Assembly (NCBI GenBank): GCA_016214035.1
Contig: JACRPF010000006.1
Coordinates: forward strand, 62,001 to 126,000
From: Spirochaetota bacterium
GTDB taxonomy: Bacteria; Spirochaetota; Brachyspiria; Brachyspirales; JACRPF01
Reading direction: 5' to 3'
Length of the DNA: 64,000 nucleotides
Shown: positions 1 to 64,000 of the stretch, one piece after another
Layout: each line of letters starts with the position of its first letter
Numbering within the stretch: position 1 is the first letter of the stretch
The notes under the pieces: model-generated
What the model was told of the DNA's origin: nothing
What the model saw: the letters and a program-made list of their open reading frames with translations, nothing else
Databases searched by the model: none
Position numbers and translations under genes: made by a program

Positions 1-445
1 CGCTGTAGATACCGTTGAGCCAGCCTGTATGATGAAAGAACGAATCGAATTTGCCGATATGCTGGCTGTAGAGTACGTAGATGCGTCCGGTCTTGCTCAC
101 CAATGGATACGCCCAGCTTGCCATGAACCCGTCGCCCGGAACTTTCGGACCTGCGATGATGCGCGGCTTCGTCCACGTCTTTCCCTCGTCTCTGCTCTGC
201 ACGAATACGATATGCTGATCGGCCGGAAGATCCGCCGAATAATTTTCCACCGAACTCTGCGTCCATACCGCCATGAGCGATCCGTCGGGACCGTCGAACA
301 CGAGAAAGTGCTCGTTGCCCGTGTCGCAGACCTCGGTTGCGTTGACCTCGGGTACGAATACCACATAATCCGGCTTGGTGATATGCAATTGCGCCGGAAT
401 GCGTTCTTTCATCTGTTCTACCGTGATGGTGTTCTGGGCGGCCAT
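1..445 (-). CDS. BNR/Asp-box sialidase-like protein, C-terminus cut by window edge
   Basis: The reading frame starts at ATG 445 with an AAGGAG box about 8 nt upstream and runs off the left edge, so only about 148 N-terminal residues are visible. The protein contains an Asp-box (SRDEGKTWTKPRI), the hallmark of BNR-repeat six-bladed propellers of the sialidase superfamily. Around it lie strand-rich segments (HFLVFDGPDGSLMAVWTQ; YPLVSKTGRIYVLYSQ) typical of such propellers. No signal peptide is seen, so the enzyme may be cytoplasmic. Family knowledge suggests an exo-sialidase or another glycan-active propeller; substrate and catalytic residues lie outside the window. The frame carries no stop in the window. 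Confidence 0.75.
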   Translation of the reverse strand, partial: MAAQNTITVEQMKERIPAQLHITKPDYVVFVPEVNATEVCDTGNEHFLVFDGPDGSLMAVWTQSSVENYSADLPADQHIVFVQSRDEGKTWTKPRIIAGPKVPGDGFMASWAYPLVSKTGRIYVLYSQHIGKFDSFFHHTGWLNGIYS

Positions 446-473
446 GATGAACTCCTTAACGTGACTTATCACT

Positions 474-501
474 ATGATATATACGGGGCGGTGAAAGGCA
501 A
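474..501 (-). promoter_or_regulatory. Candidate promoter for the sialidase-like gene
   Basis: On the minus strand TTGCCT (496-501) and TATCAT (474-479) are separated by 16 nt and lie about 30 nt upstream of the start codon at 445. The boxes are only moderately close to consensus. Confidence 0.4.
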
Positions 502-575
502 TAGAGAAAACGGATATTGGTTGGAGTGGATGGAAGATGAGAAATAAAGATGTTGGGAAGGTGCGTGAAACGCTC

Positions 576-746
576 GGAAAGAAATGTCATTCTTCGCGTC
601 GTGCACGACTCAGCTGTCCGTCCTTGGACAGATTCGTCGCAATCGCGGCATCCTGCCGCTATCATATATTATCAGACCACCCGTAACATCACCACAGAAT
701 GCGATGAGGCCCGTTAAGCCCGACGCGAAAAACGACATTTCTTTCC
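576..746. repeat. Long imperfect inverted repeat, 26-bp arms
   Basis: Positions 576-601 and the reverse complement of 721-746 match at 24 of 26 bases. The arms enclose about 119 bp containing a smaller hairpin (CTGTCC, loop, GGACAG) but no gene. The size and arrangement would fit a miniature inverted-repeat element or a relic of one. No target-site duplication was confirmed by eye. Confidence 0.65.
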
Positions 747-1094
747 TTCGCTGTACACGCATTGTGAAAAAATAGAATATAAGGCTCGTGTCGCTGGTAA
801 CGGATGTGGTCAGGTTCGTATGGTCCACTGCAGATTTCCTGTTTTCTAAGCTCTCCGAAATAGTATTCTCATTAAAAGATGCTGTATTTGATTTTACCGG
901 ACTGGTATTCATGCGCGAAGAGACGCTTTTCACGCCGGAATACATACGTGCGTCAGGCGAGACAATGGATTCCCGCGTGAAGAAATGATAATCACGTAAC
1001 AGGACAGGGGTTTAATCTCAATGCAGCGGCACTGGCGCAGCGCGACAGCGAGAGCTTTGCCCGAGCGGAAGTCATGGCGTGAAGTCTATGTATT

Positions 1095-1685
1095 TTAATC
1101 ATTACCTGTATCATGCAGCAATTTTTCATGTTTCTTTGTTTCATCAATAAATTCCGACTTGAGTGATTCTATCTGTCTATTTATATATTCTGATTTTTCT
1201 ATACTCTTATATGCTTTTGTATGGTATTCATCAAAATCAATAAAGTCCAGTCTATTGGAATCAATCAATTGCCTGCCGGATAAAAAGGGTTGAGCAAAAT
1301 TTGACCATGCCTTGCCGTTTTTCCAAAAATAATCAGAAACAGGTGAAACGGCAAACTCATAATCAGAATAAAGTATCCAGTTACCACTCGTGGACTGTAA
1401 CGATTTTCCTACACCAGCCAAGCCGCACTTATTTAAATCATGCAAGAATATAGAACCATCTTGAATAAGTCGCCATTTTCCAACAGTCCTGTCGTCTTTT
1501 TGAAAAAGAACATAGACATTATCGTCGAAAAAACATTCCGTGCAGCGGATATTATTCGAAGTATATGTAATCAGTTTGCCTGCGGGGGTATGTATAGTTT
1601 CAGACAACTTATTGAGACGTTTGTCACAACTCGAAAAGAAAAGCATAATTACGATAAATAAAAAAATAATTTTATTATTTCGCAT
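1095..1685 (-). CDS. Predicted lipoprotein of unknown function
   Basis: A 196-residue protein whose start is placed at the second in-frame ATG, because GGAGG sits 6 nt upstream of it and directly abuts the first. The N-terminus (basic NNK, hydrophobic core, FFSSC) is a type II signal peptide with the lipobox Cys, so the mature protein should be lipid-anchored. The remainder includes a hydrophilic, charged C-terminus that is probably helical. No family is recognised. The gene is clearly more AT-rich than the surrounding enzyme genes, suggesting separate ancestry, and it sits alone in a repeat-rich interval. Confidence 0.7.
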   Translation of the reverse strand: MRNNKIIFLFIVIMLFFSSCDKRLNKLSETIHTPAGKLITYTSNNIRCTECFFDDNVYVLFQKDDRTVGKWRLIQDGSIFLHDLNKCGLAGVGKSLQSTSGNWILYSDYEFAVSPVSDYFWKNGKAWSNFAQPFLSGRQLIDSNRLDFIDFDEYHTKAYKSIEKSEYINRQIESLKSEFIDETKKHEKLLHDTGND

Positions 1686-1834
1686 CAGCATCCTCCAAAG
1701 CAGCGGAGATAAGACAATAAATCTCCAATGCCGAATATATGATAAATATGTTTATAATATTATCAATGGTTAATATACCTGCTTGAATACTTCGTTTCAT
1801 TTCAATTTTCAAATAGCTTGTACCGGATTTCACC

Positions 1835-1948
1835 CAACGACCCGCGTGTTTGCGCCGTGCGGAAGTGTCGCGAATCGGCGAGTTTCTCGCGCTGAGCTTG
1901 TCGAAGCATGCGAGCAGCGGCACTTGTGCATGTCGTGAACCCGCTGTT
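1835..1948. repeat. Dispersed repeat, copy A (left of the glycosyltransferase)
   Basis: This about 114-bp stretch aligns in the same orientation with 2816-2897 (shared blocks CAACG.CCCGCG, CGTGCGGAA, TCTCG.GCTGAGC, GTGAAC.CGCTGTT). Copy B lacks about 27 bp present here. The two copies flank the gene at 1998-2753. Confidence 0.6.
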
Positions 1949-1997
1949 GTGCAATCGTTCCGATTTGCCTTACTAAAGCTATTACCATTTATATATA

Positions 1998-2753
1998 CTA
2001 TTTATTAGTACTTAGAAACTTTACTTTGTGAAATTCATGTTGGTAATAATGTAAAAAACTATACCTATACCGTATCGCTAATAAATCTATAAACATCGCA
2101 ACAATTGATGACCCTTTGATAGTACTTTTACCTTGAAAATTAATATGTATTGGTGATTCTACCGCGCGAAAACCATGCTTTTGAGCAATAAAACACAATT
2201 CGAGATCAAATGCATATTTTTTTACTACCAATAATGGCATGATAACATCCAGCAATTCTCGCTTTATCAGCTTTAACCCTGATTGTGTATCCCTGAGCGA
2301 TATACCTAAAATTATTTTTGATAATATCACATAACCAATACTTAATATCTTTCTAATCAGTGGGTATTCAACCAATGAAAATGGATGCCGTTTACTTGCA
2401 ACAACAATATCAGCCGTGGATAAATACGGAAATAAATTTGAAAGTTGATTGGGCGGAAGGTCCCCGTCTGAATCAATAAAAGTTATAACATCTCCTTTTG
2501 AATTATAAAATCCCACCTTTAGTGCATGGCCTTTTCCCATGTTCTCTTTATACGAAATTACTTTTATGCCTTTTACTTTCTTTGCTTCTTGTTCACTGTT
2601 GTCGGGCGACCCATCTATTACTGCAATTATCTCGAAATCACGAATTACAGTTTTCTTTAATTTTGTTAACGATACTTTATATTGCTCCAGGTTTTTTCTG
2701 ACAAATGATTCGCCTTTATACACGGGCACTATTACAGAAAGAAAATACTTCAT
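1998..2753 (-). CDS. Family 2 glycosyltransferase (dolichyl-phosphate-sugar synthase type)
   Basis: A 251-residue GT-A fold glycosyltransferase. The N-terminus shows the nucleotide-sugar binding strand (SVIVPVYKGE), then AVIDGSPDNS and GKGHALKVGF, and the metal-binding DxD-type motif in TFIDSDGDLPP. This pattern matches the DPM1/DPG synthase-like branch that glycosylates polyprenyl phosphate or lipid acceptors; the exact sugar cannot be told. No extended C-terminal multi-helix region is present, though a hydrophobic stretch (IGYVILSKIILGI) may touch the membrane. ATG 2753 has an AAGGAT box upstream. The gene is AT-rich and lies between two directly repeated elements, which suggests acquisition. 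Confidence 0.85.
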   Translation of the reverse strand: MKYFLSVIVPVYKGESFVRKNLEQYKVSLTKLKKTVIRDFEIIAVIDGSPDNSEQEAKKVKGIKVISYKENMGKGHALKVGFYNSKGDVITFIDSDGDLPPNQLSNLFPYLSTADIVVASKRHPFSLVEYPLIRKILSIGYVILSKIILGISLRDTQSGLKLIKRELLDVIMPLLVVKKYAFDLELCFIAQKHGFRAVESPIHINFQGKSTIKGSSIVAMFIDLLAIRYRYSFLHYYQHEFHKVKFLSTNK

Positions 2754-2815
2754 GATATATCCTTATATTTTATATAGAACTGGGCATGTTTTTTTTGGCA
2801 AATAGGGATGCCGCA

Positions 2816-2897
2816 CAACGTCCCGCGGATTTGCGACGTGCGGAAATACTGCAAATCTGCAAGCATCTCGTGCTGAGCATGTAGTGAACACGCTGTT
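2816..2897. repeat. Dispersed repeat, copy B (right of the glycosyltransferase)
   Basis: Same-orientation partner of 1835-1948, with an internal deletion of about 27 bp. It lies immediately beyond the 5' side of the glycosyltransferase gene. Confidence 0.6.
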
Positions 2898-3040
2898 TGG
2901 ATGGATAGTAATGGATAGCAGTTTCCTTTTTCGTTGCATATCATTACGTATAGTTTATTGCAACATATCCACCACGTCAAGCCGTTTAGTGACGTGCAAT
3001 TGCTGCACGCTACATATCAGTTCGCCGGTTCGACGAGCTG

Positions 3041-3088
3041 CTTCGACGGGGCTCAGTACGAGTACTTCGACGCAGCTCAGTACGAGTC
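3041..3088. repeat. Two tandem 24-bp units
   Basis: Units 3041-3064 and 3065-3088 (CTTCGACG..GCTCAGTACGAG plus 2 nt) differ at three positions. A third, degenerate fragment (GGTTCGACGAGCTG) precedes them. Confidence 0.8.
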
Positions 3089-3198
3089 ACCGACCACAGG
3101 CTCACTGCAACGCACGTCTTATCGGCACACGCATGGAAAAAGTCTGAACCGGGATATCCAGGATAAAAGGATGAGCAGGATTAATGGAAAAATACACT

Positions 3199-3268
3199 CC
3201 GTTCGCCACCTGTACAACTCCATCCTTCAGCAGCCCCGGCCCGAGCGAACGGTGGATTTTGAAGGATG
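3199..3268. repeat. Two interleaved perfect inverted repeats (pseudoknot-like topology)
   Basis: CCGTTCGC (3199-3206) pairs with GCGAACGG (3245-3252), and CATCCTTCA (3221-3229) pairs with TGAAGGATG (3260-3268). The pairings cross, as in an H-type pseudoknot. Both stems are perfect. No gene or promoter was confirmed for a transcript here. Confidence 0.55.
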
Positions 3269-3634
3269 CATTATTACCTCCGGCAATTTTAGTCTATGTG
3301 CAGACTATCACGTATGCGCGCAATCAAGGACACAAAGCTGTACTTCGCGGTGCGTACATTTCATCCTTGACAAGCACGTATTCGTTCGTATCTTTTCTCG
3401 ACCGATCGGACGGTTTTCTTGACCGAGTCTGCTCTAACAGATTATTGCGGTAAGGCGGGTAGGAATATCTCTATTTATTTATATTGGGGAAGCGTAGCGA
3501 ACGAGAAATAACGTATGCGCGCTCAAGGCAGGGTGCAGCGGGGATGTGTTCTGAACGCGTCTGCGTTGTGCGAGCATAGCCTACGCAACAACGTGCAAAA
3601 AGCGTTACATGCCGAGTGAGCGGAGCGGCTGCGC

Positions 3635-5908
3635 TTACCTGAGCATATTCACCGAGTACGGCGGAATGACACCATCACCATAATCCGCCGGAACGATAGG
3701 CGTTATATCACCCGGGGCATCCCCGTACGTACCGTATTTCACGGAGGTCGCTTCAACCGAAGTTGCGGTAAGCGTTCTGCGCTTCATCACCGCAAGCGGG
3801 AACGTAACACTCGCGGCGGTGCTGTTGACGACGAAATATTTTTTACCTTTCGCATCTTCGGCAGCGATTACATGGACACCGCGCGGCAGCATCATCGGCG
3901 ACGGCAGGAAGGTGCTGGCGGCGGAGAACTGCCGGAAGAGCAGCATCGCCTCGAGCACCGGTGTACTCCGGTAGGTGCCGCTGTCGGCCATGAAAAAAAC
4001 GCTCTGACCGCCCCATTTTGAGAACGGGGTTCCTTCCTTTCTGCTCACCCGGGACTTGTGAATAAACGGATGGAACGTTGCCGCGTCCACGCGCGGATGC
4101 GAGTAGATGGCCATTGCCGTTTTCACCGTGCCGAGTGCCGACGCCATGGCGCTGATAAGATCGTTCCTGCTGCCTCCGGCAACGGCGTCCGACTGCGCTC
4201 CCCATTCGCTCACATAGAACCTCGCGCCTTTGAATCCGGCGGCATCGATAAGACCGCTCATGACGTCAAGGCTCCGGTACACGTTGCGCACCGCCCAGTC
4301 TTCGAGATTGTTGCCGATGAAATCCTCGGCCATATCGGAGAGATACGGATAGATGTGCGGCGCGAAATAATCAATCGAGCCCGTCATGCCGAGCGCCGCG
4401 AGCCGGGTGAGCAGCGTCTTGCTCCAGCGCACGTACATCGTATTCTCCGGATCGGGCGCATAGGCGGCAAGTTCCCCGAGACAGACGATGATTTTTGCGG
4501 CGGGCATTTTCGAGCGTATCATCTTCACATGCGCCGCGACGACTGCCGCATAATCCTCGCCCGGCATGTCCCAGCGTTCGTTGTCCATCTCGATGCTCGC
4601 AACCGTGTCCGCATACCCGTTGGCGGTGACATAATCGATGAGCGTGGCATTGTTCGAGACGATAAGCGCGAGCGCGCGTTCGCTGAACGTGCCGACGTCC
4701 ATCGGGTTCTCGCGCTTCATGCGCTCCTCGGGCAGTGTCTTCACATAGATGAAGTCCGTGCCGTTGAACATCGATACGCAGTTCAGCTGCAGGTTGATGC
4801 GTACGCCCTGCGCTTTGGCCGCCGCAAGCATGGCCTGCACCGTCGTGGGATTTGATTTGATGCCGTTGGGATAGAACCACGACTGTATGGTGCCGTATCG
4901 CCCGCCTTTGGCGCCGAGCACACCGAACCAGTCCTTCGTCTCGTACGGCCAGAACTGAAACGATATCTCAAGTCCGTGCGGAAACCGGAGAATACCGCCC
5001 ATGGAATTAACCAGCGCGCCCCATGCCGCAGGCGCATCGGCCATGCCGGTCATCGAGGGGTTATAATAGCCGCCCGTGGAGAATGCGTCGGGACCGATGG
5101 TCTTCTCCGTCCGGACGAATACCTGGTCGGGATATTTGTTTTTATCCGGCGGGTCCTTGCGCGTATTGAGCGTTACCGCGGTGGCGAACGCGGGGGCGTT
5201 TATGCTGATATCGTCGATGATGACCGCGCCGCGTCCGGCGGAGAAGTTCATCTGCTGGAGCATGAAGTAGGCGCCGTTCTCCCACGATCGCTTCGTTAGG
5301 CCGTTCGGGAACTGCTGCGAAAATTCGATTCCCCCGGCCTTCACCTCGATGACAGATCCGTCGAGTCTGAGCGTGATATCGAGCGGGAGATCATCACCTG
5401 CCGCCGGTATATGCACGGCGGGATACAGATACTGAAAGGTGTTGCCCTTTGCGTCACCGCGGCGTTTGGTGTCTTCCGACTGCGCGTCCTTGAGCACGAG
5501 CGCCAGATCGGCGCCGTTCTTTCTGCTGTAGGTGATTGATACGCCGGCGACATTCTCGCTCGACTGCACGCCTTTCGCCTCGGCATCTGGAGTGAATCCG
5601 GCGAACACCGAGATATCGGTGCCGTCGGAGGCGGCGGCGGCCAGCGCCGTCATGCGTATGCGGAGTGTAACGCCGGTTTCGTTCCAGAACTGAAAACCCT
5701 TTTTCGAGAACATCGCCGCGCGTTTCCATGATTCGTCCTTAGCCGACACGCGCAGCCGTCCGTTGTCGATGCGTATGGTACCGCCGCCGTCGTTCACGCG
5801 CCAGAGTTCGCTGCTGAGCGTTGCCGTCCTGAAATTGTCCGCTACGGTTGCGGCGCTCATGCAGAACGCCCCCGCAAGGATGATGAAACATGCATGGATT
5901 ATCCTCAT
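3635..5908 (-). CDS. Secreted clan GH-A-like glycosidase with N-terminal beta-sandwich domain
   Basis: A 757-residue protein starting at ATG 5908, where GAGGAG lies 6-7 nt upstream and a signal peptide begins (MRIIHACFIILAGAFCMSAA). An in-frame ATG 13 codons earlier would bury that signal. Residues about 25-250 look like a concanavalin/LamG-type sandwich. Residues about 270-650 look like a TIM-barrel glycosidase with the acid/base candidate E444 (EMDNERW) and nucleophile candidate E568 (YVSEWGAQ), as in GH39/GH51-like enzymes. The last about 100 residues resemble the small all-beta domain of that group. The exact family and substrate are unknown. A TATACT box precedes the gene without a good -35, consistent with activator-dependent expression by the regulator encoded just upstream. 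Confidence 0.75.
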   Translation of the reverse strand: MRIIHACFIILAGAFCMSAATVADNFRTATLSSELWRVNDGGGTIRIDNGRLRVSAKDESWKRAAMFSKKGFQFWNETGVTLRIRMTALAAAASDGTDISVFAGFTPDAEAKGVQSSENVAGVSITYSRKNGADLALVLKDAQSEDTKRRGDAKGNTFQYLYPAVHIPAAGDDLPLDITLRLDGSVIEVKAGGIEFSQQFPNGLTKRSWENGAYFMLQQMNFSAGRGAVIIDDISINAPAFATAVTLNTRKDPPDKNKYPDQVFVRTEKTIGPDAFSTGGYYNPSMTGMADAPAAWGALVNSMGGILRFPHGLEISFQFWPYETKDWFGVLGAKGGRYGTIQSWFYPNGIKSNPTTVQAMLAAAKAQGVRINLQLNCVSMFNGTDFIYVKTLPEERMKRENPMDVGTFSERALALIVSNNATLIDYVTANGYADTVASIEMDNERWDMPGEDYAAVVAAHVKMIRSKMPAAKIIVCLGELAAYAPDPENTMYVRWSKTLLTRLAALGMTGSIDYFAPHIYPYLSDMAEDFIGNNLEDWAVRNVYRSLDVMSGLIDAAGFKGARFYVSEWGAQSDAVAGGSRNDLISAMASALGTVKTAMAIYSHPRVDAATFHPFIHKSRVSRKEGTPFSKWGGQSVFFMADSGTYRSTPVLEAMLLFRQFSAASTFLPSPMMLPRGVHVIAAEDAKGKKYFVVNSTAASVTFPLAVMKRRTLTATSVEATSVKYGTYGDAPGDITPIVPADYGDGVIPPYSVNMLR

Positions 5909-5981
5909 ACGGTACTCCTCATAATATCTATAGTATATCACATCCATTGCGCGGCGGATATCATCGTTTCCGGCCGATGCT

Positions 5982-7199
5982 CTATCGCGTTTTCCGGCTG
6001 TGGCCGCTGCGGTATGCCGCCGGTGTGATGCGGAAGTGTTTTTTGAACTGCCGGCAGAAATGCTGATAACTCCGGAAACCCGCCTCGCTGACGACAGCAG
6101 TTACCGGCCGTGCTGTACTTCTGAGTGCCGCCGCCGCCCGTTTAAGCCGCGCTTCAGTGAGGAGCGCGATGTAGGACTGTCCGAGCAGCCGCCGGCATTT
6201 TCTGCCGAACGCGTCGCGGTTCATGCCGAACACCGATGCGATGTCCCTGGCGCTGTCGTCACGGTAATGCCGCGCGATATGCCCGCAGACGGTCTGCCGG
6301 AAACGCTCATCCGTGATACGGTGCCGGAGCGTCGATGCGCGGGGCACGAGCGCCGGCCGTATGAGCAGGCGCGCCGACGGATGTTTTCCCTGCAGAAGCG
6401 CGACCACGCGGAGCACGCTTTCCCGCCCGATGCGGAAAAAATCCTGCCGCACGGTGGTGATGGCATTGACGCCGGTACGCGCCGGTTCGTCGTCAAAGGC
6501 GGTAATGGCGGTGTCCTGCCCGGTGCGCGTGAGAAGCGCATGCATGAATGCGGCAAGTGCGGCGTTGTCGAGCATGAGCGCCGTAGGCCGTTCGGCAAGG
6601 CCGAAAAACCAGTCGCCGGCGGCTTTTTCTATACTGCGGATGAGCGCGATCTGCCCGATGATGTGCCGTGCCTTGGCATCGCGCATGCCGCGCCGGTGCA
6701 GACGGTCGCCGTTGAACACCCAGTCGTCGCGGAGCGGAATCCCGTGTGCATGAAGCGCCGCGGCGAACCCCTCGCGCCGTTCCAGCGCATACGGTTCGCT
6801 CGATGAGACCGCGTAGCCGATATCGCGATGACCTTCACGCACGAGATGATCGACGAGCAGACGCACGGCCGCATGTTCGTCCGTACCGACATAGCGGCTG
6901 CCGGAACGCGCCGATTCGATCATGATGTTGACGCAGGGCTTGCGTTCTTCGAGACTGTTCCACGCCTTCTGCCACGCGGGGATGCTGCGCGGTACGGCGC
7001 CGATAAAGCCGTCATAGTGCTTATCCCGTCCGCCCGCGATGAATGCGTCGACGGGTGTTGACAGGTCAAAAGTGTGCACCGATGCCCCGGAACGCATCGC
7101 CGCATCATGCATGCCGGCGGTGAGGTCCATCATCATCTTCGAGTTCACCGTTCCGGTGAGGTCGGAACAGCTGTTGAGATATGCAATTGAAATACTCAT
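5982..7199 (-). CDS. XylR-type regulator: sugar-binding domain fused to AraC DNA-binding domain
   Basis: A 405-residue regulator. Residues about 1-280 resemble the LacI/periplasmic-binding fold (SISIAYLNS..., HYDGFIGAVP, RYVGTDEHAAVRLLVDHLV, GHRDIGYA). The C-terminal about 100 residues form an AraC double helix-turn-helix (AVVSEAGFRSYQHFCRQFKKHFRITPAAYR). This architecture is that of XylR, which binds a sugar directly and activates catabolic genes. Start 7199 is preferred over 7214 because the fold begins there and a promoter (7213-7241) would place the transcript start only a few bases upstream. The neighbouring glycosidase at 3635 is its likely target. Confidence 0.85.
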   Translation of the reverse strand: MSISIAYLNSCSDLTGTVNSKMMMDLTAGMHDAAMRSGASVHTFDLSTPVDAFIAGGRDKHYDGFIGAVPRSIPAWQKAWNSLEERKPCVNIMIESARSGSRYVGTDEHAAVRLLVDHLVREGHRDIGYAVSSSEPYALERREGFAAALHAHGIPLRDDWVFNGDRLHRRGMRDAKARHIIGQIALIRSIEKAAGDWFFGLAERPTALMLDNAALAAFMHALLTRTGQDTAITAFDDEPARTGVNAITTVRQDFFRIGRESVLRVVALLQGKHPSARLLIRPALVPRASTLRHRITDERFRQTVCGHIARHYRDDSARDIASVFGMNRDAFGRKCRRLLGQSYIALLTEARLKRAAAALRSTARPVTAVVSEAGFRSYQHFCRQFKKHFRITPAAYRSGHSRKTR

Positions 7200-7212
7200 G
7201 GCGATAAAAAAC

Positions 7213-7241
7213 ATCGTACCATAAAGGACCTTTTACCACAA
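7213..7241 (-). promoter_or_regulatory. Candidate promoter of the XylR-like regulator
   Basis: Minus-strand TTGTGG (7236-7241), 17-nt spacer, TACGAT (7213-7218). The predicted start lies about 7 nt before ATG 7199, and no Shine-Dalgarno is visible. Confidence 0.45.
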
Positions 7242-7265
7242 CGTTTTCAGGGAGTGCGCGATGGT

Positions 7266-7898
7266 CTACCGGTTCTTTTCCGGATGCACCATCGGCACGA
7301 ATCGCACCGACAGAAGCCGCTGCGTGTCATATCCGTCGGCCGTACGCGTGATGAGAACAAGTTCCTGCACGAACGAACCAACCGGAACGATCATTCTTCC
7401 GCCGGGTTTCAGCTGTGACAGCAGTTCATAAGGAGTATCCTCAGGTGCGGCAGCGATGATGACGGCATCATACGGCGCATGTTCAGTCCAGCCCGCATAG
7501 CCGTCGCCGTGTTTTACCTCTAAATTTGAATATCCGAGCGCATTAAGCCGTTCAATCGCCTGCACCGCAAGTTCCGGTATCACTTCGATTGAATATACTT
7601 TTTTGACGAGTTCGCACAATATCGCCGTCTGATAACCCGAGCCGGTGCCTATCTCAAGCACCCTGCTTTCAGGTGTGAGTTTCAGTGCTTCTATCATATA
7701 TGCCACGATATAGGGCTGTGATATGGTCTGCTCATGACCGATGGGCAGCGGTCCGTCTTCATAGGCCGATGACACCAGTTCCGGGGGAACGAACTTTTCG
7801 CGGGGAACACTGCGCATGGCGGCAAGCACCCGAGAATCCGACACGCCGCGGGCGGCTATCTGATCCCGCACCATCAGTTCACGTTTCTGTTTCGGCAT
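7266..7898 (-). CDS. pcm: Protein-L-isoaspartate O-methyltransferase
   Basis: A 210-residue enzyme that uses S-adenosylmethionine to methylate isoaspartyl residues and so start repair of damaged proteins in the cytoplasm. Visible signatures are the SAM motif VLEIGTGSGYQTAIL, the following acidic strand VYSIEVIPEL, the GDGY segment and LKPGGRMIVPVG. The substrate-binding N-terminus (REKFVPPE, YEDGPLPIGHEQTISQPYIVAYM) is complete. Start 7898 gives the usual family length; a longer frame back to 8033 would overlap the ABC transporter gene. It is the last gene of the minus-strand run that starts at 14479. Confidence 0.95.
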   Translation of the reverse strand: MPKQKRELMVRDQIAARGVSDSRVLAAMRSVPREKFVPPELVSSAYEDGPLPIGHEQTISQPYIVAYMIEALKLTPESRVLEIGTGSGYQTAILCELVKKVYSIEVIPELAVQAIERLNALGYSNLEVKHGDGYAGWTEHAPYDAVIIAAAPEDTPYELLSQLKPGGRMIVPVGSFVQELVLITRTADGYDTQRLLSVRFVPMVHPEKNR

Positions 7899-7923
7899 AT
7901 CGTATACCGCCGTGTTCCGTCCG

Positions 7924-9948
7924 TCACACTTCTTCAGGCGCAATAGCGCCGATGTCCGGCAATACGATGGGCGCCGGCGGCACTTCCCGTTCCCGTTCCG
8001 GCTGCTCACCCGACGTCCTGAACTGTATCTCATACAGGCGCGTGTATAAACCGTTCATCGCCAGAAGCTCCTCATGCGTACCCGTTTCGATGATGCGCCC
8101 CTGATCGAGCACGATGATGCGTGACGCATGCTGCACGGTGGAAAGGCGGTGCGCGATGACGAGCGTGGTGCGGTCTTTCACGAGATTGTCGATGGCGTCG
8201 CGTATGAGCGCCTCGGTCTCGGTATCCACCGACGAGGTCGCCTCGTCGAATATCAGTATGCGCGGATCGGCGAGAATAGCGCGTGCAATGGCGATGCGCT
8301 GTTTCTGTCCTCCGGAAAGTTTTATCCCCCGCTCGCCGATGACGGTATTGTATCCTTCGGGAAGTTTTTCGATGAATGAACGCGCATTTGCGGCCTCCGC
8401 GGCCTTGATGAGGGCATCCTCAGACGCGTCCATCTTCCCGTAGGCGATATTGGCCCGCACCGTGTCGTTGAACAGGAACGGGTCCTGCTGCACGATGCCG
8501 ATGGACGAACGCAGCGATTGAAGCGTGTATTCCCGGATATCACGGTCTTCCACCAGCACCGCGCCTTTCGTCGGGTCGTAGAAGCGCGGAATGAGATTGG
8601 TGAGCGTCGTCTTCCCGGAGCCGCTGGGGCCGACGAACGCGGTCATCGCACCCGCATGCACGGTGAGCGAGATACCGGAAAGCACTTCGCGATTGCTGTC
8701 ATAACTGAACGAGACGTCGCGGAACTCCACTTCACCGCGCACATGTGTAAGCGGTACTGCATGCGGGGCGTCCTTGATAAGCGGTTCGGTATCGAGCACT
8801 TCGAACACGCGTTCACTCGACGCAAGCGCCTGCTGGATGAAATTGTAGAACCGTGACAACCCGTTGATGGGCTCGTAGAGACGCGGCAGATACCGGAAAA
8901 AGACGATGAATATACCGGGGCTGATGAGACCGCGCGCCACCTGTATGCTCCCGAAGAAGAGCACCGCTATCGTCCCCGCCTGGTTGAGCGAATCGACGAC
9001 GGCGCGGAACACCGCGAACAGTTTCCCGAGCTTCACGCGCTCCGTATAGTTCTCGCGGTTCTTCGCGTCAAAGCGCTTCATCTCGTGCTGCTCACGGGTG
9101 AACGCCTGTACCATGCGCATGCCGGAAAGATTGTCCTGCAGGAGGCTGCTCAAGTCGCCTATCTTCTGGCGGAGTTCCCGGAAGTGTTTGCGCATGCCGC
9201 CGCCGTACACACGGGTGACGAAGACAAGCACCGGCGTGGCAAGAAGTCCGAGGAGCGTAAGCTTCACGTCCCACATGAGACAGAACGAGAGTACGAACAG
9301 GAGATTGAACATATCGCGTACCAGATCCACAACCGGGCCCACGATGACCTGCTCAAGCGAGTTGACATCGCCGATGACGCGTGAGGTGATGTCGCCGGTT
9401 CGCCGGTCGTCATAGTATTTCGGCGAAAGTTTCTGCAGATGACCGTACACCTGATTGCGCATATCGTTGATGAGCGACTGTCCCACGCGTATCATGATGA
9501 ACTGCTGTATGATGCCGAACACCTTGCCCACGGCGAAAAGCGCGATGAAGAGCAATGCTATGGCGGTGGGTATCAGGAGCGCCGGCGACGCCTGTTTCAT
9601 GACGCCGGTTGAGAGCCATGCGGCAAGCCTGTCGATATACGGCGTAATCGGTATTGTCTTGGCATATGCGGCCGCATCAGGTCCTGCCGCCGCATGTTTT
9701 ATGGGCGACGCTGCAGGGGTGAAGAGTTTATCGACCGCAACTCCCATCACCTGCGATGGCAGCACGCTGAGGAATGAACTCATGATGATGAAAACGAGGA
9801 CCACCGCGATGAGCGGCAGATACGGTTTTGAATAACCGAGTATGCGGAAATACGTGGTGCTTTTTATCTTGACAGGCGGGCCGTCATTTCCGCGGCCCAT
9901 CCCCCCCTTGCCCATTCCGCCACCGCCGCCGTGTCCCATTCCATACAT
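7924..9948 (-). CDS. ABC exporter, fused membrane and ATPase domains (MsbA/MDR type)
   Basis: A 674-residue half-transporter that should work as a homodimer. After a Gly/Met-rich cytoplasmic N-terminus (about 25 residues), six membrane helices with typical exporter coupling regions span about residues 35-340. The ATPase domain shows Walker A GPSGSGKTTL, the signature LSGGQKQR, Walker B ILIFDEATSSVD and the switch histidine (IAHRLSTV). Family members export lipids, lipid-linked molecules or drugs; the substrate cannot be read from sequence. The C-terminus carries a Pro/Glu-rich tail. The gene lies 25 nt upstream of pcm and 34 nt downstream of the HAD gene, so co-transcription is likely. Confidence 0.93.
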   Translation of the reverse strand: MYGMGHGGGGGMGKGGMGRGNDGPPVKIKSTTYFRILGYSKPYLPLIAVVLVFIIMSSFLSVLPSQVMGVAVDKLFTPAASPIKHAAAGPDAAAYAKTIPITPYIDRLAAWLSTGVMKQASPALLIPTAIALLFIALFAVGKVFGIIQQFIMIRVGQSLINDMRNQVYGHLQKLSPKYYDDRRTGDITSRVIGDVNSLEQVIVGPVVDLVRDMFNLLFVLSFCLMWDVKLTLLGLLATPVLVFVTRVYGGGMRKHFRELRQKIGDLSSLLQDNLSGMRMVQAFTREQHEMKRFDAKNRENYTERVKLGKLFAVFRAVVDSLNQAGTIAVLFFGSIQVARGLISPGIFIVFFRYLPRLYEPINGLSRFYNFIQQALASSERVFEVLDTEPLIKDAPHAVPLTHVRGEVEFRDVSFSYDSNREVLSGISLTVHAGAMTAFVGPSGSGKTTLTNLIPRFYDPTKGAVLVEDRDIREYTLQSLRSSIGIVQQDPFLFNDTVRANIAYGKMDASEDALIKAAEAANARSFIEKLPEGYNTVIGERGIKLSGGQKQRIAIARAILADPRILIFDEATSSVDTETEALIRDAIDNLVKDRTTLVIAHRLSTVQHASRIIVLDQGRIIETGTHEELLAMNGLYTRLYEIQFRTSGEQPEREREVPPAPIVLPDIGAIAPEEV

Positions 9949-9982
9949 ATGCGTCTCCTAAATTGTTTACAATTACAATGCA

Positions 9983-10711
9983 CTATGCGCCTGTCGCTAC
10001 TCCCACAAGCTCGTTCAGCGATTGTATCATCGCGTCAGGCCGCTTTGCGGCTGCATCTTCCGGAAGCTTCTGTCCGCGGTGATTGCACCACACGGTGAAA
10101 AAACCGAGCCGCCTGGGAACCGCTATCTCCCATTCCAGATTATCGCCGACGATCATCGTCGCCCCGGGTGATGCTCCGGCCACAGCAAGCGCGTCATTGT
10201 AGATGCGCTCATCCGGCTTGCCGTAGCCTTTCTCCCCTTCTATCAGTATATGCGAAAAGTGACGCGCAAGGCAGAACCGCTCTATCTTTTCACGCTGCAC
10301 AGCGGCCTCGCCGTTTGTCACGAGCACAAGCGCCATGCCGAGACCGTGAAGCGCATCGAGCATCTCATGGGCGCCGGGATAGAGAAACATCTGCGAAGTA
10401 CGTTCCCGCGTGTAGATTTCTGCAAGCGCCCGCGCATCATCGTTATTATGGAGTTCGTCGAATGCCATGCGTATGACCTTTGTCCGCGCCGCTATGAGAT
10501 CATTCCTGCCGATACGATGACGCTCCGCATCGCTCCAATACCAGTTATTGCACCGCATTATCGTTTCGTACAGTGTTACGGCATCGACTGCATGCTGCTC
10601 CGCATACGCATCGAGCACCGTCTTCCATGATGAGGCGCTGACAGCGTCGAACGCCACGAGGGTGTCGTCAAGATCGATGACGGCTGCGCGGAACCGGGTC
10701 ACCGCTTCCAT
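9983..10711 (-). CDS. HAD-superfamily hydrolase (subfamily I phosphatase)
   Basis: A 242-residue haloacid-dehalogenase-type phosphatase. Motif I is VIDLDDTLVAFD (nucleophile and acid/base Asp), motif II is VLVTNGE, the motif III Lys is in EKGYGKPDERIY, and motif IV is MIVGDNLEWEI. An alpha-helical cap domain lies between motifs I and II (about residues 25-105), as in the YjjG/phosphoglycolate phosphatase-like group. Substrate unknown; nucleotide or sugar phosphates are typical. The start codon lies inside the last codons of larC (13-nt overlap), which implies translational coupling. Confidence 0.9.
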   Translation of the reverse strand: MEAVTRFRAAVIDLDDTLVAFDAVSASSWKTVLDAYAEQHAVDAVTLYETIMRCNNWYWSDAERHRIGRNDLIAARTKVIRMAFDELHNNDDARALAEIYTRERTSQMFLYPGAHEMLDALHGLGMALVLVTNGEAAVQREKIERFCLARHFSHILIEGEKGYGKPDERIYNDALAVAGASPGATMIVGDNLEWEIAVPRRLGFFTVWCNHRGQKLPEDAAAKRPDAMIQSLNELVGVATGA

Positions 10712-11880
10712 GCGCGGATTACCGCCTCATACACCCGGTGAAACGGGACACCGCGTTCATCGGCAATGCGCTGAACGTCGTCGAATTCAGGCTTCATCTT
10801 CAGGTGACCGCCGGCTGACGCAATCTTCACACGCACCGTACCGTATTCGGTTGCAACGTCTTTCATCTCCCGCGGCAGCATCACCTTGTCCACCGGCTGA
10901 ATGCGGAGCCCGAGCGTCGTCGTCTCGCGGAGCATGATATCCGAAAAAACGCTGTAATCATCACGCATCGTGAGCATGGAAAGCGTATAGGCCGGCCGGC
11001 CTTTTTTCATGACGATGGGCGTAAGCCACGCGTCGTCCGCGCCGTTCTTCATGAGCACGCCGAGCACATGCGAAAGCGCTTCCGGCGTCATGTCGTCGAT
11101 ATTGCATTCGAGCACACGCGCGGTCACCGTCTCATTGCCGTTGTCATCGATGATAAGTGCGCGCAGAAGTCCCGAGACGCCGGTGAATGTTTTCGTCCCC
11201 GCGCCGTAGCCGACGGCCTTGACGGCACCGGTGACATTCATGGAGAACAACCCGGCGTAATGCGCGAAAATAGCGGCGGCAGTAGGCGTCACAAGTTCAC
11301 CGGCAACATCGCGCCGGTACGTCGGCATGTTTCGAAGGATTTCCACCGTTGCGGGTGCGGGGTTCGGCAGTACACCGTGCTGTGTCTTTATCTCGCCGTG
11401 ACCGGAGGGCACCGGAGAGCAGAGTATCCGGGACGGCTTCAGTGCATCGATGAGTATCGCCGCGCCGACAATATCTGCGATTGAATCGATGGCGCCCACC
11501 TCATGAAAATGGATCTGCTCCACCGGAATGCCGTGAACATGTGCTTCCGCTTCGGCGATGCGCTTGAAAACCGCGCACGCGTTCTCTTTCACCGTGTCCG
11601 GCAGCGCCGCATCGTTGATCATTTTCATAATAGCGCCAAGCCCGCGATGACTGTGATGTCCGTGCGAATCTTCGGCATGATGATGGTCATCGGTCTCGAT
11701 GGCAACCGACAGCGCCCTGATGCCGCTTTTGGCCGTCTCGCGGATAACCGCATGCGCGCCGATGTTGAGTTTTTCAATACCGTCAATGAGTCGCTCACGT
11801 GAAGCACCCGCGCCGATGAGTGCCGCGAGTATCATGTCCCCTGCGGCACCGCCCGCGCAGTCGAAATACAGCACACTCAT
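10699..11880 (-). CDS. larC: Nickel-pincer cofactor biosynthesis protein LarC
   Basis: A 393-residue protein of the LarC family (former DUF111). In studied bacteria LarC is the CTP-dependent cyclometallase that inserts nickel into the pincer nucleotide made by LarB and LarE, for lactate racemase LarA and related racemases. Diagnostic features are the N-terminal YFDCAGGAAGDMILAALIGAG, the histidine-rich loop (DDHHHAEDSHGHHSHRG, about residues 64-80) expected to hold Ni, FHEVGAIDSIADIVGA, and the C-terminal about 130 residues corresponding to LarC2 in the same frame. larA, larB and larE are absent from the window. The ATG follows hom by 7 nt. Confidence 0.93.
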   Translation of the reverse strand: MSVLYFDCAGGAAGDMILAALIGAGASRERLIDGIEKLNIGAHAVIRETAKSGIRALSVAIETDDHHHAEDSHGHHSHRGLGAIMKMINDAALPDTVKENACAVFKRIAEAEAHVHGIPVEQIHFHEVGAIDSIADIVGAAILIDALKPSRILCSPVPSGHGEIKTQHGVLPNPAPATVEILRNMPTYRRDVAGELVTPTAAAIFAHYAGLFSMNVTGAVKAVGYGAGTKTFTGVSGLLRALIIDDNGNETVTARVLECNIDDMTPEALSHVLGVLMKNGADDAWLTPIVMKKGRPAYTLSMLTMRDDYSVFSDIMLRETTTLGLRIQPVDKVMLPREMKDVATEYGTVRVKIASAGGHLKMKPEFDDVQRIADERGVPFHRVYEAVIRAWKR

Positions 11881-11887
11881 CCGTTCA

Positions 11888-13183
11888 TCACGAAAGGATG
11901 TCTTCGACGTGGAACACCACCGTCTTCTCGCGGATGATGTCGAGCGTGTCGATGATGGCGACGGCCTCGCGCAGATCCTTCTCCCGCGCGCGATGTGTGA
12001 GGAATATGATGGGAATGCTCTGGTCGGGGTGCACTTCCTTCTGCATGACCGACGAGATGCTGATATTGTGTTCGCCGAATATCTTCGTTATCGTGGCGAG
12101 TATGCCGGGCCGCTCATACGTGTTGATGCGCAGATAGAAGCGCGACTCGAAATCGGTGTAGCGTATCGTCCGGTACTGGTTGAACGGCGAGTAGCGGTTG
12201 GGATTGTATTCCTTGCCGTGGCGCACTTCCATGGCGAGGTCGGTGATGTCGCTCACCACCGCGGTTGCCGTGGGGTTTGCCCCGGCACCCTTGCCGATGT
12301 AATGTGACACACCGAGGAAATCGGACTCAAGCCGGATGGCGTTATATTCATTGGCAACGCTCGCGAGACTGCACTTCTTCGGTATGAGCGTCGGATGCAC
12401 ACGGAGTTCCATATGGCTGTTGCCCTGTTTGGCTATGGCGAGAAGCTTGATGATATACCCGAGCTCGTTCGCGTAGAGCATGTCGCGTATATCGATGTTC
12501 TGAATGCCGTTCGTGCTGATGTTGCGCCGGTCCACGCTTGCGTTGAACGCCACCGTGGCGAGTATGCCGAGCTTGTGCGTAGCATCGCCGCCGTTGATAT
12601 CGAGCGACGGATCGAGTTCCGCGAACCCGAGCTCCTGCGCTTTTTTCAGCGCCGATGCGAAATCCCATTTCTCGTCGTACATTTTTGTGAGAATGAAATT
12701 CGTCGTGCCGTTCACGATGCCGTAGATAGTGCGGATACGGTCGCCCGCGAGACTTTCCGTGATAACCTTGATAATGGGGATACCGCCGGCAACCGACGCC
12801 TCGAAACGCAGATGGCGTTTGTTCTTGACGGCAACACCGAAGATGTCCTCGCCGTGCGCGTAGAGAAGCGCCTTGTTCGCGGTGACCACGTGCTTTTTCG
12901 CCGCAAGCGATTTTTTCACGATGTCGTACGCTATCGTCGTGCCGCCGACGAGTTCGATGACGATATCGATGTCCTTGTCGTTGAGAATATCGTTGTAGTC
13001 CTTCGACATGATGATGCCGTCGGTCTTCACGCCGCGGTCGCGCTCGATATCGATATCAACGATGCGTGATATCGATATTTCAATGCCGCTTCTGAGCTTC
13101 AGCATCTCCGCGTGTTCGGACAAGAGCCGCACCACGCCCGCGCCGATGGTGCCGAATCCTACAAGACCTGCGTTCACTTTCAC
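11888..13183 (-). CDS. hom: Homoserine dehydrogenase with C-terminal ACT domain
   Basis: A 431-residue enzyme that reduces aspartate semialdehyde to homoserine in the threonine/methionine pathway. It has a Rossmann N-terminus (VGFGTIGAGVVRLL), the conserved IVNGTTNFILTKM and DPSLDINGGDATHKLGILA segments of the catalytic domain, and an ACT domain (about residues 345-425, TYERPGILATITKIFGEHNISI) for amino-acid feedback. Start GTG 13183 is chosen because AAGAGGAG lies 5 nt upstream and family similarity begins there; an upstream ATG at 13234 would run into the neighbouring gene. It has 22 nt to the outer-membrane protein gene and 7 nt to larC. Confidence 0.95.
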   Translation of the reverse strand: MKVNAGLVGFGTIGAGVVRLLSEHAEMLKLRSGIEISISRIVDIDIERDRGVKTDGIIMSKDYNDILNDKDIDIVIELVGGTTIAYDIVKKSLAAKKHVVTANKALLYAHGEDIFGVAVKNKRHLRFEASVAGGIPIIKVITESLAGDRIRTIYGIVNGTTNFILTKMYDEKWDFASALKKAQELGFAELDPSLDINGGDATHKLGILATVAFNASVDRRNISTNGIQNIDIRDMLYANELGYIIKLLAIAKQGNSHMELRVHPTLIPKKCSLASVANEYNAIRLESDFLGVSHYIGKGAGANPTATAVVSDITDLAMEVRHGKEYNPNRYSPFNQYRTIRYTDFESRFYLRINTYERPGILATITKIFGEHNISISSVMQKEVHPDQSIPIIFLTHRAREKDLREAVAIIDTLDIIREKTVVFHVEDILS

Positions 13184-13205
13184 GTTAAGCTCCTCTTGAT
13201 CACGT

Positions 13206-14291
13206 TCATGATGCGGTAGCCTTCGCTCCGGCAAGAATGTCCGTGTTGATCTCTATGGTAAACCGGAATTCCTCGATTGCCGCATATCCGGTCTGCACAA
13301 ACTGCTCGATGATCCAGGAATCCAGCATGGACCCTGAAATACGTATGAACTTCCCGGCGAATATGGTCGTGCCGAGCGATATCTGCCAGCGCGATTCATA
13401 ATTGCCGGTACGGGTGAATGCCGATCTGCTGAAAAGCCCGAGCCGGTAGATGCCGCCGCCGTAATTCTTCGCAATGGCGTTCCTGTCGTAGAACTCAACG
13501 CCGAAATGCGGATGTATATCCTTGCCGATGACGAATACGGCGCCGTTCGCGTCACGTTTCTCGGTAATGCCGTCACCGGTCCATGACGACAGATGCCAGC
13601 CCTGATATTCAAGGTCGAAGAAACCGGTGAGTTCCGGTGTAAACATGTACGAATTACCGAACCGAACCGCATACGGCATTATCTCGTCGACAACACTTGA
13701 GCCGTAATACGACTTCCACTGCAGATGCACCGGCGCGATGAACGATAAACCCATAAGCCACGACGGCAGCGGATTAACGAGAACCCCCGCGCTGCCCCCG
13801 GCCGATATCGCGACGGATGTCCCGTTCAAACCGTCCTGGTTGTGAATACCGACCACCGGCCCGGCGGTTATGCCGAGTGCAAGCCACGGCAGCGGACTGA
13901 ACGATGCGCTCACGCCGAGCTGCTTGTACCATAATTTTTTGGTATCATCGCTGATGCCCTGAAACAGCGTGGCAATGGAGGCGGCGAATGTCCATGTGGT
14001 GTCTTTGATCGGCATTGTATAGCCGAGAAAATATACCGAATCAAAACTTACATAGTAATGGAATGTCTCAATACGTTCGATGCGTATGGTGGCATACGCC
14101 TCATAAAAGAGTTCGCTGACGGTCAGACGCGAAAGCGCCGCCGGATTGTATACGATGGACTCGGGAGACGCCAGCACCACGCCGCCGGCGGCGCCGATGC
14201 CGGTTGCCCGCGAACCAAGTGAAACGAACTCATACGGTCGGTACGCGAAGACGAGTGAGCCGGCAACAAGAAATGCCGCCAGCCATTTCAT
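13206..14291 (-). CDS. Outer membrane beta-barrel protein, PorV/UPF0164-like
   Basis: A 361-residue secreted protein with a signal peptide (MKWLAAFLVAGSLVFA). The opening of the mature chain, LGSRATGIGAAGGVVLASPESIVYNPAALSRL, matches the conserved N-terminal segment of FadL/PorV-like and spirochaetal UPF0164 outer membrane proteins. The rest alternates hydrophobic and polar residues as in a beta-barrel. Function unknown; homologues bind hydrophobic compounds or serve secretion. The start ATG overlaps the stop of the small membrane gene upstream (ATGA overlap), implying coupled translation. Confidence 0.75.
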   Translation of the reverse strand: MKWLAAFLVAGSLVFAYRPYEFVSLGSRATGIGAAGGVVLASPESIVYNPAALSRLTVSELFYEAYATIRIERIETFHYYVSFDSVYFLGYTMPIKDTTWTFAASIATLFQGISDDTKKLWYKQLGVSASFSPLPWLALGITAGPVVGIHNQDGLNGTSVAISAGGSAGVLVNPLPSWLMGLSFIAPVHLQWKSYYGSSVVDEIMPYAVRFGNSYMFTPELTGFFDLEYQGWHLSSWTGDGITEKRDANGAVFVIGKDIHPHFGVEFYDRNAIAKNYGGGIYRLGLFSRSAFTRTGNYESRWQISLGTTIFAGKFIRISGSMLDSWIIEQFVQTGYAAIEEFRFTIEINTDILAGAKATAS

Positions 14292-14479
14292 CTGACCAGT
14301 AGGCCTGCGGTGGTGATGATGATGCCCGCGAGAATGGTCACCGGAGCAATGAGTCCGAGAATGCCTTCCGGATTATGTCCGACAAAGCTCAGGAGCACAA
14401 AACCAAGAATGAAAATCATCGCGCCGGGAATAAAAATAAACCAATTCTTGGCGGACATTTTATCGGTAGCTTCGCTCAT
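14288..14479 (-). CDS. Small two-helix membrane protein
   Basis: A 63-residue protein starting at ATG 14479, with GAGGAG 10 nt upstream. Two hydrophobic helices (FIFIPGAMIFILGFVLLSFVG and LIAPVTILAGIIITTAGLLV) flank a short loop (HNPEGILG). No named family is recognised, although its layout resembles small inner-membrane proteins. It is the first gene of the 7266-14479 run, behind a strong promoter at 14514-14541, and overlaps the next gene by four bases. Confidence 0.75.
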   Translation of the reverse strand: MSEATDKMSAKNWFIFIPGAMIFILGFVLLSFVGHNPEGILGLIAPVTILAGIIITTAGLLVR

Positions 14480-14503
14480 AGAAGGATATCTCCTCGTACT
14501 CAG

Positions 14504-14542
14504 ATTGACATCCAGTATATCCCGAACATGATGAATGTCAAT
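14504..14542 (-). promoter_or_regulatory. Strong promoter inside an 8-bp dyad, head of the 14479-7266 operon
   Basis: Minus-strand TTGACA (14536-14541), 16-nt spacer, TATACT (14514-14519). A perfect dyad ATTGACAT (14504-14511) / ATGTCAAT (14535-14542) brackets the promoter, one arm covering the -35 and the other the transcription start. This layout suits a repressor that loops or covers the promoter. Confidence 0.65.
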
Positions 14543-14569
14543 AAGGCGCGGCAAAATAGGCCGAAAAGG

Positions 14570-16360
14570 CTACGGTGCGGGGATTATGCTCACGTCATCG
14601 AGCCACACGGTATTTTTCTGTTCGATGCGGAATGTAAGCCGGAAAGGCGCCACAGCCTGTTCAGGCACCGTGATATCCGCGGAGTATTCCTGCCAGTTTT
14701 CAGTAAGCATCACCGGCATTTCAAAATGCGCCGTGAACGGCGGAGCCACCTGCCGGAGCTGCACTTTCAGCGCGTTCTCCGCTGTACCGCGCGCCCAGAA
14801 TCGGAGTTTCGCTTTCATCCCCGGCATGAGTCCTTTGAGCGGCTGAATGAGTTCGGTGATAGGGCTTGAGCCTTTCACCGCGGAAAGTGTTATTTTCTGA
14901 CATGCTGAACCGCTTTTCGGATTCTCCATATCGCGTGATACGGATGTATCGTTCTTTGCCCAGTTATTCTCAGACCATACGCCGTCGGTCTCAAACCCGC
15001 CGTTCTGCACCAGATTACCGTCCGCCGGGGCTGTAACCGGCGCAGCAGCCGTCTTTTTCTCAGCAACCGCAGCCGACTGATACACCGGTTTACCGGCAGC
15101 ATCGACAAGATCGTATACACGGACATAATCCACATACCAAGAATCCGGCAGCGCCGCTTTGAGCACACTGCCAGCCCAGCTGTTATCCTTCTTCTGCGCT
15201 TCGTCGGTGAGACGTATCTCCGCCGGAACCTGACAGACGCCGCCGGCCTTCGACCGCCACACTTCGAGATCATCTATATAGATGACATATTCGTCGGGAG
15301 TCCAGAGCAGACTGAACGTATGCCAGCCCTCCATTACGCCGGGATTCACCGAACGCAACCCCTCATTTTTATGGTCCTTGCCGTAGCCGTCCCAGTGTAT
15401 CGCGTGATTTACTTCATCGTTGAGCCAGGGCTTTTCCATAATATCGATCTCGGAACCGTCCCGCCCGCTGCCGTCCACATTGCCGGTAGTTCTCGTCTGC
15501 AGCCAGAACGCGCACCAGTGCCCGGCGCTTTTCTGCATTTTCATCCGCGCGGTATAAAATCCATATGCGTGTTCAAATTTCTGCGCGGTATCCACCCAGG
15601 CGTTGTAGAATGTATCTCCCTCCCGAAAAATGGTCATCACCAGACTGCCTTTACCGTCAAGCGATACCGCTTTCCGCGATCGTATCGCATCATGCCGCGG
15701 GCCTTCCTGGATATTCCATTTTGTTTCATCCACGGCAGTACCATCGAATTCATCGTTCCATATCATTTTCCACTGCTGTCCTGCGGGAGCCGCCGGCAGC
15801 CCGTTGATCCTGGGTCTTATCTTCGCCATATCGCGGCTTGCTGCCTCGTCAAGATAGATCATCTCAAGACCTCCGATCTCAACTTCCTGCTTCTTATTCC
15901 CGAACATGAGCGAAAGCGCAACCTTGTCGGCGGGATATTCCTTCTTCACCGATGCGGAAATGGATACACGCTTCCATTGCGGGCCCGCGGCTGATTCTGA
16001 ACGCATGATCTGCTCCACCTCGGGACGCGTGAGAATCTTCGACACTACCGAACAGCTGTCGCCTTCGGTGCCGGATGATATCATGCGCAGATAAAAGCTC
16101 AGAATAATCATCCCCTTACCCACCGGTTTCGGCGACATTCCTTCAAGGGAAATATCCCACGGCTGCTTGGTCTTTTCAGGCACGGTGATGTGGAACGCCT
16201 TTGCGAACGGCTGTCCCTGCACATCGACCACGGTGATGCCGTCTCCGGCGGGAACGAAGGCCTCTATGAACGGCTTATTGTAGAGCGGCACGCCGGCCGG
16301 AGCTTCCGCGAAAAGGCATTGCGCCATGACGGCGATAACGGCAACGATTGCTATGCGCAT
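14570..16360 (-). CDS. Secreted GH16 beta-glucanase/laminarinase-type enzyme with flanking carbohydrate-binding domains
   Basis: A 596-residue secreted enzyme. Start ATG 16360 follows GGAGG and begins a signal peptide (MRIAIVAVIAVMAQCLFAEA). Residues about 25-185 look like a jelly-roll carbohydrate-binding domain. Residues about 200-440 form a GH16 catalytic domain with the active-site motif EIDIME (nucleophile E304, acid/base E309) preceded by FYTARMKMQKSAGHWCAFWLQ. Residues about 460-596 resemble a CBM4/9 domain (LVQNGGFETDG...WLDDVSI). GH16 enzymes cleave beta-1,3/1,4-glucans, agarose, porphyran or carrageenan; which one is not decidable by eye. The AraC gene diverging from it is its probable regulator. 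Confidence 0.9.
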   Translation of the reverse strand: MRIAIVAVIAVMAQCLFAEAPAGVPLYNKPFIEAFVPAGDGITVVDVQGQPFAKAFHITVPEKTKQPWDISLEGMSPKPVGKGMIILSFYLRMISSGTEGDSCSVVSKILTRPEVEQIMRSESAAGPQWKRVSISASVKKEYPADKVALSLMFGNKKQEVEIGGLEMIYLDEAASRDMAKIRPRINGLPAAPAGQQWKMIWNDEFDGTAVDETKWNIQEGPRHDAIRSRKAVSLDGKGSLVMTIFREGDTFYNAWVDTAQKFEHAYGFYTARMKMQKSAGHWCAFWLQTRTTGNVDGSGRDGSEIDIMEKPWLNDEVNHAIHWDGYGKDHKNEGLRSVNPGVMEGWHTFSLLWTPDEYVIYIDDLEVWRSKAGGVCQVPAEIRLTDEAQKKDNSWAGSVLKAALPDSWYVDYVRVYDLVDAAGKPVYQSAAVAEKKTAAAPVTAPADGNLVQNGGFETDGVWSENNWAKNDTSVSRDMENPKSGSACQKITLSAVKGSSPITELIQPLKGLMPGMKAKLRFWARGTAENALKVQLRQVAPPFTAHFEMPVMLTENWQEYSADITVPEQAVAPFRLTFRIEQKNTVWLDDVSIIPAP

Positions 16361-16387
16361 GATGTCCTCCATCAGATATTCACCGAC

Positions 16388-16416
16388 AGTATACGCCACG
16401 CCGAACATCCATGCAA
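16388..16416 (-). promoter_or_regulatory. Promoter of the GH16 gene
   Basis: Minus-strand TTGCAT (16411-16416), 17-nt spacer, TATACT (16388-16393), predicted leader about 20 nt with GGAGG. The -10 and next bases (TATACTGTCGG) are identical to those of the divergent AraC promoter at 16470-16480. Confidence 0.6.
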
Positions 16417-16447
16417 ATGGAGAAACCTGCGGAAATGATGGAAAAAA

Positions 16448-16475
16448 TTGACACAGTCAGGATGGGATATATACT
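16448..16475 (+). promoter_or_regulatory. Consensus promoter of the AraC gene, leaderless
   Basis: TTGACA (16448-16453), 16-nt spacer, TATACT (16470-16475). Eight bases separate the -10 from ATG 16484, so the transcript should begin at or within one or two bases of the start codon. Confidence 0.65.
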
Positions 16476-16483
16476 GTCGGCAT

Positions 16484-17233
16484 ATGAACAATTTCATCGA
16501 GATAGGCCGCATCGCACCGCGCCTCCACACCGCGGCGCATCTGCATACAGACGATTGGGAAATCGTCACCTATATAGAAGGCATCGGCGTTACCACGATA
16601 GAGGGCGCGGAGCACCGTTTTTCTCCGGGCACCGTGGTGTGCATTCCGCCTGGGCATCGTCACGACGACAGGAGCGATACGCCGTACCGGAGCATCTGGA
16701 TACGCTTCCGCCGCGGTCCGCGAACGCAGCACGGACCGGTTATCTTCAACGAGCCCGTTCACGCCCCGCTCACACGCCTGGCCGATCTCATCTGCCGCGA
16801 TTTCACCGGCACAGACGCGCGTGATATGGCGTTCTGCGATACGCTGCTCGACGCGCTCATCGCCTACATCTCCGCCCACCACGGCCGTTCATCGATGCAT
16901 CCGCTGGTGGAAACCGTATGCCGCACCATCACCGCACATGTCAACGACATGGACTTCAAAGTACGCGACGCGCTCAAGGACCATCAGCTCTCGCCGTTTC
17001 ATCTGTCGCGGCTTTTCACCCGTGAGACGGGCACATCGCCGCGTCAGTATCTGCTTGCGCTCCGCATTCGCGAGGCCGCGGCGCTCCTCGCCATGGGAGG
17101 CGTTACCGTCCGTGAAGCGGCCCGTGAATTCGGCTTTCGCGATCCGTACCATTTCTCGCGCCTGTTCAAACAGCGCATGGGAGTTTCTCCGAAACGCTAT
17201 CGGAGCGCTCAGGTACCCGCCACGTCCGTTTGA
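16484..17233 (+). CDS. AraC-family transcriptional regulator (cupin plus double HTH)
   Basis: A 249-residue regulator. Residues about 1-130 form a cupin-like effector-binding domain (HTDDWEIVTYIEG, FSPGTVVCIPPGHRHDDR). Residues about 145-245 carry the two AraC helix-turn-helix units (LSPFHLSRLFTRETGTSPRQYLLALRIREAAALL and VREAAREFGFRDPYHFSRLFKQRMGVSPKRYR). Start ATG 16484 is chosen because a consensus promoter ends 8 nt before it and overlaps the alternative upstream start. No Shine-Dalgarno is present. The gene diverges from the GH16 gene, its likely target, and its 3' end overlaps the convergent NtrC gene by 25 nt. Confidence 0.9.
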   Translation: MNNFIEIGRIAPRLHTAAHLHTDDWEIVTYIEGIGVTTIEGAEHRFSPGTVVCIPPGHRHDDRSDTPYRSIWIRFRRGPRTQHGPVIFNEPVHAPLTRLADLICRDFTGTDARDMAFCDTLLDALIAYISAHHGRSSMHPLVETVCRTITAHVNDMDFKVRDALKDHQLSPFHLSRLFTRETGTSPRQYLLALRIREAAALLAMGGVTVREAAREFGFRDPYHFSRLFKQRMGVSPKRYRSAQVPATSV

Positions 17234-18621
17234 AGGATGATGCCGTGTTTTTTTATGAGCCAGTCGAGTGACTGTCTGCTGATGCTGAGGAGTTTAGCGG
17301 CGTTGCTCTTTACATACATCGCGCGCTTCAGCGCATCAATAACTATCTTTTTTTCAAGTTCGTCAACCGCCTGAAGTGAAAGCGGCACATCAGCGGACGC
17401 GCCCATGCGCTTCAGCGTGTCGACGGCGGGACGCTTTGCATCGAATGCAAAATCGGATGTCCGGATCACATCGCTTTCACAGAGCAGCACCGCCCGTTCA
17501 CACATATTTTTAAGCTCGCGCACATTGCCGGGGAAATCGTAGTCGGCAAGTCGCAGCATGACCTCCGGGTCGACTGACATAATCTTCCGCTTCAGCTCCT
17601 TCGCAAACTGATGAATATAATGTTCCACCAGCGCCGGAATATCCTCTTTCCGGTTTCTGAGCGGCGGCAGATCGATTTCGAGCGTATTCAGCCGGTAATA
17701 CAGGTCCTCCCTGAATTGTTTCTGCGCGACCATTTCCCTCAGGTTTTTATTCGTCGCCGCGACAATACGCACATCAACACTAATCTCTTTTCCGGAACCG
17801 ACACGGGTTATCGTTTTATTCTCGATTGCGCGCAGCAGTTTCGCCTGCAGGTCGACAGGCATATCGCCGATCTCATCAAGAAACAGGGTACCGCCGTCCG
17901 CGCGTTCAAATATCCCGGGCCGGTCTTCCGCCGCGCCGGTGAATGCTCCTTTGGTGTATCCGAAGAACTCGCTTTCAAGCAGCGTCTCCGGTATCGCGGA
18001 ACTGTTTACCACGCAGAAGACATGATTCTTCCGCGCACCGGCATAATGGATAACCCGGGCGATCAGTTCCTTGCCGCTGCCGGACGGGCCGTAGATGAGT
18101 ATCGGCGTTGTTGCCGATGCCGACGCCTTGAGCGTAAGGCTAATCGCCTGTGTGATCGCGGCGCTGCGCCCGACGATGACACCCGTATGGGCCTGTATCT
18201 CTTCGGAAAGAATCGACAGTCCCTCTTCAGCGATTTTCAGGCGCTGCTTCATCGCCAGAAAGCCCCGTGTCCGCTCAATGGCGTACGCGATATCGTGTCC
18301 GCGGACCGGTTTGCGGAAATAGTCGAACGCGCCCTCACGCAGCGCCTCGAGTATCGTAGTCTCATCGCCGTGACCGGTGATGATAATAACTTCAATGTAG
18401 GGATATGAGCTTTTAATCTTTCTGAGCAGCTCGATACCGCTCATCTCCGGCATTCTGACATCGACAATCGCGATATCCACCGGCTGCTGCTCTAAAATCG
18501 CAAGCGCCGCCGACGGGAGCGCCGCGTCGTAAACGAGAAAACCCATGTTCGAAAGTATGGACCTCATCTCTTTGCGGATTATATCCTCGTCATCAACCAT
18601 CAGTATGCGTAATTGATTCAT
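17209..18621 (-). CDS. NtrC-family sigma-54-dependent response regulator
   Basis: A 470-residue activator. The receiver domain (1-120) keeps the acidic pocket (VDDED) and phospho-acceptor D54 (IAIVDVRMPEMSG). The AAA+ domain (about 150-390) shows Walker A GPSGSGKELIAR, the sigma-54 contact loop GAFTGA, Walker B GGTLFLDEIGDM, and arginine-finger and sensor regions. A Fis-type helix-turn-helix lies at about 420-465 (AAKLLSISRQSLDWLIKKHG). Phosphorylated family members hexamerise on upstream dyads and open sigma-54 promoters. The gene follows the histidine kinase gene by 27 nt. A sigma-54 promoter at 21946-21961, on the far side of the kinase gene, is its most obvious target. Confidence 0.95.
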   Translation of the reverse strand: MNQLRILMVDDEDIIRKEMRSILSNMGFLVYDAALPSAALAILEQQPVDIAIVDVRMPEMSGIELLRKIKSSYPYIEVIIITGHGDETTILEALREGAFDYFRKPVRGHDIAYAIERTRGFLAMKQRLKIAEEGLSILSEEIQAHTGVIVGRSAAITQAISLTLKASASATTPILIYGPSGSGKELIARVIHYAGARKNHVFCVVNSSAIPETLLESEFFGYTKGAFTGAAEDRPGIFERADGGTLFLDEIGDMPVDLQAKLLRAIENKTITRVGSGKEISVDVRIVAATNKNLREMVAQKQFREDLYYRLNTLEIDLPPLRNRKEDIPALVEHYIHQFAKELKRKIMSVDPEVMLRLADYDFPGNVRELKNMCERAVLLCESDVIRTSDFAFDAKRPAVDTLKRMGASADVPLSLQAVDELEKKIVIDALKRAMYVKSNAAKLLSISRQSLDWLIKKHGIILQTDVAGT

Positions 18622-18648
18622 GGCGCCGTCACCTGCCGTTCGATAATA

Positions 18649-21600
18649 TCATTCGTGCTCATGTTCGATGCCCGGTAATAGTATCCTGAATACTGAAAAT
18701 ACTCCAGGTCTGCTCCGGAAGTCGATGCTGCCCTTCATCGCCTGCACGATACCGTACGCGATGGGCATCCCGAGTCCGGTGCCATGCCCCGGTTGTTTTG
18801 ATGTGAAAAACGGCGTAAAGATGTTCCGTTGAACCTCCTCCGTCATGCCGATGCCGTTATCGACAATGCGCACTTCAACGTTACCGCCGTCGATCTTCGT
18901 CTTTATGGTGATGCTTTTCGAATACAAACGCGTCATCATCGCCGCCTTTTCCTCAACCGCGTCGCGGGCATTGGTAACGATGTTCAGTATAGCCTGTTCA
19001 AGCTTATAGCGGTTCCCCAGCACCCGCGGCAAACCGTCGGCAAGTGTTACCGTCAGCCGGAGCGCATGCTCGCGATACTGCACTCCGATGAATGAGAGAA
19101 TGCCCCGAACCGCATCATTGACATCAAACGGCTCCATGACCAGTGTATTCTGCTGATCATGCGTAAACATGCGCAGCTCGTCAATGATCATGCGCATACG
19201 TTCGATATAGCCGTCCATGTCAACGAGCTTTTCATTGATGAATTCAGCATGCAGGGTGTTATCCGCTTTTTTCATACTGAGAACGTCCACCGACAACGCC
19301 ATGGCCGCAAGCGGCTGATTCAGCTCGTGCGCGATTCCGGAGGTTAGAATCCCCAGCGATTTCAGTTTATCGGCCTGTATGAGCGCGCGCCCCGCCTGCT
19401 GCTGTTCCGTAACGTCGATGGTAAACCCGGCGAGCAGCGGCGGTTTCCCTTCAAGCGTGATGGGGAATTTAATTGTCCGGTACGTCCTTCCGGCAAATTC
19501 CTCCTCAACCTCCACGGGAATGCCGTCAAGCAGCACGCGTTTATCATCTGCAACTATTTTTTCAGACAACGGCGAGGGGAACAGTTCGGCGCTGCTCTTG
19601 CCGAGCAATTCATGCAGCGGACGATTGAGCATTTTTTCATAGTTCCTGCTCAGCCGCAGCGATCTGATATTCTCGTCCTTGAAAAAAACATAGATCGGGC
19701 TGAATTCCATGAACTTGTCGAATATAATCTGGCTTTCCTGCAGCGCCGCTTCCATCCGGTGCCGGGCCAGGGCGATACCGATACTGGTTGCCGTTTCCTC
19801 GAAGTATCGAATCATATCCGCCGTCAGCATCTGTTTCCGATTATCGTTCAGCTGCAGTAATCCGACAACCTCAGCACCGTATCGTATCGGGATAAGCGCG
19901 ACGGATTCATAACCCTCGGTGTTGCACCGGTTTCTCAGGCGCGTATTCGGCTGTTCACCGGCAAGAACCGAAAGTAATTCGGTCGTACTGTTTGTCCAAA
20001 AGCTGCCGCCGGGCGATATATACGGTTTCGATGTATCCGCCCGTCCGTCAAGAATGACTCCGCACATACATTCATGCATCGGAAGACCATCGCCGCCGGT
20101 CACACAAACACCGGCGGCATCCACGGCGCACAGCCTGTTCTCGGCGCCGATGAAATCAGATGAGAAACCGCTCGTTTTAAAATAGGGATAATCATCGCCC
20201 TGCTTCAGACGGATACCTACCGCGCCGAAGCCTGTCACCTGCTGTAACAAGCGCATGATTTCGGCGATAATGCTGCGGCTGCCGTCCGGGCGATTGAGTG
20301 CTGACAGTATCTCGGCGGTTAATCCGCGATACCGTTCAGCATTCCGGTGCGCGGTGATATCCATAAAGACACTCACGACGGTATCATGCAGCGGCGACGA
20401 TTTCGGCAGCACCGCGGTGTGACACATGAAATCATGCGCCTTGCCGTCCACCTCGATCTGAATATCGATAACATGCTTTTGCTGCGAGACAACGGCAACC
20501 CGTGATGCGCTGTTGAGGGCCGCAACGATATCAACCGGTGCGATATCGCTTATGGTACGCCCGACAATGCGCTCATGTTCAGCCGCGAACATTGTGCTGA
20601 ACTGGCTGTTACAGCCGTACAAAAGTCCGTTGACGTCGTTCCAGCATACCGGAGCGGGTATGGTTTCCAGTATGGTCGTCAAAAGCCTGTTCTGCTGTTC
20701 AATACTGTCGCGCATCACCTTTGCTTCGGTGATATCGATACCGGTCGACTGATATTCGAATAATCCGCCGCGTTCGTCGAACAGCGCATGATCGGTCCAC
20801 TGCAGCCACCGCAACGCGCCGTCGGCGCCGATGACTTTATATTCGTACGTCACCACTGGCTGCTCTATCGTCAGGAACCGGTAATGACCTTGGACAATAG
20901 CCCGCAGATCGGACGGCAGGAAATCGGAATAATTGCCGCCTTCGACCGCTGTTTTCTGTTTATTGAAATACCCGCGGAACGCATCATTTACAAATGTTAT
21001 GGTGCCGTCTTTCGTGCAGCGGAACACGAGCACCGTCATGTCCTTGATAATTGAACGATACCGTTCCTCACTCGCGCGCAGGCCTTTGACCGCCAGCCTG
21101 CGTTCATCCATTTCAGAATGAAGTTCCGTAAGCAGGCGTTTATTTACCATGAGCGCCAGCGCAAATGCCTGCGATATCAGCAGCACCCCGTATACGCCGA
21201 TGATAGACACCTCGTACATACCGGACCGGTACAGATCCCCCGGGTGCGTATTGAAAACAAATTGCGCGAGAATACGCAGTATACTGACAAAAATGTACAC
21301 GCAGAATATGACGGCAACAACCCTGGTCCCGGCCCGGCGAGCCGGCGGTACGCGATACAGCAACAGCACCGCGCATTGCAGATACACGAAAAAAGATGCT
21401 GCGGAAATATTCAGGTTGCGTATGATCAGGCTCGGTGCATGGATGGTATAATAGGTGTGGACGACGGTGAAGGCAAGCAGCAGCAATGCATTATGTATTT
21501 GAGAGCCTTTTTTCCCGACAAACAATTCAAGACCGATATAACATGCCATCGTTCCGGCGATGAGAAAAAAGTTTGCCGGAATTATTGAGACCCAGTCCGG

Positions 21601-21774
21601 AATATAGCCGCGCAGCGCTATCAGGAGCACTCCGAACATTTGCAGCAGGAAACTGGCGGCGAAGTGTGACACTCCCTGCAAATGTTTTTTCGTCTGACGC
21701 CACAGGGAAATCATCACCGCGCTGATGATGAAACATAAACCGATATTTATGATAAATAATGTTCGTATGTCCAT
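18649..21774 (-). CDS. Membrane sensor histidine kinase with PAS and GAF domains
   Basis: A 1041-residue hybrid-input sensor kinase. About seven hydrophobic helices fill residues 1-225 (from LFIINIGLCFIISAVMISLW to VYGVLLISQAFALALMV) without a large periplasmic loop. PAS domains follow at about 235-355 and 365-475, a GAF-like domain at about 490-660 (ILSALNRPDGSRSIIAEIMRLL...VALIPIRYGAEVVGLLQL) and a third PAS at about 665-785. The kinase core has H816 in the H-box (GIAHELNQPLAAM), the N-box ILNIVTNARDAVEE, G1 VDNGIGM and GHGTGLGMPIAYGI. There is no receiver domain; the partner regulator is encoded just downstream. The input signal is unknown; a membrane-soluble or intracellular cue is plausible. 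Confidence 0.93.
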   Translation of the reverse strand: MDIRTLFIINIGLCFIISAVMISLWRQTKKHLQGVSHFAASFLLQMFGVLLIALRGYIPDWVSIIPANFFLIAGTMACYIGLELFVGKKGSQIHNALLLLAFTVVHTYYTIHAPSLIIRNLNISAASFFVYLQCAVLLLYRVPPARRAGTRVVAVIFCVYIFVSILRILAQFVFNTHPGDLYRSGMYEVSIIGVYGVLLISQAFALALMVNKRLLTELHSEMDERRLAVKGLRASEERYRSIIKDMTVLVFRCTKDGTITFVNDAFRGYFNKQKTAVEGGNYSDFLPSDLRAIVQGHYRFLTIEQPVVTYEYKVIGADGALRWLQWTDHALFDERGGLFEYQSTGIDITEAKVMRDSIEQQNRLLTTILETIPAPVCWNDVNGLLYGCNSQFSTMFAAEHERIVGRTISDIAPVDIVAALNSASRVAVVSQQKHVIDIQIEVDGKAHDFMCHTAVLPKSSPLHDTVVSVFMDITAHRNAERYRGLTAEILSALNRPDGSRSIIAEIMRLLQQVTGFGAVGIRLKQGDDYPYFKTSGFSSDFIGAENRLCAVDAAGVCVTGGDGLPMHECMCGVILDGRADTSKPYISPGGSFWTNSTTELLSVLAGEQPNTRLRNRCNTEGYESVALIPIRYGAEVVGLLQLNDNRKQMLTADMIRYFEETATSIGIALARHRMEAALQESQIIFDKFMEFSPIYVFFKDENIRSLRLSRNYEKMLNRPLHELLGKSSAELFPSPLSEKIVADDKRVLLDGIPVEVEEEFAGRTYRTIKFPITLEGKPPLLAGFTIDVTEQQQAGRALIQADKLKSLGILTSGIAHELNQPLAAMALSVDVLSMKKADNTLHAEFINEKLVDMDGYIERMRMIIDELRMFTHDQQNTLVMEPFDVNDAVRGILSFIGVQYREHALRLTVTLADGLPRVLGNRYKLEQAILNIVTNARDAVEEKAAMMTRLYSKSITIKTKIDGGNVEVRIVDNGIGMTEEVQRNIFTPFFTSKQPGHGTGLGMPIAYGIVQAMKGSIDFRSRPGVFSVFRILLPGIEHEHE

Positions 21775-21831
21775 GTACTATTGCCGTACCGCGGCTTCTA
21801 AACACGATCTACGCTGATTGTTGTTGTGCTG

Positions 21832-21848
21832 TGAACTATATGAGTTCA
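21832..21848. promoter_or_regulatory. Candidate NtrC-type activator site (dyad)
   Basis: TGAACT, 5-nt spacer, AGTTCA: a perfect 17-bp dyad about 115 bp upstream of the sigma-54 promoter, the usual range for enhancer sites of NtrC-family activators. Assignment to the adjacent regulator is inference. Confidence 0.45.
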
Positions 21849-21945
21849 TCTCCTGCTCCATTCGCGCTTTTTTTTATCACGATTCATATCTTACTATTCA
21901 GATACTATTTCATAATCAGTATATTGCAATAAATCTGCCAACACA

Positions 21946-21961
21946 TGGCATATTCCTTGCA
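21946..21961 (+). promoter_or_regulatory. Sigma-54 (RpoN) promoter
   Basis: TGGCATATTCCTTGCA carries the invariant GG (21947-21948) and GC (21959-21960) with exactly 10 bases between them, matching the -24/-12 consensus TGGCACG-N4-TTGCA at nearly every position. It points towards the CheW-like gene. Confidence 0.75.
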
Positions 21962-22168
21962 AGTGATTATATATGCTGTGGTACCGAAATTCAAAAATAT
22001 GTCGTTTTTTAAACGTTTTCAATCATCAATTGCTTTTTATTTCAGTTTCAAGCGCCCGTGACCGAAAAGCGAACGCTATAAACTCTACATATGCAGAAAA
22101 TATTTGCGTTCATCGACACCGTTTTCACGTGATACCACGCTCAAAATTATTATCGGAGATTCTATTCC

Positions 22169-22648
22169 ATGGTGTTTGCTAAACATAACGGCGCAACAGC
22201 ACTCGTGGTGGCAGTAAATGGAATGCGTTTTACGTTCGCTGCCGAAAACGTCATAGCGATAGTAGATAAAAACGACATTGAAGTTGTCCCGGCAATGCCG
22301 CCGAGCATGGCCGGAATACTATACTATAACGACCAGGCCGTTCCGGTATCGCGATTAAACATACTGCTCGGATTGAAATATAACCGCTGTGACAAGGGCA
22401 AGGTAATCATTTTCGAATTTAATTCCTCGGGATGTTATTACATTGCCGGCATTGTCGTCGACGCCGTGCTCTACCAGACCGTATGCAGAACGAACGGATC
22501 CATCGCTCATCGACCACCCGTGCATCACGCATCTTCCGGAACCGGTGATACGATGATCGATCCTGTCTCGCTCCTGAGCGGCAACGGCATTTGCGCTCAT
22601 CTCAGAGAAAGAGAATTACATACGTTTCCCCTGCCCGCTCGGCCCTGA
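22169..22648 (+). CDS. Small CheW-like domain protein
   Basis: A 159-residue protein. Residues about 8-115 resemble the CheW fold: a strand with TALVVAVNGMRFTFAAENVIAIVD, then the typical segment VVPAMPPSMAGILYYNDQAVPVSRLNILLGL, then a strand-rich second lobe (KVIIFEFNSSGCYYIAGIVVDAV). CheW domains bridge receptors to histidine kinases. Here no chemoreceptor or CheA is nearby, and the gene instead sits behind a sigma-54 promoter divergent from a non-CheA kinase. The C-terminal about 40 residues are low in recognisable structure. GGAGA precedes the ATG. It is probably co-transcribed with the two small genes that follow. The family call rests on pattern, not a search. Confidence 0.7.
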   Translation: MVFAKHNGATALVVAVNGMRFTFAAENVIAIVDKNDIEVVPAMPPSMAGILYYNDQAVPVSRLNILLGLKYNRCDKGKVIIFEFNSSGCYYIAGIVVDAVLYQTVCRTNGSIAHRPPVHHASSGTGDTMIDPVSLLSGNGICAHLRERELHTFPLPARP

Positions 22649-22668
22649 TATTACCGCAAGGACATTCA

Positions 22669-22947
22669 ATGGACATCGTAAAGACCATTTCAAAGCGCGA
22701 CCATGACGGCACGATTCATGTAGAAATTGAACGTGCGGGAAACAGGACATCAATCATTTCCCATGAAAAAGACGGCGATTGTGCGGGCACAGTCGAAATT
22801 AACGGCAGCGACGACGACCTTGACCTGCTGAAGACGGCATTACACGACCTGAAATTTGCGAAAAGCGAGAATGAGGCGCGGGGAGTTCTGCTTGACAAAA
22901 CGATACGCAGAATAAACGAAAAGATTGAATCATTACAAAGCATCTGA
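22669..22947 (+). CDS. Small acidic protein of unknown function
   Basis: A 92-residue protein with no signal peptide or membrane segment. The first half looks strand-rich (GTIHVEIERAGNRTSIISHE, CAGTVEING). The second half is a charged helix with a heptad-like pattern (LDLLKTALHDLKFAKSENEARGVLLDKTIRRINEKIESLQ), suggestive of a coiled coil. AAGGA lies 8 nt before ATG 22669. It follows the CheW-like gene by 20 nt, so it probably belongs to the same sigma-54-driven transcript. No family recognised. Confidence 0.65.
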   Translation: MDIVKTISKRDHDGTIHVEIERAGNRTSIISHEKDGDCAGTVEINGSDDDLDLLKTALHDLKFAKSENEARGVLLDKTIRRINEKIESLQSI

Positions 22948-23011
22948 GACGGGCGATAGTGTGATGGAATAAACAACCGGTTTATATCGATGAGACGCTG
23001 ACGGGACAGTT

Positions 23012-23344
23012 ATGCATGAAGCTATAATCCACGAGATAAGCACTGAAACGGGAGAGAGACTCACAACGTATCAGCATATTATCATGATGATATCCGTAAC
23101 CGGCAGTAATGGCAGGTACCACACGTTTCGCGGGATCATTCCTAAAGAATACCGGGAACTGACGTCAACATCAAAACGGTTCTTCATTGAAACCGAAATA
23201 GGCGATTTTGATCATTTTAGAATTCATGCATTCATCCCGGAACAAGAGTACATTTCAGACAGTGACCGGGTATTCTTTATCAATTTTGATGCAAGCGGAT
23301 TTTTATGCGATAGTTTGTCGGCGACATTCCCGTCCACTTCCTGA
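23012..23344 (+). CDS. Small protein of unknown function
   Basis: A 110-residue protein with no signal peptide. Strand-like segments (RYHTFRGIIPKEYRELT, KRFFIETEIGDFDHFRIHAFIP) suggest a small beta-rich fold, but no family is recognised. The ribosome binding site is weak (GGGAC) and the 3' end overlaps the convergent AraC gene by 65 nt, so the gene is less certain than its neighbours. It lies 64 nt after the coiled-coil gene and may end the CheW-like operon. Confidence 0.5.
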   Translation: MHEAIIHEISTETGERLTTYQHIIMMISVTGSNGRYHTFRGIIPKEYRELTSTSKRFFIETEIGDFDHFRIHAFIPEQEYISDSDRVFFINFDASGFLCDSLSATFPSTS

Positions 23345-24035
23345 ACATTCTGCTGAAATACAACTCATCCTCAAATCCGGATAACTGCGCCACTTCGGCC
23401 ACCGGCTTCGATGTCTGCAGCAGATACAGACATGCCGTCTCCATTTTCATGCGTATACGGTACTGCACCGGCGAAAGACCGAGCTCTTTTTTGAACGAGC
23501 GTATCAGATATTCAGGACTCACCCCGAGAACCTTCGCCGCGTCTTTGACGATGAACTCCGACGGACGATGTATCATCGCGAGACATTTCGCCACGATACT
23601 CCGGTGCGTCGCATCCTCGCCGTCCCGACCCGAACGTTCATAGAGAAAAGCCGCAAAGCGGTGTGCGGCGCTTTTCGCAAGCATCCCGCCGCGTTCTGCG
23701 TGACTCCGCAGCCCTTCAAAGAACAGAAGCTGTTTTTCACCCACGGGAAACACCCGCCGGTCGCGGCAGACCTCGGCAAGATCTGCGGCCAGGCGGCTGT
23801 CGTCACCGTCAAGCGTGCAGCAGAATAAAAGCTGCCGCAGCGCAGTGCGTCCGCCGTCGACACAATGCGTTTCACCGGGGAATGAAAGTAGAAAACTTCC
23901 CGCGGATACGGGATATGTTCTGCCGTTCACGGTGTAGGAACCGGTGCCGCTGATGATGTAATGAAATTCATAATCCGTATGCGTATGCGGTGTTACCGCA
24001 AGCGTACGAACGGTTGCAAAACCATGAAGTCTCAT
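23280..24035 (-). CDS. AraC-family transcriptional regulator
   Basis: A 251-residue regulator. A cupin effector domain (about 1-130: TPHTHTDYEFHYIISGTGSYTVNGRTYPVSAGSFLLSFPGETH) is followed by two helix-turn-helix units (about 150-245: LGVSPEYLIRSFKKELGLSPVQYRIRMKMETACLYLL and VAQLSGFEDELYFSRMFRKWTGMSPTNYR). The His-rich DxHxH-like start of the cupin suggests metal or sugar binding as in other family members. Start ATG 24035 is set by a promoter whose -10 ends 6 nt upstream; an earlier in-frame ATG lies within that promoter. The gene diverges from the CsgG-like lipoprotein gene, but no link in function is evident. Confidence 0.9.
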   Translation of the reverse strand: MRLHGFATVRTLAVTPHTHTDYEFHYIISGTGSYTVNGRTYPVSAGSFLLSFPGETHCVDGGRTALRQLLFCCTLDGDDSRLAADLAEVCRDRRVFPVGEKQLLFFEGLRSHAERGGMLAKSAAHRFAAFLYERSGRDGEDATHRSIVAKCLAMIHRPSEFIVKDAAKVLGVSPEYLIRSFKKELGLSPVQYRIRMKMETACLYLLQTSKPVAEVAQLSGFEDELYFSRMFRKWTGMSPTNYRIKIRLHQN

Positions 24036-24041
24036 ACAGCC

Positions 24042-24070
24042 AGTATACCACAGGAGGCGCGCCGCGACAA
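24042..24070 (-). promoter_or_regulatory. Promoter of the AraC gene, leaderless
   Basis: Minus-strand TTGTCG (24065-24070), 17-nt spacer, TATACT (24042-24047), then only six bases before ATG 24035. No Shine-Dalgarno can fit on the transcript. Confidence 0.65.
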
Positions 24071-24124
24071 CTCGGGATTGTGAGCAGAAACACACGTTGC
24101 CGCCCGCACCCGCCGCTGCCGCGC

Positions 24125-24153
24125 TTGACGCAGTACCGGAAGTATACTACAAT
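24125..24153 (+). promoter_or_regulatory. Promoter of the CsgG-like lipoprotein gene
   Basis: TTGACG (24125-24130), 17-nt spacer, TACAAT (24148-24153); leader of about 40 nt with GGAGGAG before ATG 24201. Confidence 0.6.
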
Positions 24154-24200
24154 GGGAAGCGTACGAATCGTATCATTAATCTTTTCACGGAGGAGTCAGC

Positions 24201-25241
24201 ATGAATCTACACGGTATGAGTAAAGCCAGATTTCTGGCGGGAGCCGCGGCACTGTCGCTTCTGATCGGCTGCGCGACAACGGATGTCTATTTCACCGTCA
24301 AGCGCCCGTCGCAGATCAGTATGAAGGGCCACAAACGCATCGCCATGGGAAGTTTTACGGGAAAAAACCCGGCCCATGTCGGTAAACTTGTGAGTTTTCT
24401 TGAAGCGGATATGATCGACAGCAAGGCGTTCGACGCCGTTCTCGATCGCAAATACATGAACGACGTATTGAAAGAGCACAATCTGCAGATGACAGGTCTC
24501 TTCAACGAAAAAAGTCTCGCCTCGGTGGGCAAATTCATCGGCGCCGGCGCCATCGTGTACGGCAGCATCGACGATGAAAATTACAGGGAGGAACAAACCT
24601 CCAAGGAAAAAATCACGGTAACGACCAACATCACCAAAAAAGACCCGAAAGACAGAACCACCTGGGTCACCACGATTACCACAACGACGAATATCATCAA
24701 CACACGCACCGGCACCGTCACATTGAACGTGACCTTTCAGGTCGTTGACATTGAGACGGCTAAGTTGAGCGCGGTGAAACCCATACCCATGAAACGTGAT
24801 TTCGTCAAAACCGCGGTGGATGCAATGCCCGCCAAAATCGACGCTGAAGAGGCGATTGTCTCCACGATGCGCGAAGCCGCCGGCAGATTCGTCCGCATGC
24901 TCACGCCGTATTCGATAACGGTACGCGCCGAATTCCAGAAGGACGGCGAACTGCAGGATCTCGAAGCCGCAGTGAACAAGATGAAAGCGGGACTCATGGA
25001 AGAAGCGGTCAAGGACATGCTCCGCATGGCCGGCAAGCCGTATGAAAAGCCCGAAGTAAAAGGCAAAGCGTATTACAATCTCGGCATGGCGCAGTGCTAT
25101 GCTGGCGAATATGACGATGCCCTGGCGAACGTCAAAAAGGCAATGGAATGGAACCCCAGTGAACAGCTGTATATTCAGGCGATACAGATGGTCAAAGCGG
25201 AAAAAGCAAGCGCTGATAAGCTTAAAGAGCAGGATCAATAG
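24201..25241 (+). CDS. CsgG-like lipoprotein with C-terminal TPR
   Basis: A 346-residue protein with a type II signal peptide (lipobox LLIGC, Cys about residue 27). Residues about 45-210 resemble the CsgG/penicillin-binding-activator fold: KRIAMGSFTG, then VLDRKYMNDVLKEHNLQMTGLFNEKSLASVGKFIGAGAIVYGSI, a segment shared by outer-membrane CsgG homologues. A Thr/Ile-rich strand pair (TTNITKK, TTITTTTNI) could be a membrane or pore hairpin. Residues about 280-340 contain TPR-like helices (AYYNLGMAQCYAGEYDDALANVKKAMEWNP). CsgG relatives form outer-membrane secretion pores or periplasmic scaffolds. The gene has its own promoter and ends in a strong terminator. Confidence 0.8.
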   Translation: MNLHGMSKARFLAGAAALSLLIGCATTDVYFTVKRPSQISMKGHKRIAMGSFTGKNPAHVGKLVSFLEADMIDSKAFDAVLDRKYMNDVLKEHNLQMTGLFNEKSLASVGKFIGAGAIVYGSIDDENYREEQTSKEKITVTTNITKKDPKDRTTWVTTITTTTNIINTRTGTVTLNVTFQVVDIETAKLSAVKPIPMKRDFVKTAVDAMPAKIDAEEAIVSTMREAAGRFVRMLTPYSITVRAEFQKDGELQDLEAAVNKMKAGLMEEAVKDMLRMAGKPYEKPEVKGKAYYNLGMAQCYAGEYDDALANVKKAMEWNPSEQLYIQAIQMVKAEKASADKLKEQDQ

Positions 25242-25261
25242 TACAAATCAGAACCGATACT

Positions 25262-25299
25262 AAAAAGGCCCGTAGAGGATATCCTCTACGGGCCTTTTT
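25262..25299. terminator. Perfect palindromic bidirectional terminator
   Basis: A 38-bp perfect palindrome (AAAAAGGCCCG...CGGGCCTTTTT, centre GGATATCC) lies between two convergent genes. Either strand gives a GC-rich hairpin followed by U5, serving both the lipoprotein gene and pnp. Confidence 0.92.
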
Positions 25300-25317
25300 G
25301 TTATCTATTGTACCGGT

Positions 25318-27537
25318 CTACCGGCGTCCCCCGCGATCACGATCACGTCCGCCGCCGCCGTAGCCGCCGCGTCCCCCGCGATCTCCACCGCGGTCACGAT
25401 CACGTCCGCGATCTCCGCCGCCGCCCCGGCCTTCCCGGTCGGAGCTTCCGGTGTAGTCCTCAAAACCCGGCAGCGTCGCCTTGCGGCTCAACGAAATCTT
25501 GCCGCCGGAAAGTCCCATTACCTTCACCTTTATCCGGTCGCCGAGCTGGACGAACGAATAAATGTCCTCAACGCGGTTCGCATCGAGTTCAGAGATGTGA
25601 CACATGCCTTCGACTCCCGGCATGATCTCGACAAATACGCCGAATTCCTTTATACCCTTCACCGGGCCTTCGAATATCTCGCCGATATCGGGCTCTTTGG
25701 TGAATCCGCCGATAAGGTCGATGGTCTTCTGCATCCACTCATCGTCCTTCGCGAATATCATCACGCTGCCGTCGTCCGAGATCTCCACATCGCTCTGAGT
25801 CGCCTCGGTGATGCTCTTGATGTTCTTCCCGGACGGACCGATGAGGTCCTTGATGCGTTCCGGATTGATCTTGATTGTCTTGGTCTTCGGCGCTGTGGGT
25901 GCGATCGCCCCGGCCTGTGCGATGACCTTGTTCATGCTCTCGAGAATCGCAAGGCGGGCTTTTTTCGCCTGGCCGAGCGCTTCATGGAGAATGGTGGTCG
26001 ATATACCCTTGAGCTTGATATCAAGCTGGAATGCGGTGATGCCTTCCGCGGTACCGGCGACCTTGAAATCCATATCGCCGAGGTGGTCCTCAACGCCCTG
26101 GATATCGGTAAGCACCTTGTGCTTTCCTTCATAGGTGGCAAGCCCCATGGCGATGCCCGCTACGTTCGATTTGAGCTGAACGCCGGCATCGAGCAGAGCG
26201 ATCGACGATGCGCAGATGGTCGCCATCGACGATGAACCGTTCGATTCAAGAATTTCAGACACGATACGCACGGTGTACGGGAAATTCTCCTTCGGCATGA
26301 CCGCATTGAACGAGCGCTCGGCAAGGTTGCCGTGCCCGATCTCGCGTCGGCCCGGAGAACCCATGCGGCCCGTCTCCCCCACGGAGAACGGCGGGAAATT
26401 ATAATGCAGCATGAATGTCTTGTCGGATTTTTCATCGACGTCATCGATGAGCTGGGCGTCCTTGCGGGAACCGAGCGTCACGATGGCGAGACTCTGCGTC
26501 TGGCCGCGGGTGAAAAGACCCGAGCCGTGCACACGCGGGAGGATCTTCGTGCGTATATCGAGCGCGCGTATCTCGTCGAGTGCGCGGTCGTCGGGACGAT
26601 GCGAATCGTTCACGATGGCCTTCCGTACAACTTCCTCTTCGATCATCGAGAGAATCATGGCGATCTGCGGCTTTTTCGATTCGTCGATATCGGCGAACTT
26701 GGCTTTCGCCTCTTCCAGTACCGCATCCAGACCCGCCTGACGCGCCATCTTTTCCTTGCCGCTGCTCGCCGCTGCTATCTTCTCGCGCGCGAATGCGAAC
26801 ACGTTCGCCTTCAGTTCTTCGTCTATCTTGAAAAGCGGGAATTCTTTCTTCTGCACCTTCACGATGCGTGCAAGTTCTTCCTGCAGCGCTATGATCGGCT
26901 GTATCTCCTTATGCGCGCGTTCAACGGCGGCGATGAATATCTCTTCGCTCACTTCACACGCCTCGCCCTCGATCATGGTGATGGCGTCCTTTGAACCCAC
27001 CACGATGATATCGAGCAGACTGGTGTCGAGTTCTTCATAGGTCGGATTGACGATGTAATTGCCGTCACGATAGCCCATGCGCACCGCGGCGATGGGGCCG
27101 TCGAACGGTATGGGCGATATCACGAGACTCGCGCTCGATGCGATGACCGCGAAGACATCGGTTGACTGTTTCTGATCGGTCGAGAAAAGCGTGGGAACCA
27201 CCTGCACTTCGTTGCGGAATCCTTCCGGGAAGAGCGGACGTATCGGGCGGTCGATGATACGGCTGATGAGCACTTCCTTGTCGCGGGGACGTCCCTCGCG
27301 TTTGAGAAAGCCGCCGGGGATCTTCCCGCCGGCATAATATTTCTCGTTGTAGTTGACGGTGAGCGGAAAGAAGTCCATCGAAAGGTCGCCTTCTTTGTCC
27401 ACCGTTGATGTCGCCAATATGGTGATGTCGCCGTAGCGGAGCACCACCGAGCCGGATGCCTGTTTGGCCATAAGTCCGGTCTCAAGAATGAGTTCTTTCC
27501 CATTCAGCTGCATTTTGACCTGTGTTGCGTCATTCAT
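25318..27537 (-). CDS. pnp: Polynucleotide phosphorylase with RGG-rich tail
   Basis: A 739-residue 3'-to-5' exoribonuclease that degrades RNA with phosphate. Two RNase PH-like domains (about 1-225 and 315-540) are linked by a helical domain. FFPLTVNYNEKYYAGGKIPGGFLKREGRPRDKE in the first and RREIGHGNLAERS plus MDFKVAGT in the second mark the family. KH (about 550-615, IKDLIGPSGKNIK) and S1 (about 620-690, GEIFEGPVKGIKEFGVFVEI) RNA-binding domains follow. The last about 45 residues are unusual: an Arg/Gly/Asp-rich repeat (GGRGGYGGGGRDRDRGGRR). rpsO lies upstream, the classical rpsO-pnp order. Confidence 0.97.
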   Translation of the reverse strand: MNDATQVKMQLNGKELILETGLMAKQASGSVVLRYGDITILATSTVDKEGDLSMDFFPLTVNYNEKYYAGGKIPGGFLKREGRPRDKEVLISRIIDRPIRPLFPEGFRNEVQVVPTLFSTDQKQSTDVFAVIASSASLVISPIPFDGPIAAVRMGYRDGNYIVNPTYEELDTSLLDIIVVGSKDAITMIEGEACEVSEEIFIAAVERAHKEIQPIIALQEELARIVKVQKKEFPLFKIDEELKANVFAFAREKIAAASSGKEKMARQAGLDAVLEEAKAKFADIDESKKPQIAMILSMIEEEVVRKAIVNDSHRPDDRALDEIRALDIRTKILPRVHGSGLFTRGQTQSLAIVTLGSRKDAQLIDDVDEKSDKTFMLHYNFPPFSVGETGRMGSPGRREIGHGNLAERSFNAVMPKENFPYTVRIVSEILESNGSSSMATICASSIALLDAGVQLKSNVAGIAMGLATYEGKHKVLTDIQGVEDHLGDMDFKVAGTAEGITAFQLDIKLKGISTTILHEALGQAKKARLAILESMNKVIAQAGAIAPTAPKTKTIKINPERIKDLIGPSGKNIKSITEATQSDVEISDDGSVMIFAKDDEWMQKTIDLIGGFTKEPDIGEIFEGPVKGIKEFGVFVEIMPGVEGMCHISELDANRVEDIYSFVQLGDRIKVKVMGLSGGKISLSRKATLPGFEDYTGSSDREGRGGGGDRGRDRDRGGDRGGRGGYGGGGRDRDRGGRR

Positions 27538-27670
27538 AGATTATCCCCTGGGGTTTGTGTGCGCACGTTTAGCTCGGCAACGTGCAGGTGATCGTGGTAA
27601 CAACGGAGCCCGTCCAAACGGCGGCACTGTGCCCCGGACGCGCTGTATATATCGTGCATGAACCGCAGTG

Positions 27671-27940
27671 TTATTTGCGTATGTTCAGGCGTTTGATGAG
27701 GTCGCGATATTTGTCAAGATCGTTCTTGCGCAGATAATCCAGAAGTTTCCGTCTGCGGTTGACCATCTTCAGAAGACCGATGCGGGAATGGTGGTCTTTC
27801 TCGTGCGACTTGAAATGTTCTGCAAGCCCGAGAATGCGGTTGGTCAAGAGTGCGACCTGGACTTCCGGCGAACCGGTATCCTTGTCGCTGCGGCGGAATG
27901 TTCCGATCACTTCGGCCTTCGCCTTTGTTTCAATAGCCAT
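27671..27940 (-). CDS. rpsO: 30S ribosomal protein S15
   Basis: An 89-residue ribosomal protein that binds 16S rRNA early in small-subunit assembly. The family pattern is complete: [47 protein letters not shown]. Its 5' end overlaps ribF by 34 nt, and pnp follows after 133 nt without a gene, a gap that in other bacteria holds pnp control sites. Confidence 0.97.
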
Positions 27941-28878
27941 TGCGTGCTCCTTGCGAATATTCGACGCGCGTTACGCACATCGCTCGCGATGAGTTCTTTT
28001 AAAGCATCGACCGACGATATCTTCCGTACCGGTCTGAGATAACGCACGAAGAAAATCTGTATGCGCTTTCCGTAAAGATTGTTGCTGAAATCAAGGAGGT
28101 GCGATTCGCATTGCACCGCCGCGCCGTGGAACGCCGCTTTCCCGATGAACGTGAGCGCCGGCTTTGCCGCCACGCCCCCGATCCTGACGAACGAGAGGTA
28201 AACCCCCGCGCGCGGAAGCATTCCGCCCGCGCTGATTTTCGCCGTCGGGAATCCGATCGTCCTGCCGAGCCTTTTTCCCTTTGCTACCGTACCCGAACAT
28301 GAAAAAAAATCGCCGAGCATGACCTGTGCGCTCCGGCAATCGCCCTCGGCAACGGCCTCGCGGACCGCACTCGTGGCGACTTTCCTGTTCCGGTACCTTA
28401 GAAAAGGGAAAACCTTTACGTCAATACGCCTGCGGTAATCCCGCAGCGCATCTTTCGCAAAGCATTTCATAACGGCCGGTGTGCCTTCTTTTCCGCGGCC
28501 GAAATGAAAATCTTCTCCGATCGCAATCTCATTGATACGGTAATAGTCGATCAATTTTTGAAAGAACTCACGCGCGGACAGTATAACGAATTCAGGCGAA
28601 AAGTCAATAACAACGATGTAATCCGGACCGAGCGCCGAGAGCCGATCTATGTTGTCTGAAAGCGAATATAACCGCGGCAACGGATGGGCGAAATGCGTGT
28701 CTTCATAGCGCCTGCGGAACGTAATGACGATGGAAACCGCTTTTTTGCGCCGGGCGCTTCGCACCACATGCCCGATAAGCTTCTGATGCCCGCGATGGAC
28801 CCCGTCGAATTTCCCGATGGTGATGACGCTTGATGAAATGCCGGGAATACGCCGGAAACCGTGTATGACCTTACTCAT
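27907..28878 (-). CDS. ribF: Bifunctional riboflavin kinase / FAD synthetase
   Basis: A 323-residue cytoplasmic enzyme turning riboflavin into FMN and FAD. The N-terminal nucleotidyl-transferase domain (about 1-160) has [18 protein letters not shown] and [15 protein letters not shown]. The C-terminal kinase domain (about 180-300) has [20 protein letters not shown] and the [21 protein letters not shown] segment. Two genes following it (rpsO, pnp) and the DUF4870-like gene 7 nt upstream form one minus-strand unit. Its FAD supply would also serve the nearby oxidoreductase pair, though that is only contextual. Confidence 0.95.
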
Positions 28879-28885
28879 TGTTCGA

Positions 28886-29221
28886 TTATAGAGGAAAACG
28901 GTCGAAAACGCGATCGACGAACGGCATCATGTATTTTTCATTCTTTGTGATGATACGATGCACCGCAACACCGCTGTAATAGAGCACCGCGCATATATTG
29001 GCGATGAGAACGATAAGAAGCAATGTACTGAGCCCCGGCGGCAGCATAAGCGACAGGAGCAAGTAAAGGAGAATACTGCCTAATAGATAACCGGATACGA
29101 TGACAGACTGCTTTGCATGAAAGCGGGCAAAACCGTCATGCTCATCGCTCAGATATAACGGAAAAAACCACCCGGCAACCGGGATATAACCGATTACCGA
29201 CAATAATACCGATTTGTTCAT
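28886..29221 (-). CDS. DUF4870-like small membrane protein
   Basis: A 111-residue protein with three hydrophobic stretches (SVLLSVIGYIPVAGWFFPLYL, SGYLLGSILLYLLLSLML, LSTLLLIVLIANICAVLYYSG). The segment FPLYLSDEHDGFARFHAKQSVI matches the F.RFHAKQ core of DUF4870/YtzA-type membrane proteins, whose function is unknown. It heads the ribF-rpsO-pnp unit. Its promoter ends 6 nt before the start codon, so the whole operon transcript should begin without a leader. Confidence 0.75.
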   Translation of the reverse strand: MNKSVLLSVIGYIPVAGWFFPLYLSDEHDGFARFHAKQSVIVSGYLLGSILLYLLLSLMLPPGLSTLLLIVLIANICAVLYYSGVAVHRIITKNEKYMMPFVDRVFDRFPL

Positions 29222-29227
29222 AAAGGC

Positions 29228-29255
29228 ATTATAACCTTCATGCAGGATTTTTCAA
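29228..29255 (-). promoter_or_regulatory. Near-consensus promoter, leaderless, for the ribF-rpsO-pnp unit
   Basis: Minus-strand TTGAAA (29250-29255), 16-nt spacer, TATAAT (29228-29233), then six bases to ATG 29221. Predicted transcription starts at or next to the A of the start codon. Confidence 0.7.
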
Positions 29256-29277
29256 CTGGACTGCGAAATATCCCGCG

Positions 29278-31149
29278 CTATGCCAAAAGTCTTCTGTTAC
29301 GATGCGTCAGCGGTATTGATCCGATGACACAGGACAGTGAATGCGCCGTGCCCCAGGAGTCCAATTCCTTCGCGGCGATGATGCGCATATACTGTGTCAT
29401 GTCCTCGCTTACCGGCGGCGTGCCCTCACCCGACGATGATACCTTCATCACGAGCGTATGCTGAAACGATGCATCACTGAGTACTTTGGTGACAGTATCT
29501 GCAACCGCCGCGCGTACCTCTTTCTTCTTCCGGCCGATTGTAAGCAGGGCCATAAGCGCATGCGAGCAGTCCTGGAACACTTCCGCCCGTTCTTTGAGCA
29601 ATGCCGCGATATCGGCGACACTGTCGGCATCGGCAAATTTCCCGAGCAGATGCAGAGCGCCGTAGATGCGTTTCTGATTATTGCTCCGTCCCGTTTCCGG
29701 CTGATAGTCGTCACGTGATGAGACTATCTCACGGAGTACCGGAAGCGCCGCCCGGTCGCCGAGAAGCCCGAGTGCAAGCGCGCTGTTGCGCCGCCGGTGT
29801 TCGTCACCGTCGGTAAGCCATTGCCGGAGTTCGCGCTTCATCTCATTGCCGAGGAGATACGCGCCCCAGACGGCTTCGCCCGGCTTGTTCGTTGCCAATG
29901 CCTCATATATCGTTTTGCCGTCACGCGGCCACTCATTCGGTTTATACTGCGCCGCCGGGTCGTAGCACCCCGTCTTCTTCAACTCGGCAATGAGCGTTGC
30001 ATGCGGCACCTGACGCACATCGATATGTTCTTTCAGGGACAGCGAAATCGCCGTTGCGGCAATTTCGCCTGCACGCTGCATTTCCTTCCGCATGCGCACC
30101 GCGGTAGCCATCTCATGGTCCACCGCCATCGCGCGGCACGCCACGAGTATACCCTTCCAGCCTTTCGGAAGAAACGAATCGAGCGGTATGGGTATGTATA
30201 CGGTGCGGCCCCAGAGACTGCCGGCCAGCATCCAGTCCTTTATCATATCGCCTTCGAACGCCCAGTCCTTCGAATGGCTGTCGAAGTTCGAATAAACGAA
30301 AAGTACGGGATCTTTCTCCACATTTCCGTGAATCAGATCGCTGAAGCGCACCGTGCGTTCCCCGACGATAAGTCTGCTTTCGCGCAAACCGATGATCGGC
30401 GATACGAATACCAGCGCATTGCCTTCATTGAACGATGCCGGCAGATGCAGCGCATTGGCGTGTGCAATTGAATCTGAAAAGTCGTCGGGATCCAATGGAT
30501 CGGTATATCCCGCGTCGAAGTTCGACCAGGTGATCGTTACACTGCCGTCCGCTTTTCTGCGAAGAAATCTCGGCGCGCTTGAGAACGGCTGCGGCTCACC
30601 GTCCGATGCGCGGCCGCTCTGAAACGCGCAGCCTGCCATGGCGGCAACATCACCGTTCGCGGTGGCGTCGATGACATAGGGGGCGACGGCATCGTGCATG
30701 CCCGTGTCATCGCGAAAACGAACGCCGCCGACCGTATGTCCTTTGCGGTATACACCGACGACAGCGGCCCCGTACGCAATATCCACCGTTCCGTTGAGAC
30801 ATTCTTTCTCCACAAGATATTTGAATGCCTCCGGACCGTAGACATTGTTCGCCGAGCAGAACGCCTTTACTTTCGCATCAATCTCTTCGTACATACCGCC
30901 GGTGGTACCGTAGTAATAGCAGAACACCGACCCGCCGGTACCCGTACCGCCCACATACGTCTCGCGCTCGATACCGAGCACGCGAAGTCCGCGCCGTGCC
31001 GCAGTGAGCGCCGCATAACATCCGGCGGTGCCGAGCCCCGCAACGATGACATCGTATTCTTTTACCGGAGCCGGTGACGGCTGTTTTTCCTGTACCGATA
31101 TTCCATTCACAAGCGTGTAGAGATTCATTCCGTTTCCTTGTGCTTTCAT
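29278..31149 (-). CDS. FAD-dependent oxidoreductase with HEAT-repeat C-terminus
   Basis: A 623-residue protein. The N-terminal about 440 residues are an FAD_oxidored-type flavoprotein: dinucleotide motif YDVIVAGLGTAGCYAALTAARRGLRVLGIE, then VGGTGTGGSVFCYYYG, and APYVIDATANGDVAAMAG near the flavin. The C-terminal about 150 residues contain helical pairs typical of HEAT/PBS lyase repeats (NSALALGLLGDRAALPVLREIV, GALHLLGKFADADSVADIAALL). No signal peptide is seen. Substrate is unknown; this flavoprotein family is common in carbohydrate-degrading bacteria. Start ATG 31149 is chosen because GGAG lies about 7 nt upstream and it abuts the stop of the partner gene; longer frames overlap that gene. 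Confidence 0.82.
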   Translation of the reverse strand: MKAQGNGMNLYTLVNGISVQEKQPSPAPVKEYDVIVAGLGTAGCYAALTAARRGLRVLGIERETYVGGTGTGGSVFCYYYGTTGGMYEEIDAKVKAFCSANNVYGPEAFKYLVEKECLNGTVDIAYGAAVVGVYRKGHTVGGVRFRDDTGMHDAVAPYVIDATANGDVAAMAGCAFQSGRASDGEPQPFSSAPRFLRRKADGSVTITWSNFDAGYTDPLDPDDFSDSIAHANALHLPASFNEGNALVFVSPIIGLRESRLIVGERTVRFSDLIHGNVEKDPVLFVYSNFDSHSKDWAFEGDMIKDWMLAGSLWGRTVYIPIPLDSFLPKGWKGILVACRAMAVDHEMATAVRMRKEMQRAGEIAATAISLSLKEHIDVRQVPHATLIAELKKTGCYDPAAQYKPNEWPRDGKTIYEALATNKPGEAVWGAYLLGNEMKRELRQWLTDGDEHRRRNSALALGLLGDRAALPVLREIVSSRDDYQPETGRSNNQKRIYGALHLLGKFADADSVADIAALLKERAEVFQDCSHALMALLTIGRKKKEVRAAVADTVTKVLSDASFQHTLVMKVSSSGEGTPPVSEDMTQYMRIIAAKELDSWGTAHSLSCVIGSIPLTHRNRRLLA

Positions 31150-31150
31150 A

Positions 31151-31942
31151 TTAAGCTCCGAACACGCAGCCGGCATCAAAGGCGGCAAGCGCATTATCAT
31201 ATGCTGCGGACGGAAGATGCACCCATCCGTCAGATATCGTTTTGGGGCCTTTCGGCACAGACACATCAAATGTCATGCCTACGGCGGCAAGCGTTGCCAT
31301 TCCCAACCGTGCATCGCGCGCTGCCCATGCTCGGAAAAACGTCTCACGCGCGGCAGGCCATGCTGCATCAACAGGAACAGTGACAGAGAATATACGCTCA
31401 TGACCGAATCGCCCTTCACTGACGGATACACCGTTCGCAGCAGGAATCGATCCATCACATGGAGGACAGCCCAGCAGGGCGCTGACATGTTTTCCGGTAA
31501 ATGTAATACCTTTTCCCGGCGCGCTTCTGCATGCCGATGTCGTATCGATGATGCGTTTCACCGTCACCGGCGTTTTCCCGGAAGCGTTGAACAGTGTTAC
31601 CGCAAAACCGTCGGCACTCGATGTGACATCAAGCACTTCCGTCATAAACGATACCGGCAGATGATCGGTACCGATACGGGCATAGAGCACCGGCATGAGG
31701 CCCGGAATATGCGCCGCGCCGTCTTTGAGAATGTTTCTATCGAGCAATTCCTGTTTAAGTCGTTTGCCTTCATCGCTCTGCGGCGGTGTATCCCATCCCG
31801 TGCCGTAGCGGTATGCATAAAGGAATTCGGGCCCCACCATCGCGGTAGACTCAACGACCAGCGTCTCTTCCCGGTCGCGATAGGCGATGCCGAGACCCGC
31901 AAGCGTTGCGCCGATAACCAACGTGTTGTATGTTGTTTTCAT
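31151..31942 (-). CDS. FAD/NAD(P)-binding-like partner protein
   Basis: A 263-residue protein. Its N-terminus (YNTLVIGATLAGLGIAYRDREETLVVES) has a Rossmann-type start with a relaxed glycine motif, and VKRIIDTTSACRS resembles the second nucleotide-contact region of flavin oxidoreductases. At under half the length of its neighbour it lacks a clear substrate domain, so it may be a reduced oxidoreductase or a subunit of the enzyme encoded one base downstream. GGAG lies 6-8 nt before ATG 31942. Translational coupling to the 623-residue protein is nearly certain from the one-base gap. Confidence 0.65.
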   Translation of the reverse strand: MKTTYNTLVIGATLAGLGIAYRDREETLVVESTAMVGPEFLYAYRYGTGWDTPPQSDEGKRLKQELLDRNILKDGAAHIPGLMPVLYARIGTDHLPVSFMTEVLDVTSSADGFAVTLFNASGKTPVTVKRIIDTTSACRSAPGKGITFTGKHVSALLGCPPCDGSIPAANGVSVSEGRFGHERIFSVTVPVDAAWPAARETFFRAWAARDARLGMATLAAVGMTFDVSVPKGPKTISDGWVHLPSAAYDNALAAFDAGCVFGA

Positions 31943-32063
31943 GGATGCTCCATCGAATAGCGTAGTGTTAATATACCATGGAATCCCGATATTTACTCGT
32001 ATCGTTTTGACAAAAAATGGTACTATGGTGATAGTATGCCGCGTGCGGCGACAGGCGTCCGCG

Positions 32064-32091
32064 TTGATTTGTATTCCCCCGTGTATATGAT
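32064..32091 (+). promoter_or_regulatory. Candidate promoter of the MFS gene
   Basis: TTGATT (32064-32069), 16-nt spacer, TATGAT (32086-32091); short leader with GAGGAGG before ATG 32118. Confidence 0.5.
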
Positions 32092-32117
32092 AATATGCGC
32101 ACACTCGAGGAGGCGCT

Positions 32118-33254
32118 ATGACCATTCTCATCTATATGCTCCCCTTTCTCACCGACGTCTGCATCGGCATTTTCCTGTTCGCATATCCGGTGGCCGCCTC
32201 CAAGGCGGGCGCGACGCCGTTCTTCATCGCAAATATCCCCGTGGTGTTCAGTTTCTGTTATCTGGCCGCATCCTTCGCTCTTGCCCGCGTCAAGCTCTCG
32301 TCGGCCGGATATTACCGCGTACTCATCATCTCCATTCTAGCGATGATGGCGGCCGCCGTCGTGTCATATCTGGTGAAAGGGCCGCTCCTGCTCGTGTATC
32401 TCTACGTCTTCGTCATAGGTTCGTTCTGCGCGCTCTTCTTCGTGAGTTTTCAGGTCATCATGGATATGGTATCGCACCGCCAGCCGCTCTACTGCAATGT
32501 CAGCAACTACAATATCTCATGGAGCCTCGGACTCGGCGCGGGGCCGCTCATATCGGGACTCCTCTACGAATACGATGCGCGCATATCGTTCCTCGTCGCT
32601 GCCGGTCTTTGTCTCACCGTTCTCATACTGCTCTTCGTAGTACGTTCCCTTCATTTGAACGACGCAGCCGTTGCCGTAAAAAAGCCCACACCTGACACGC
32701 CGGACAATAAAGTCCGCTTCGGCTGGGCGCTCATCCTGCTCGGTGCCGCGACCGGTGTTTTTGTCCGCGTTCTGTTCCCCGACTTCGGCTTGAAACAGGG
32801 CTTTTCAACGGCGCAGGCCGGGGCGCTCATCTTCTGCTTTCTCGGAACGCAGGCTGTTCTGTCATTCCTCATGCGTTTCATCTACGAAAAACTCGAACGT
32901 ATCTATATCACCGTGATAGCGGCAGGCTGCGCACTGGCCTCGCTCTGTGTCATCGGATTCGCGCATAGTCTGCCGGCGCTTTTTGCGGCATTCGCCCTGT
33001 TCGGCGTGTTCCAAACGGTATTCTTTTTCTATGCGGTATTCTACGCGCTTTCCAACAGAAAAAACGCATCCCGCAACGTGAGCATCAACGAAGGCATCGT
33101 AGGCGCTGCCGGCATCATCGCGCCGTTCGCGTTCGGATCGCTCGCGACGAAAGCGGGTTATCCGTCAACGTTTGCCGCCGTCGCAGGATTTGTCCTCATC
33201 GTGTTCGTCACCGCATATATTCTGTATCTGCGTTCCGCAAAACACAAAATATAG
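32118..33254 (+). CDS. Major facilitator superfamily transporter
   Basis: A 378-residue inner-membrane protein with about twelve hydrophobic helices in two halves. The linker lies near residues 180-200 (VKKPTPDTPDNKVRFG). The polar residues of the first half (SNYNISWSLGLGAGPLISGLLYEYDARISFL) resemble helix 5 of MFS carriers. No substrate can be named; drug/sugar efflux or uptake families both look like this. GAGGAGG precedes the ATG. The gene diverges from the oxidoreductase pair, so its substrate may be related to theirs, and it ends in a good terminator. Confidence 0.88.
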   Translation: MTILIYMLPFLTDVCIGIFLFAYPVAASKAGATPFFIANIPVVFSFCYLAASFALARVKLSSAGYYRVLIISILAMMAAAVVSYLVKGPLLLVYLYVFVIGSFCALFFVSFQVIMDMVSHRQPLYCNVSNYNISWSLGLGAGPLISGLLYEYDARISFLVAAGLCLTVLILLFVVRSLHLNDAAVAVKKPTPDTPDNKVRFGWALILLGAATGVFVRVLFPDFGLKQGFSTAQAGALIFCFLGTQAVLSFLMRFIYEKLERIYITVIAAGCALASLCVIGFAHSLPALFAAFALFGVFQTVFFFYAVFYALSNRKNASRNVSINEGIVGAAGIIAPFAFGSLATKAGYPSTFAAVAGFVLIVFVTAYILYLRSAKHKI

Positions 33255-33270
33255 TACGCGCAACAAATAA

Positions 33271-33301
33271 AAAAAGCCGAACCCATAGGGTCCGGCTTTT
33301 T
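33271..33301. terminator. Bidirectional terminator
   Basis: AAAAAGCCG-A-ACCC, loop ATA, GGGT-C-CGGCTTTTT: a 13-bp stem with one mismatch and T5 on one strand and a matching A-tract on the other. It separates the convergent MFS and RRM genes. Confidence 0.88.
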
Positions 33302-33317
33302 ATTGGCTTACTAAATT

Positions 33318-33614
33318 CTAGTAACGGCGTCCGCCGCCGCCGCCATGGCTGGGGCGACGATCGTCGGTCTTCGGCTTAGCTTCGTTGACCTTGAGCGCGC
33401 GGCCGTCAACTTCTTTGCCGTCAAGAGCGGCAATAGCTGCTGCTGCTGCTTCATCTCCGTCCATTTCGACGAAGCCGAAACCTTTCGGGCGGCCAGTGTC
33501 GCGGTCAGTGATGATGGCAACGCTGAGTACCGTGCCGTGCTGTGAGAACAGATCCTGGATCTGCTCTTTCGTGGTGTTGTAACTCATGTTACCCACATAA
33601 ATCTTTTTCGCCAT
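33318..33614 (-). CDS. Single-RRM RNA-binding protein with glycine-rich tail
   Basis: A 98-residue protein of the bacterial Rbp type. RNP2 is IYVGNM (residues about 4-9) and RNP1 is KGFGFVEM (about 44-51), with a complete RRM between about 3 and 80. A basic/Gly-rich tail (RRPSHGGGGGRRY) follows. Start ATG 33614 has AAGGA upstream; the frame continues three codons further but without a site. Such proteins in cyanobacteria and other phyla bind RNA and often respond to cold. A predicted 5' leader of about 130 nt supports post-transcriptional control here. Confidence 0.93.
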   Translation of the reverse strand: MAKKIYVGNMSYNTTKEQIQDLFSQHGTVLSVAIITDRDTGRPKGFGFVEMDGDEAAAAAIAALDGKEVDGRALKVNEAKPKTDDRRPSHGGGGGRRY

Positions 33615-33751
33615 GCGAAACATCCTTGGGGGAATTACCCCGGTCTTTAATTTGTAGGTCGTCGAGAATAGATCCGGTTAGGTCGTCGGTCAGATGTTAC
33701 GAACGGCGAAACACTAAAGGAACACATTTCAATCGAAACTACATTGACAAT

Positions 33752-33780
33752 AATGTAGCATATATGTTCGAATTTGTCAA
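33752..33780 (-). promoter_or_regulatory. Promoter of the RRM gene with palindromic -10 region
   Basis: Minus-strand TTGACA (33775-33780), 17-nt spacer, TACATT (33752-33757). The -10 lies in a dyad CTACATT...AATGTAG (33739-33758). Predicted leader of about 130 nt, AT-rich at first, ending with GGGG-TAATT-CCCC beside the ribosome binding site. Confidence 0.65.
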
Positions 33781-33817
33781 TACAAAAACGTTCTTTTTTT
33801 AGAAACCCGAAAATAGG

Positions 33818-35833
33818 CTATTTTCCCTGAATTCGGCGTAATGCCTCGGCGGAATACTGATACGCCGGCGGCATCTTCACATCCTGAGACGCCGACCGCA
33901 TCAACCGCTGCTCATATGCCACCGTCATCTCCCGGTTGAGCGGACGCAGCAGCGCATAGCGGTATTTTTCCAGATATTCCGCCTTCTTCGACGCATCCGT
34001 GGTTACAAACGATTTTACCCGCAGGATACTTGATAACTTCTCATCCATGGCGAGGGAGCGGCGCCAGTTCTTGCTGACGGTCAGATAATCCTGATATCCG
34101 CGGGAAAGATAGAACGGGGTAAACTCGTCTCTGAGCTTATCGTACGATATCTGCCCCACCCAGAAAAGCGCATACATCTGCTGCCATTTGATTATGGATT
34201 CTCCGCCGATCTGGAAATTCATACCGGGGACAACACCGTCCACGTGCGGTGAAAAACCTTTTAATATGCCCACCGCCGGTACCCCTCCGACGATATTGGG
34301 ATTCCATCCGATCATGTCATTTAATTTTATATTATTGTCCTTTGCCGCCATGAACAGCAGAAAATCGATGGCCGCTGTTCTTCGCTCGGGGGCGTTTTCC
34401 GGGCTTGCGCAGGCGAAACGGAAACTTGATGTCGGGTCCTCATACGCCGGGCCCTCAAAATGTTTAAAGAGTTCGGGGCTGTCTTTTGACGGGTACGGGA
34501 AATCCATGACGCCGACCTCAAAGCCGTTGTCAGCAGCCTGCCGTTCAAGCATACCGGCATCCCAGGTTCCGGTGGGCATGAACACCGAACGCTGCTGAAC
34601 GAAATACATGGCCGCATCATCCCGGTTCAAACCCGAAAACCCCGGCACCGACTGGCGGCAATAGTTCGATACAATCTCGAACTTTGCCCGGTACGGCGCA
34701 TAATCCATCGTTATCGCTCCGCTTTTCATGCCGGCATACTGCTCCACCACGTTCACAATACAGTCATGGTCGTAATCAATCTCATTACGTGCCTTTGACG
34801 TCACCACGTTGAACAGATTTCCCTCGACCATGTTCATGTGATACTTTGAGTTCGCGATGGGAACCAGATTATTGAGTTTCTGCACCGTTGCATCGATCGC
34901 CCGTGTATGTTCCTCAATTTTTGCGGCCGCATCGGCAGCACGTACCGTGTCGCCTTTCGCCGCGTATCCGTTACGGGCGGCGGCAAGCGATGCGATTGCA
35001 TTGCTGTGTCCGGTGATCAGCCCCTTCGTTTTCGTATCGAAATATTTATACTGTTTAATCTTTTCGCACACCGCCATGAATTGCGCAAAATCCTTCGGCG
35101 GTTCGGTGCTGCCGGTGGCCTGGCGCAGCAGTGTCTTGTTGTAAAACATACGCGTAATGTGAAGCGTAAGCCCGATGGCCATGTATTCCTGCAGTTCGGG
35201 AATATAGCAGCTGCGAAGACCGTCCTTCATCGTATCGCGCAGCGACGTATTTGAGAATTCATTGATGCGGTTATAGGGATTCGGATTCATCACATATTCG
35301 GTCAGCGGCGTAAAATAGCGCACGTAATATGATATCAGAAGATTATACGCCACCATGCCGTCGCGCATGAGATCCGCCGGCGTCCCCCCCACCATCTGCG
35401 TTGTAAACCACTGCCCGTACGTTGATTCGGGAATAGCTTCCTGAACGATACGGATATTCGGATGAAGCTTGCGGTACTCTTTCGCCATATAATTCAGTCC
35501 GTCACGCGCCCCGGGTTCGAGGCTCCAGTGAGCCACCCGCACCGTTACGATACGGTTCTTCGCGTCATGCGGAAGCCGTATCTTCATACCGACGTCGGGT
35601 TTGTCCCGCTCCTGAACATCGGGATAATTCGCCTCACAGATCTTACGCACCGTCGTCTGATACATAGAGGCAATCCGCTCAAGCGTATCGCCCTGCTGTA
35701 CCACATACACTTCCTCGCCCGCATTGCTCGTATTCATATAGACAAGGATTGCCGAGACAATAAATGCCGCGACGATAATGATGACACCGAAGTAGTTCCT
35801 GACACCAGAGAGAAGGTCTTTGAGTACCGGCAT
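33818..35833 (-). CDS. Membrane-anchored LysM / ABC-type solute-binding protein fusion
   Basis: A 671-residue protein. Start ATG 35833 has GGAGG upstream. A single uncleaved-looking helix (VIIIVAAFIVSAILVYM, residues about 18-36) anchors it. Next comes a LysM module (about 42-90: YVVQQGDTLERIASMYQTTVRKICEANYP...GMKIRLP), which in known proteins binds peptidoglycan. The rest (about 100-600) resembles family 1 sugar-binding lipoproteins (GLNYMAKEYRKLHPNIRIVQEAIPESTYGQWFTTQMVGGTPADLM, FMPTGTWDAGML, FDFPYPSKDSPE-like region). No ABC permease or ATPase is adjacent. The combination suggests a wall-anchored binding protein or sensor. A TATACT -10 precedes the gene without a good -35. Confidence 0.8.
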   Translation of the reverse strand: MPVLKDLLSGVRNYFGVIIIVAAFIVSAILVYMNTSNAGEEVYVVQQGDTLERIASMYQTTVRKICEANYPDVQERDKPDVGMKIRLPHDAKNRIVTVRVAHWSLEPGARDGLNYMAKEYRKLHPNIRIVQEAIPESTYGQWFTTQMVGGTPADLMRDGMVAYNLLISYYVRYFTPLTEYVMNPNPYNRINEFSNTSLRDTMKDGLRSCYIPELQEYMAIGLTLHITRMFYNKTLLRQATGSTEPPKDFAQFMAVCEKIKQYKYFDTKTKGLITGHSNAIASLAAARNGYAAKGDTVRAADAAAKIEEHTRAIDATVQKLNNLVPIANSKYHMNMVEGNLFNVVTSKARNEIDYDHDCIVNVVEQYAGMKSGAITMDYAPYRAKFEIVSNYCRQSVPGFSGLNRDDAAMYFVQQRSVFMPTGTWDAGMLERQAADNGFEVGVMDFPYPSKDSPELFKHFEGPAYEDPTSSFRFACASPENAPERRTAAIDFLLFMAAKDNNIKLNDMIGWNPNIVGGVPAVGILKGFSPHVDGVVPGMNFQIGGESIIKWQQMYALFWVGQISYDKLRDEFTPFYLSRGYQDYLTVSKNWRRSLAMDEKLSSILRVKSFVTTDASKKAEYLEKYRYALLRPLNREMTVAYEQRLMRSASQDVKMPPAYQYSAEALRRIQGK

Positions 35834-35951
35834 AACGCCTCCCGGACGCATAATCGTTACGGACAGTATACCAAAATTACGGCGATATCGCTACTCTTAA
35901 AACGGCAGGATGTATACTGATATGCACAAAAGCACCACGGTCGCAGTGAAA

Positions 35952-37094
35952 CTAGAACATCACTTCCAGGCCGGCCGTCAGTTTGTGTGAATAGTATCTG
36001 CCGGGATTATCCAGAATCACAAAACTGGTCCCGAGCAGGAAGCGCGCATACTTTGCCGCTCTGATCCATACCCCGGGGGTGATGACAAGCTCGCTTCGCC
36101 GCGACGATGACACATCCCAGGCGAGCGTACCGGTGACCTCAAGAAACAGTTTATATGCAAGGTCGATGGTGAATGAGTCACCTATCGTAAGCGGGGCTTC
36201 CATATAATATTCTATCGCACAGCCCGCCTCTATGGCGTCATTACGGCGATACTCCCACGGATCGGTGCGTGACCATGTCCAGAAAAGTTTTTTCAGGAGT
36301 TTTTCAATGCCGAAACCTTTGAAATCATAGGTGCTGCCGCCGGTTGCCTGAGGAACCGTTGCGATGAACGCCTCGGGCTGCCAGAATGTCTCGCCCTGCT
36401 CAAGTTCATAGATATAACTGATATTAAAATGCGTCAACAGGTCATCAATCCATTCTTTCGTATAATAGAATGAAACCGTGAACTCACCGAGTCCGCGGGA
36501 GAATGGCGACAGGGTATAATCATTCTCGCCGATAGTCGACGGATCGAATGAACCGACCGTTTGATTGGTGACGTTTATGCTTGTTACATTCGGCAGCCTG
36601 TTCTCAACCTGCGGCTTGCCTACACCGGTAGGAAGCTGCACGGCAACGGCGATATTCCATGCCGCGTTCTGCGCAATATCATCGACCCGCAGACGCGCCT
36701 CAAACGAGGCATCGCAGAAAAAAAAGCCTTTGAACGTATCTTCAAAACGGGCGCCGGGGTTATACGCACGCGCCGCGTCACGCCAGGCGACCAGCGGCAG
36801 TGAAACATCGAATTCCAGAAGCTGTATCATCCCGTACCGTATCTTGATGGGAAGATACAGATATTCGCTGGTCGTATGCTCGCTGGCAACCACCGCGTTG
36901 GTGGTAATCACGCCGACCGTATCGCTTATGTAATTTACGACAAACGATTTTACCAGTGAATACTGTGCAAGATCAGCAGCAACGAGAAAACGGTTCTCCT
37001 CAAGAATGCGTGCGGATTTTACCTTGATAAGGTCTGATGCAAATATACATGCGCCGGCGGCAAAAAAAACTGCGAGCAGGCGCACAAGGCGCAT
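35952..37094 (-). CDS. Predicted outer membrane protein of unknown function
   Basis: A 380-residue protein with a signal peptide (MRLVRLLAVFFAAGACIFA). The mature chain is rich in alternating beta strands and ends in EVMF, the aromatic C-terminus typical of outer-membrane barrels inserted by BAM. Start ATG 37094 is chosen because the signal peptide begins there; the frame extends upstream into rplT. Its position 7 nt after the rplT stop makes co-transcription with the translation cluster likely, although no functional link is known. Family not recognised. Confidence 0.7.
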   Translation of the reverse strand: MRLVRLLAVFFAAGACIFASDLIKVKSARILEENRFLVAADLAQYSLVKSFVVNYISDTVGVITTNAVVASEHTTSEYLYLPIKIRYGMIQLLEFDVSLPLVAWRDAARAYNPGARFEDTFKGFFFCDASFEARLRVDDIAQNAAWNIAVAVQLPTGVGKPQVENRLPNVTSINVTNQTVGSFDPSTIGENDYTLSPFSRGLGEFTVSFYYTKEWIDDLLTHFNISYIYELEQGETFWQPEAFIATVPQATGGSTYDFKGFGIEKLLKKLFWTWSRTDPWEYRRNDAIEAGCAIEYYMEAPLTIGDSFTIDLAYKLFLEVTGTLAWDVSSSRRSELVITPGVWIRAAKYARFLLGTSFVILDNPGRYYSHKLTAGLEVMF

Positions 37095-37101
37095 CGGCTG
37101 A

Positions 37102-37458
37102 TTACCCGAGATGCTTTTGAGCGAGCGCAACCACAGCTTTGAACGCTGCAGCGTCCTCAATCGCGAGATTCGAGAGCATCTTGCGGTTCAGGATGATTCC
37201 GGCCTTCTTCATGCCGTTGATGAGCTTGCTGTATGAAAGTCCGCATTCGCGCGCACCGGCGTTGATGCGTACGTTCCACAGACTCCGGTACATGCTTTTC
37301 TTATCACGCCTGTCGCGGTATGCATACGAAAGTGCGCGCATGACCGCCGGTTTTGCGGTGCGGACCTGCCGCGAACTGTTGCCGTAAAAGCCCTTCGCGC
37401 GCTCCAGTGTTTTTTTTACTCTGCGTTTGCGGACTATGCCGCTTCGTGCCCGTGCCAT
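37102..37458 (-). CDS. rplT: 50S ribosomal protein L20
   Basis: A 118-residue basic ribosomal protein needed early in large-subunit assembly. The start MARARSGIVRKRRVKKTLERAKGFYG and RDRRDKKSMYRSLWNVRINAGARECGLSYSKLINGMKKAGI are typical of the family. It ends the thrS-infC-rpmI-rplT cluster. In many bacteria L20 represses this operon by binding its leader or an infC-rpmI pseudoknot; the 24-nt gap to rpmI leaves little room for that here. Confidence 0.97.
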   Translation of the reverse strand: MARARSGIVRKRRVKKTLERAKGFYGNSSRQVRTAKPAVMRALSYAYRDRRDKKSMYRSLWNVRINAGARECGLSYSKLINGMKKAGIILNRKMLSNLAIEDAAAFKAVVALAQKHLG

Positions 37459-37482
37459 AAATGCTCCTTAATTTTTTGCCGG

Positions 37483-37689
37483 TTAACGGCTGTACGGCAG
37501 AAGACGATCGATCTCGTGCCGGTTTGAATCATGCACCAGCGCCTTCTTGCGGTACTTGCGCTTGGTGTTCGTACCCTTGACCTTACCGAGATTGTGGCGT
37601 CCGCACGCGTGGCGGAATTTCACTTTTCCCGAGCCGGTCACCTTGAAGCGCTTTTTAGCGGCGCTGCTGGACTTCATCTTGTTTTTCAT
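37483..37689 (-). CDS. rpmI: 50S ribosomal protein L35
   Basis: A 68-residue basic protein with the family pattern KMKSSSAAKKRFKVTGSGKVKFRHACGRHNLGKV. The gap of 41 nt to infC is short. Its function is structural, within the large ribosomal subunit. Confidence 0.96.
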   Translation of the reverse strand: MKNKMKSSSAAKKRFKVTGSGKVKFRHACGRHNLGKVKGTNTKRKYRKKALVHDSNRHEIDRLLPYSR

Positions 37690-37730
37690 CGTTGCTATTC
37701 CTTGTCGCGCCCTCGAGCGCTATTGTTTTT

Positions 37731-38258
37731 CTAATGCTTTTTCTGAGAGACTACCGCGGTAAGGTTGCGGCCTTCAAGCTTCGCTTCCTTTTCCACAAAC
37801 GCGATATCCTTGAGATCCTCAAGCACGCGCTTCATAATCTCAAAGCCTATTTCCGTATGATTCATCTCACGTCCGCGGAACATAATGGTCACCTTGACCT
37901 TGTCGCCTGCGGCAAGAAAATCCTTCACGTGATTCATCTTGAATGTATAGTCATGCACGTCAATCTTCGGGCGCATTTTTATCTCTTTCAGATGCACCAC
38001 TTTCTGACGCTTCTTCGCTTCCTTCAGGCGTTTCTGGATCTCGAAACGGTATTTCCCGTAATCGATGATCTTGCACACCGGCGGGGTCGCGTCGGGCGAT
38101 ATCTCGATGAGATCGACCCCTTTCTCCCGCGCAAGCTTGAGCGCCTCCGCGAGCGGCATTACGCCTATCTGCGTCTTATGCTCGTCGACCACGCGCACTT
38201 CTTTTGCGGTGATCTCATTGTTCATGCGTTCATCGATATCGCGGGGTAGCGTGGCCAT
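37731..38258 (-). CDS. infC: Translation initiation factor IF-3
   Basis: A 175-residue factor that prevents premature joining of ribosomal subunits and checks initiator tRNA. N domain: MNNEITAKEVRVVDEHKTQIGVMPLAEAL; C domain: KIDVHDYTFKMNHVKDFLAAGDKVKVTIMFRGREM. The start is ATG, not the rare AUU used for autoregulation in enterobacteria, and overlaps the thrS stop as TGATG with AAGG upstream, indicating translational coupling to thrS. An internal Met 12 could be an alternative start but lacks a site. Confidence 0.97.
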   Translation of the reverse strand: MATLPRDIDERMNNEITAKEVRVVDEHKTQIGVMPLAEALKLAREKGVDLIEISPDATPPVCKIIDYGKYRFEIQKRLKEAKKRQKVVHLKEIKMRPKIDVHDYTFKMNHVKDFLAAGDKVKVTIMFRGREMNHTEIGFEIMKRVLEDLKDIAFVEKEAKLEGRNLTAVVSQKKH

Positions 38259-40183
38259 CAGCGTACACCTTCAAAGATGGAACCATTCATTCGTTTCTGG
38301 ATCTCCTGATTCATATTGTCGATCATCGTGACGGGATCGATATCTTTATGCTCGCCGCCGTCACGCACACGAAGGGTGACCTTTTTCGTCTCCGCTTCAC
38401 GGTCGCCTATTATAACCATATATGGTATTCTTTGCAAGCGTGCCTGCCGTATTTTTGTGCCGAGATTTTCCTCGCGGTCGTCAAGCGTTACGCGCATCGG
38501 AAGCGCCAGCATACCGTCGGTAACGGTCTTTGCAAACGAACGCTGGGCTTCGGTATCGCCTACTGTTATCACCACGGCCTGCTTCGGTGCAAGCCAAAGC
38601 GGGAATTTACCATTATAATGTTCGATAAGCACACCGATAAAACGCTCAAGCGAACCGAATATGGCGCGGTGCACCATAACCGGTGTATGCCGATGGCCGT
38701 CTTTGCCTTCATAGGCTATCTCGAAACGCGCGGGCATTGAAAAATCGACCTGTATCGTACCGCATTGCCAGTTGCGCTCAAGCACGTCCATGATGTTGAA
38801 TTCTATTTTCGGTCCGTAGAAAGCGCCCTCGCCTTCTTTTATTTTATACGTTACGTTGCAGCGGGTAAGCGCTTCTTTGAGTATGTTCGTCGACGACTCC
38901 CACACCTCGGGACTGCCGATAAATTTTTCGGGCCGCGTGGCGATATAGACCGTCGACGCGGGAAATCCGAACGTGCGATATACATCAAGCGTATAATGGA
39001 TGGTATTGACTATCTCATCAAGCAATTGTTCTTCGGTGCAGAAAATATGGGCATCGTCCTGCGTGAACGTGCGCACACGGAAGAGTCCGTGCAGTACGCC
39101 GGAAAGTTCATGACGATGTACCAATCCAAGTTCCGCGTTCCTGAGCGGCAGTTCACGATATGAATGCAGTGAATTTTTATAGATGAGCAGCCCGCCCGGG
39201 CAGTTCATGGGCTTGACCGCATACGCCTGCTCGTCGATAGTGGTAAAATACATATTCTCGCGAAAATTATCCCAGTGCCCTGAACGGTGCCAGAGCGATT
39301 CATTGAGTATCACCGGCGTGCGTATTTCGCCGTAACCGCGCTTCTCGTTCTCGCCGCGGATGTATCGTTCAAGCTCGCGGTAGATTACCATGCCGTTGAC
39401 GTGCCAGAATGGGAAACCCGGACCCTCATCGCTGAAGCTGAACAGGTCGAGTTCGCGGCCGATCTTCCGGTGGTCACGCTCTTTCGCCTCTTCCAGGCGT
39501 TTGAGATAATTATCGAGCGCTTCGCGTGCGGCGAATGCGGTGCCGTAGATGCGCGAGAGCATCTTGTTCTTTTCACTGCCGCGCCAGTATGCGCCGGCAA
39601 CCGACAGAAGCTTGTATGCCTTCACCAATCCGGCATGCGGTATATGCGGTCCGCGGCACAGATCGGTAAACTCGCCGAGTTCATAGAGCGAAACCGTCGG
39701 AGCGTCTATCTCTTTGATGATCTCGACTTTATACTGTTCCTGCGCTTTTTCAAAAAAGGCGATCGCATCAGCCTTGCTCATTTCAGTGCGCTTGAACTTC
39801 ACGCTTTCTTTGACGATCTTTTTTATCTCGGCTTCAATAGCGGGTATCGCGTCAATCGTGAGCGCGGGGGTGGTATCAAAATCATAATAGAAACCGTCTT
39901 TGATGGAAGGTCCGATGGCCACCCGTGCGGCTGGGTATAACCGCTTCACGGCAAGCGCCATGATATGCGACGTCGAATGACGTATGATATCAAGACCTTC
40001 CGGTGAATCCGCGGTTATCCACGCGGCATCGCCCGATGCTGCCGGAACGGAAGCCAAGTCATAGAGCGCGCCGTTAAGCCGAACCGCGATGACGCCCTTG
40101 GCGCCTGACTGCTTCAACGCGTCAAAGAACAGCGCTCCGTCCGGAATCGCGTAATTTTTTTCATCAATTTTTAATTCAATCAT
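38258..40183 (-). CDS. thrS: Threonyl-tRNA synthetase
   Basis: A 641-residue class II synthetase. It has the TGS domain (MIELKIDEKNYAIPDG...), the editing domain with RHSTSHIMALAVKRLYP (HxxxH), and the catalytic core: motif 1 region, motif 2 FRVRTFTQDDAHIFC, and motif 3 HRAIFGSLERFIGVLIEHY. The zinc-ligand cysteine lies in MNCPGG. An anticodon-binding C-terminus follows (LWLAPKQAVVITVGD). Start 40183 follows AAGGGA and gives the family length. infC overlaps the stop. No T-box or other long leader is seen; the leader is about 25-30 nt. Confidence 0.97.
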   Translation of the reverse strand: MIELKIDEKNYAIPDGALFFDALKQSGAKGVIAVRLNGALYDLASVPAASGDAAWITADSPEGLDIIRHSTSHIMALAVKRLYPAARVAIGPSIKDGFYYDFDTTPALTIDAIPAIEAEIKKIVKESVKFKRTEMSKADAIAFFEKAQEQYKVEIIKEIDAPTVSLYELGEFTDLCRGPHIPHAGLVKAYKLLSVAGAYWRGSEKNKMLSRIYGTAFAAREALDNYLKRLEEAKERDHRKIGRELDLFSFSDEGPGFPFWHVNGMVIYRELERYIRGENEKRGYGEIRTPVILNESLWHRSGHWDNFRENMYFTTIDEQAYAVKPMNCPGGLLIYKNSLHSYRELPLRNAELGLVHRHELSGVLHGLFRVRTFTQDDAHIFCTEEQLLDEIVNTIHYTLDVYRTFGFPASTVYIATRPEKFIGSPEVWESSTNILKEALTRCNVTYKIKEGEGAFYGPKIEFNIMDVLERNWQCGTIQVDFSMPARFEIAYEGKDGHRHTPVMVHRAIFGSLERFIGVLIEHYNGKFPLWLAPKQAVVITVGDTEAQRSFAKTVTDGMLALPMRVTLDDREENLGTKIRQARLQRIPYMVIIGDREAETKKVTLRVRDGGEHKDIDPVTMIDNMNQEIQKRMNGSIFEGVR

Positions 40184-40211
40184 AGTCTTTTCCCTTATAA
40201 AAGGAAGCGGC

Positions 40212-40239
40212 AGTATAGCATATTCTGCATATAATACAA
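40212..40239 (-). promoter_or_regulatory. Promoter of the thrS-infC-rpmI-rplT cluster
   Basis: Minus-strand TTGTAT (40234-40239), 16-nt spacer, TATACT (40212-40217), placing the transcript start about 20-25 nt before ATG 40183. Confidence 0.6.
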
Positions 40240-40297
40240 CCGTTTCCGCAATAAAACTTATTTGTGACACCTGGAGTGAATCTTTGTGTGTGGATGC

Positions 40298-40326
40298 TTG
40301 ACGTGATGACAATGTCGATTTATACT
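40298..40326 (+). promoter_or_regulatory. Promoter of the methyltransferase gene
   Basis: TTGACG (40298-40303), 17-nt spacer, TATACT (40321-40326); leader of about 36 nt with AGGA before ATG 40369. Confidence 0.65.
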
Positions 40327-40368
40327 CGAAATAATTGTGTACTGAACAGTAATACAATAGGAAACAAA

Positions 40369-41226
40369 ATGCCTGAAAAGCTCATCACGTGGAACAACCG
40401 GTTCGACCGCATCGATACGAAAGCGGAAATCGCATGGATACGGCATTGTGAACATGACGGCCACACGCATATGTCGGCGCGAAAAAGGTTTCTGCAGTTC
40501 ATACACTGCATGCGATTCATGGAGCAAACGCCCAAGACCGTGCTTGATGTGGGCGGAAACAGGGGCACCGGCCGCTGGTTTGCGTCGAAACTGCCCGACG
40601 CTTCGGTAACAATTCTCAACGCATCACCGAAAGAACTGGGCGGATGGAAACCGTTCATCAAAGCGGATGCCGCTCACTTTATTCTGAAAAAGAAATTCGA
40701 CCTCATCATCCTCGGCGAACTTCTTGAGCATGTCTATAATCCCGACGGTGTTCTCGCATCGGCGATGCTGTCACTCGCGCCCGGGGGATATATCTACATC
40801 ACCACGCCCAATCTCGCCTGCATATACAACCGGTTCTTTCTGCTTCTCGGTTTTTCAACAATGAACTATTTCCCCTCGCTGCGTTACCGATCAGGCAATC
40901 CCGTTCTCGGCGGCAAAAAAGACGAATTCGGGGTTATTCCCGACCACAAATCGGTATTCACCTGGCGCGGGCTTGTCGACCTCCTGCATCACTACGGCTA
41001 TGAAATTATCCATTCAGATGGATACGACTACGGCCAGAAGGAGCCGTTTCGGACCGTCGGCGACCGGTATTACCACATACCGGTATCCGGCCCGAGGTCT
41101 GTCCTTAATGAACTGATGCCAAAATCATGGCGTGAGGGGATGACATTCCTGTGCCGGATATCGAAAAACGCATCGGCCGAACATGCGCGGAAAGGGCTTT
41201 ATCGCGGCAGTGTGTGGGATCTGTAG
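40369..41226 (+). CDS. SAM-dependent class I methyltransferase
   Basis: A 285-residue enzyme. Motif I is TVLDVGGNRGTGRWFASKLP, followed by the post-I acidic position replaced by VTILNAS. Motif II-like FDLIILGELLEHVYNPDGVLASAMLSLAPGGYIYITTPN is the typical Methyltransf_11/23 core. The C-terminal half (GVIPDHKSVFTWRGLVDLLHHYGYEIIHSDGYDYG) resembles small-molecule or lipid/cell-envelope glycan methyltransferases of this type. Substrate unknown. Start ATG 40369 is set by AGGA and by promoter position; longer frames cross the promoter. It diverges from thrS. Confidence 0.87.
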   Translation: MPEKLITWNNRFDRIDTKAEIAWIRHCEHDGHTHMSARKRFLQFIHCMRFMEQTPKTVLDVGGNRGTGRWFASKLPDASVTILNASPKELGGWKPFIKADAAHFILKKKFDLIILGELLEHVYNPDGVLASAMLSLAPGGYIYITTPNLACIYNRFFLLLGFSTMNYFPSLRYRSGNPVLGGKKDEFGVIPDHKSVFTWRGLVDLLHHYGYEIIHSDGYDYGQKEPFRTVGDRYYHIPVSGPRSVLNELMPKSWREGMTFLCRISKNASAEHARKGLYRGSVWDL

Positions 41227-41260
41227 ACGGCGGGCGGTTGACGAAACAGCTGTTTATGCC

Positions 41261-41289
41261 TTGACAGAGACGATTTTTTTGATTAAACT
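41261..41289 (+). promoter_or_regulatory. Strong promoter with long leader
   Basis: TTGACA (41261-41266), 17-nt spacer, TAAACT (41284-41289). About 135 nt of leader separate it from GTG 41432. Near its 5' end two overlapping dyads exclude each other: TAGGTA/TACCTA (41298-41316) and ACTGTT/AACAGT (41303-41323). Confidence 0.6.
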
Positions 41290-41431
41290 GAACTCGTTAG
41301 GTACTGTTTCTACCTATAACAGTGGTATCGCATCACTAAAAGTCTTTTCGGGCATATTTGGTTCGACGCTTTTCTGCGTACCAGTATTGTAGCGTATACG
41401 GTTCCGTGAATATTCATCTCAGGAGGCTGCC

Positions 41432-42073
41432 GTGAAACGGTTGGCATTGAGCATAGTCTTCATACTTTCGGCGGTATGTACGTATACGTTCGCAGCGGAC
41501 TGCGACAACACTTTAGAAGCGGGCAAGGCACTTGCAGCTGAAAAAAAATACATCGAAGCGATCATCAAGTGGCGGGAAGTGCCGCCCGAGTCCTCCTGCT
41601 ATGAGCAGGCCGTCGACAATATCAAGAAGGCGCAGGCAGTCCTTGACGAAGAGAGGAATAAAATTCGCGACGAGGAAAAGAAAAAAACTGACGCTGAAAA
41701 AGCGGCGCGCGGCGTACCGAAAGGCATGGACGACAATCCCTTAAAACCGGTTGCACTCGGTGCCGGATGTACGTTCGCTGTTCTCGGCGGAACGATGAAT
41801 CTGCTCGGTTTTTTTGATGCGCAGGCCGACGTAACCGCCCGGAAAAATTATGACGATGCGACAAACGACCATGCAAGCCTCTGGAAAATCCATGACAACC
41901 TGGTTTTCTCGGCGAACATGAAATACATCGTGGGGTATGTCAGCTACGGCGTATCGGCCGGTTTCCTGCTCTGGTGGTTATTCATGCCTTCGTATGTGCC
42001 TGAAAAGAAAATTGCCGTCATTCCGGAAATTCGTCCCGATGGTTACGGCCTCAACATTATCTGCAGATATTAA
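41432..42073 (+). CDS. Exported TPR-like membrane protein of unknown function
   Basis: A 213-residue protein beginning at GTG 41432 with AGGAGG upstream. A signal peptide (MKRLALSIVFILSAVCTYTFA) precedes a TPR-like helical pair (TLEAGKALAAEKKYIEAIIKWREVP) and a charged coiled-coil stretch (AVLDEERNKIRDEEKKKTDAEKAAR). Two hydrophobic helices (VALGAGCTFAVLGGTMNLLGFF and VGYVSYGVSAGFLLWWLFM) follow, then a short beta tail. It thus seems exported and then anchored to the inner membrane. No family recognised. The NHL lipoprotein gene follows after 13 nt, so the two likely act together in the envelope. Confidence 0.7.
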   Translation: MKRLALSIVFILSAVCTYTFAADCDNTLEAGKALAAEKKYIEAIIKWREVPPESSCYEQAVDNIKKAQAVLDEERNKIRDEEKKKTDAEKAARGVPKGMDDNPLKPVALGAGCTFAVLGGTMNLLGFFDAQADVTARKNYDDATNDHASLWKIHDNLVFSANMKYIVGYVSYGVSAGFLLWWLFMPSYVPEKKIAVIPEIRPDGYGLNIICRY

Positions 42074-42086
42074 GCAAGGAGCAGCT

Positions 42087-43502
42087 ATGATTCGGAAAAT
42101 ATTATCACTATCTGCTGCGGCCGCTGCTGCAGTTTTCGTCACCGGCTGCTTGGCCGATGTCGGTTTCAGAAACAATGCGGCTGACCCCGACGGCGTGTAT
42201 TATATCTTCGAAAAAAATTACCCGTGGATCGAGGGGAACAGCGGAACGACATTTAAGGTCACATTCAAATTCAAAAAGAACCCCGGGGCAACGTTCTATT
42301 GCGTAGTACTTCCCGAGGGTGCCGCTGAGCCATCGACAAATGAGGTTAAGGCGGGAACAGGCGCCGGCGGCGTTGTACCGTTCGCCAAGGGTTCATTTAT
42401 CGTTCCCCAAGATAAGGCGACCAATGAGACGAACGTCCTTATCAAGGGGATATCAAGCACAACTATATATTATGCATACTGTGTATCGGCGGTTGCGGAT
42501 AAATATGTTTCCAGCGTAAAAAAACTGCGCGTGAATTACACAACGATCGGTTGGGCGGGCAAAGATCAAACCAGCGGTTTCGGCGGCTGGTATACAAATG
42601 GAACACCCGGTGTATCTCCCTCATCAGGCAGTGGATTAACACAGTTCAACAATCCGCGCAGCGTTGCGCTGGACGCGCAGGGTAATATATATGTTTCAGA
42701 CAGCGGAAATAGCCGCATACAGAAATTCGATTCAAACTGGAACAGGATCACCAACTGGGGTTCAGGCGGTTCGGGTGATGCGAATTTCAACGAGCCATAC
42801 ATAGCCATAGACACTAACAATAATGTCATCTATGTAGCAGATCGAAATAATAATCGCGTAAAAAAATACACGAACGATGTGTATCTTGCCGGATGGTGGG
42901 GCATGGGCAGCGACGGCACGAATGGCTGGCATGATCCTGGAAGCGGCGCTACCGGTACTGCCAGTAATGAGCTCGGAATGATGAATAATCCATCTGCTAT
43001 TACAGTTGACTCGAAGGGCAATGTTTTTGTCGCCGACTACAACAACCACCGGGTACAGATGTTCGACTCAAACGGCGTGTATATTACTTACTACGGCGGA
43101 TATGGGGCTTTGGACGGCCAATTGAACGGACCGTTCGGCATTGCTCTTGACAATGAATTTCTCTATGTCACCGATTTAAACAACGATCGTCTGACAAAAT
43201 TCCGTATTGACACCGGCGCATTCGTATCAAAGATCGGCGGAGGTGAAAGTTCTGCGCTCGGTTTATTCAGAAATCCACGCGGTATTTTTATAGACGCCAC
43301 GGGGACGATCTATATTGCCGATTATGACAACCATCGCGTGCAGCTCTTTGCACCGAACAATAAGTTCAGGATGTCAATCGGTATCGGCGTGACTTCCGGT
43401 GGACAGGATGGCCAGTTCAAGAACCCCTGTGGTGTCGGCGTTTTTGGTGGATTAATATACGCGGTGGATTTGAACAATCATCGTATCCAGGTGTTCAAGT
43501 AA
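42087..43502 (+). CDS. NHL-repeat lipoprotein (beta-propeller)
   Basis: A 471-residue lipoprotein. Start ATG 42087 follows AAGGAG and begins a type II signal peptide (lipobox VTGC, Cys about residue 21). Residues about 30-150 look like an Ig/fibronectin-like domain. From about 170 on, NHL repeats are obvious: FNNPRSVALDAQGNIYVSDSGNSRIQKFD, MNNPSAITVDSKGNVFVADYNNHRVQMFD, LNGPFGIALDNEFLYVTDLNNDRLTKF, FRNPRGIFIDATGTIYIADYDNHRVQLF and FKNPCGVGVFGGLIYAVDLNNHRIQVF; one weaker copy completes a likely six-bladed propeller. Such propellers bind proteins or ligands; role unknown. It stops 8 nt before the convergent pseudouridine synthase gene, with no terminator seen. Confidence 0.9.
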   Translation: MIRKILSLSAAAAAAVFVTGCLADVGFRNNAADPDGVYYIFEKNYPWIEGNSGTTFKVTFKFKKNPGATFYCVVLPEGAAEPSTNEVKAGTGAGGVVPFAKGSFIVPQDKATNETNVLIKGISSTTIYYAYCVSAVADKYVSSVKKLRVNYTTIGWAGKDQTSGFGGWYTNGTPGVSPSSGSGLTQFNNPRSVALDAQGNIYVSDSGNSRIQKFDSNWNRITNWGSGGSGDANFNEPYIAIDTNNNVIYVADRNNNRVKKYTNDVYLAGWWGMGSDGTNGWHDPGSGATGTASNELGMMNNPSAITVDSKGNVFVADYNNHRVQMFDSNGVYITYYGGYGALDGQLNGPFGIALDNEFLYVTDLNNDRLTKFRIDTGAFVSKIGGGESSALGLFRNPRGIFIDATGTIYIADYDNHRVQLFAPNNKFRMSIGIGVTSGGQDGQFKNPCGVGVFGGLIYAVDLNNHRIQVFK

Positions 43503-43510
43503 TTCGCCGT

Positions 43511-44494
43511 TTACAGAAGTCCTTTTGCCTTAGCGAATTCGCGCATATCCTTCGGGAGCGGCGCCTTTATGACAAGCCGCTCTCCGGTTTTCGGATGTAT
43601 GAAACACAGCTTGAACGCGTGAAGCGCCTGACGCGGAAGATCGACTTCTCTGAGTACATTGTCCGAATTTCCTTCTTTTAAGAACATCTGAAATATCTCC
43701 GCACCTTTCGCGCCATACACTTTATCACCGACCACTGAAAGCCCCTCCTCGCGCAGATGCACGCGTATCTGATGTGTCCGCCCGGTGTGAATGCGGCAGA
43801 GGAGAAGCGCATACCCGTTCTTCTGCGCCACCAGCCTGAAATCGGTGCGCGAATATTTTCCTTCAGGGGTAAATGCCTGCATCATCCGGTACTGCGGGTC
43901 CTGCACGCGCCCGATGTTGCCGCGCACGATGAACGACTTCCGTTTCACCTCACCCTTGACAATCACCGCGTATATCTTGTGTATTTTCCCGGTGGCGATG
44001 ATATTCTGCATTAAACGCGCGCCCTGCTCCGTACGCGCCATAAGAACGATGCCGCTGGTCTCACGATCGATACGATTCACCAGACGCGGTGATAATTTCA
44101 GCTTTTTGCACATGATGCCGTAGAGCGTGTTATGATGATATTTCCCCGAGGGTATCACGGGCAGATCGGCCGGCTTGTTACAGGCGATGATATCGCCGTC
44201 ATCATAAAGAATACGCACGCGTTTATCCACCACGGGTTCGATGAGATCGTGTATCTGATAGACTACCCGGTCCCCTTTTTTCAGCCGCTGTCTGCTTTTC
44301 GGGATGATGCCGTTCAGGCGCACCACGCCCTGCTCGATGATGCTCTGCCATTCGGTGCGTGAATGATAGGTGAAACGCCTGCCGAGGTAATGATCGATCC
44401 GCTCACCGATACCGTCAAGATCGACGATGCTTTCATGGATTATCGGATTTTTGCGTCCGCCGCCGCTTTTGATATATTCAGTTTCATCGCTCAT
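43511..44494 (-). CDS. RluA-family 23S rRNA/tRNA pseudouridine synthase
   Basis: A 327-residue enzyme that isomerises uridine in RNA. An S4 RNA-binding domain (about 35-95: RIDHYLGRRFTYHSRTEWQSIIEQGVVRLNG) precedes the catalytic domain with the family motif in the form NRIDRETSGIVLMAR; the catalytic Asp is kept while the usual HRLD reads NRID. CRIHTGRTHQIRVHL is the second conserved block. It could be RluD, RluC or another RluA member. Start ATG 44494 is set by the promoter at 44501-44529; no Shine-Dalgarno is visible and the frame's earlier ATG lies upstream of that promoter's -10. Confidence 0.92.
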   Translation of the reverse strand: MSDETEYIKSGGGRKNPIIHESIVDLDGIGERIDHYLGRRFTYHSRTEWQSIIEQGVVRLNGIIPKSRQRLKKGDRVVYQIHDLIEPVVDKRVRILYDDGDIIACNKPADLPVIPSGKYHHNTLYGIMCKKLKLSPRLVNRIDRETSGIVLMARTEQGARLMQNIIATGKIHKIYAVIVKGEVKRKSFIVRGNIGRVQDPQYRMMQAFTPEGKYSRTDFRLVAQKNGYALLLCRIHTGRTHQIRVHLREEGLSVVGDKVYGAKGAEIFQMFLKEGNSDNVLREVDLPRQALHAFKLCFIHPKTGERLVIKAPLPKDMREFAKAKGLL

Positions 44495-44500
44495 GCATCG

Positions 44501-44529
44501 AGCATATGGTGAACGACATGCTTTGTCAA
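44501..44529 (-). promoter_or_regulatory. Consensus promoter, leaderless, for the pseudouridine synthase
   Basis: Minus-strand TTGACA (44524-44529), 17-nt spacer, TATGCT (44501-44506), then six bases to ATG 44494. There is no room for a ribosome binding site on the predicted transcript. Confidence 0.65.
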
Positions 44530-44701
44530 TGATCGACGTCACCGACGACCCGTGCGCGCTTCATGCTGGAAAAAACGACACCCGGATATATACTGCTGTT
44601 ACGACAGACGATAAAGAGCGTATAAGGATAAGTCCGTCTGCAATAGCATAAGGCAAACTGATGAAAAAAGCGTATACTGAATGATATTCCGGAGGTACCC
44701 C

Positions 44702-46732
44702 ATGCACCTGCGCACGTTGCTCGTTATGATCATGCTCGGTCTTCCACTCGCCGGTGAAAACGGGCTTATAGGCCGCTGGCAGTTCAACGACAGCGACGGA
44801 AAAACGGTGAAGGATGCTGTCGCGAACGGGAATGACGGCATCATCAGCGGCGGTAGAATTAAGGACGGATTTCTGCAACTTACCGGCAACGGTTACGTAA
44901 CAATTCATGAAAAAAACACAGATATAAAAAACGGAATGACGATCATTATATGGATCCGGCCTTTGTCAGTGGCAGGTCAGCGCATCATCGGGAAGCCGAA
45001 TCCCAAGCAGCCCACGTGGTCGACACCGATGCCGGGCATGTATTTATCCGACCGGGGCAGTGTTTTTTTCGGCATGTGGACGAAGGACGGCGGTAAATGC
45101 GTTATCGACGGAAACATACAGGTCCGTCAGAAAGCGTGGGTCTGCGTCACCGTCTCATGCGATGACGGCAGGGCGCAACTCTACATCAACGGAGTGGACG
45201 CAGGAAGCGCGCCGTATAAAGGGGCTATCGACATTCCTGATACGCCGCTCTATATCGGCCGGATAAAGGATAATGACAAATACTTCCGCGGCTCCGTCGG
45301 CGAAGTGCGCATGTATAATCGCGGCCTGCCGGAGGGCGACATCATGTCATATTACAACGCAGCGAAAGACGCCTACCCGAACGGGATAGCTGAACCTGAA
45401 CGCCGGAGCATTATGGTCTCGGTGAAACGCAGTCCGAAGGACGAATGGAAGGAATACAGAACCTATACGCTCGATCTCCTCGACGGCTACACACGCGGCG
45501 GAGACTCGGTTGCATACGACCGGTTTGGCGGGCTCGCCGCGAAAAAAGCCGATGCAACAGGGTTCTTTTATGCAAGGAAAAACGGCGACCGCTGGTGGCT
45601 CATTGATCCGGACGGAGGATATTTCTTTCACGCGGGCGTCGTATCGGTGGGTTCCGGCGGCGGTCCTACGGTGAAGGCGAATTTCCCGAAGCGTTTCTCG
45701 TCGAAGGGTGACTGGGCCGATCAGACGGCGGCATTGCTCAAGGAGAACGGATTCAACGGCGCCGGCGCCTGGTCGGACGCGGAGGCGCTCCGCGATGCGA
45801 AGACGAAGATCGTCTATACCATCATCAAGAACTTCATGGTGGATTTCGCCAAAACGAAAAAGCTCAACGCGCCCGGCGTGGGCCATTCCGGTTTCGTCAA
45901 GGACTGCATCCCGGTATTCGATCCGGATTTCGAGACGTTCTGCGACAATTACGCCAAGGTACTTGCCGCCACGAAGGATGAACCGTATCTGCTCGGTATC
46001 TTCTCGGACAATGAGCTCCTCACACCCGAGATAACGAAGTATCTCACGCTCGACCCGAATGATCCCGCGCAGAAGCCGAACTATGATGCCGCGAAACAAT
46101 GGCTCGCCGAACGGACCGGCAAAGCAAATCCCGGCAAGGGCGACATCAACGATGATATACGGAAGGAGTTCATGGGTTTTGCGTTCGGAAAATACTACCG
46201 TACGGTTTCCAAAGCCATTAAAAAATATGACCCCAATCACATCTACCTCGGCTCGAGGCTGCACTCGTCGGAAAAGAACAGCCCGTTCGTCTGGAAGGAA
46301 GCCGGAAAATATGTGGACGTGGTGGCCGTCAATTACTACGGCGTCTGGGGACCGGACCTCGATCAGGTTCGCGACTGGCATGACTGGAGCGGAAAGCCCA
46401 TCATCATCAGCGAGTGGTATGCGAAGGGCGACGACATGGGATTCCCGAACACCACCGGCGCGGGATGGCTCGTGAAGACGCAGACCGACCGCGGACTGTA
46501 CTATCAGCACTACCTACTGGGGCTTCTCGAATCGAAAACCTGTGTGGGCTCGCACTGGTTCAAGTATATGGATAACGACACGAACGACATGAACGCCGAA
46601 CCGTCGAACCGCGACTCGAACAAGGGCATTGTACAGGTGACCTTTGAGCCGTATACGACAGTGCTTGACAGGATGCGCGAACTCAACCGCGAGATTTATC
46701 CGCTCATCGATTTCTTCGACAGAAAAAAATGA
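44702..46732 (+). CDS. Secreted LamG + agarase-like glycoside hydrolase (paralogue 1)
   Basis: A 676-residue secreted enzyme. Start ATG 44702 follows GGAGG and begins a signal peptide (MHLRTLLVMIMLGLPLAGE). Residues about 22-215 are a LamG/concanavalin-like domain (GRWQFNDSDGKTVKDAVANGNDG...GRIKDNDKYFRGSVGEVRMYNRGL). Residues about 270-676 form a TIM-barrel hydrolase with acid/base candidate E438 (GIFSDNEL) and nucleophile candidate E571 (IISEWYAKG), plus NYYGVWGPDLDQVRDWHDWSGKP and SHWFKYMDND. The pattern recalls agarases of the GH50 kind in clan GH-A; the exact family needs a search. A close paralogue follows 35 nt downstream. First of five collinear genes. Confidence 0.82.
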   Translation: MHLRTLLVMIMLGLPLAGENGLIGRWQFNDSDGKTVKDAVANGNDGIISGGRIKDGFLQLTGNGYVTIHEKNTDIKNGMTIIIWIRPLSVAGQRIIGKPNPKQPTWSTPMPGMYLSDRGSVFFGMWTKDGGKCVIDGNIQVRQKAWVCVTVSCDDGRAQLYINGVDAGSAPYKGAIDIPDTPLYIGRIKDNDKYFRGSVGEVRMYNRGLPEGDIMSYYNAAKDAYPNGIAEPERRSIMVSVKRSPKDEWKEYRTYTLDLLDGYTRGGDSVAYDRFGGLAAKKADATGFFYARKNGDRWWLIDPDGGYFFHAGVVSVGSGGGPTVKANFPKRFSSKGDWADQTAALLKENGFNGAGAWSDAEALRDAKTKIVYTIIKNFMVDFAKTKKLNAPGVGHSGFVKDCIPVFDPDFETFCDNYAKVLAATKDEPYLLGIFSDNELLTPEITKYLTLDPNDPAQKPNYDAAKQWLAERTGKANPGKGDINDDIRKEFMGFAFGKYYRTVSKAIKKYDPNHIYLGSRLHSSEKNSPFVWKEAGKYVDVVAVNYYGVWGPDLDQVRDWHDWSGKPIIISEWYAKGDDMGFPNTTGAGWLVKTQTDRGLYYQHYLLGLLESKTCVGSHWFKYMDNDTNDMNAEPSNRDSNKGIVQVTFEPYTTVLDRMRELNREIYPLIDFFDRKK

Positions 46733-46767
46733 GCCGCGTCCTTACATTCTCTAGCGCAGGAGATCAT

Positions 46768-48849
46768 ATGAAACGAACGCTTGTGTATCCGCTGCTGCTG
46801 TCACTGCTTGGTTTTTCACCGCTTACGGCAGCATCACTCACCGACGGACTTGTCGGTCATTGGCAGTTTACCGGCAGCGACGGAAAAACGGTACGAGATC
46901 TTTCACCAAAAGGGAACAGCGGCATTATCACCGCCGGCGAGATACAGCAGGAAAATGCGGCATCATCGCTTGAGTTCAACGGCATGGATACGATGGTGAC
47001 CATCGAGGAACGCACGCCGTTTGCGCTTGCAGATAACGTGACAACCGCCGTCTGGGTGAAGCCGTTCGAGATGAAAAAGTTCTCGCTCATCTTCGGCCGG
47101 CCGCACACGAACGGCGGGTGGTCTACTCCGATGTTCGGCATGTACTTTGACAGTAAAAAGGCGTATTTCGGCACATGGAACGGAAAGGGAGAGAAGGTGC
47201 TTCTCAACAGCGGAGACGAGTTGGAAATAAAAACCTGGGTGCATCTTGCGGCTGCTTACGACGGCTCGAAAGCGGTCTTCTACGTCAACGGAGAGAAAAA
47301 ATCCGAGATGCCCCATTCGGGCGCAATCGGGTCAAACGGCATGCCGTTCTATATCGGACAGCCGCCATGGCGCACGAGTCAGCCGATACGGGCGCGCGTG
47401 GGTGAGCTCAGACTGTATAATCGCGCGCTCTCAGCTGCGGAAATCCGCTCGCTGTTTCAGGCGACTAAAAACGGTTATGATATCACCAAACCCGTACAAA
47501 AAAAGAATTTCAACGACGGCACGGTAATCGTCGAATCCCCGGGAAACACCACGAACGGAATCTGGCAGCGACGTGAAACGAGAACACTCGAGCTGCTTGA
47601 AGGATATGCGGCGAAAGCAGACACAGTTCATGTAAACAAATACGGCGGCTGGACAGACCGTCCGAAAGAAGCGGCGACGGGATTTTTCTATACGAAAAAT
47701 ATAGGCGGTCGCTGGTGGATGTTCGACCCTGACGGATACCGGTTCATACACATCGGCATGAACCAGACGGGACCGGTAAAATCCGCTGAAGCGGCGCTTA
47801 AGACTAAGTTCGGCACAAAGGAAAAATGGGCTGAGGAGACATCGCGTATTTTCTTCGAGAACGGCTTCAACGGGAAAGGCAGCGGCAGCATGAATGAGAT
47901 ACCGCTGTCACGCGCGGTGTCGCGGCCGCTCGCATACACCTGGCTCATGGGATTCATGTCATCGTTCGGTTACAAGAAAAAGCTCACCTACCCAACCGCG
48001 GGACACACCGGATTTTCCAATGACTGCATCCCGGTATTCCATCCGGACTTCGAGGCGCACTGCAATGAATATGCAAAAAGCGTCACCAACTTCGTAAACG
48101 ACCCGTATCTGCTCGGTATATTTTCCGACAACGAACTTCAATGCTCCATTGATCTGCTCGACCGGCATCTCTCGCTCGATGTGAACAACCCGAATCTCAA
48201 ACATGGATACGACGCGGCTGTTGCCTGGCTGAAGGACCGTCTGGGACACACTGACCTGAGCAGATGCACACGGCGGGACCGCATGGAATTCATCACCTTC
48301 GTCTTCGAACGATACTACCGCATCGTTTCGGCAGCATTGAGAAAGTACGACACCAACCATCTCTATATCGGTTCGCGCATCTGTTACAGCACGCAGTTCG
48401 ACAATCCGTTCTTCATGAAAATGACCGCGAAGTACGTCGATGTGATCTCGATCAATTACTACGGCGTCTGGGGACCGGACCTCGACCAGGTGGCACGCTG
48501 GCACGAGTGGAGCGGTAAACCGGTCATCATCACCGAGTGGTACGCGAAGGCTGAGGACACGGGACTTGCGAACACGCACGGCGCCGGATGGCTCGTGCAC
48601 ACACAGAAGGACCGCGCGGCGTACTATCAGCACTATGTGATGGGGCTCCTTGAATCGAAGACCTGCGTTGGCTGGCACTGGTTCAAGTACCAGGACGATC
48701 CCCTGGAATCGACAGCGCTCGATGCCGCGGGCGGCGCCAACAAAGGAATGTTCGACGGGAAGTACGAACCGTATCAGCCGCTGCTCGACTGGGCGCGTGC
48801 GGTGAATCGCGAGGCATATCCGCTTACGGAGTTCTTTGATGCACGATAA
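46768..48849 (+). CDS. Secreted LamG + agarase-like glycoside hydrolase (paralogue 2)
   Basis: A 693-residue secreted enzyme with the same layout as its upstream neighbour: signal peptide (MKRTLVYPLLLSLLGFSPLTAA), LamG domain (about 25-220) and TIM-barrel domain with candidate catalytic residues E456 (GIFSDNEL) and E590 (IITEWYAKA). Shared blocks such as INYYGVWGPDLDQVARWHEWSGKP and LLESKTCVGWHWFKYQDD show recent tandem duplication. The two differ in loops, for example SMNEIPLSRAVSR replacing AWSDAEALRDA, so substrate or bond choice may differ. Start ATG 46768 follows AGGAG; the upstream gene ends 35 nt earlier. Confidence 0.82.
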   Translation: MKRTLVYPLLLSLLGFSPLTAASLTDGLVGHWQFTGSDGKTVRDLSPKGNSGIITAGEIQQENAASSLEFNGMDTMVTIEERTPFALADNVTTAVWVKPFEMKKFSLIFGRPHTNGGWSTPMFGMYFDSKKAYFGTWNGKGEKVLLNSGDELEIKTWVHLAAAYDGSKAVFYVNGEKKSEMPHSGAIGSNGMPFYIGQPPWRTSQPIRARVGELRLYNRALSAAEIRSLFQATKNGYDITKPVQKKNFNDGTVIVESPGNTTNGIWQRRETRTLELLEGYAAKADTVHVNKYGGWTDRPKEAATGFFYTKNIGGRWWMFDPDGYRFIHIGMNQTGPVKSAEAALKTKFGTKEKWAEETSRIFFENGFNGKGSGSMNEIPLSRAVSRPLAYTWLMGFMSSFGYKKKLTYPTAGHTGFSNDCIPVFHPDFEAHCNEYAKSVTNFVNDPYLLGIFSDNELQCSIDLLDRHLSLDVNNPNLKHGYDAAVAWLKDRLGHTDLSRCTRRDRMEFITFVFERYYRIVSAALRKYDTNHLYIGSRICYSTQFDNPFFMKMTAKYVDVISINYYGVWGPDLDQVARWHEWSGKPVIITEWYAKAEDTGLANTHGAGWLVHTQKDRAAYYQHYVMGLLESKTCVGWHWFKYQDDPLESTALDAAGGANKGMFDGKYEPYQPLLDWARAVNREAYPLTEFFDAR

Positions 48850-48876
48850 AAAACATCACGCCGGGGAAGCATCATT

Positions 48877-50625
48877 ATGAAACCGATGCATGCGGTATTT
48901 CAGGCAATCATGCTCATGATCTTCACCGGCGCGATCTTCGCCGCAGATATCGCTCCGGGAATATCGATTGCCGACAACGGCATCATCACGCTCGGCGGAG
49001 TATCGATATTCGCCGTGGTGAGCGAAACGGGAACCGCGCCGACGTTTCAGGCGGACTCGTCGATTGCGCCGGGTCCGGGATTCCCCGCAGCACGTGACGG
49101 TGAAATCGAACTGCGCGGCACTTTCACCGTATCAAAATCGAAACAAAAATTGAGCTTCTCCGAGACGGTGACCAAGAAAGCTGATGGTATTATACTAACC
49201 TACCGCATCGAACAGGTGCCGGCGGAATTTACCGATGTGCGCCTCGCGTTCAGGATGCCGCTGTCATCGGCGGGAAGACCGGTTATAGCCGACGGCAAAC
49301 AGGTGCTGCTTCCACGCGAAGCGAAAGAGTTTCAGATCATGCCTGACACGTCGCTTACGGAGCTCATCCTTCCCGCTGCAGGCGGCAGCGTCCGCGTTAC
49401 CGGGCCGTTCATCGCGTTCATGCATGACCGGCGGAAGACGAAGAACGACTGGTTCGAGGCACGCGCGAAGTTCACCCGCGACGGTACCGCGGCAGCGCTC
49501 ACCGTGACCGTGAATATGATCAATGACACGAACAGCAAAGGAGCTGCTATGAACGACAACAATTACATGGTGGAAGCTACCGCTGCGGTCGGCGACAAAA
49601 AGAAGACCGGTGATAAGAAATACATGCCGCCGCTTGCGGGTAAGAACATCACCGTGAGCGAAAAGAACATGTACTCGCCGGGACGCGACCTCGTATATTA
49701 CGAATCGTCGCGAACGCCGGGGCTCGAGCTCGCGATGCTTGTCACGAAACCGGAGAAGCCGTCTCCCCTTCTCGCCACGACGCACGGCTGGCATATGGAC
49801 ATCGGCGGATTTTCATATCTCGACAAACCGGCCGGCGCATATTTCCGCGTGACGGTCGACATGCGCGGGCGCAAATATTCGCAGGGAAAACAGGACTGCA
49901 ACGGCTATGAACTTCACGATGTCTACGACGCCATCAATTATGCGAAGATACTGTACCGCGAGTACATCACCAATCCCGATGTCATCTACTTCGATGCGGG
50001 AAGCGGCGGCGGCGGGAACGCTTACGGCATCATCGGCAAATTCCCTGACCTCTTTGCGGCCTGCACGGCGCTCTGCGGCATCTCCGATTACGCGTTCTGG
50101 TATTCCAACGACACAAAGGGCGAATTCCGTGACGAGATGGACCCGTGGATAGGCGGTTCTCCCGACGCTAAACCGATGGCGTACCGTTCACGGAGCGGAC
50201 TTACCATGGTCGAGAACCTCATCACACCGCTCTATATCGCGCACGGTGACACGGACCCTCGTGTAACAGTTGACCATGCACGACGGTATGTTGCACGCGC
50301 GAAAGAACTCGGCAAGGAATCACTTGTGACATATTATGAACTTCCCGGCGTAGGCGATGCCGACCACTTCGGCAAGGCCACCAAGGAACAGCGCGATGCC
50401 ATCGGCCGCGGGAGCGAAGAAAATCGGCAGAAGCACCGGACGACGGTCATCATCCCGCGCAAAGGCAGGATGATCGTGTGCGGTTATCTTGTCACCAAAC
50501 AGTTCGCCGTATATCTCGACTCTGTTGACAAAGTGGCGGTGCTTGATTACGACATCGACGCGGATTTATTTACCGTCACCTGCGATGTGCCGTGTACGCA
50601 TGAGATCAAAAAGTTCTTCAAATAG
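48877..50625 (+). CDS. Secreted alpha/beta hydrolase (esterase or peptidase-like)
   Basis: A 582-residue protein with a signal peptide (MKPMHAVFQAIMLMIFTGAIFA). Residues about 25-270 are strand-rich and unassigned. The C-terminal about 290 residues look like an alpha/beta-hydrolase of the prolyl-oligopeptidase or acetylxylan-esterase kind, with candidate triad S376 (DAGSGGGG), D460 (HGDTDPRV) and H497 (DADHFG). The nucleophile elbow is unusual: the residue two before Ser is Ala, not Gly. Family members deacylate polysaccharides or cleave small peptides. In this operon a role in removing ester groups from a polysaccharide is plausible but unproven. It follows the second glycosidase by 27 nt. 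Confidence 0.72.
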   Translation: MKPMHAVFQAIMLMIFTGAIFAADIAPGISIADNGIITLGGVSIFAVVSETGTAPTFQADSSIAPGPGFPAARDGEIELRGTFTVSKSKQKLSFSETVTKKADGIILTYRIEQVPAEFTDVRLAFRMPLSSAGRPVIADGKQVLLPREAKEFQIMPDTSLTELILPAAGGSVRVTGPFIAFMHDRRKTKNDWFEARAKFTRDGTAAALTVTVNMINDTNSKGAAMNDNNYMVEATAAVGDKKKTGDKKYMPPLAGKNITVSEKNMYSPGRDLVYYESSRTPGLELAMLVTKPEKPSPLLATTHGWHMDIGGFSYLDKPAGAYFRVTVDMRGRKYSQGKQDCNGYELHDVYDAINYAKILYREYITNPDVIYFDAGSGGGGNAYGIIGKFPDLFAACTALCGISDYAFWYSNDTKGEFRDEMDPWIGGSPDAKPMAYRSRSGLTMVENLITPLYIAHGDTDPRVTVDHARRYVARAKELGKESLVTYYELPGVGDADHFGKATKEQRDAIGRGSEENRQKHRTTVIIPRKGRMIVCGYLVTKQFAVYLDSVDKVAVLDYDIDADLFTVTCDVPCTHEIKKFFK

Positions 50626-50699
50626 GAATAAGAACATACGCCGCCCGTTTCGACGCGACTGCCGTCCGATATCGCTGACTGTAACATCAGGAGATTCAC

Positions 50700-53105
50700 A
50701 TGAAACTGACCGCGACCCTCTGCGCCGTGATGACTGCGGCATGCATCACCGGAGCGCCGCTCTGCGGCATCACCTACCATGTAGCCGTGAACGGCAGCGA
50801 CGCGAATCCCGGCACAGCGCAGGCGCCGTTTCGCAGCATACAGAAAGGCGCCGATACCGCACAGCCGGGCGACACGGTGTTCGTCCATGAGGGTGTGTAT
50901 CGCGAGCGGGTCTCTCCGCCCCGCGGCGGCGAGTCTGACAGACCTATCGTCTATATGGCCGAACCGGGAAAGAACGTAGTCATCAAAGGATCCGATATCT
51001 GGAAACCGGCATGGGAGAATGACGGCAAGCTTCACTGCGCCGTTCCCGACGAAGCCATGTTCACCGACGACTGCTATCATGACGACAAAAATCCTTTCAG
51101 GGTTGAGATGTCATCAACGCCGTTCGGCCGCGACGGCCGCAGGGAATTCGAACGAAAATTTGTCACCGAGACGAGATTCAAGGACATCGTTTTCACGCTC
51201 GGGCAGGTGTACGTGAACGGCAGGATGTACCGTCAGGTGCCGCTGAAGAACGAAGCGAACGATGAGACCGGGACCTGGTGGTATGATCGCTCCAGCGGAA
51301 AATTATACGTGCATTTCGCCGGCAATCCGTCAACGAAAACCGTGGAGATCTTGACGCGCCGACGCGTCTTTGCACCGCATCGACGCGGACTCGGTTACAT
51401 CCACGTCATCGGCTTCGTGATGGAACACAGCGGCAATAATTACCCTACCAATTTCTGGGAAAAGGAACATCGCGAGTGGCAACAGGCGGGCATTCTCGGG
51501 ACGCGGTCGGGTCATCACTGGCGCATCGAACGCAATGTCTTCCGCCTCGGCATGGTGGGCATCGACGTGGGCTTTGAATCGCTCGCGGACCAATCCCGCG
51601 GCGACATCGAACGCGGCGAGAACGGAAAAAACAGCGAGGGCGCCGTGTTTCATGAGATCGTGAGCAATCACATCGTGGATATCTTCGGCCCGGGCACCGC
51701 CGGTTCAGATGCGCGGGGAATACGGTTCATCGGAAACATCATCGAACGGAATAATACGCTGGGGTTCGCCGGCATGAAGCGCTTCGAGACGGCAGGCATC
51801 AAGCTGCATCGACCGGACAATGCGCGCATCATCGGAAATCTTTTCAGGAGCAACGCCTGCGCCGGTCTCTGGCTTGATCAGGGCTCGGGCACCAACACGA
51901 TCATCGCACGGAACATCTTCATCGGCAACCGTCAGGGCTTCGACCTGGAGATAGGCAATATGTGCGCGGCGTCATGCCTCCTTGCATACAACGTCTTCAT
52001 CGGAAACACGCACGAGGCGGTGAGTTCACGCGAATCCGGCGGGCTTGTGGTCATGAACAACTTCATCGCCGGATCCGAATACGGATACCGTCAATCCGCT
52101 GATGTCAAACGCGATCACGGTAAAAAACCGCCGTGGTCGTGGACCGCGCTCGAACACTGGTGCTACGGCAACATCTTCACCGCCTGCGGTATAGCGGTCG
52201 CCATGCTGCCCCCGGGTTTCAGCAACCGCCCCGACCTCATCGACGGACGGCGGTTTGACGGTAACGTCTACGGCACTGCGGCCGGCATATTTAAGCTCGG
52301 CGGTGAGAAAGAATCAATCGGCTTCGATGTGTGGCGTGAAAAATGGAACGGATACAATAAGGGCAGTGATTGTGAAACGAAAAGCGCCGCGGGAGCGTCG
52401 ATTGACTATGCATACGACGATGCATCGATTACCCTGACCTTGCGCTATGATGCGCAACCCATGTCCGCAGTATATCATCATGAAAAAGTGACAGCAGAAG
52501 TGCTGGGCGGCGCGGAAGGAAATAGTGCCGGCCCGTTCCGCACGCTCACGCGCGGTGAAAACGTATTTCCGCTCTGGAAAGGAGTGCGCCCCCTGGCGGA
52601 ATATGAGCTCCCGTACGGGGGAAGCGAACTTGTTACGTCGCCCGATGACGCATTGCTCTTACCGTCGTTTAACCCGGATGCAGAACTCATCGTAAACGGC
52701 GGCTTCGCGGGGATGGACGGATGGACTGCGATGACCACCGGCGGCGCGAAGGCGTCGTTCAGTGCCGACAAGGTGCTCGCCGTGGTCACCGAGAAAGACG
52801 GCGGCAAGGAATGGGACATCCAGGTAAAGCAGGATAAGATACTCATTGAACGCGGAACGTACGTGTTCTCGTTCAAGGCGCGCGCCGACGCCCCGCGCAG
52901 GATGAAAGCAGCCGTCATCCAGGATGCACTCCCGCAGCCGCAATACTGCGGCATCGTGCCCGACATCACATCTGACTGGAAGGAGCATCGCGGTACATTT
53001 ACGATGAGCGTTCGGCAGACGAACGCACGTGTACAGCTCAGGTTCGCAACGTACGGCACCGCCGCGGTGCAGGTGAGAAACGTTTCGCTGAAACGGATAC
53101 GCTGA
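50700..53105 (+). CDS. Secreted right-handed parallel beta-helix protein (candidate polysaccharide lyase/hydrolase)
   Basis: An 801-residue secreted protein. After a signal peptide (MKLTATLCAVMTAACITGAPLCG) the segment YHVAVNGSDANPGTAQAPFRSIQKGADTAQPGDTVFVHEGVYRE is the typical start of pectate-lyase-like beta-helices (DUF1565/Beta_helix). Repeating short strands (RIIGNLFRSNACAGLWLDQG, TIIARNIFIGNRQGFDLEIGN, NVFIGNTHEAVSSRESGGLVVMNN) mark the coil turns over about residues 240-560. The last about 140 residues (LIVNGGFAGMDGWTAM...RNVSLKRI) resemble a CBM4/9 carbohydrate-binding domain. Catalytic residues are not identifiable by eye. AGGAG precedes ATG 50700. Fourth gene of the degradative operon. 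Confidence 0.78.
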   Translation: MKLTATLCAVMTAACITGAPLCGITYHVAVNGSDANPGTAQAPFRSIQKGADTAQPGDTVFVHEGVYRERVSPPRGGESDRPIVYMAEPGKNVVIKGSDIWKPAWENDGKLHCAVPDEAMFTDDCYHDDKNPFRVEMSSTPFGRDGRREFERKFVTETRFKDIVFTLGQVYVNGRMYRQVPLKNEANDETGTWWYDRSSGKLYVHFAGNPSTKTVEILTRRRVFAPHRRGLGYIHVIGFVMEHSGNNYPTNFWEKEHREWQQAGILGTRSGHHWRIERNVFRLGMVGIDVGFESLADQSRGDIERGENGKNSEGAVFHEIVSNHIVDIFGPGTAGSDARGIRFIGNIIERNNTLGFAGMKRFETAGIKLHRPDNARIIGNLFRSNACAGLWLDQGSGTNTIIARNIFIGNRQGFDLEIGNMCAASCLLAYNVFIGNTHEAVSSRESGGLVVMNNFIAGSEYGYRQSADVKRDHGKKPPWSWTALEHWCYGNIFTACGIAVAMLPPGFSNRPDLIDGRRFDGNVYGTAAGIFKLGGEKESIGFDVWREKWNGYNKGSDCETKSAAGASIDYAYDDASITLTLRYDAQPMSAVYHHEKVTAEVLGGAEGNSAGPFRTLTRGENVFPLWKGVRPLAEYELPYGGSELVTSPDDALLLPSFNPDAELIVNGGFAGMDGWTAMTTGGAKASFSADKVLAVVTEKDGGKEWDIQVKQDKILIERGTYVFSFKARADAPRRMKAAVIQDALPQPQYCGIVPDITSDWKEHRGTFTMSVRQTNARVQLRFATYGTAAVQVRNVSLKRIR

Positions 53106-53131
53106 GATATGTCCTGACCGGGAGGAACGAT

Positions 53132-55714
53132 ATGCATCGATTATATTTTTATGCGCTGCGGATCATGCTTGCCATCACTGTGTTCACGTTCGCGTCGGGT
53201 GCGGACATCGGCCGCACGGTCAAACAATGGAAAACAAAGGAGAACGCGGCGATCTCCTTTGCTGGCGATGCCGATCCCGCGCGCGGCGAAATAGTCTCCA
53301 TTTCCGCAGACTGCACGAAAACGGACTATTCGTGGGCGCGATGTGATATCGAAGGCATCGACTCCGGCACCGCGAATGCGCTCCGTTTCTACGCGCGGGC
53401 GTCAGCGCCGCTCCCGCTCGGGGTAACGCTCATCATCCGTGACGGGAAGAACGAGATAAAATACCGCGCCGAGACAACGCTCACTGAAGCATGGAAGGAA
53501 TGCGAAGTACCCTTTGCTGCCTGTAAAAAAGACGGCATGCCGCCATCCGCCGCGGACTTGAAACGGGTCAGCGGCATCATGTTCTCATTCGCAAAAAAAG
53601 GGGATAAATTTATGGTTCTGTTCGATGATCTGACGCTCGTTGCCTCCGACGGAAAGCCGGGCGACACGGCATCTGTACCGGCGTCATCCCACGCACTCCC
53701 CGCACACCCGCGGCTCCTGTTCAATGCTCAAGGAATCGTCTCGTTAAAGGATAAGATCACGCGTCCGCAGTGGACCGATGCCTGGAAAGAGTACCGCGCA
53801 TCAGTGGACCAGATGCTCGCCGAACCATTCGGCCTGCCGCCCCGCGGCGGGAACTGGAGCCACAATTATGTCTGCCCCGAGCACGGTGCACGGCTTAAGC
53901 GCGGAAAAAAGACCGGCGACTGGGAATGGGAACACAGCTGTCCCGCGGGAAACCACATACTTACCGGTAATCCCGCAAAGGCGAACCTTGATTTTGACGG
54001 CAATGTGATAGCCGAAATCCACAGCAAAAATGCGGGACAGGCGCTGCGTATGGGTGTGATTTTTCAGCTCACCGGTGATGCGGCATGTGCCGCACGCGCA
54101 AAGGAGATCCTGATCGCATATGCGAAGCAGTATCGCCGGTATGAACTGCACAGCAACAACGGAAAAAAAGGGTCCGGCGCCCGTGTTCATTCCCAATCGC
54201 TCACCGAGGCGTCATGGCTCATCGACATACTGCAGGGCGCCGATCTAGTCTGGCAGACGCTGACCGAAACGGAACGGGGCGCGGTGGAGAACGATCTGAT
54301 ACGCGCCGCACTGAACGATGTAATACTGAAGTCAAAGCTCGGCATCCACAACATACAATGCCGTCTCAACAGCGCCATAGGGCTTTCCGGCTTCCTGCTC
54401 GGCGACGGCGCACTCATCGCCCGGGCCATCGACGATCCGGAAATAGGGTATCGCGCGCAGATGGCAAAAGGCGTTCAGTCCGACGGCGTCTGGCGCGAGG
54501 GTGCGTGGGGATATCATTTCTTCACCATCGAAGGGCTCTGGCCGCTCGTTGAAGCGGCAAAGAACTGCGGCATCGATCTGTACGGGAAGGATTTCAATTC
54601 GATGTTCGACGCGCCCATCATACTTGCCTCCCCCACGTTCTGGCTTCCCGCGTTCAACGACAGCGGCGAGGTGCGCGTTTCCGCCAATGCGGGAATCTAT
54701 GAGATAGGCTATGCGCGGTATAAAAATCCGCAGTACGCGTCCATCATCGCCGAAAGCACCCGGAAAGGACCGCTTGCGCTTTACTTCGGAACGGACGATC
54801 TGTCGAAAGAGAAAATACCCGCACCCGGCAGCCGCACCGCGAAGGAATCCGGCTATGCGATACTTGAAAAAGGCGCCGGCAGCAACGCAACATGGTTCTG
54901 TCTCAAATACGGTCCGCACGGGGGCGGGCACGGACATCCGGACAAGCTGAACTTTGTCCTCTATGCGCGCGGCATGCTTGCAGCCATGGATCCCGGCACA
55001 CGGGCATACGGATCGCCAATCCATGACGGCTGGGACAAAACGACATTCGCGCATAACACGCTCACCGTCGATCAGGCGTCGCAGGCCGAATCAACCGGAT
55101 CACTGCTCGCATTCGGAAAGGACGGCGACATCGACTACGCCGTTGCCGATGCGGGACCGATTTATAAAGGTGTACGTTTCGTCCGGGCTGCGGCGCTTGT
55201 ATCCGAACAGTGCATTCTCATAGTAGATCTCGTTGATGCGGCCGAACCGCACACGCTGGACATCGTCTATCATCAGCGCGGCATATGGAAAAACAAGCCT
55301 GACGGAACATCATGGACAGTTCCCGGAGATAAGGGATACCGTTATCTCAAAGACGCCGTGAGCAGCACCGTCAGCGATGCTTTCTCGGGGACGATCACCG
55401 TGGCGGATAATCTCACGACGGCATTAAGCGTTCATGCAGGCGAACCTACGGAGATCATCACCGCAACCGGCGTCGGCAACAGCACTGAAGACCGCATACC
55501 GCTTATGATAATGCGGCGTAAAGCCGGACGTACGGCATTCGTCTGGGCTGTTACACTCGACGGTGTTCCTGCAACGGTATCGTCTGAACCGATTCCCGGG
55601 GTGTTCGGAGCAAAGGTGTCAGTCACGCATGGCGGAAAGACCGCGGCCATCGTGGTGAATCCCGACGGAGTCGCGGTGCAGGGCAGCACCAACCGCTGCT
55701 TTGCTGTGCACTAA
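53132..55714 (+). CDS. Secreted heparinase II/III-type polysaccharide lyase
   Basis: An 860-residue secreted protein. A signal peptide (to about residue 24) leads into a beta-sandwich, carbohydrate-binding-like domain (about 30-180). An alpha/alpha-toroid domain follows (about 200-530: LTEASWLIDILQGADLVWQTL, NIQCRLNSAIGLSGFLLGD). Then comes the signature KYGPHGGGHGHPDKLNFVLYARG, with H600 and H602, of the heparinase II/III C-terminal domain. A long all-beta tail completes the fold. The closest architecture is that of oligo-alginate and heparinoid lyases (PL12/15/17/21-like) that break uronic acid linkages by beta-elimination. GGGAGG precedes ATG 53132. It is last in the operon and suggests a uronate-containing substrate. 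Confidence 0.82.
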   Translation: MHRLYFYALRIMLAITVFTFASGADIGRTVKQWKTKENAAISFAGDADPARGEIVSISADCTKTDYSWARCDIEGIDSGTANALRFYARASAPLPLGVTLIIRDGKNEIKYRAETTLTEAWKECEVPFAACKKDGMPPSAADLKRVSGIMFSFAKKGDKFMVLFDDLTLVASDGKPGDTASVPASSHALPAHPRLLFNAQGIVSLKDKITRPQWTDAWKEYRASVDQMLAEPFGLPPRGGNWSHNYVCPEHGARLKRGKKTGDWEWEHSCPAGNHILTGNPAKANLDFDGNVIAEIHSKNAGQALRMGVIFQLTGDAACAARAKEILIAYAKQYRRYELHSNNGKKGSGARVHSQSLTEASWLIDILQGADLVWQTLTETERGAVENDLIRAALNDVILKSKLGIHNIQCRLNSAIGLSGFLLGDGALIARAIDDPEIGYRAQMAKGVQSDGVWREGAWGYHFFTIEGLWPLVEAAKNCGIDLYGKDFNSMFDAPIILASPTFWLPAFNDSGEVRVSANAGIYEIGYARYKNPQYASIIAESTRKGPLALYFGTDDLSKEKIPAPGSRTAKESGYAILEKGAGSNATWFCLKYGPHGGGHGHPDKLNFVLYARGMLAAMDPGTRAYGSPIHDGWDKTTFAHNTLTVDQASQAESTGSLLAFGKDGDIDYAVADAGPIYKGVRFVRAAALVSEQCILIVDLVDAAEPHTLDIVYHQRGIWKNKPDGTSWTVPGDKGYRYLKDAVSSTVSDAFSGTITVADNLTTALSVHAGEPTEIITATGVGNSTEDRIPLMIMRRKAGRTAFVWAVTLDGVPATVSSEPIPGVFGAKVSVTHGGKTAAIVVNPDGVAVQGSTNRCFAVH

Positions 55715-55782
55715 GCACGCACGGGAATAACTGCCATCTTCATGTTTCAACGATACTGCCGCGAGATGATACGCCTATCGCA

Positions 55783-56640
55783 TTATGCTTCAGATGTCTC
55801 TGCGTTATATAATTCCTTCCACCGGCTTGGAGAAACACCGGCATACCGTTTAAAAGCCGCCGAGAAAGCGAACATGTTTGCGTAGCCGGTCCGGTACGCC
55901 ACCTCATCCATCTTCATATCGGTGATTGTCATAAGCGTTTTGGCATGCTCCATCCGCAAGTGTGTCAGTTTTTTCATGGGACTTGCCTTTGTTTCATCTG
56001 CACAGATACGCCGCAGATGGGTGGGACTTACTCCGGCCAGCTCCGCAAGTGATTCCGTATCCCAGTCCCTGTCGAGCTGACTTATGACCTTCCGCCACAG
56101 CGGCTCAAGTCGTCCCGAAACACCCTTGTCAAAAAGCAGTTCATCGAGCCACGAGGTGATGAGCTCTACGCAGGCGTGTTCAATTTTTATCGGCACGTTC
56201 TGTCTGCCCATGCCCTTCCAGCAGAGTTCACGCACGGCTCCTGCAGCGGCGATGGAATCCGACGTCAGCCGTTGCGGATTCTGAAGCATGCTGCTTTTTG
56301 CATAGCGGGAATCATCGGTAAAGAATATCCAGAAAAAGCTGAACGGTTTTCCGTTAACGCTTCTGGCAGCGTGTGCATGCGCCTTCGGCTGACAGACAAC
56401 CATGCCGGGAATGAACGGCGACCATGTCCCTCCGCAGTAGACCTCACCCGCTCCGGCATAACATGCGGCGATATGATGCACTGACGGATTCGTGCGCGCC
56501 GAATAATACCCTTTGCCGGGATTTCCGAAACCCGCATGCTCGATACCGGCCGCCATGAGCGCCCGGCAGTCGTTCGAACTCCGGGTGAACTGGCGGGTGC
56601 CGATGCCAAGCATGTTCGTTTCGCGTATGTCTTTGTTCAT
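55783..56640 (-). CDS. AraC-family transcriptional regulator
   Basis: A 285-residue regulator with a cupin-type sensor domain (about 30-150: NPSVHHIAACYAGAGEVYCGG, FIPGMVVCQPKAHAHAA) and a C-terminal double helix-turn-helix (about 185-280: LAELAGVSPTHLRRICADETKASPMKKLTHLRMEHAKTL, MDEVAYRTGYANMFAFSAAFKRYAGVSPSRWKELY). It converges on the five-gene operon and diverges from the glycosidase at 56729, so it probably controls one or both. ATG 56640 has only a weak GGA upstream; Met 10 is an alternative start. Confidence 0.88.
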   Translation of the reverse strand: MNKDIRETNMLGIGTRQFTRSSNDCRALMAAGIEHAGFGNPGKGYYSARTNPSVHHIAACYAGAGEVYCGGTWSPFIPGMVVCQPKAHAHAARSVNGKPFSFFWIFFTDDSRYAKSSMLQNPQRLTSDSIAAAGAVRELCWKGMGRQNVPIKIEHACVELITSWLDELLFDKGVSGRLEPLWRKVISQLDRDWDTESLAELAGVSPTHLRRICADETKASPMKKLTHLRMEHAKTLMTITDMKMDEVAYRTGYANMFAFSAAFKRYAGVSPSRWKELYNAETSEA

Positions 56641-56728
56641 ATCAGATATTCCAATAGCGTCATGTCTATCTTATATATAAACCATGAAATTGACAACGCT
56701 GAATGAAACCGCCCGTAAGGATACCGGA

Positions 56729-58735
56729 ATGAAAACGGATACATCATCACCAAAGCTCACCCAGCGCCAAACCGTGCTCAGGGCTATGGAACTTCGTCCT
56801 GCTGATCCATGGCCGCGCGGAACAGGTCATGTCCCGCTGGGAATACCCGGAAGTCCGATTGCGCAGAAAGGATATCATGAACCCGGCGGAAGTTTCAGTC
56901 CGGCTCCGGGCAGTTTCGGCATATCAGTCTGGGTCATCGGGAATGACGGAAAGCGTATAGCCACAAGTGACGATATCCCGCTTGAGGAAATCACGCAGCG
57001 GTATGTCTGGACCGATTCCAGCCCGATGCCGTCGCTGGTTACGGAAACACCATATTACAAATGCACATGGTCGCTTGATGCAGGACGATGGACATTCGAA
57101 CTTGAAAAGCGCGCTGCAGATAATTCGATTGCGATACTGATTCGCAGTGTCGGACCTACCGGTGGGCCGGTGGAATCACTTCATACTGATGAACGACAGA
57201 TCATCATCAATCACCGCTGGGTGGTTTCCTTGGAACAATCAGTCTGCCGGGTGTATCTTGGCGATGAAGAGACACCTGGGTGGCAGACCGCAATGAATCA
57301 GCTTAGTGAATGGACAGGCGCAAACGGCTGGGGATATGCGCGGCTGATACTATCTGCGGATGCTTCACGTCTCACATTGACCGTGCGCGATACCGCACCG
57401 CAGTTCAGAAGTCCGCTGACGTTCAGCACGGTGAAAACCGCCATTGAGCTTGATATCCCCGATAAAAAATTCGCCGCATCACTCAACGCGCAGGCGGCCA
57501 ATCTCATGATGGGTTTTATCGGTAAGCAGACATGTCCCGGCGAGCCGATCAACTACCCGCTGGCGTGGGAACGTGACGGCGCTTATTCGGTCGTCGCAAT
57601 GGCGCGATGCGGACAGATGCGTGTGGCCATGGACCTTGCCGAGTACTTCGCCGAGAACGATTTTTTCGGCGGATTCGGCGCTGAGGGCGACGCTCCCGGT
57701 TCAACGATAAACGCGATTGTCACGGTTGCTATTCTTTCCGGCGATCGCGATTTTCAGGAACGGATGTGGCCGCATGTACAGCGTAAGACCCGGCTCATCG
57801 CCGAAATGCTCGACGCGAAAAAACCACTCTATAAACCGTGGATAGGACCCATCGTTCCCGCTCATATCGAAAAGGATTGCATTCCCGTCATCTGTCAACC
57901 GGAAAAAGACGGACTGATCATCGGTTCAATGGATCTGCATTATCCGGCACTCTATATCAACGCGTTTTCGTATCGGGGGCTCATGCAGGCAAAGCGACTT
58001 GCCGATGTCCTTGGTAAGCCGAAGGAAGCCGATGAGTTCACACAGCTTGCCCAAAAAATAAGAAACGCGTGGCTTGCACATTTTGAGGATAAGGAATACT
58101 ACAACGAGCGCACCTTCATGTCCGCCCTCTGGCCCACCTGGGTCATCGATACTGATTTTGCGCCGTTCCAAAATGCTATCGCATCACGATGGGAAAAGAT
58201 ACAGAAGCACGGCACATACCCTACCCGTCCGCTCTGGACGTACTTCACCGCCGCCGAAGCTCACCAGTGGCTATTTATCGACAGGCCTGATTACGTATGG
58301 AAAACCCTGGAATATTTTTTCAGGAATCAATGTTCACCGGGACTGTTTACCTATTGGGAAGGTAAAGGCGAGGAAAACTCCTTCGGCGGATATGAAAACA
58401 TCCGTGGCTGGGTTAATCCGCCGCACGTGACACCGCATTACTGGACGGCCGCTGAGATGCTGCTCCTGCAGATCGACATGCTCACGTATGTGAATGAAGC
58501 CGGAGACGAACCCGTGCTCGTCATCGGCGGCGGGGTTCCGTCAAGCTGGCTGAAGCACACGCTCACGGTGAACGGCGTAAATACCAGTGTCGGTAAAGTT
58601 GATTGGATGTATCGCAACAACAGAATTGATGTTCGCATCCATGGGACAAAGAAATGCCGCGTACGGGCCGGTACCGGATTCAGCGAGTTTACGGAAATCC
58701 ATGTAACCATGTGTTCCCCTATACCATCGAACTGA
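56729..58735 (+). CDS. Cytoplasmic six-hairpin-type glycosidase
   Basis: A 668-residue protein without a signal peptide. Start ATG 56729 has AAGGA 7 nt upstream; an earlier ATG at 56684 has no such site. The N-terminal about 230 residues are strand-rich. The C-terminal about 420 residues have the rhythm of an (alpha/alpha)6 barrel as in GH15/63/78/106-like enzymes: ANLMMGFIGKQTCPGEPINYPLAWERDGAYSVVAMARCGQ, LYINAFSYRGLMQAKRLADVLGKPKEADEFTQLAQKIRNAWL, NPPHVTPHYWTAAEMLLLQIDML. The acid in LAWERDG is a catalytic candidate. Cytoplasmic location suggests it acts on imported oligosaccharides. The AraC gene diverges from it. Confidence 0.75.
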   Translation: MKTDTSSPKLTQRQTVLRAMELRPADPWPRGTGHVPLGIPGSPIAQKGYHEPGGSFSPAPGSFGISVWVIGNDGKRIATSDDIPLEEITQRYVWTDSSPMPSLVTETPYYKCTWSLDAGRWTFELEKRAADNSIAILIRSVGPTGGPVESLHTDERQIIINHRWVVSLEQSVCRVYLGDEETPGWQTAMNQLSEWTGANGWGYARLILSADASRLTLTVRDTAPQFRSPLTFSTVKTAIELDIPDKKFAASLNAQAANLMMGFIGKQTCPGEPINYPLAWERDGAYSVVAMARCGQMRVAMDLAEYFAENDFFGGFGAEGDAPGSTINAIVTVAILSGDRDFQERMWPHVQRKTRLIAEMLDAKKPLYKPWIGPIVPAHIEKDCIPVICQPEKDGLIIGSMDLHYPALYINAFSYRGLMQAKRLADVLGKPKEADEFTQLAQKIRNAWLAHFEDKEYYNERTFMSALWPTWVIDTDFAPFQNAIASRWEKIQKHGTYPTRPLWTYFTAAEAHQWLFIDRPDYVWKTLEYFFRNQCSPGLFTYWEGKGEENSFGGYENIRGWVNPPHVTPHYWTAAEMLLLQIDMLTYVNEAGDEPVLVIGGGVPSSWLKHTLTVNGVNTSVGKVDWMYRNNRIDVRIHGTKKCRVRAGTGFSEFTEIHVTMCSPIPSN

Positions 58736-58781
58736 TTATACTCACAGGCGTTAATCGATATCGCCGTACGTGCAACGCGTC

Positions 58782-58809
58782 TTGACGTTGCGGCGTATAC
58801 CGTTATACT
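58782..58809 (+). promoter_or_regulatory. Promoter of the YbaK gene, with dyad over the -35
   Basis: TTGACG (58782-58787), 16-nt spacer, TATACT (58804-58809). A dyad GCAACG (58772-58777) / CGTTGC (58786-58791) overlaps the -35, suggesting a repressor site. The leader is about 50 nt with no strong Shine-Dalgarno. Confidence 0.55.
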
Positions 58810-58866
58810 GCCATACGTTCACCGAGAATACAATCCATCGCTGATTCGGACATAGGCGCGGCACAC

Positions 58867-59361
58867 ATGACAAAAACCAACGCAGCCCGGTTTCTTGATA
58901 CGCTGGGCATACATTATGAACTCATTGAATATCATGTACATGAAACGGACCTGAGTGCCATCGCCATTGCCGCATCGCTGGGGCAGAATATCGATCAGGT
59001 ATTCAAGACGCTGGTACTTTTCGGCGATAAGACAGGCGTTATCGTGTGCATAATACCGGGCAAAGAAGAGGTTGACCTGAAAAAAGCGGCGAAAATATCC
59101 GGCAATAAGAATGCCGAAATGGTTCCAGTGAAGGAGCTCTTCGACCTCACCGGCTATATCCGCGGTGGCTGTTCACCGCTCGGTATGAAGAAGAAATATC
59201 CGACCTATATCGATGAAACCTGCATACTCTATGATTTCATTTTCATCAGCGCCGGTATCCGCGGCATGCAGTTGAAGATGAATCCGAGTGACATCATCTC
59301 CAGCGCGTCGTGCACGACAGCCGATCTTGTCATGCAGAACCGCACTAACGCCACTGGCTGA
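58867..59361 (+). CDS. ybaK: Cys-tRNA(Pro)/Cys-tRNA(Cys) deacylase YbaK-like
   Basis: A 164-residue protein of the YbaK/EbsC family, which hydrolyses mischarged Cys-tRNA(Pro) in trans. The family core is clear: LGIHYELIEYHVHETDLSAIAIAASLGQNIDQVFKTLVLFG, then VCIIPGKEEVDLKKAAKISGNKNAEMVPVKELFDLTGYIRGGCSPLGMKKKYPTYID, with the conserved Lys in VFKTLV and the GGCSP loop. It is a housekeeping gene inserted in the degradative region, with its own promoter. The gap to the next gene holds two dyads (59367-59433). Confidence 0.93.
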   Translation: MTKTNAARFLDTLGIHYELIEYHVHETDLSAIAIAASLGQNIDQVFKTLVLFGDKTGVIVCIIPGKEEVDLKKAAKISGNKNAEMVPVKELFDLTGYIRGGCSPLGMKKKYPTYIDETCILYDFIFISAGIRGMQLKMNPSDIISSASCTTADLVMQNRTNATG

Positions 59362-59366
59362 TATTA

Positions 59367-59399
59367 ATATTGCCATCATTACTTGAATAATGACAATAT
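59367..59399. terminator. Hairpin after ybaK
   Basis: Imperfect inverted repeat: arms 59367-59380 and 59386-59399, 12 of 14 paired with a 5-nt loop. It is AT-rich and lacks a U-tract, so it may be a weak terminator or an operator; I cannot decide. Confidence 0.45.
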
Positions 59400-59419
59400 A
59401 GTCCAAGTCTATGCCTAAC

Positions 59420-59433
59420 ATAGTAGCTACTAT
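59420..59433. promoter_or_regulatory. 14-bp perfect palindrome at the promoter of the 801-residue protein
   Basis: ATAGTAGCTACTAT overlaps the start of a TATACT -10 box (59431-59436). It is placed to act as a repressor site. No good -35 is visible. Confidence 0.5.
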
Positions 59434-59456
59434 ACTGTAACGTGAGGAACATCACC

Positions 59457-61862
59457 ATGTGGAAAACAATATCTCTCGAGATAACGCTGAAACCCTTCTG
59501 TTTCGATATGAGCGATGCTGGATTCGAAAAGACCGGCCTTAAACTTTTCAGACAATGGGAACCGCTGTGGATAAACGGCGGCGATACGCAGCTCATGTTC
59601 TGGACCGGCGACGGCTCCGAACTCCTGGAATACACCGGCGACCTGAGCGACACGATGGAATACGCGCGCTACTGCGGTTCTGCCAACATGTGGGATGAAC
59701 ACACAAGCGATAAACCCAGGGAAACGCAGACGATGCATCAGGTGACACGTCTCTTTATGGAGAAACCGCCGGTATGGACCTATGCGGACCTCAAACGATT
59801 GATCTCGGTGCTCAAAAAGACATACCGCAGCCGCTATGGACGCGACCTCAAGATCGGGACCACCTTCGACCCGGGGCCTGAATTCGCGCGTTCGGACTTC
59901 AAGTACAACAGACATCCTGAAATTCTCAGCAATATGCTCGGGAAAAAAATATTTATCTTCTGCTACAGCGTGCTGAACGCGGACAAATACCGCTACGCCG
60001 CATATCCGGACGGAATACCGCAGGGTGAATCGTTCGGAACGTTCATCGGGAAACAGTCGCAGATATTTCTCCGCGATATCGATTTCGATTTCATCTGGTT
60101 CTCGAACGGATTCGGTTTCGGCACCGAGACATGGGGCGTCACCGGCGCTGTTTTTGACGGCGAAAAGTTCTATCCCGACAATACACGCGAAACAGGTAAA
60201 AAGGTCTTCCAGTTCTGGAACGATTTCCGCAAGAATTGTCCGGACTACCCCATCGAGACACGCGGCACGAACCTTACCACCGGCATCGACCTTGCCAGCG
60301 ACGCCGTTCCGCTCCGTGAGATATATAACGACATAAAAAATATCGAAGCCCCGCCGAACTCTCCATGGGCGGCGCTCGATCACAATTTCGGCCTCGAGCT
60401 TGCCGGTATGCTTTCACACATCGCTGAACTGCCTCCGGGAAAAGGATATCCGTTCCGCCTCTACACGCATGACCCGTGGTGGCTGAACTCACCGTGGCTT
60501 GACCGCTATGACCGTATGCCGCATGACATCTATATGCCGATGGCGGTATCACGCCTGAACGCGAACGGCGACACCGAAAATCCTTCACGCCTGAATCTGC
60601 TATCCGTTGACGACACCTGGGGTAACCTCCCCGATCAGGTCCCGCAGGAAGCGCTGCCGCATCTCATCGATGCATACCGCACCGCGCCGGATCAGGCAGG
60701 ACCGCTCGTGTGGCTCTATCCGTTCGACGAATATCATGATCATGTGGCGAAAGGCCAACGACTGGAAGAAGTCATGTTCGGTGACTTTCAGATCATCGGC
60801 GCTATCAATGAAGGGCTGCCGCTGAATACGGTAGTTTCCACGCGGAACTTCAACAATATGCCGCTTGATAAGATCGCCGGCCGCATACTTATAACGCCGA
60901 CACTTGTATCCGACGAGACTGTCGACCGGCTCACCGCGTTTGTCAAACAGGGCGGCAAGGTACTGTTCTACGGTCCTGCACACGGTGAAAAGATAGAACA
61001 GCTGCTCGAACTTGAACCTGCGGAACCTATCTCCGGTGAATTGGAAATACCGGGATGCGGCAAAGTCCGACATACATCCGTTCATTCCGGCGGACCGATA
61101 GACCGGAAGCTTCGAAAAGACGCACAAGCTGAAACGCTTCACGAATATGTTCAGGGAAATGTCCGTCGTCCTGCTGCAGCCAGAAACGGGAATATCATCT
61201 GGCTGCGCGGCACCAATTCCTTCAAGAAGGTCAGCCGCAGTGCGGAATATCTTCCCAGAACTGATTACTTCTTTGTGGAAGGTATGTACCGCGATCTGCT
61301 GAACCATTTCGGCTGGCAATTCGATTTTGTAAAATACGACAGCGCCGTACTCAGCCCCCGCATAACGGTCCGCATCCACGACAATGCGTTCTATTACGCC
61401 GGCTTCGGCACGAACTCGACGGTAGTTCAGCATCTGTCAACGCCGGACGGCGTTCCGCTTTTCCGCGGCAGGGATGTCATCCTCGAGAACGGATACGGCG
61501 TGTATCAGACGGAGAAAGTGTCAAATCTGGAAGCGAGGATATTCGTGCGCGGAGAAAACGGCGTCATGCAGTGCCGTGAGATGACACATGAGAATATCGG
61601 CGAGAACCGGCGCATGCAGATAAGCGGATTGAAAAATGCCACGGTGACCTTCCGGCCTACCGGCACCAACGCAGAAACGGTGATATTCACGAAGAATGCG
61701 CGCCTGCACACGATCTATGAACCAAGCGACTACACTTTTGAAACAACATCCGATGCATTCGGCGTAAAATACATCGTCCATAATGTCACCGGGGAGCTCT
61801 GCGTCACCTGGGGGGCCCGGGTGAAAGAATATTTCCCCGGGGATTTCTCAGTCAAAGGATGA
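59457..61862 (+). CDS. Large cytoplasmic protein, probable glycosidase-related, function unknown
   Basis: An 801-residue protein without a signal peptide. Start ATG 59457 has GAGGA about 8 nt upstream; GTG 59442 lies before that site. The N-terminal half (about 1-470) reads like a TIM-barrel enzyme: LEITLKPFCFDMS, LKIGTTFDPGPEFARSDF, FIWFSNGFGFGTETWGVTG, FRLYTHDPWWLNSPWLDRYDRMPHDIYMPM. A segment about 470-560 (AGRILITPTLVSDETVDRLTAFVKQGGKVLFYGPA) matches the class-I-amidotransferase-like trimerisation domain of GH42-type beta-galactosidases. The C-terminus is all-beta. No firm catalytic pair is assigned. It may act on imported oligosaccharides. Confidence 0.65.
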   Translation: MWKTISLEITLKPFCFDMSDAGFEKTGLKLFRQWEPLWINGGDTQLMFWTGDGSELLEYTGDLSDTMEYARYCGSANMWDEHTSDKPRETQTMHQVTRLFMEKPPVWTYADLKRLISVLKKTYRSRYGRDLKIGTTFDPGPEFARSDFKYNRHPEILSNMLGKKIFIFCYSVLNADKYRYAAYPDGIPQGESFGTFIGKQSQIFLRDIDFDFIWFSNGFGFGTETWGVTGAVFDGEKFYPDNTRETGKKVFQFWNDFRKNCPDYPIETRGTNLTTGIDLASDAVPLREIYNDIKNIEAPPNSPWAALDHNFGLELAGMLSHIAELPPGKGYPFRLYTHDPWWLNSPWLDRYDRMPHDIYMPMAVSRLNANGDTENPSRLNLLSVDDTWGNLPDQVPQEALPHLIDAYRTAPDQAGPLVWLYPFDEYHDHVAKGQRLEEVMFGDFQIIGAINEGLPLNTVVSTRNFNNMPLDKIAGRILITPTLVSDETVDRLTAFVKQGGKVLFYGPAHGEKIEQLLELEPAEPISGELEIPGCGKVRHTSVHSGGPIDRKLRKDAQAETLHEYVQGNVRRPAAARNGNIIWLRGTNSFKKVSRSAEYLPRTDYFFVEGMYRDLLNHFGWQFDFVKYDSAVLSPRITVRIHDNAFYYAGFGTNSTVVQHLSTPDGVPLFRGRDVILENGYGVYQTEKVSNLEARIFVRGENGVMQCREMTHENIGENRRMQISGLKNATVTFRPTGTNAETVIFTKNARLHTIYEPSDYTFETTSDAFGVKYIVHNVTGELCVTWGARVKEYFPGDFSVKG

Positions 61863-61894
61863 ATGCGGGCTTTGCGGCGCAATGCATATCGGCA

Positions 61895-63073
61895 TCAGCG
61901 TGATGATGCTGCGCCTTCCTCGTATCGTTTCACTATTTCGTACAGGCGGTCGAAGAACTGATAGTTACGCTCCGGTGTACCGTCACCCCTGGGTATTACA
62001 GTCCTGCTCGCCAGTATCTCGTTCGGGTCGAACTCGGTTGAACCCCATTGACCATGCGGATAGAGCATCACCCGTACGTCGAATTGCGATGCAACGGTGT
62101 AAGACTTCTGAAAATAATCGGCCTCAAACGGCGCTAACGCGATGAACTCATTCCACTGCGCGGACGAAACCCTGTTCGTGTAACATGCGCTGATGAACCG
62201 CCGCGGTGTCATCCGGGCGAGACCATACCGTGAACGGTATCCGCTGTCGAGCGGTTTGTCCAGCCATTCATGTGCGATGGGCGTCTGCGACCATTCATTG
62301 ATGAGTACAGGCTTGGAAGTACGCTGTTTCAGGTAGCCGAGTATCGCGGCAAGTTCGTCCGCGGACCTCAGATGCGCATGTATATCGATAGCATCTATGT
62401 CAGCATTCGTCATCGCCCATTCGAGAAGCGGCATGAGATGGGTATCAAGCTTTGCGGGTATCGTTCCGTCGATCTTTTTTTCAATACCGTAGAACCCCGG
62501 CGAGACGATGCACAGATTCGACAGCGCGGGATTGCGGCGTTTCTCAGCCTGCCCGCGAGCCGCAAGCGCATTGTAAAACCGGATCACACGCGATGTTTTA
62601 TCCGGCCCCGCTGCGAGATCGGCATCGCTTCGTTCGAACGTGGGTTCATTATCCAGAGTCAGATAACAGATATTCGTTCCGAAGAGACGGATAATCTCAG
62701 CGAAATGATCGATATGCTGTTTCCATTCCGGCGAATCCTCCGACGGCAGCGCCTCGCCCTGCTTTGCCCATAAAAATGGCGTGACGACGACCGTAATACC
62801 TTCCTTCGCGTACGTACTGATATCGATGAGATTACGCGGAGACGGGTCAAGACGGTCGTTGGTGTGTATCGTTCCGTTGCGATACTGCCCGAACCACTGC
62901 GTCAGGAATCTTCCGAACAGCAATACCCGCACCGCTTTCGGGCGTAACTCTTTTGCCGTTGCCGGCAGTCGCGGATTATGAAGTCCCGGCAACGGTTCGG
63001 CCCATGACGCTGATATTGCCGACACCGCAAACACTATAAATGCCAGTATTCGCCGCAAACATGACATATTCAT
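61895..63073 (-). CDS. Secreted clan GH-A-like glycosidase
   Basis: A 392-residue secreted enzyme with a signal peptide (MNMSCLRRILAFIVFAVSAISASWA). The rest looks like a TIM-barrel hydrolase with acid/base candidate E143 (LTLDNEPTF) and nucleophile candidate E260 (VLINEWSQT), spaced as in GH5/GH39/GH30-like enzymes. Strand-end motifs GITVVVTPFLWAKQG and DAIDIHAHLRS support the fold. No carbohydrate-binding domain is attached. A consensus promoter (63101-63129) with a palindromic operator-like site (63075-63088) lies immediately upstream; the start codon has no clear Shine-Dalgarno. Confidence 0.78.
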   Translation of the reverse strand: MNMSCLRRILAFIVFAVSAISASWAEPLPGLHNPRLPATAKELRPKAVRVLLFGRFLTQWFGQYRNGTIHTNDRLDPSPRNLIDISTYAKEGITVVVTPFLWAKQGEALPSEDSPEWKQHIDHFAEIIRLFGTNICYLTLDNEPTFERSDADLAAGPDKTSRVIRFYNALAARGQAEKRRNPALSNLCIVSPGFYGIEKKIDGTIPAKLDTHLMPLLEWAMTNADIDAIDIHAHLRSADELAAILGYLKQRTSKPVLINEWSQTPIAHEWLDKPLDSGYRSRYGLARMTPRRFISACYTNRVSSAQWNEFIALAPFEADYFQKSYTVASQFDVRVMLYPHGQWGSTEFDPNEILASRTVIPRGDGTPERNYQFFDRLYEIVKRYEEGAASSR

Positions 63074-63074
63074 T

Positions 63075-63088
63075 TTCCACCGGTGGAA
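63075..63088. promoter_or_regulatory. 14-bp perfect palindrome (candidate operator)
   Basis: TTCCACCGGTGGAA sits in the predicted 5' leader, between the promoter at 63101-63129 and the start codon at 63073. A protein bound here would block elongation or initiation of the secreted glycosidase gene. Confidence 0.6.
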
Positions 63089-63100
63089 TGTGATGTGTTC

Positions 63101-63129
63101 ACTATAAACCGCCGGCGGGCATGTGTCAA
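63101..63129 (-). promoter_or_regulatory. Consensus promoter of the secreted glycosidase gene
   Basis: Minus-strand TTGACA (63124-63129), 17-nt spacer, TATAGT (63101-63106). Confidence 0.7.
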
Positions 63130-63150
63130 TCCCGAATCGGATGATCGCTG

Positions 63151-64000
63151 TCAGCGTTTCTTCGGACGTGCCGGTTTCCCGGTGCGTGCCGATTCGTATA
63201 TCGCATCCATAAGATCGCTCTGGATGATGCCGTTACGCGGTGACGTGCGGGCCTGTGCCCGACCGAGAACTGCATCGATGAAATTATCGTTGGGCGTCTG
63301 CGCCTTTTCATCGATTGCCGGATACTTCACATCCTTATCGCCTTTGGCGATTTTTATCCAGCTCCCGTTCCAGCCGTTGATATCGATCTTCCCGTTATCG
63401 AAGATGAACGTCATGAACGAATCCGCTTTCGGGCAGTTGCCGCTCACCGCGATTGCGGCGACAACACCGTTGGAGAACTTAACGTTGATGCTCGAGTTGA
63501 TATCAACCGGTGTCCCGGAATTGTCGATGAATGCGAACACCTCATCGATATCCGACTCTACCGACCAGCAGAGACTGTTGAGCAGATGCGCACCGCTGTC
63601 ATATGCCTGCCCTCCTCCGGAAAGCGCCGGATCCTGCCGCCATTTGCCGATGGTGGCCTTCTTCCAACCCTGTGAAAGATATCCGGTCACCATTTCCAAT
63701 GTACCGAGCGTGCCGTTCCGTATGGTCTCACGCACGTGATAGAACTCCGGCGTGCACGGCGTGTTATAGCCGATAACGAATACTTTTTTCGTACGCTCAA
63801 CTTCGGCGGCAAGTTCACGCGCCTGACCGGCGTTGGTGACCATCGGTTTTTCCATGAACACATGACAGCCCGCTTTGAGCGCCTGCATGCCGTGATCGAA
63901 ATGCATCGTATGCGGCGTGACGATGGTGACGGCAGTCGGCTTTGCCTTTGCATACATAGCCGCCGGGTCGGTGAATACCTCCGGCCGGGGCTCATATCCC
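63151..64000 (-). CDS. Gfo/Idh/MocA-family oxidoreductase, N-terminus cut by window edge
   Basis: At least 282 residues are visible. The frame continues through the internal Met at 63957 (…EPRPEVFTDPAAMYAKAKPTAVTIVTPH) to the right edge, so the Rossmann glycine motif is outside. The family signature EKPMVTN follows the strand HVFMEKP, and the second domain has ALSGGGQAYDSGAHLLNSLCW, with the conserved Asp and His near the active site. These NAD(P)-dependent enzymes oxidise sugars, inositols or sugar acids. Its place beside the polysaccharide genes suggests a role in metabolising released sugars. It ends 77 nt before the secreted glycosidase gene. Confidence 0.9.
   Translation of the reverse strand, partial: GYEPRPEVFTDPAAMYAKAKPTAVTIVTPHTMHFDHGMQALKAGCHVFMEKPMVTNAGQARELAAEVERTKKVFVIGYNTPCTPEFYHVRETIRNGTLGTLEMVTGYLSQGWKKATIGKWRQDPALSGGGQAYDSGAHLLNSLCWSVESDIDEVFAFIDNSGTPVDINSSINVKFSNGVVAAIAVSGNCPKADSFMTFIFDNGKIDINGWNGSWIKIAKGDKDVKYPAIDEKAQTPNDNFIDAVLGRAQARTSPRNGIIQSDLMDAIYESARTGKPARPKKR

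Follow-up and report, generated by a model that had tools for sequence, protein, structure and literature searches.

A helix-anchored LysM solute-binding protein in a Spirochaetota genome as a candidate tethered receptor of a shared sugar importer

Introduction

Known sugar-binding proteins of the CUT1 type are free or lipid-anchored, and in type I importers generally the solute-binding protein (SBP) closes on its ligand and docks on the permease. The window analyzed here, a 64,000-nucleotide stretch of a Spirochaetota genome, encodes an SBP that departs from this arrangement. The initial annotation had described a membrane helix, a LysM module and an SBP in one chain, with no ABC partner gene adjacent, and had suggested that the arrangement either keeps the binding protein at the peptidoglycan or serves in sensing instead of transport. 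The locus raises the question of what such a receptor does in the absence of its own permease.

Results

The gene and the domains of its product

A single uninterrupted open reading frame spans 33818-35851 on the minus strand, giving 677 aa when the ATG at 35851 is taken as the start. The better start is the one used in the initial annotation, the ATG at 35833, because GGGAGG precedes it at 35843-35838 and most paralogues start at the equivalent position in the alignment. Residue numbers are counted from the ATG at 35851 throughout. The features are as follows:

33818..35833, minus strand: coding sequence of the membrane-anchored LysM SBP, 671 aa long with the supported start and 677 aa with the upstream ATG at 35851
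35838..35843, minus strand: Shine-Dalgarno-like GGGAGG ahead of the ATG at 35833, from sequence
35723..35794, minus strand: N-terminal membrane helix, approximately residues 20-43, from hydrophobicity, alignment and AlphaFold2 model
35570..35707, minus strand: LysM domain, residues 49-94, from Pfam and predicted fold
34088..35554, minus strand: sugar-type SBP body, residues 100-588, from Pfam, model and structure comparison
34877..35053, minus strand: helical-hairpin insert in the SBP, approximately residues 267-325, from alignment, conservation and model
33896..34144, minus strand: long C-terminal helices, residues 570-652, from the model and conserved columns in the alignment
35952..37090, minus strand: secreted protein without family match, upstream on the same strand, approximately 100 bases before the SBP gene

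Over 33200-37600, scans for promoters and terminators returned no more sites than shuffled sequences did (4 vs 4.5 and 5 vs 5.6).

Pfam placed LysM at residues 49-94 (41.9 bits, cut-off 20.9) and SBP_bac_8 at residues 122-516 (55.2 bits, cut-off 27), with SBP_bac_1 also above its cut-off (36.2 bits vs 26). An AlphaFold2 model built with 33 sequences, in an alignment that had no LysM rows, reached a mean pLDDT of 80.5 and a pTM of 0.75. The SBP body was well modelled, 18 of the 22 ten-residue blocks in 371-590 being at a pLDDT of 85 or above, and it is followed by long C-terminal helices at 570-616 and 620-652. Comparison using VIA-align matched it to binding proteins for xylo-, chito-, raffinose- and malto-oligosaccharides at Z scores of 19-21 over 334-368 residues (best 25 rows), the top match having a Z of 21.1 over 349 residues at an rmsd of 4.0. 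These relatives came from the structure search, as a sequence search of the PDB gave weak matches alone (best E 0.0078). The protein thus combines an SBP domain above the curated Pfam cut-offs with the two-lobe fold of oligosaccharide SBPs, and the C-terminal region does match solute-binding proteins as had been supposed. The hairpin insert, modelled at 273-324 with block pLDDT values of 92-96 over 281-320, is the least conserved part of the SBP (mean top-residue share 0.33), yet it was modelled with high confidence.

LysM was at a pLDDT below 50 in the full-length model. Modelled alone, the region adopted the beta-alpha-alpha-beta fold at a pLDDT of 76.4 and its top matches were LysM structures; the modest E-values (best 1.8e-3) are accounted for by the shortness of the domain. 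Both Pfam score and fold accordingly identify a LysM domain, which bears a conserved GDT motif, and the proposed union of helix, LysM and SBP in one chain was borne out by Pfam, the model and the structure matches.

Anchoring and topology

The protein contains one hydrophobic segment, modelled as a helix at 21-43. A lipoprotein was considered and rejected, as there is no cysteine in or directly after the helix and hence no lipobox. Elsewhere in the alignment, row L044 has a cysteine in the helix, after LAF, and a relative lacking LysM (in genome G040, see below) carries AAAC and may have a lipid anchor. Behind its helix the window protein also shows a possible signal-peptidase site, SNA before GEE. 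Cleavage there seems unlikely, because the paralogues do not keep the site, and the helix probably stays uncleaved. The topology would then be N-in and C-out, with LysM and SBP on the periplasmic side. By Pfam and the model, only some 20 residues would be cytoplasmic and no output domain is present. Tethering to peptidoglycan through LysM is plausible, because the domain is recognized by both Pfam and structure and is predicted to be periplasmic.

Genes around the window copy

No ABC permease or ATPase gene was found among the neighbours called, in agreement with the initial annotation. These neighbours comprised an MFS protein, an FAD oxidoreductase, the secreted protein without family match and, named by us from reading of the sequence, an RNA-binding-type protein and rplT/infC/thrS-like ORFs. 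The FAD_oxidored protein carries HEAT repeats and adjoins a 326-aa ORF without Pfam match (window 29278-32131). An FAD-dependent oxidoreductase also adjoins one paralogue, on contig C12 (L028:10102-11463). No glycosidase is a direct neighbour of the window copy. A polysaccharide-degradation cluster lies at 44681-55711, roughly 9-20 kb from the SBP gene, and encodes secreted LamG, S9-type esterase, beta-helix with CBM_4_9 and heparinase II/III/alginate-lyase-like proteins.

The paralogue family

The same fusion was searched for in other genomes. Among 61 genomes searched as relatives, three had a match: that of the window itself (G000), that of a sister genus in the same family (G001, fragmented into 180 contigs) and G040. 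The same three emerged when 392 genomes of the phylum were searched with a profile, considering the best three candidates at most per genome. In G000 ten matching pieces correspond to nine genes, the window gene and eight paralogues, the match on C12 being split in two because that copy has no hairpin insert. G001 has 13 copies (11 full-length, a short one on C66 and one on C91 cut by the contig end) and a remnant on C67 (L046:8856-9305). The 149-aa remnant consists of helix, LysM and C-terminal tail only, as left by an internal deletion. The insert is also missing from the C66 copy and from the LysM-less G040 forms; the surroundings of the C12 and C66 copies have several protein clusters in common, in the same order.

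The order helix-LysM-SBP is common to 21 further copies in the two genomes, 18 of them full length. An assembly or frameshift artefact fusing two genes was rejected on these grounds and can practically be dismissed.

Relatives without LysM

The G040 SBP carries the helix without LysM, and its gene lies in the order ATPase, TPR-type protein, SBP and fused permease. A contig scan with a single protein as query gave 14 pattern stretches and no relative, while an alignment as query gave 30 loci, one of which (L066) is the G040 locus itself. The loci were mostly from Lentisphaerae, Verrucomicrobia, Kiritimatiellae and Planctomycetes. A TPR-type gene lies near the SBP in 24 of them and a permease gene is present in 18, with both permease halves in one chain in 9 of the 18. 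An ATPase sometimes completes these importer operons. The other 12 had no permease in the stretch, although two of these (L050 and L073) end less than 800 bases from the SBP gene.

LysM was absent from all 32 SBPs of the 30 loci, which consist of the helix, a short linker and then the SBP. In the 16 genomes reached via these loci, none of the matches listed starts before model position 87, that is, in the place of LysM. The same was true of the matches listed from a draw of 387 genomes from G395's phylum, of which 25 had a strong match; as the best three candidates at most per genome were considered, a rare exception bearing LysM could be missed. Among the genomes and loci searched the LysM form was thus seen in G000 and G001 only, while the LysM-less relatives (20-41% identity) are helix-anchored. 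The helix anchor is therefore old and ancestral in the SBP family. The architecture is as unusual as originally noted on account of LysM and not of the membrane helix.

Several Opitutaceae/Cephaloticoccus loci (L057, L058, L059, L061, L065 and L075) hold anchored SBPs but no permease in the stretch that was retrieved, and several anchored copies per genome were found in the three genomes of this type that were searched. Permease sharing may have arisen there as well.

One family permease and an unlinked ATPase

Only one fused permease of this SBP family was found in each LysM-bearing genome, on C13 in G000 and on C88 in G001, so that a single paralogue in each has it as a neighbour and eight of the nine G000 copies, the window copy included, have none. 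At both sites a TPR-type gene is followed by the LysM-SBP gene and then the permease gene. The other permease matches in the two genomes were pieces of other permeases at 25-34% identity. The G040 ATPase, of the UgpC kind by NCBIfam, has one unlinked homologue each in G000 (62% identity, C20) and G001 (61%, C122). A permease and an ATPase of the same system are therefore encoded in the window's genome and neither adjoins the window gene.

G000 contains further ABC permeases, namely a complete-looking system on C9 and pairs on C2 and C20 with an SBP domain of their own. This second kind of sugar permease pair was observed at L029:8815-13908 (G000:C2), L030:7868-12973 (G000:C20) and L033:14569-18999 (G001:C100). 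Its large subunit of about 1005 aa has an N-terminal SBP_bac_1 domain fused to MalF-like helices, and the partner of about 688 aa has a big extra region ahead of the MalG-like part.

The partner of the permease differs between the two genomes. In the tree, the permease-linked SBP of G001 (C88) pairs with G000:C4 (support 100/100) and that of G000 (C13) groups with G0C1 and G1C5 (95/94). On this tree the two permease-linked SBPs are not orthologues. G000:C4 has no permease and has kept a TPR-type gene that is 79% identical to that of C88. Synonymous divergence (pS) was 0.618 (0.573-0.662) for the permease pair, 0.609 (0.560-0.663) for the orthologous SBPs C4 and C88, and 0.697 (0.646-0.752) for the SBPs beside the permease, C13 vs C88. 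The simplest reading is that a single permease served both of these SBPs ancestrally. Alternatively, the G000 and G001 lines may have lost different duplicates of the permease, given that the pS intervals of the permease and its adjoining SBPs overlap slightly and are near saturation.

Constraint on the orphan copies

Positions invariant in nine permease-linked, LysM-less relatives numbered 63, a set in which docking residues and ordinary fold residues were not distinguished. Orphan copies keep 52-59 of these (57 in the window protein), compared with 56 and 57 for the paralogues linked to a permease. The lowest orphan value, 52, belongs to the copy cut by a contig end. The dN/dS of pairs of orphan copies was 0.12-0.26, and that of the permease 0.15, all dS values being near-saturated. 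The orphan paralogues are therefore under purifying selection, with no sign of relaxed constraint or decay.

Glycosidases and regulators near the paralogues

Twenty neighbour proteins, ten from each genome, were scanned; they were hand-picked as large direct or close neighbours and are not a random sample. In G000, matches above cut-off included GH16, GH38, 3-keto-disaccharide hydrolase, LamG, beta-helix, DUF6259/GH30C and one AraC-type regulator, which bears a binding-protein domain. Matches to GH99, GH14 and GH72 were below cut-off and one of the ten had no match. Those in G001 included GH28, GH42, GHL6, pectate-lyase-like, CBM and DUF6259, with three of the ten without match and one outer membrane efflux protein. 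Several of the permease-less paralogues have glycoside hydrolases next to them. A cluster of presumably AraC-like proteins, named from reading of the sequence, recurs near several copies.

Discussion

The analysis favours the interpretation that the window protein and its paralogues are tethered oligosaccharide receptors of a CUT1-like importer, and that the set probably shares one fused permease and an unlinked ATPase. The window SBP would be the oligosaccharide receptor of a type I sugar ABC importer, held at the inner membrane by its helix, while LysM, between helix and receptor, probably keeps it near the peptidoglycan and limits roaming of the idle receptor. Each of the nine receptors of G000 would presumably catch a different oligosaccharide released by glycosidases, close, and dock on the single C13 permease encoded elsewhere in the genome, with ATP supplied by the UgpC/MalK-like ATPase on C20. 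Topology, ligand class, permease sharing and peptidoglycan binding are the parts of this interpretation that we infer. The fold and the neighbours of the paralogues suggest a carbohydrate ligand for the window SBP; the difference in partners and the equal constraint speak indirectly for sharing by the orphans. LysM may serve in positioning, in keeping receptors off the pore until they are loaded, or otherwise. A more elaborate form of the proposal is tentative: 9-13 receptors pinned by helix and LysM, one per polysaccharide locus, would all feed one single-chain permease like spokes on a hub, with the LysM layer letting them queue.

The evidence speaks more for a transporter part than for a sensor, in which the tethered SBP would signal the presence of sugar or peptidoglycan fragments to a partner in the membrane without transport. 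A sensor would fit the lack of an adjoining permease at eight of nine G000 copies, the AraC-type regulator with a binding-protein domain and the AraC-like cluster near several copies, and orphan SBPs have been co-opted into other systems elsewhere, according to PMC8938411. However, the 20 or so residues on the cytoplasmic side leave no room for an output domain, and no conserved kinase or chemoreceptor was noticed among the paralogue neighbours. The relatives are parts of ABC importer operons, one such operon holds a paralogue in the same genome, and the orphans keep the residues conserved in linked copies, with constraint not relaxed. A sensory role, one of the suggestions of the initial annotation, is therefore unlikely.

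Delivery to other permeases, such as the C9 system or the C2/C20 pairs, we rate as less probable again. It is favoured by G001:C100, which together with one other copy is closest to the window protein and has a C2/C20-type pair approximately 4.4 kb away on the same strand with AraC-like and GH28 genes between. Yet the large C2-type subunit has its own SBP domain, the flanks of C2 and C20 contain no LysM-SBP gene, and these permeases are 25-34% identical to that of the family. Most doubtful among the functional alternatives are periplasmic capture or scaffold proteins that would gather oligosaccharides for glycosidases and could do without a permease. Clustering with glycosidases, LysM and the poorly conserved helical insert would all suit such a role, but the SBP retains the family-invariant residues of its linked relatives, and ancestrally the operon encodes an importer.

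If the shared-importer interpretation is true, a copy of one receptor gene placed in a glycosidase locus would be enough for the bacterium to use a further sugar, and the permease could stay as it is. Such an importer, with many tethered receptors for one pore, would occur in a lineage rich in polysaccharide enzymes and would offer a clear test of whether the choice of SBP alone sets substrate range. A conserved module of TPR protein, helix-anchored SBP and often a single-chain MalF-MalG-like permease is in addition identified in Lentisphaerae, Verrucomicrobia and Planctomycetes. Titles and abstract openings in the PMC literature searched yielded neither the LysM-SBP fusion nor its 9-13-fold expansion, and no description or family name of the module.

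Relation to known systems

CUT1-type SBPs such as RafE and the xylo-oligosaccharide and chitin-oligosaccharide binding proteins have the fold and the Pfam families SBP_bac_1/SBP_bac_8 in common with the window protein, which in comparison adds the membrane helix, LysM, the extra helical hairpin and the long C-terminal helices. The anchored SBPs of Lentisphaerae, Verrucomicrobia, Kiritimatiellae and Planctomycetes are direct helix-anchored homologues with a TPR gene (24/30 loci), but lack LysM (0/32) and have a permease in 18/30 loci. The role of queued tethered receptors would be comparable to that of SusD-like proteins at the outer membrane of Bacteroidetes. Multitask ATPases such as MsmX/MsmK serve sugar importers to which they are unlinked, as set out in PMC7658222; there the ATPase is shared, whereas in the system proposed for G000 the permease would be shared as well. 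The working mode proposed here, several SBPs per permease, has a parallel among known orphan SBPs.

The use of a common ABC transporter by orphan SBPs was reportedly described by Thomas in 2010 and, for the Cbc transporter, by Chen in 2010. The present receptors differ in being membrane- and probably wall-tethered, in forming a set of 9 to 13 and in belonging to a sugar-type system. The sharing of an importer by orphan SBPs is thus already known, and what appears new relative to the literature searched is the LysM-tethered form and its expansion.

Follow-up and report, generated by a model that had tools for sequence, protein, structure and literature searches.

A compact operon-like unit in a Spirochaetota genome joining two LamG–GH50 hydrolases to a PL17-type lyase

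Gene content of the locus and its host genome

The window analysed here is a stretch of 64,000 nucleotides, positions 62,001–126,000 of contig JACRPF010000006.1, from a Spirochaetota genome whose 22 contigs total 5.2 Mb. Gene kinds were assigned from open reading frames together with Pfam, NCBIfam and PDB sequence searches, and statements about the whole genome rest on searches and on selected stretches of it. Towards its end, the window carries the following genes.

44681–46732, plus strand: P1, secreted hydrolase with LamG and GH50 domains, 683 residues (Pfam/NCBIfam, PDB search, alignment, tree)
46729–48849, plus strand: P2, secreted hydrolase with LamG and GH50 domains, 706 residues from the first ATG (Pfam/NCBIfam, alignment, tree)
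48877–50625, plus strand: P3, secreted alpha/beta-hydrolase, S9- or esterase-like (Pfam/NCBIfam, PDB search)
50700–53105, plus strand: P4, secreted right-handed beta-helix protein, GH120-like, with a C-terminal CBM_4_9 domain (Pfam/NCBIfam, PDB search)
53132–55714, plus strand: P5, secreted PL17-type lyase, 860 residues (profile, fold, alignment)
55783–56640, minus strand: AraC-family regulator (Pfam/NCBIfam)
56684–58735, plus strand: (alpha/alpha)6-type glycosidase-like protein, non-secreted, 683 residues, family uncertain (Pfam/NCBIfam, PDB search)
58867–59361: YbaK, aminoacyl-tRNA deacylase, housekeeping
59442–61862, plus strand: non-secreted protein of 806 residues from a conserved family (searches, predicted fold)
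61895–63073, minus strand: GH-A-like secreted protein with the motifs LDNEP and INEW (Pfam/NCBIfam)
63151–64149, minus strand: Gfo/Idh/MocA-type sugar dehydrogenase, running past the window end at 64000

The first five open reading frames are collinear on the plus strand (44681–55714) with intergenic gaps of 35, 27, 74 and 26 bp, and all five products begin with a hydrophobic, signal-like N-terminus. The first gap assumes that P2 starts at 46768, where an AGGAG ribosome-binding site marks the likely true start, and not at the first ATG (46729). The searches bear out an earlier, preliminary description of this row as two LamG proteins, an esterase-like protein, a beta-helix protein and a heparinase II/III-type lyase, and they support its view of P1–P5 as a polysaccharide-degradation operon. 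Judging from its arrangement, P1–P5 is a tight, coherent, operon-like unit, and its co-transcription, predicted from the spacing, is probable; scans for promoters and terminators gave little above the level of shuffled sequence. The set was not found together elsewhere among the relatives' loci, and the enzyme families in it, each known before, are combined here in a new way.

The unit is smaller than the interval 44702–64000, which had been described as a single locus. That view stands for the five operon-like genes; the interval as a whole is not one unit, because the AraC gene, which had been missed, and YbaK lie inside it and the genes at its end run on the minus strand. The two non-secreted glycosidase-like genes (56684–58735 and 59442–61862) were confirmed, and the secreted GH-A protein and the dehydrogenase are indeed present, albeit on the minus strand, opposite to P1–P5. 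The genes at 56684, 59442 and 61895 may or may not share a pathway with P1–P5. The AraC gene is transcribed convergently with P1–P5 and divergently from the gene at 56684, and its product is a candidate local regulator. Regulators in which a LacI-type periplasmic-binding domain is joined to an AraC-type helix-turn-helix occur at 5982–7214 of the window and at L006:17936–19261.

As had been claimed, no uptake gene is annotated within 44702–64000, and no SusC/SusD pair of the kind that marks a Bacteroidota-type polysaccharide utilization locus (PUL) lies among the genes of 44681–64149. A check of the flanks for transporters did, however, turn up an MFS gene (32118–33254) and a LysM/solute-binding protein (33818–35851), 9–13 kb upstream of P1–P5. 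Genome-wide, there are 13 matches to SBP_bac_1 and at least one TonB-dependent receptor. LysM is fused to an ABC-type solute-binding protein in about eight genome matches, in frames of 656–709 residues, L223:7577–9592 being a fusion of this kind; one such fusion lies beside an ABC permease gene. Secreted carbohydrate enzymes are scattered through the genome and include, downstream of the window, a GH5 enzyme (L007:15382–16932) and a GH141-type beta-helix protein (L006:15153–17846). A protein of 946 residues with CBM35/CBM6 (L007:12428–15265) has a weak C-terminal match, below cut-off, to a Por-secretion tail.

The GH50 pair and its relatives

P1 and P2 are 45% identical and belong to GH50 by domain homology and by the GH-A glutamate pair, for which alignment with Aga50D gives E445 as candidate acid/base and E578 as candidate nucleophile in P1, with E469 and E603 as their equivalents in P2. 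The best PDB match of P1 (residues 228–681, 1e-63) is BpGH50 (5t3b), from a Bacteroides plebeius porphyran PUL, which has a similar GH50 domain and likewise misses the agarase Arg/Glu loop; it differs in having no LamG domain, which P1 and P2 carry, and in sitting on a long tree branch. BpGH50 has no activity on agarose or neoagarotetraose (NeoDP4) (PMC8260779). The beta-agarases Aga50D (4bq2) and 6xj9 (GH50_1 type) share with P1 and P2 the GH50 domain and the two catalytic glutamates, whereas P1 and P2 have LamG, fall in a separate clade and lack the agarase subsite pair (R752/E757 of Aga50D), whose columns hold Met and Arg in P1 and Ser and Gly in P2. The pair is also absent across the P1/P2 clade. 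The term agarase-like, which had been applied to both proteins, therefore holds at the level of the family and no further. Nor is GH50 confined to agar, as beta-1,3-glucanase activity is known for PaBglu50A (GH50_2) and Fsa16295Glu (GH50_3) (PMC11079163); Fsa16295Glu keeps the Arg and Glu (R413, E417) that P1 and P2 are without.

The contrast in the agarase pair exists within one genome, since six of the seven other GH50s examined there (L100, L102, L103, L104, L105 and L106) keep a TGR..GEN-type Arg and Glu. The seventh, L101, has Ile and Glu at these positions, and a GH50 from another genome of the same family (L108) keeps both residues. One of the genome's GH50s outside the window lies near a TonB-dependent receptor gene (L102:13489–15888). 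At L007:7910–10683 (C6:167910–170683), a GH10 gene overlaps a GH50-like gene whose catalytic columns read Asp/Asp, not Glu/Glu, and which may be misaligned or inactive.

A quick GH50 tree, with SH-aLRT support only and some long branches, includes the agarases as pieces copied from printed alignments and leaves out PaBglu50A and Fsa16295Glu. In this tree, P1 and P2 are split from the partial sequences of Aga50D and 6xj9 by a branch with a support of 97. The two show neither mark of a GH50_1 agarase, placement with the agarases or the Arg752/Glu757 pair. Their clade (support 99) has nine entries, drawn from Verrucomicrobiota, Planctomycetota, Kiritimatiellota and a single Oxalobacteraceae bin. 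The nearest neighbours of P1 are L020/L024 and those of P2 are L025/L029, which are different Verrucomicrobiota sequences, so the two are not sisters; a recent tandem duplication as their origin was ruled out on the same grounds. This uncharacterised clade is the most interesting part of the unit.

What accompanies GH50 genes of this kind in other genomes? In 80 loci with GH50 relatives, neighbouring genes were clustered and the cluster representatives identified, the counts being raw and taken over phylogenetically uneven loci. The 23 Hymenobacter loci contain UxuA (16), an SDR/UxuB-like cluster (16), GH2 (20), GH3 (20) and SusC (21), and the eight Pedobacter loci contain GH2 (8), GH3 (7), GH88 (6), a PF05426 lyase (5) and UxuA (5); GH10 is also found among neighbours of P1/P2 relatives. 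The representatives of UxuA and D-mannonate oxidoreductase score above the curated cut-offs of NCBIfam, whereas that of GH2, closest to beta-glucuronidase, falls below its cut-off. A loose N-x-K pattern, which we take to be a glucuronidase feature, was matched in all 38 members of the GH2 cluster. Outside the Bacteroidota the signal is thinner, with PF05426 in two Verrucomicrobiaceae loci and heparinase II/III in L023. Both L023 and L034 hold a GH50 alongside heparinase II/III-type genes, together with a cluster-11 gene that is sulfatase-like as judged by its N-terminus alone. Because the glucuronate neighbourhoods are mostly from Bacteroidota, above all Hymenobacter and Pedobacter, they represent few independent events, and the glucuronate context may not extend to the LamG–GH50 clade of P1 and P2.

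The Hymenobacter and Pedobacter PULs (L042, L068 and others) resemble our unit in that a homologous GH50 stands beside an esterase and uronate-processing genes. Unlike P1–P5, they have SusC/D, GH2, GH3 and UxuA/UxuB, in place of which our unit has P3–P5. Under the filters used, the 80 loci gave no homologue of P3 or P4 and one weak match to P5. A literature search at title level recognised no work linking GH50 to glucuronan loci.

The lyase and the other enzymes of the unit

A profile of P5 and 16 relatives matches the PL17 structure 9irq at 8.6e-77. The AlphaFold model of P5 has a mean pLDDT of 80, with most of the first 186 residues poorly predicted, and its best ten Foldseek matches are all PL17 (TMt 0.73–0.77), so that sequence and two-domain fold both place P5 in this family. 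N407, Y461 and H600 correspond to N201, Y258 and H413 of Alg17C (4nei), with which P5 shares its fold, and are invariant in all 17 sequences. P5 differs from Alg17C in an extra N-terminal domain (residues ~1–180; 53132–53686) and in having Ile (I408) in place of the mannuronate-contacting His202 expected of PL17_2; at this column, P5 and its 16 relatives have Ile in 13 of 17 cases and, in two cases each, His or Trp. Parts similar to the N-terminal domain recur in three other proteins of the genome (L114, L115 and L116) at 24–33% identity.

PL17 is polyspecific: every known PL17 alginate lyase lies within PL17_2, and outside subfamily 2 there are an Opitutaceae glucuronan lyase and a hyaluronan lyase (PMC5966431). 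We liken P5 to OPIT5_27565, an Opitutaceae glucuronan lyase of PL17 subfamily 1, by published description only. In Smlt2602, replacement of the residue at the His202 position by Phe (H208F) raised glucuronan activity 28-fold, and H208A gave no gain (PMC4765187). The gain is thus partly specific to Phe, and Ile, as in P5, falls outside the published variants.

Orthologues of P5 (44–54% identity) occur in genomes of the same phylum as that of L024, a Verrucomicrobia bin, with no GH50, P3 or P4 gene adjoining. Genes in the vicinity of P5 relatives include a UxuA homologue (L171) and a GH2 of the cluster found around the GH50 relatives (L175). The idea that P3–P5 travel with GH50s was ruled out by these orthologues together with the 80 GH50 loci.

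P3 has a candidate triad (S376, D460 and H497) consistent with a putative esterase role. The beta-helix of P4 aligns with XylC (3vst) over ~435 residues (8e-34), and D393 (nucleophile) and E417 (acid/base) match XylC D382 and E405, which we take to be the catalytic residues, as in GH120. P4 adds the CBM_4_9 domain, and its activity is a prediction.

Substrate of the unit and a neighbouring protein family

From homology, conserved residues and the neighbourhoods of relatives, we consider it an evenly balanced proposition that P1–P5 serves the extracellular breakdown of a glucuronic-acid-containing beta-glycan, and we infer its substrate, order of action, regulation and import along the following lines. 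The target would be 4-O-substituted glucuronic acid within a beta-linked, probably acylated backbone. P3 would remove acyl groups, P1 and P2 would cleave beta-linkages by the retaining GH-A mechanism, and P5 would carry out beta-elimination at glucuronic acid, with Asn407 neutralising the carboxylate, Tyr461 acting as acid and His600 as base. P4 may trim beta-xylosyl-type ends, and the products would be imported through transporters encoded elsewhere and may be sensed by the adjacent AraC protein. The uronate-containing substrate suggested in the preliminary description is thus retained as a reading of P5 and of the many P1/P2 relatives that sit with glucuronate genes.

The fate of the products in this host is less conventional. 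Searches of the genome returned no match to UxuA and none above cut-off to GH88/GH105. With the common route of glucuronate use thus absent, free glucuronate would have to take another one; its use through the Uxu route was accordingly dropped. The single KDPG aldolase is not pathway-specific. Conceivably, a lyase acting in exo mode would make GH88 unnecessary.

Tentatively, and with somewhat more doubt than conviction, we propose that the GH50 clade of P1 and P2, whose members come from several phyla, forms a functionally distinct subfamily with glucuronic-acid-containing beta-glycans, not agar, as its substrates, and that the operon couples two of its members to a PL17 lyase of matching non-alginate specificity. 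Beta-agarase is the common annotation of GH50 genes; should the proposal be right, many such annotations in bacteria from soil, freshwater and gut would be in error, and a candidate substrate would be gained for a GH50 subfamily still unassigned and for a non-alginate group of PL17, both enzyme types being present in P1–P5 on one probable transcript.

Glucuronic acid may instead be one component, beside xylose, rhamnose or amino sugars, of a sulfated or branched acidic polysaccharide of greater complexity, for example ulvan, a glycosaminoglycan or an exopolysaccharide of bacterial origin. The GH120-like P4 points to xylose, the GH50, heparinase II/III-type and sulfatase-like (by N-terminus) genes of L023 and L034 form a comparable assortment, and the genome has many sulfatases (33 matches, ~31 genes) scattered over many contigs. 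None of these sulfatases lies within P1–P5, however, and the genome gives no match over cut-off to GH88/105, an enzyme that is normally needed after ulvan or glycosaminoglycan lyases, which leaves this reading unlikely, if a serious one. Degradation of alginate, with P5 as an oligoalginate lyase and the GH50s acting on co-occurring neutral glycans, strikes us as improbable: the best-matching solved PL17s are alginate lyases, but the replacement of His202 in P5 and most of its relatives weakens the case, as does the confinement of known PL17 alginate lyases to PL17_2, with glucuronan and hyaluronan as substrates of other clades (PMC5966431), and no second alginate-lyase family is found among the operon genes.

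Red-algal agar or porphyran, with P1 and P2 as beta-agarases, is a still poorer candidate, and the galactan substrate proposed in the preliminary description is not upheld. Characterised GH50s are mostly beta-agarases, and the sulfatases and agarase-motif GH50s elsewhere in the genome mean that the host may meet agars. Against this stand the missing subsite residues and the separate clade, the inactivity of the nearest solved relative on agarose (PMC8260779), and the poor fit of a uronate lyase within the operon. Moreover, many P1/P2 relatives belong to Hymenobacter and Pedobacter, genera mainly from land and fresh water. Least probable of all, and very much so, is that the five genes are neighbours recruited separately without a shared substrate, as might be read from the unlinked, mostly Verrucomicrobiota relatives of P1, P2 and P5 and from other GH50, PL17-like and sulfatase genes that stand isolated in the genome, against which speak five consecutive genes with gaps of 26–74 bp, signal-like N-termini throughout and the recurrence of GH50 with a heparinase-type lyase in L023 and L034.

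Apart from the glucuronic-acid-glycan unit itself, the 806-residue protein (59442–61862) belongs to what may be a further candidate for a new glycosidase family. Neither Pfam and NCBIfam profiles nor PDB sequences match it, and its relatives, at 39–53% identity, occur in 41 of 289 genomes from the phylum of the L024 genome. Its model (pLDDT 87) finds GH164 beta-mannosidases as best folds at 8–9% identity, and the predicted fold resembles GH164/GH42-type enzymes. Two of the relatives adjoin L-fucose/L-arabinose isomerase-like genes.
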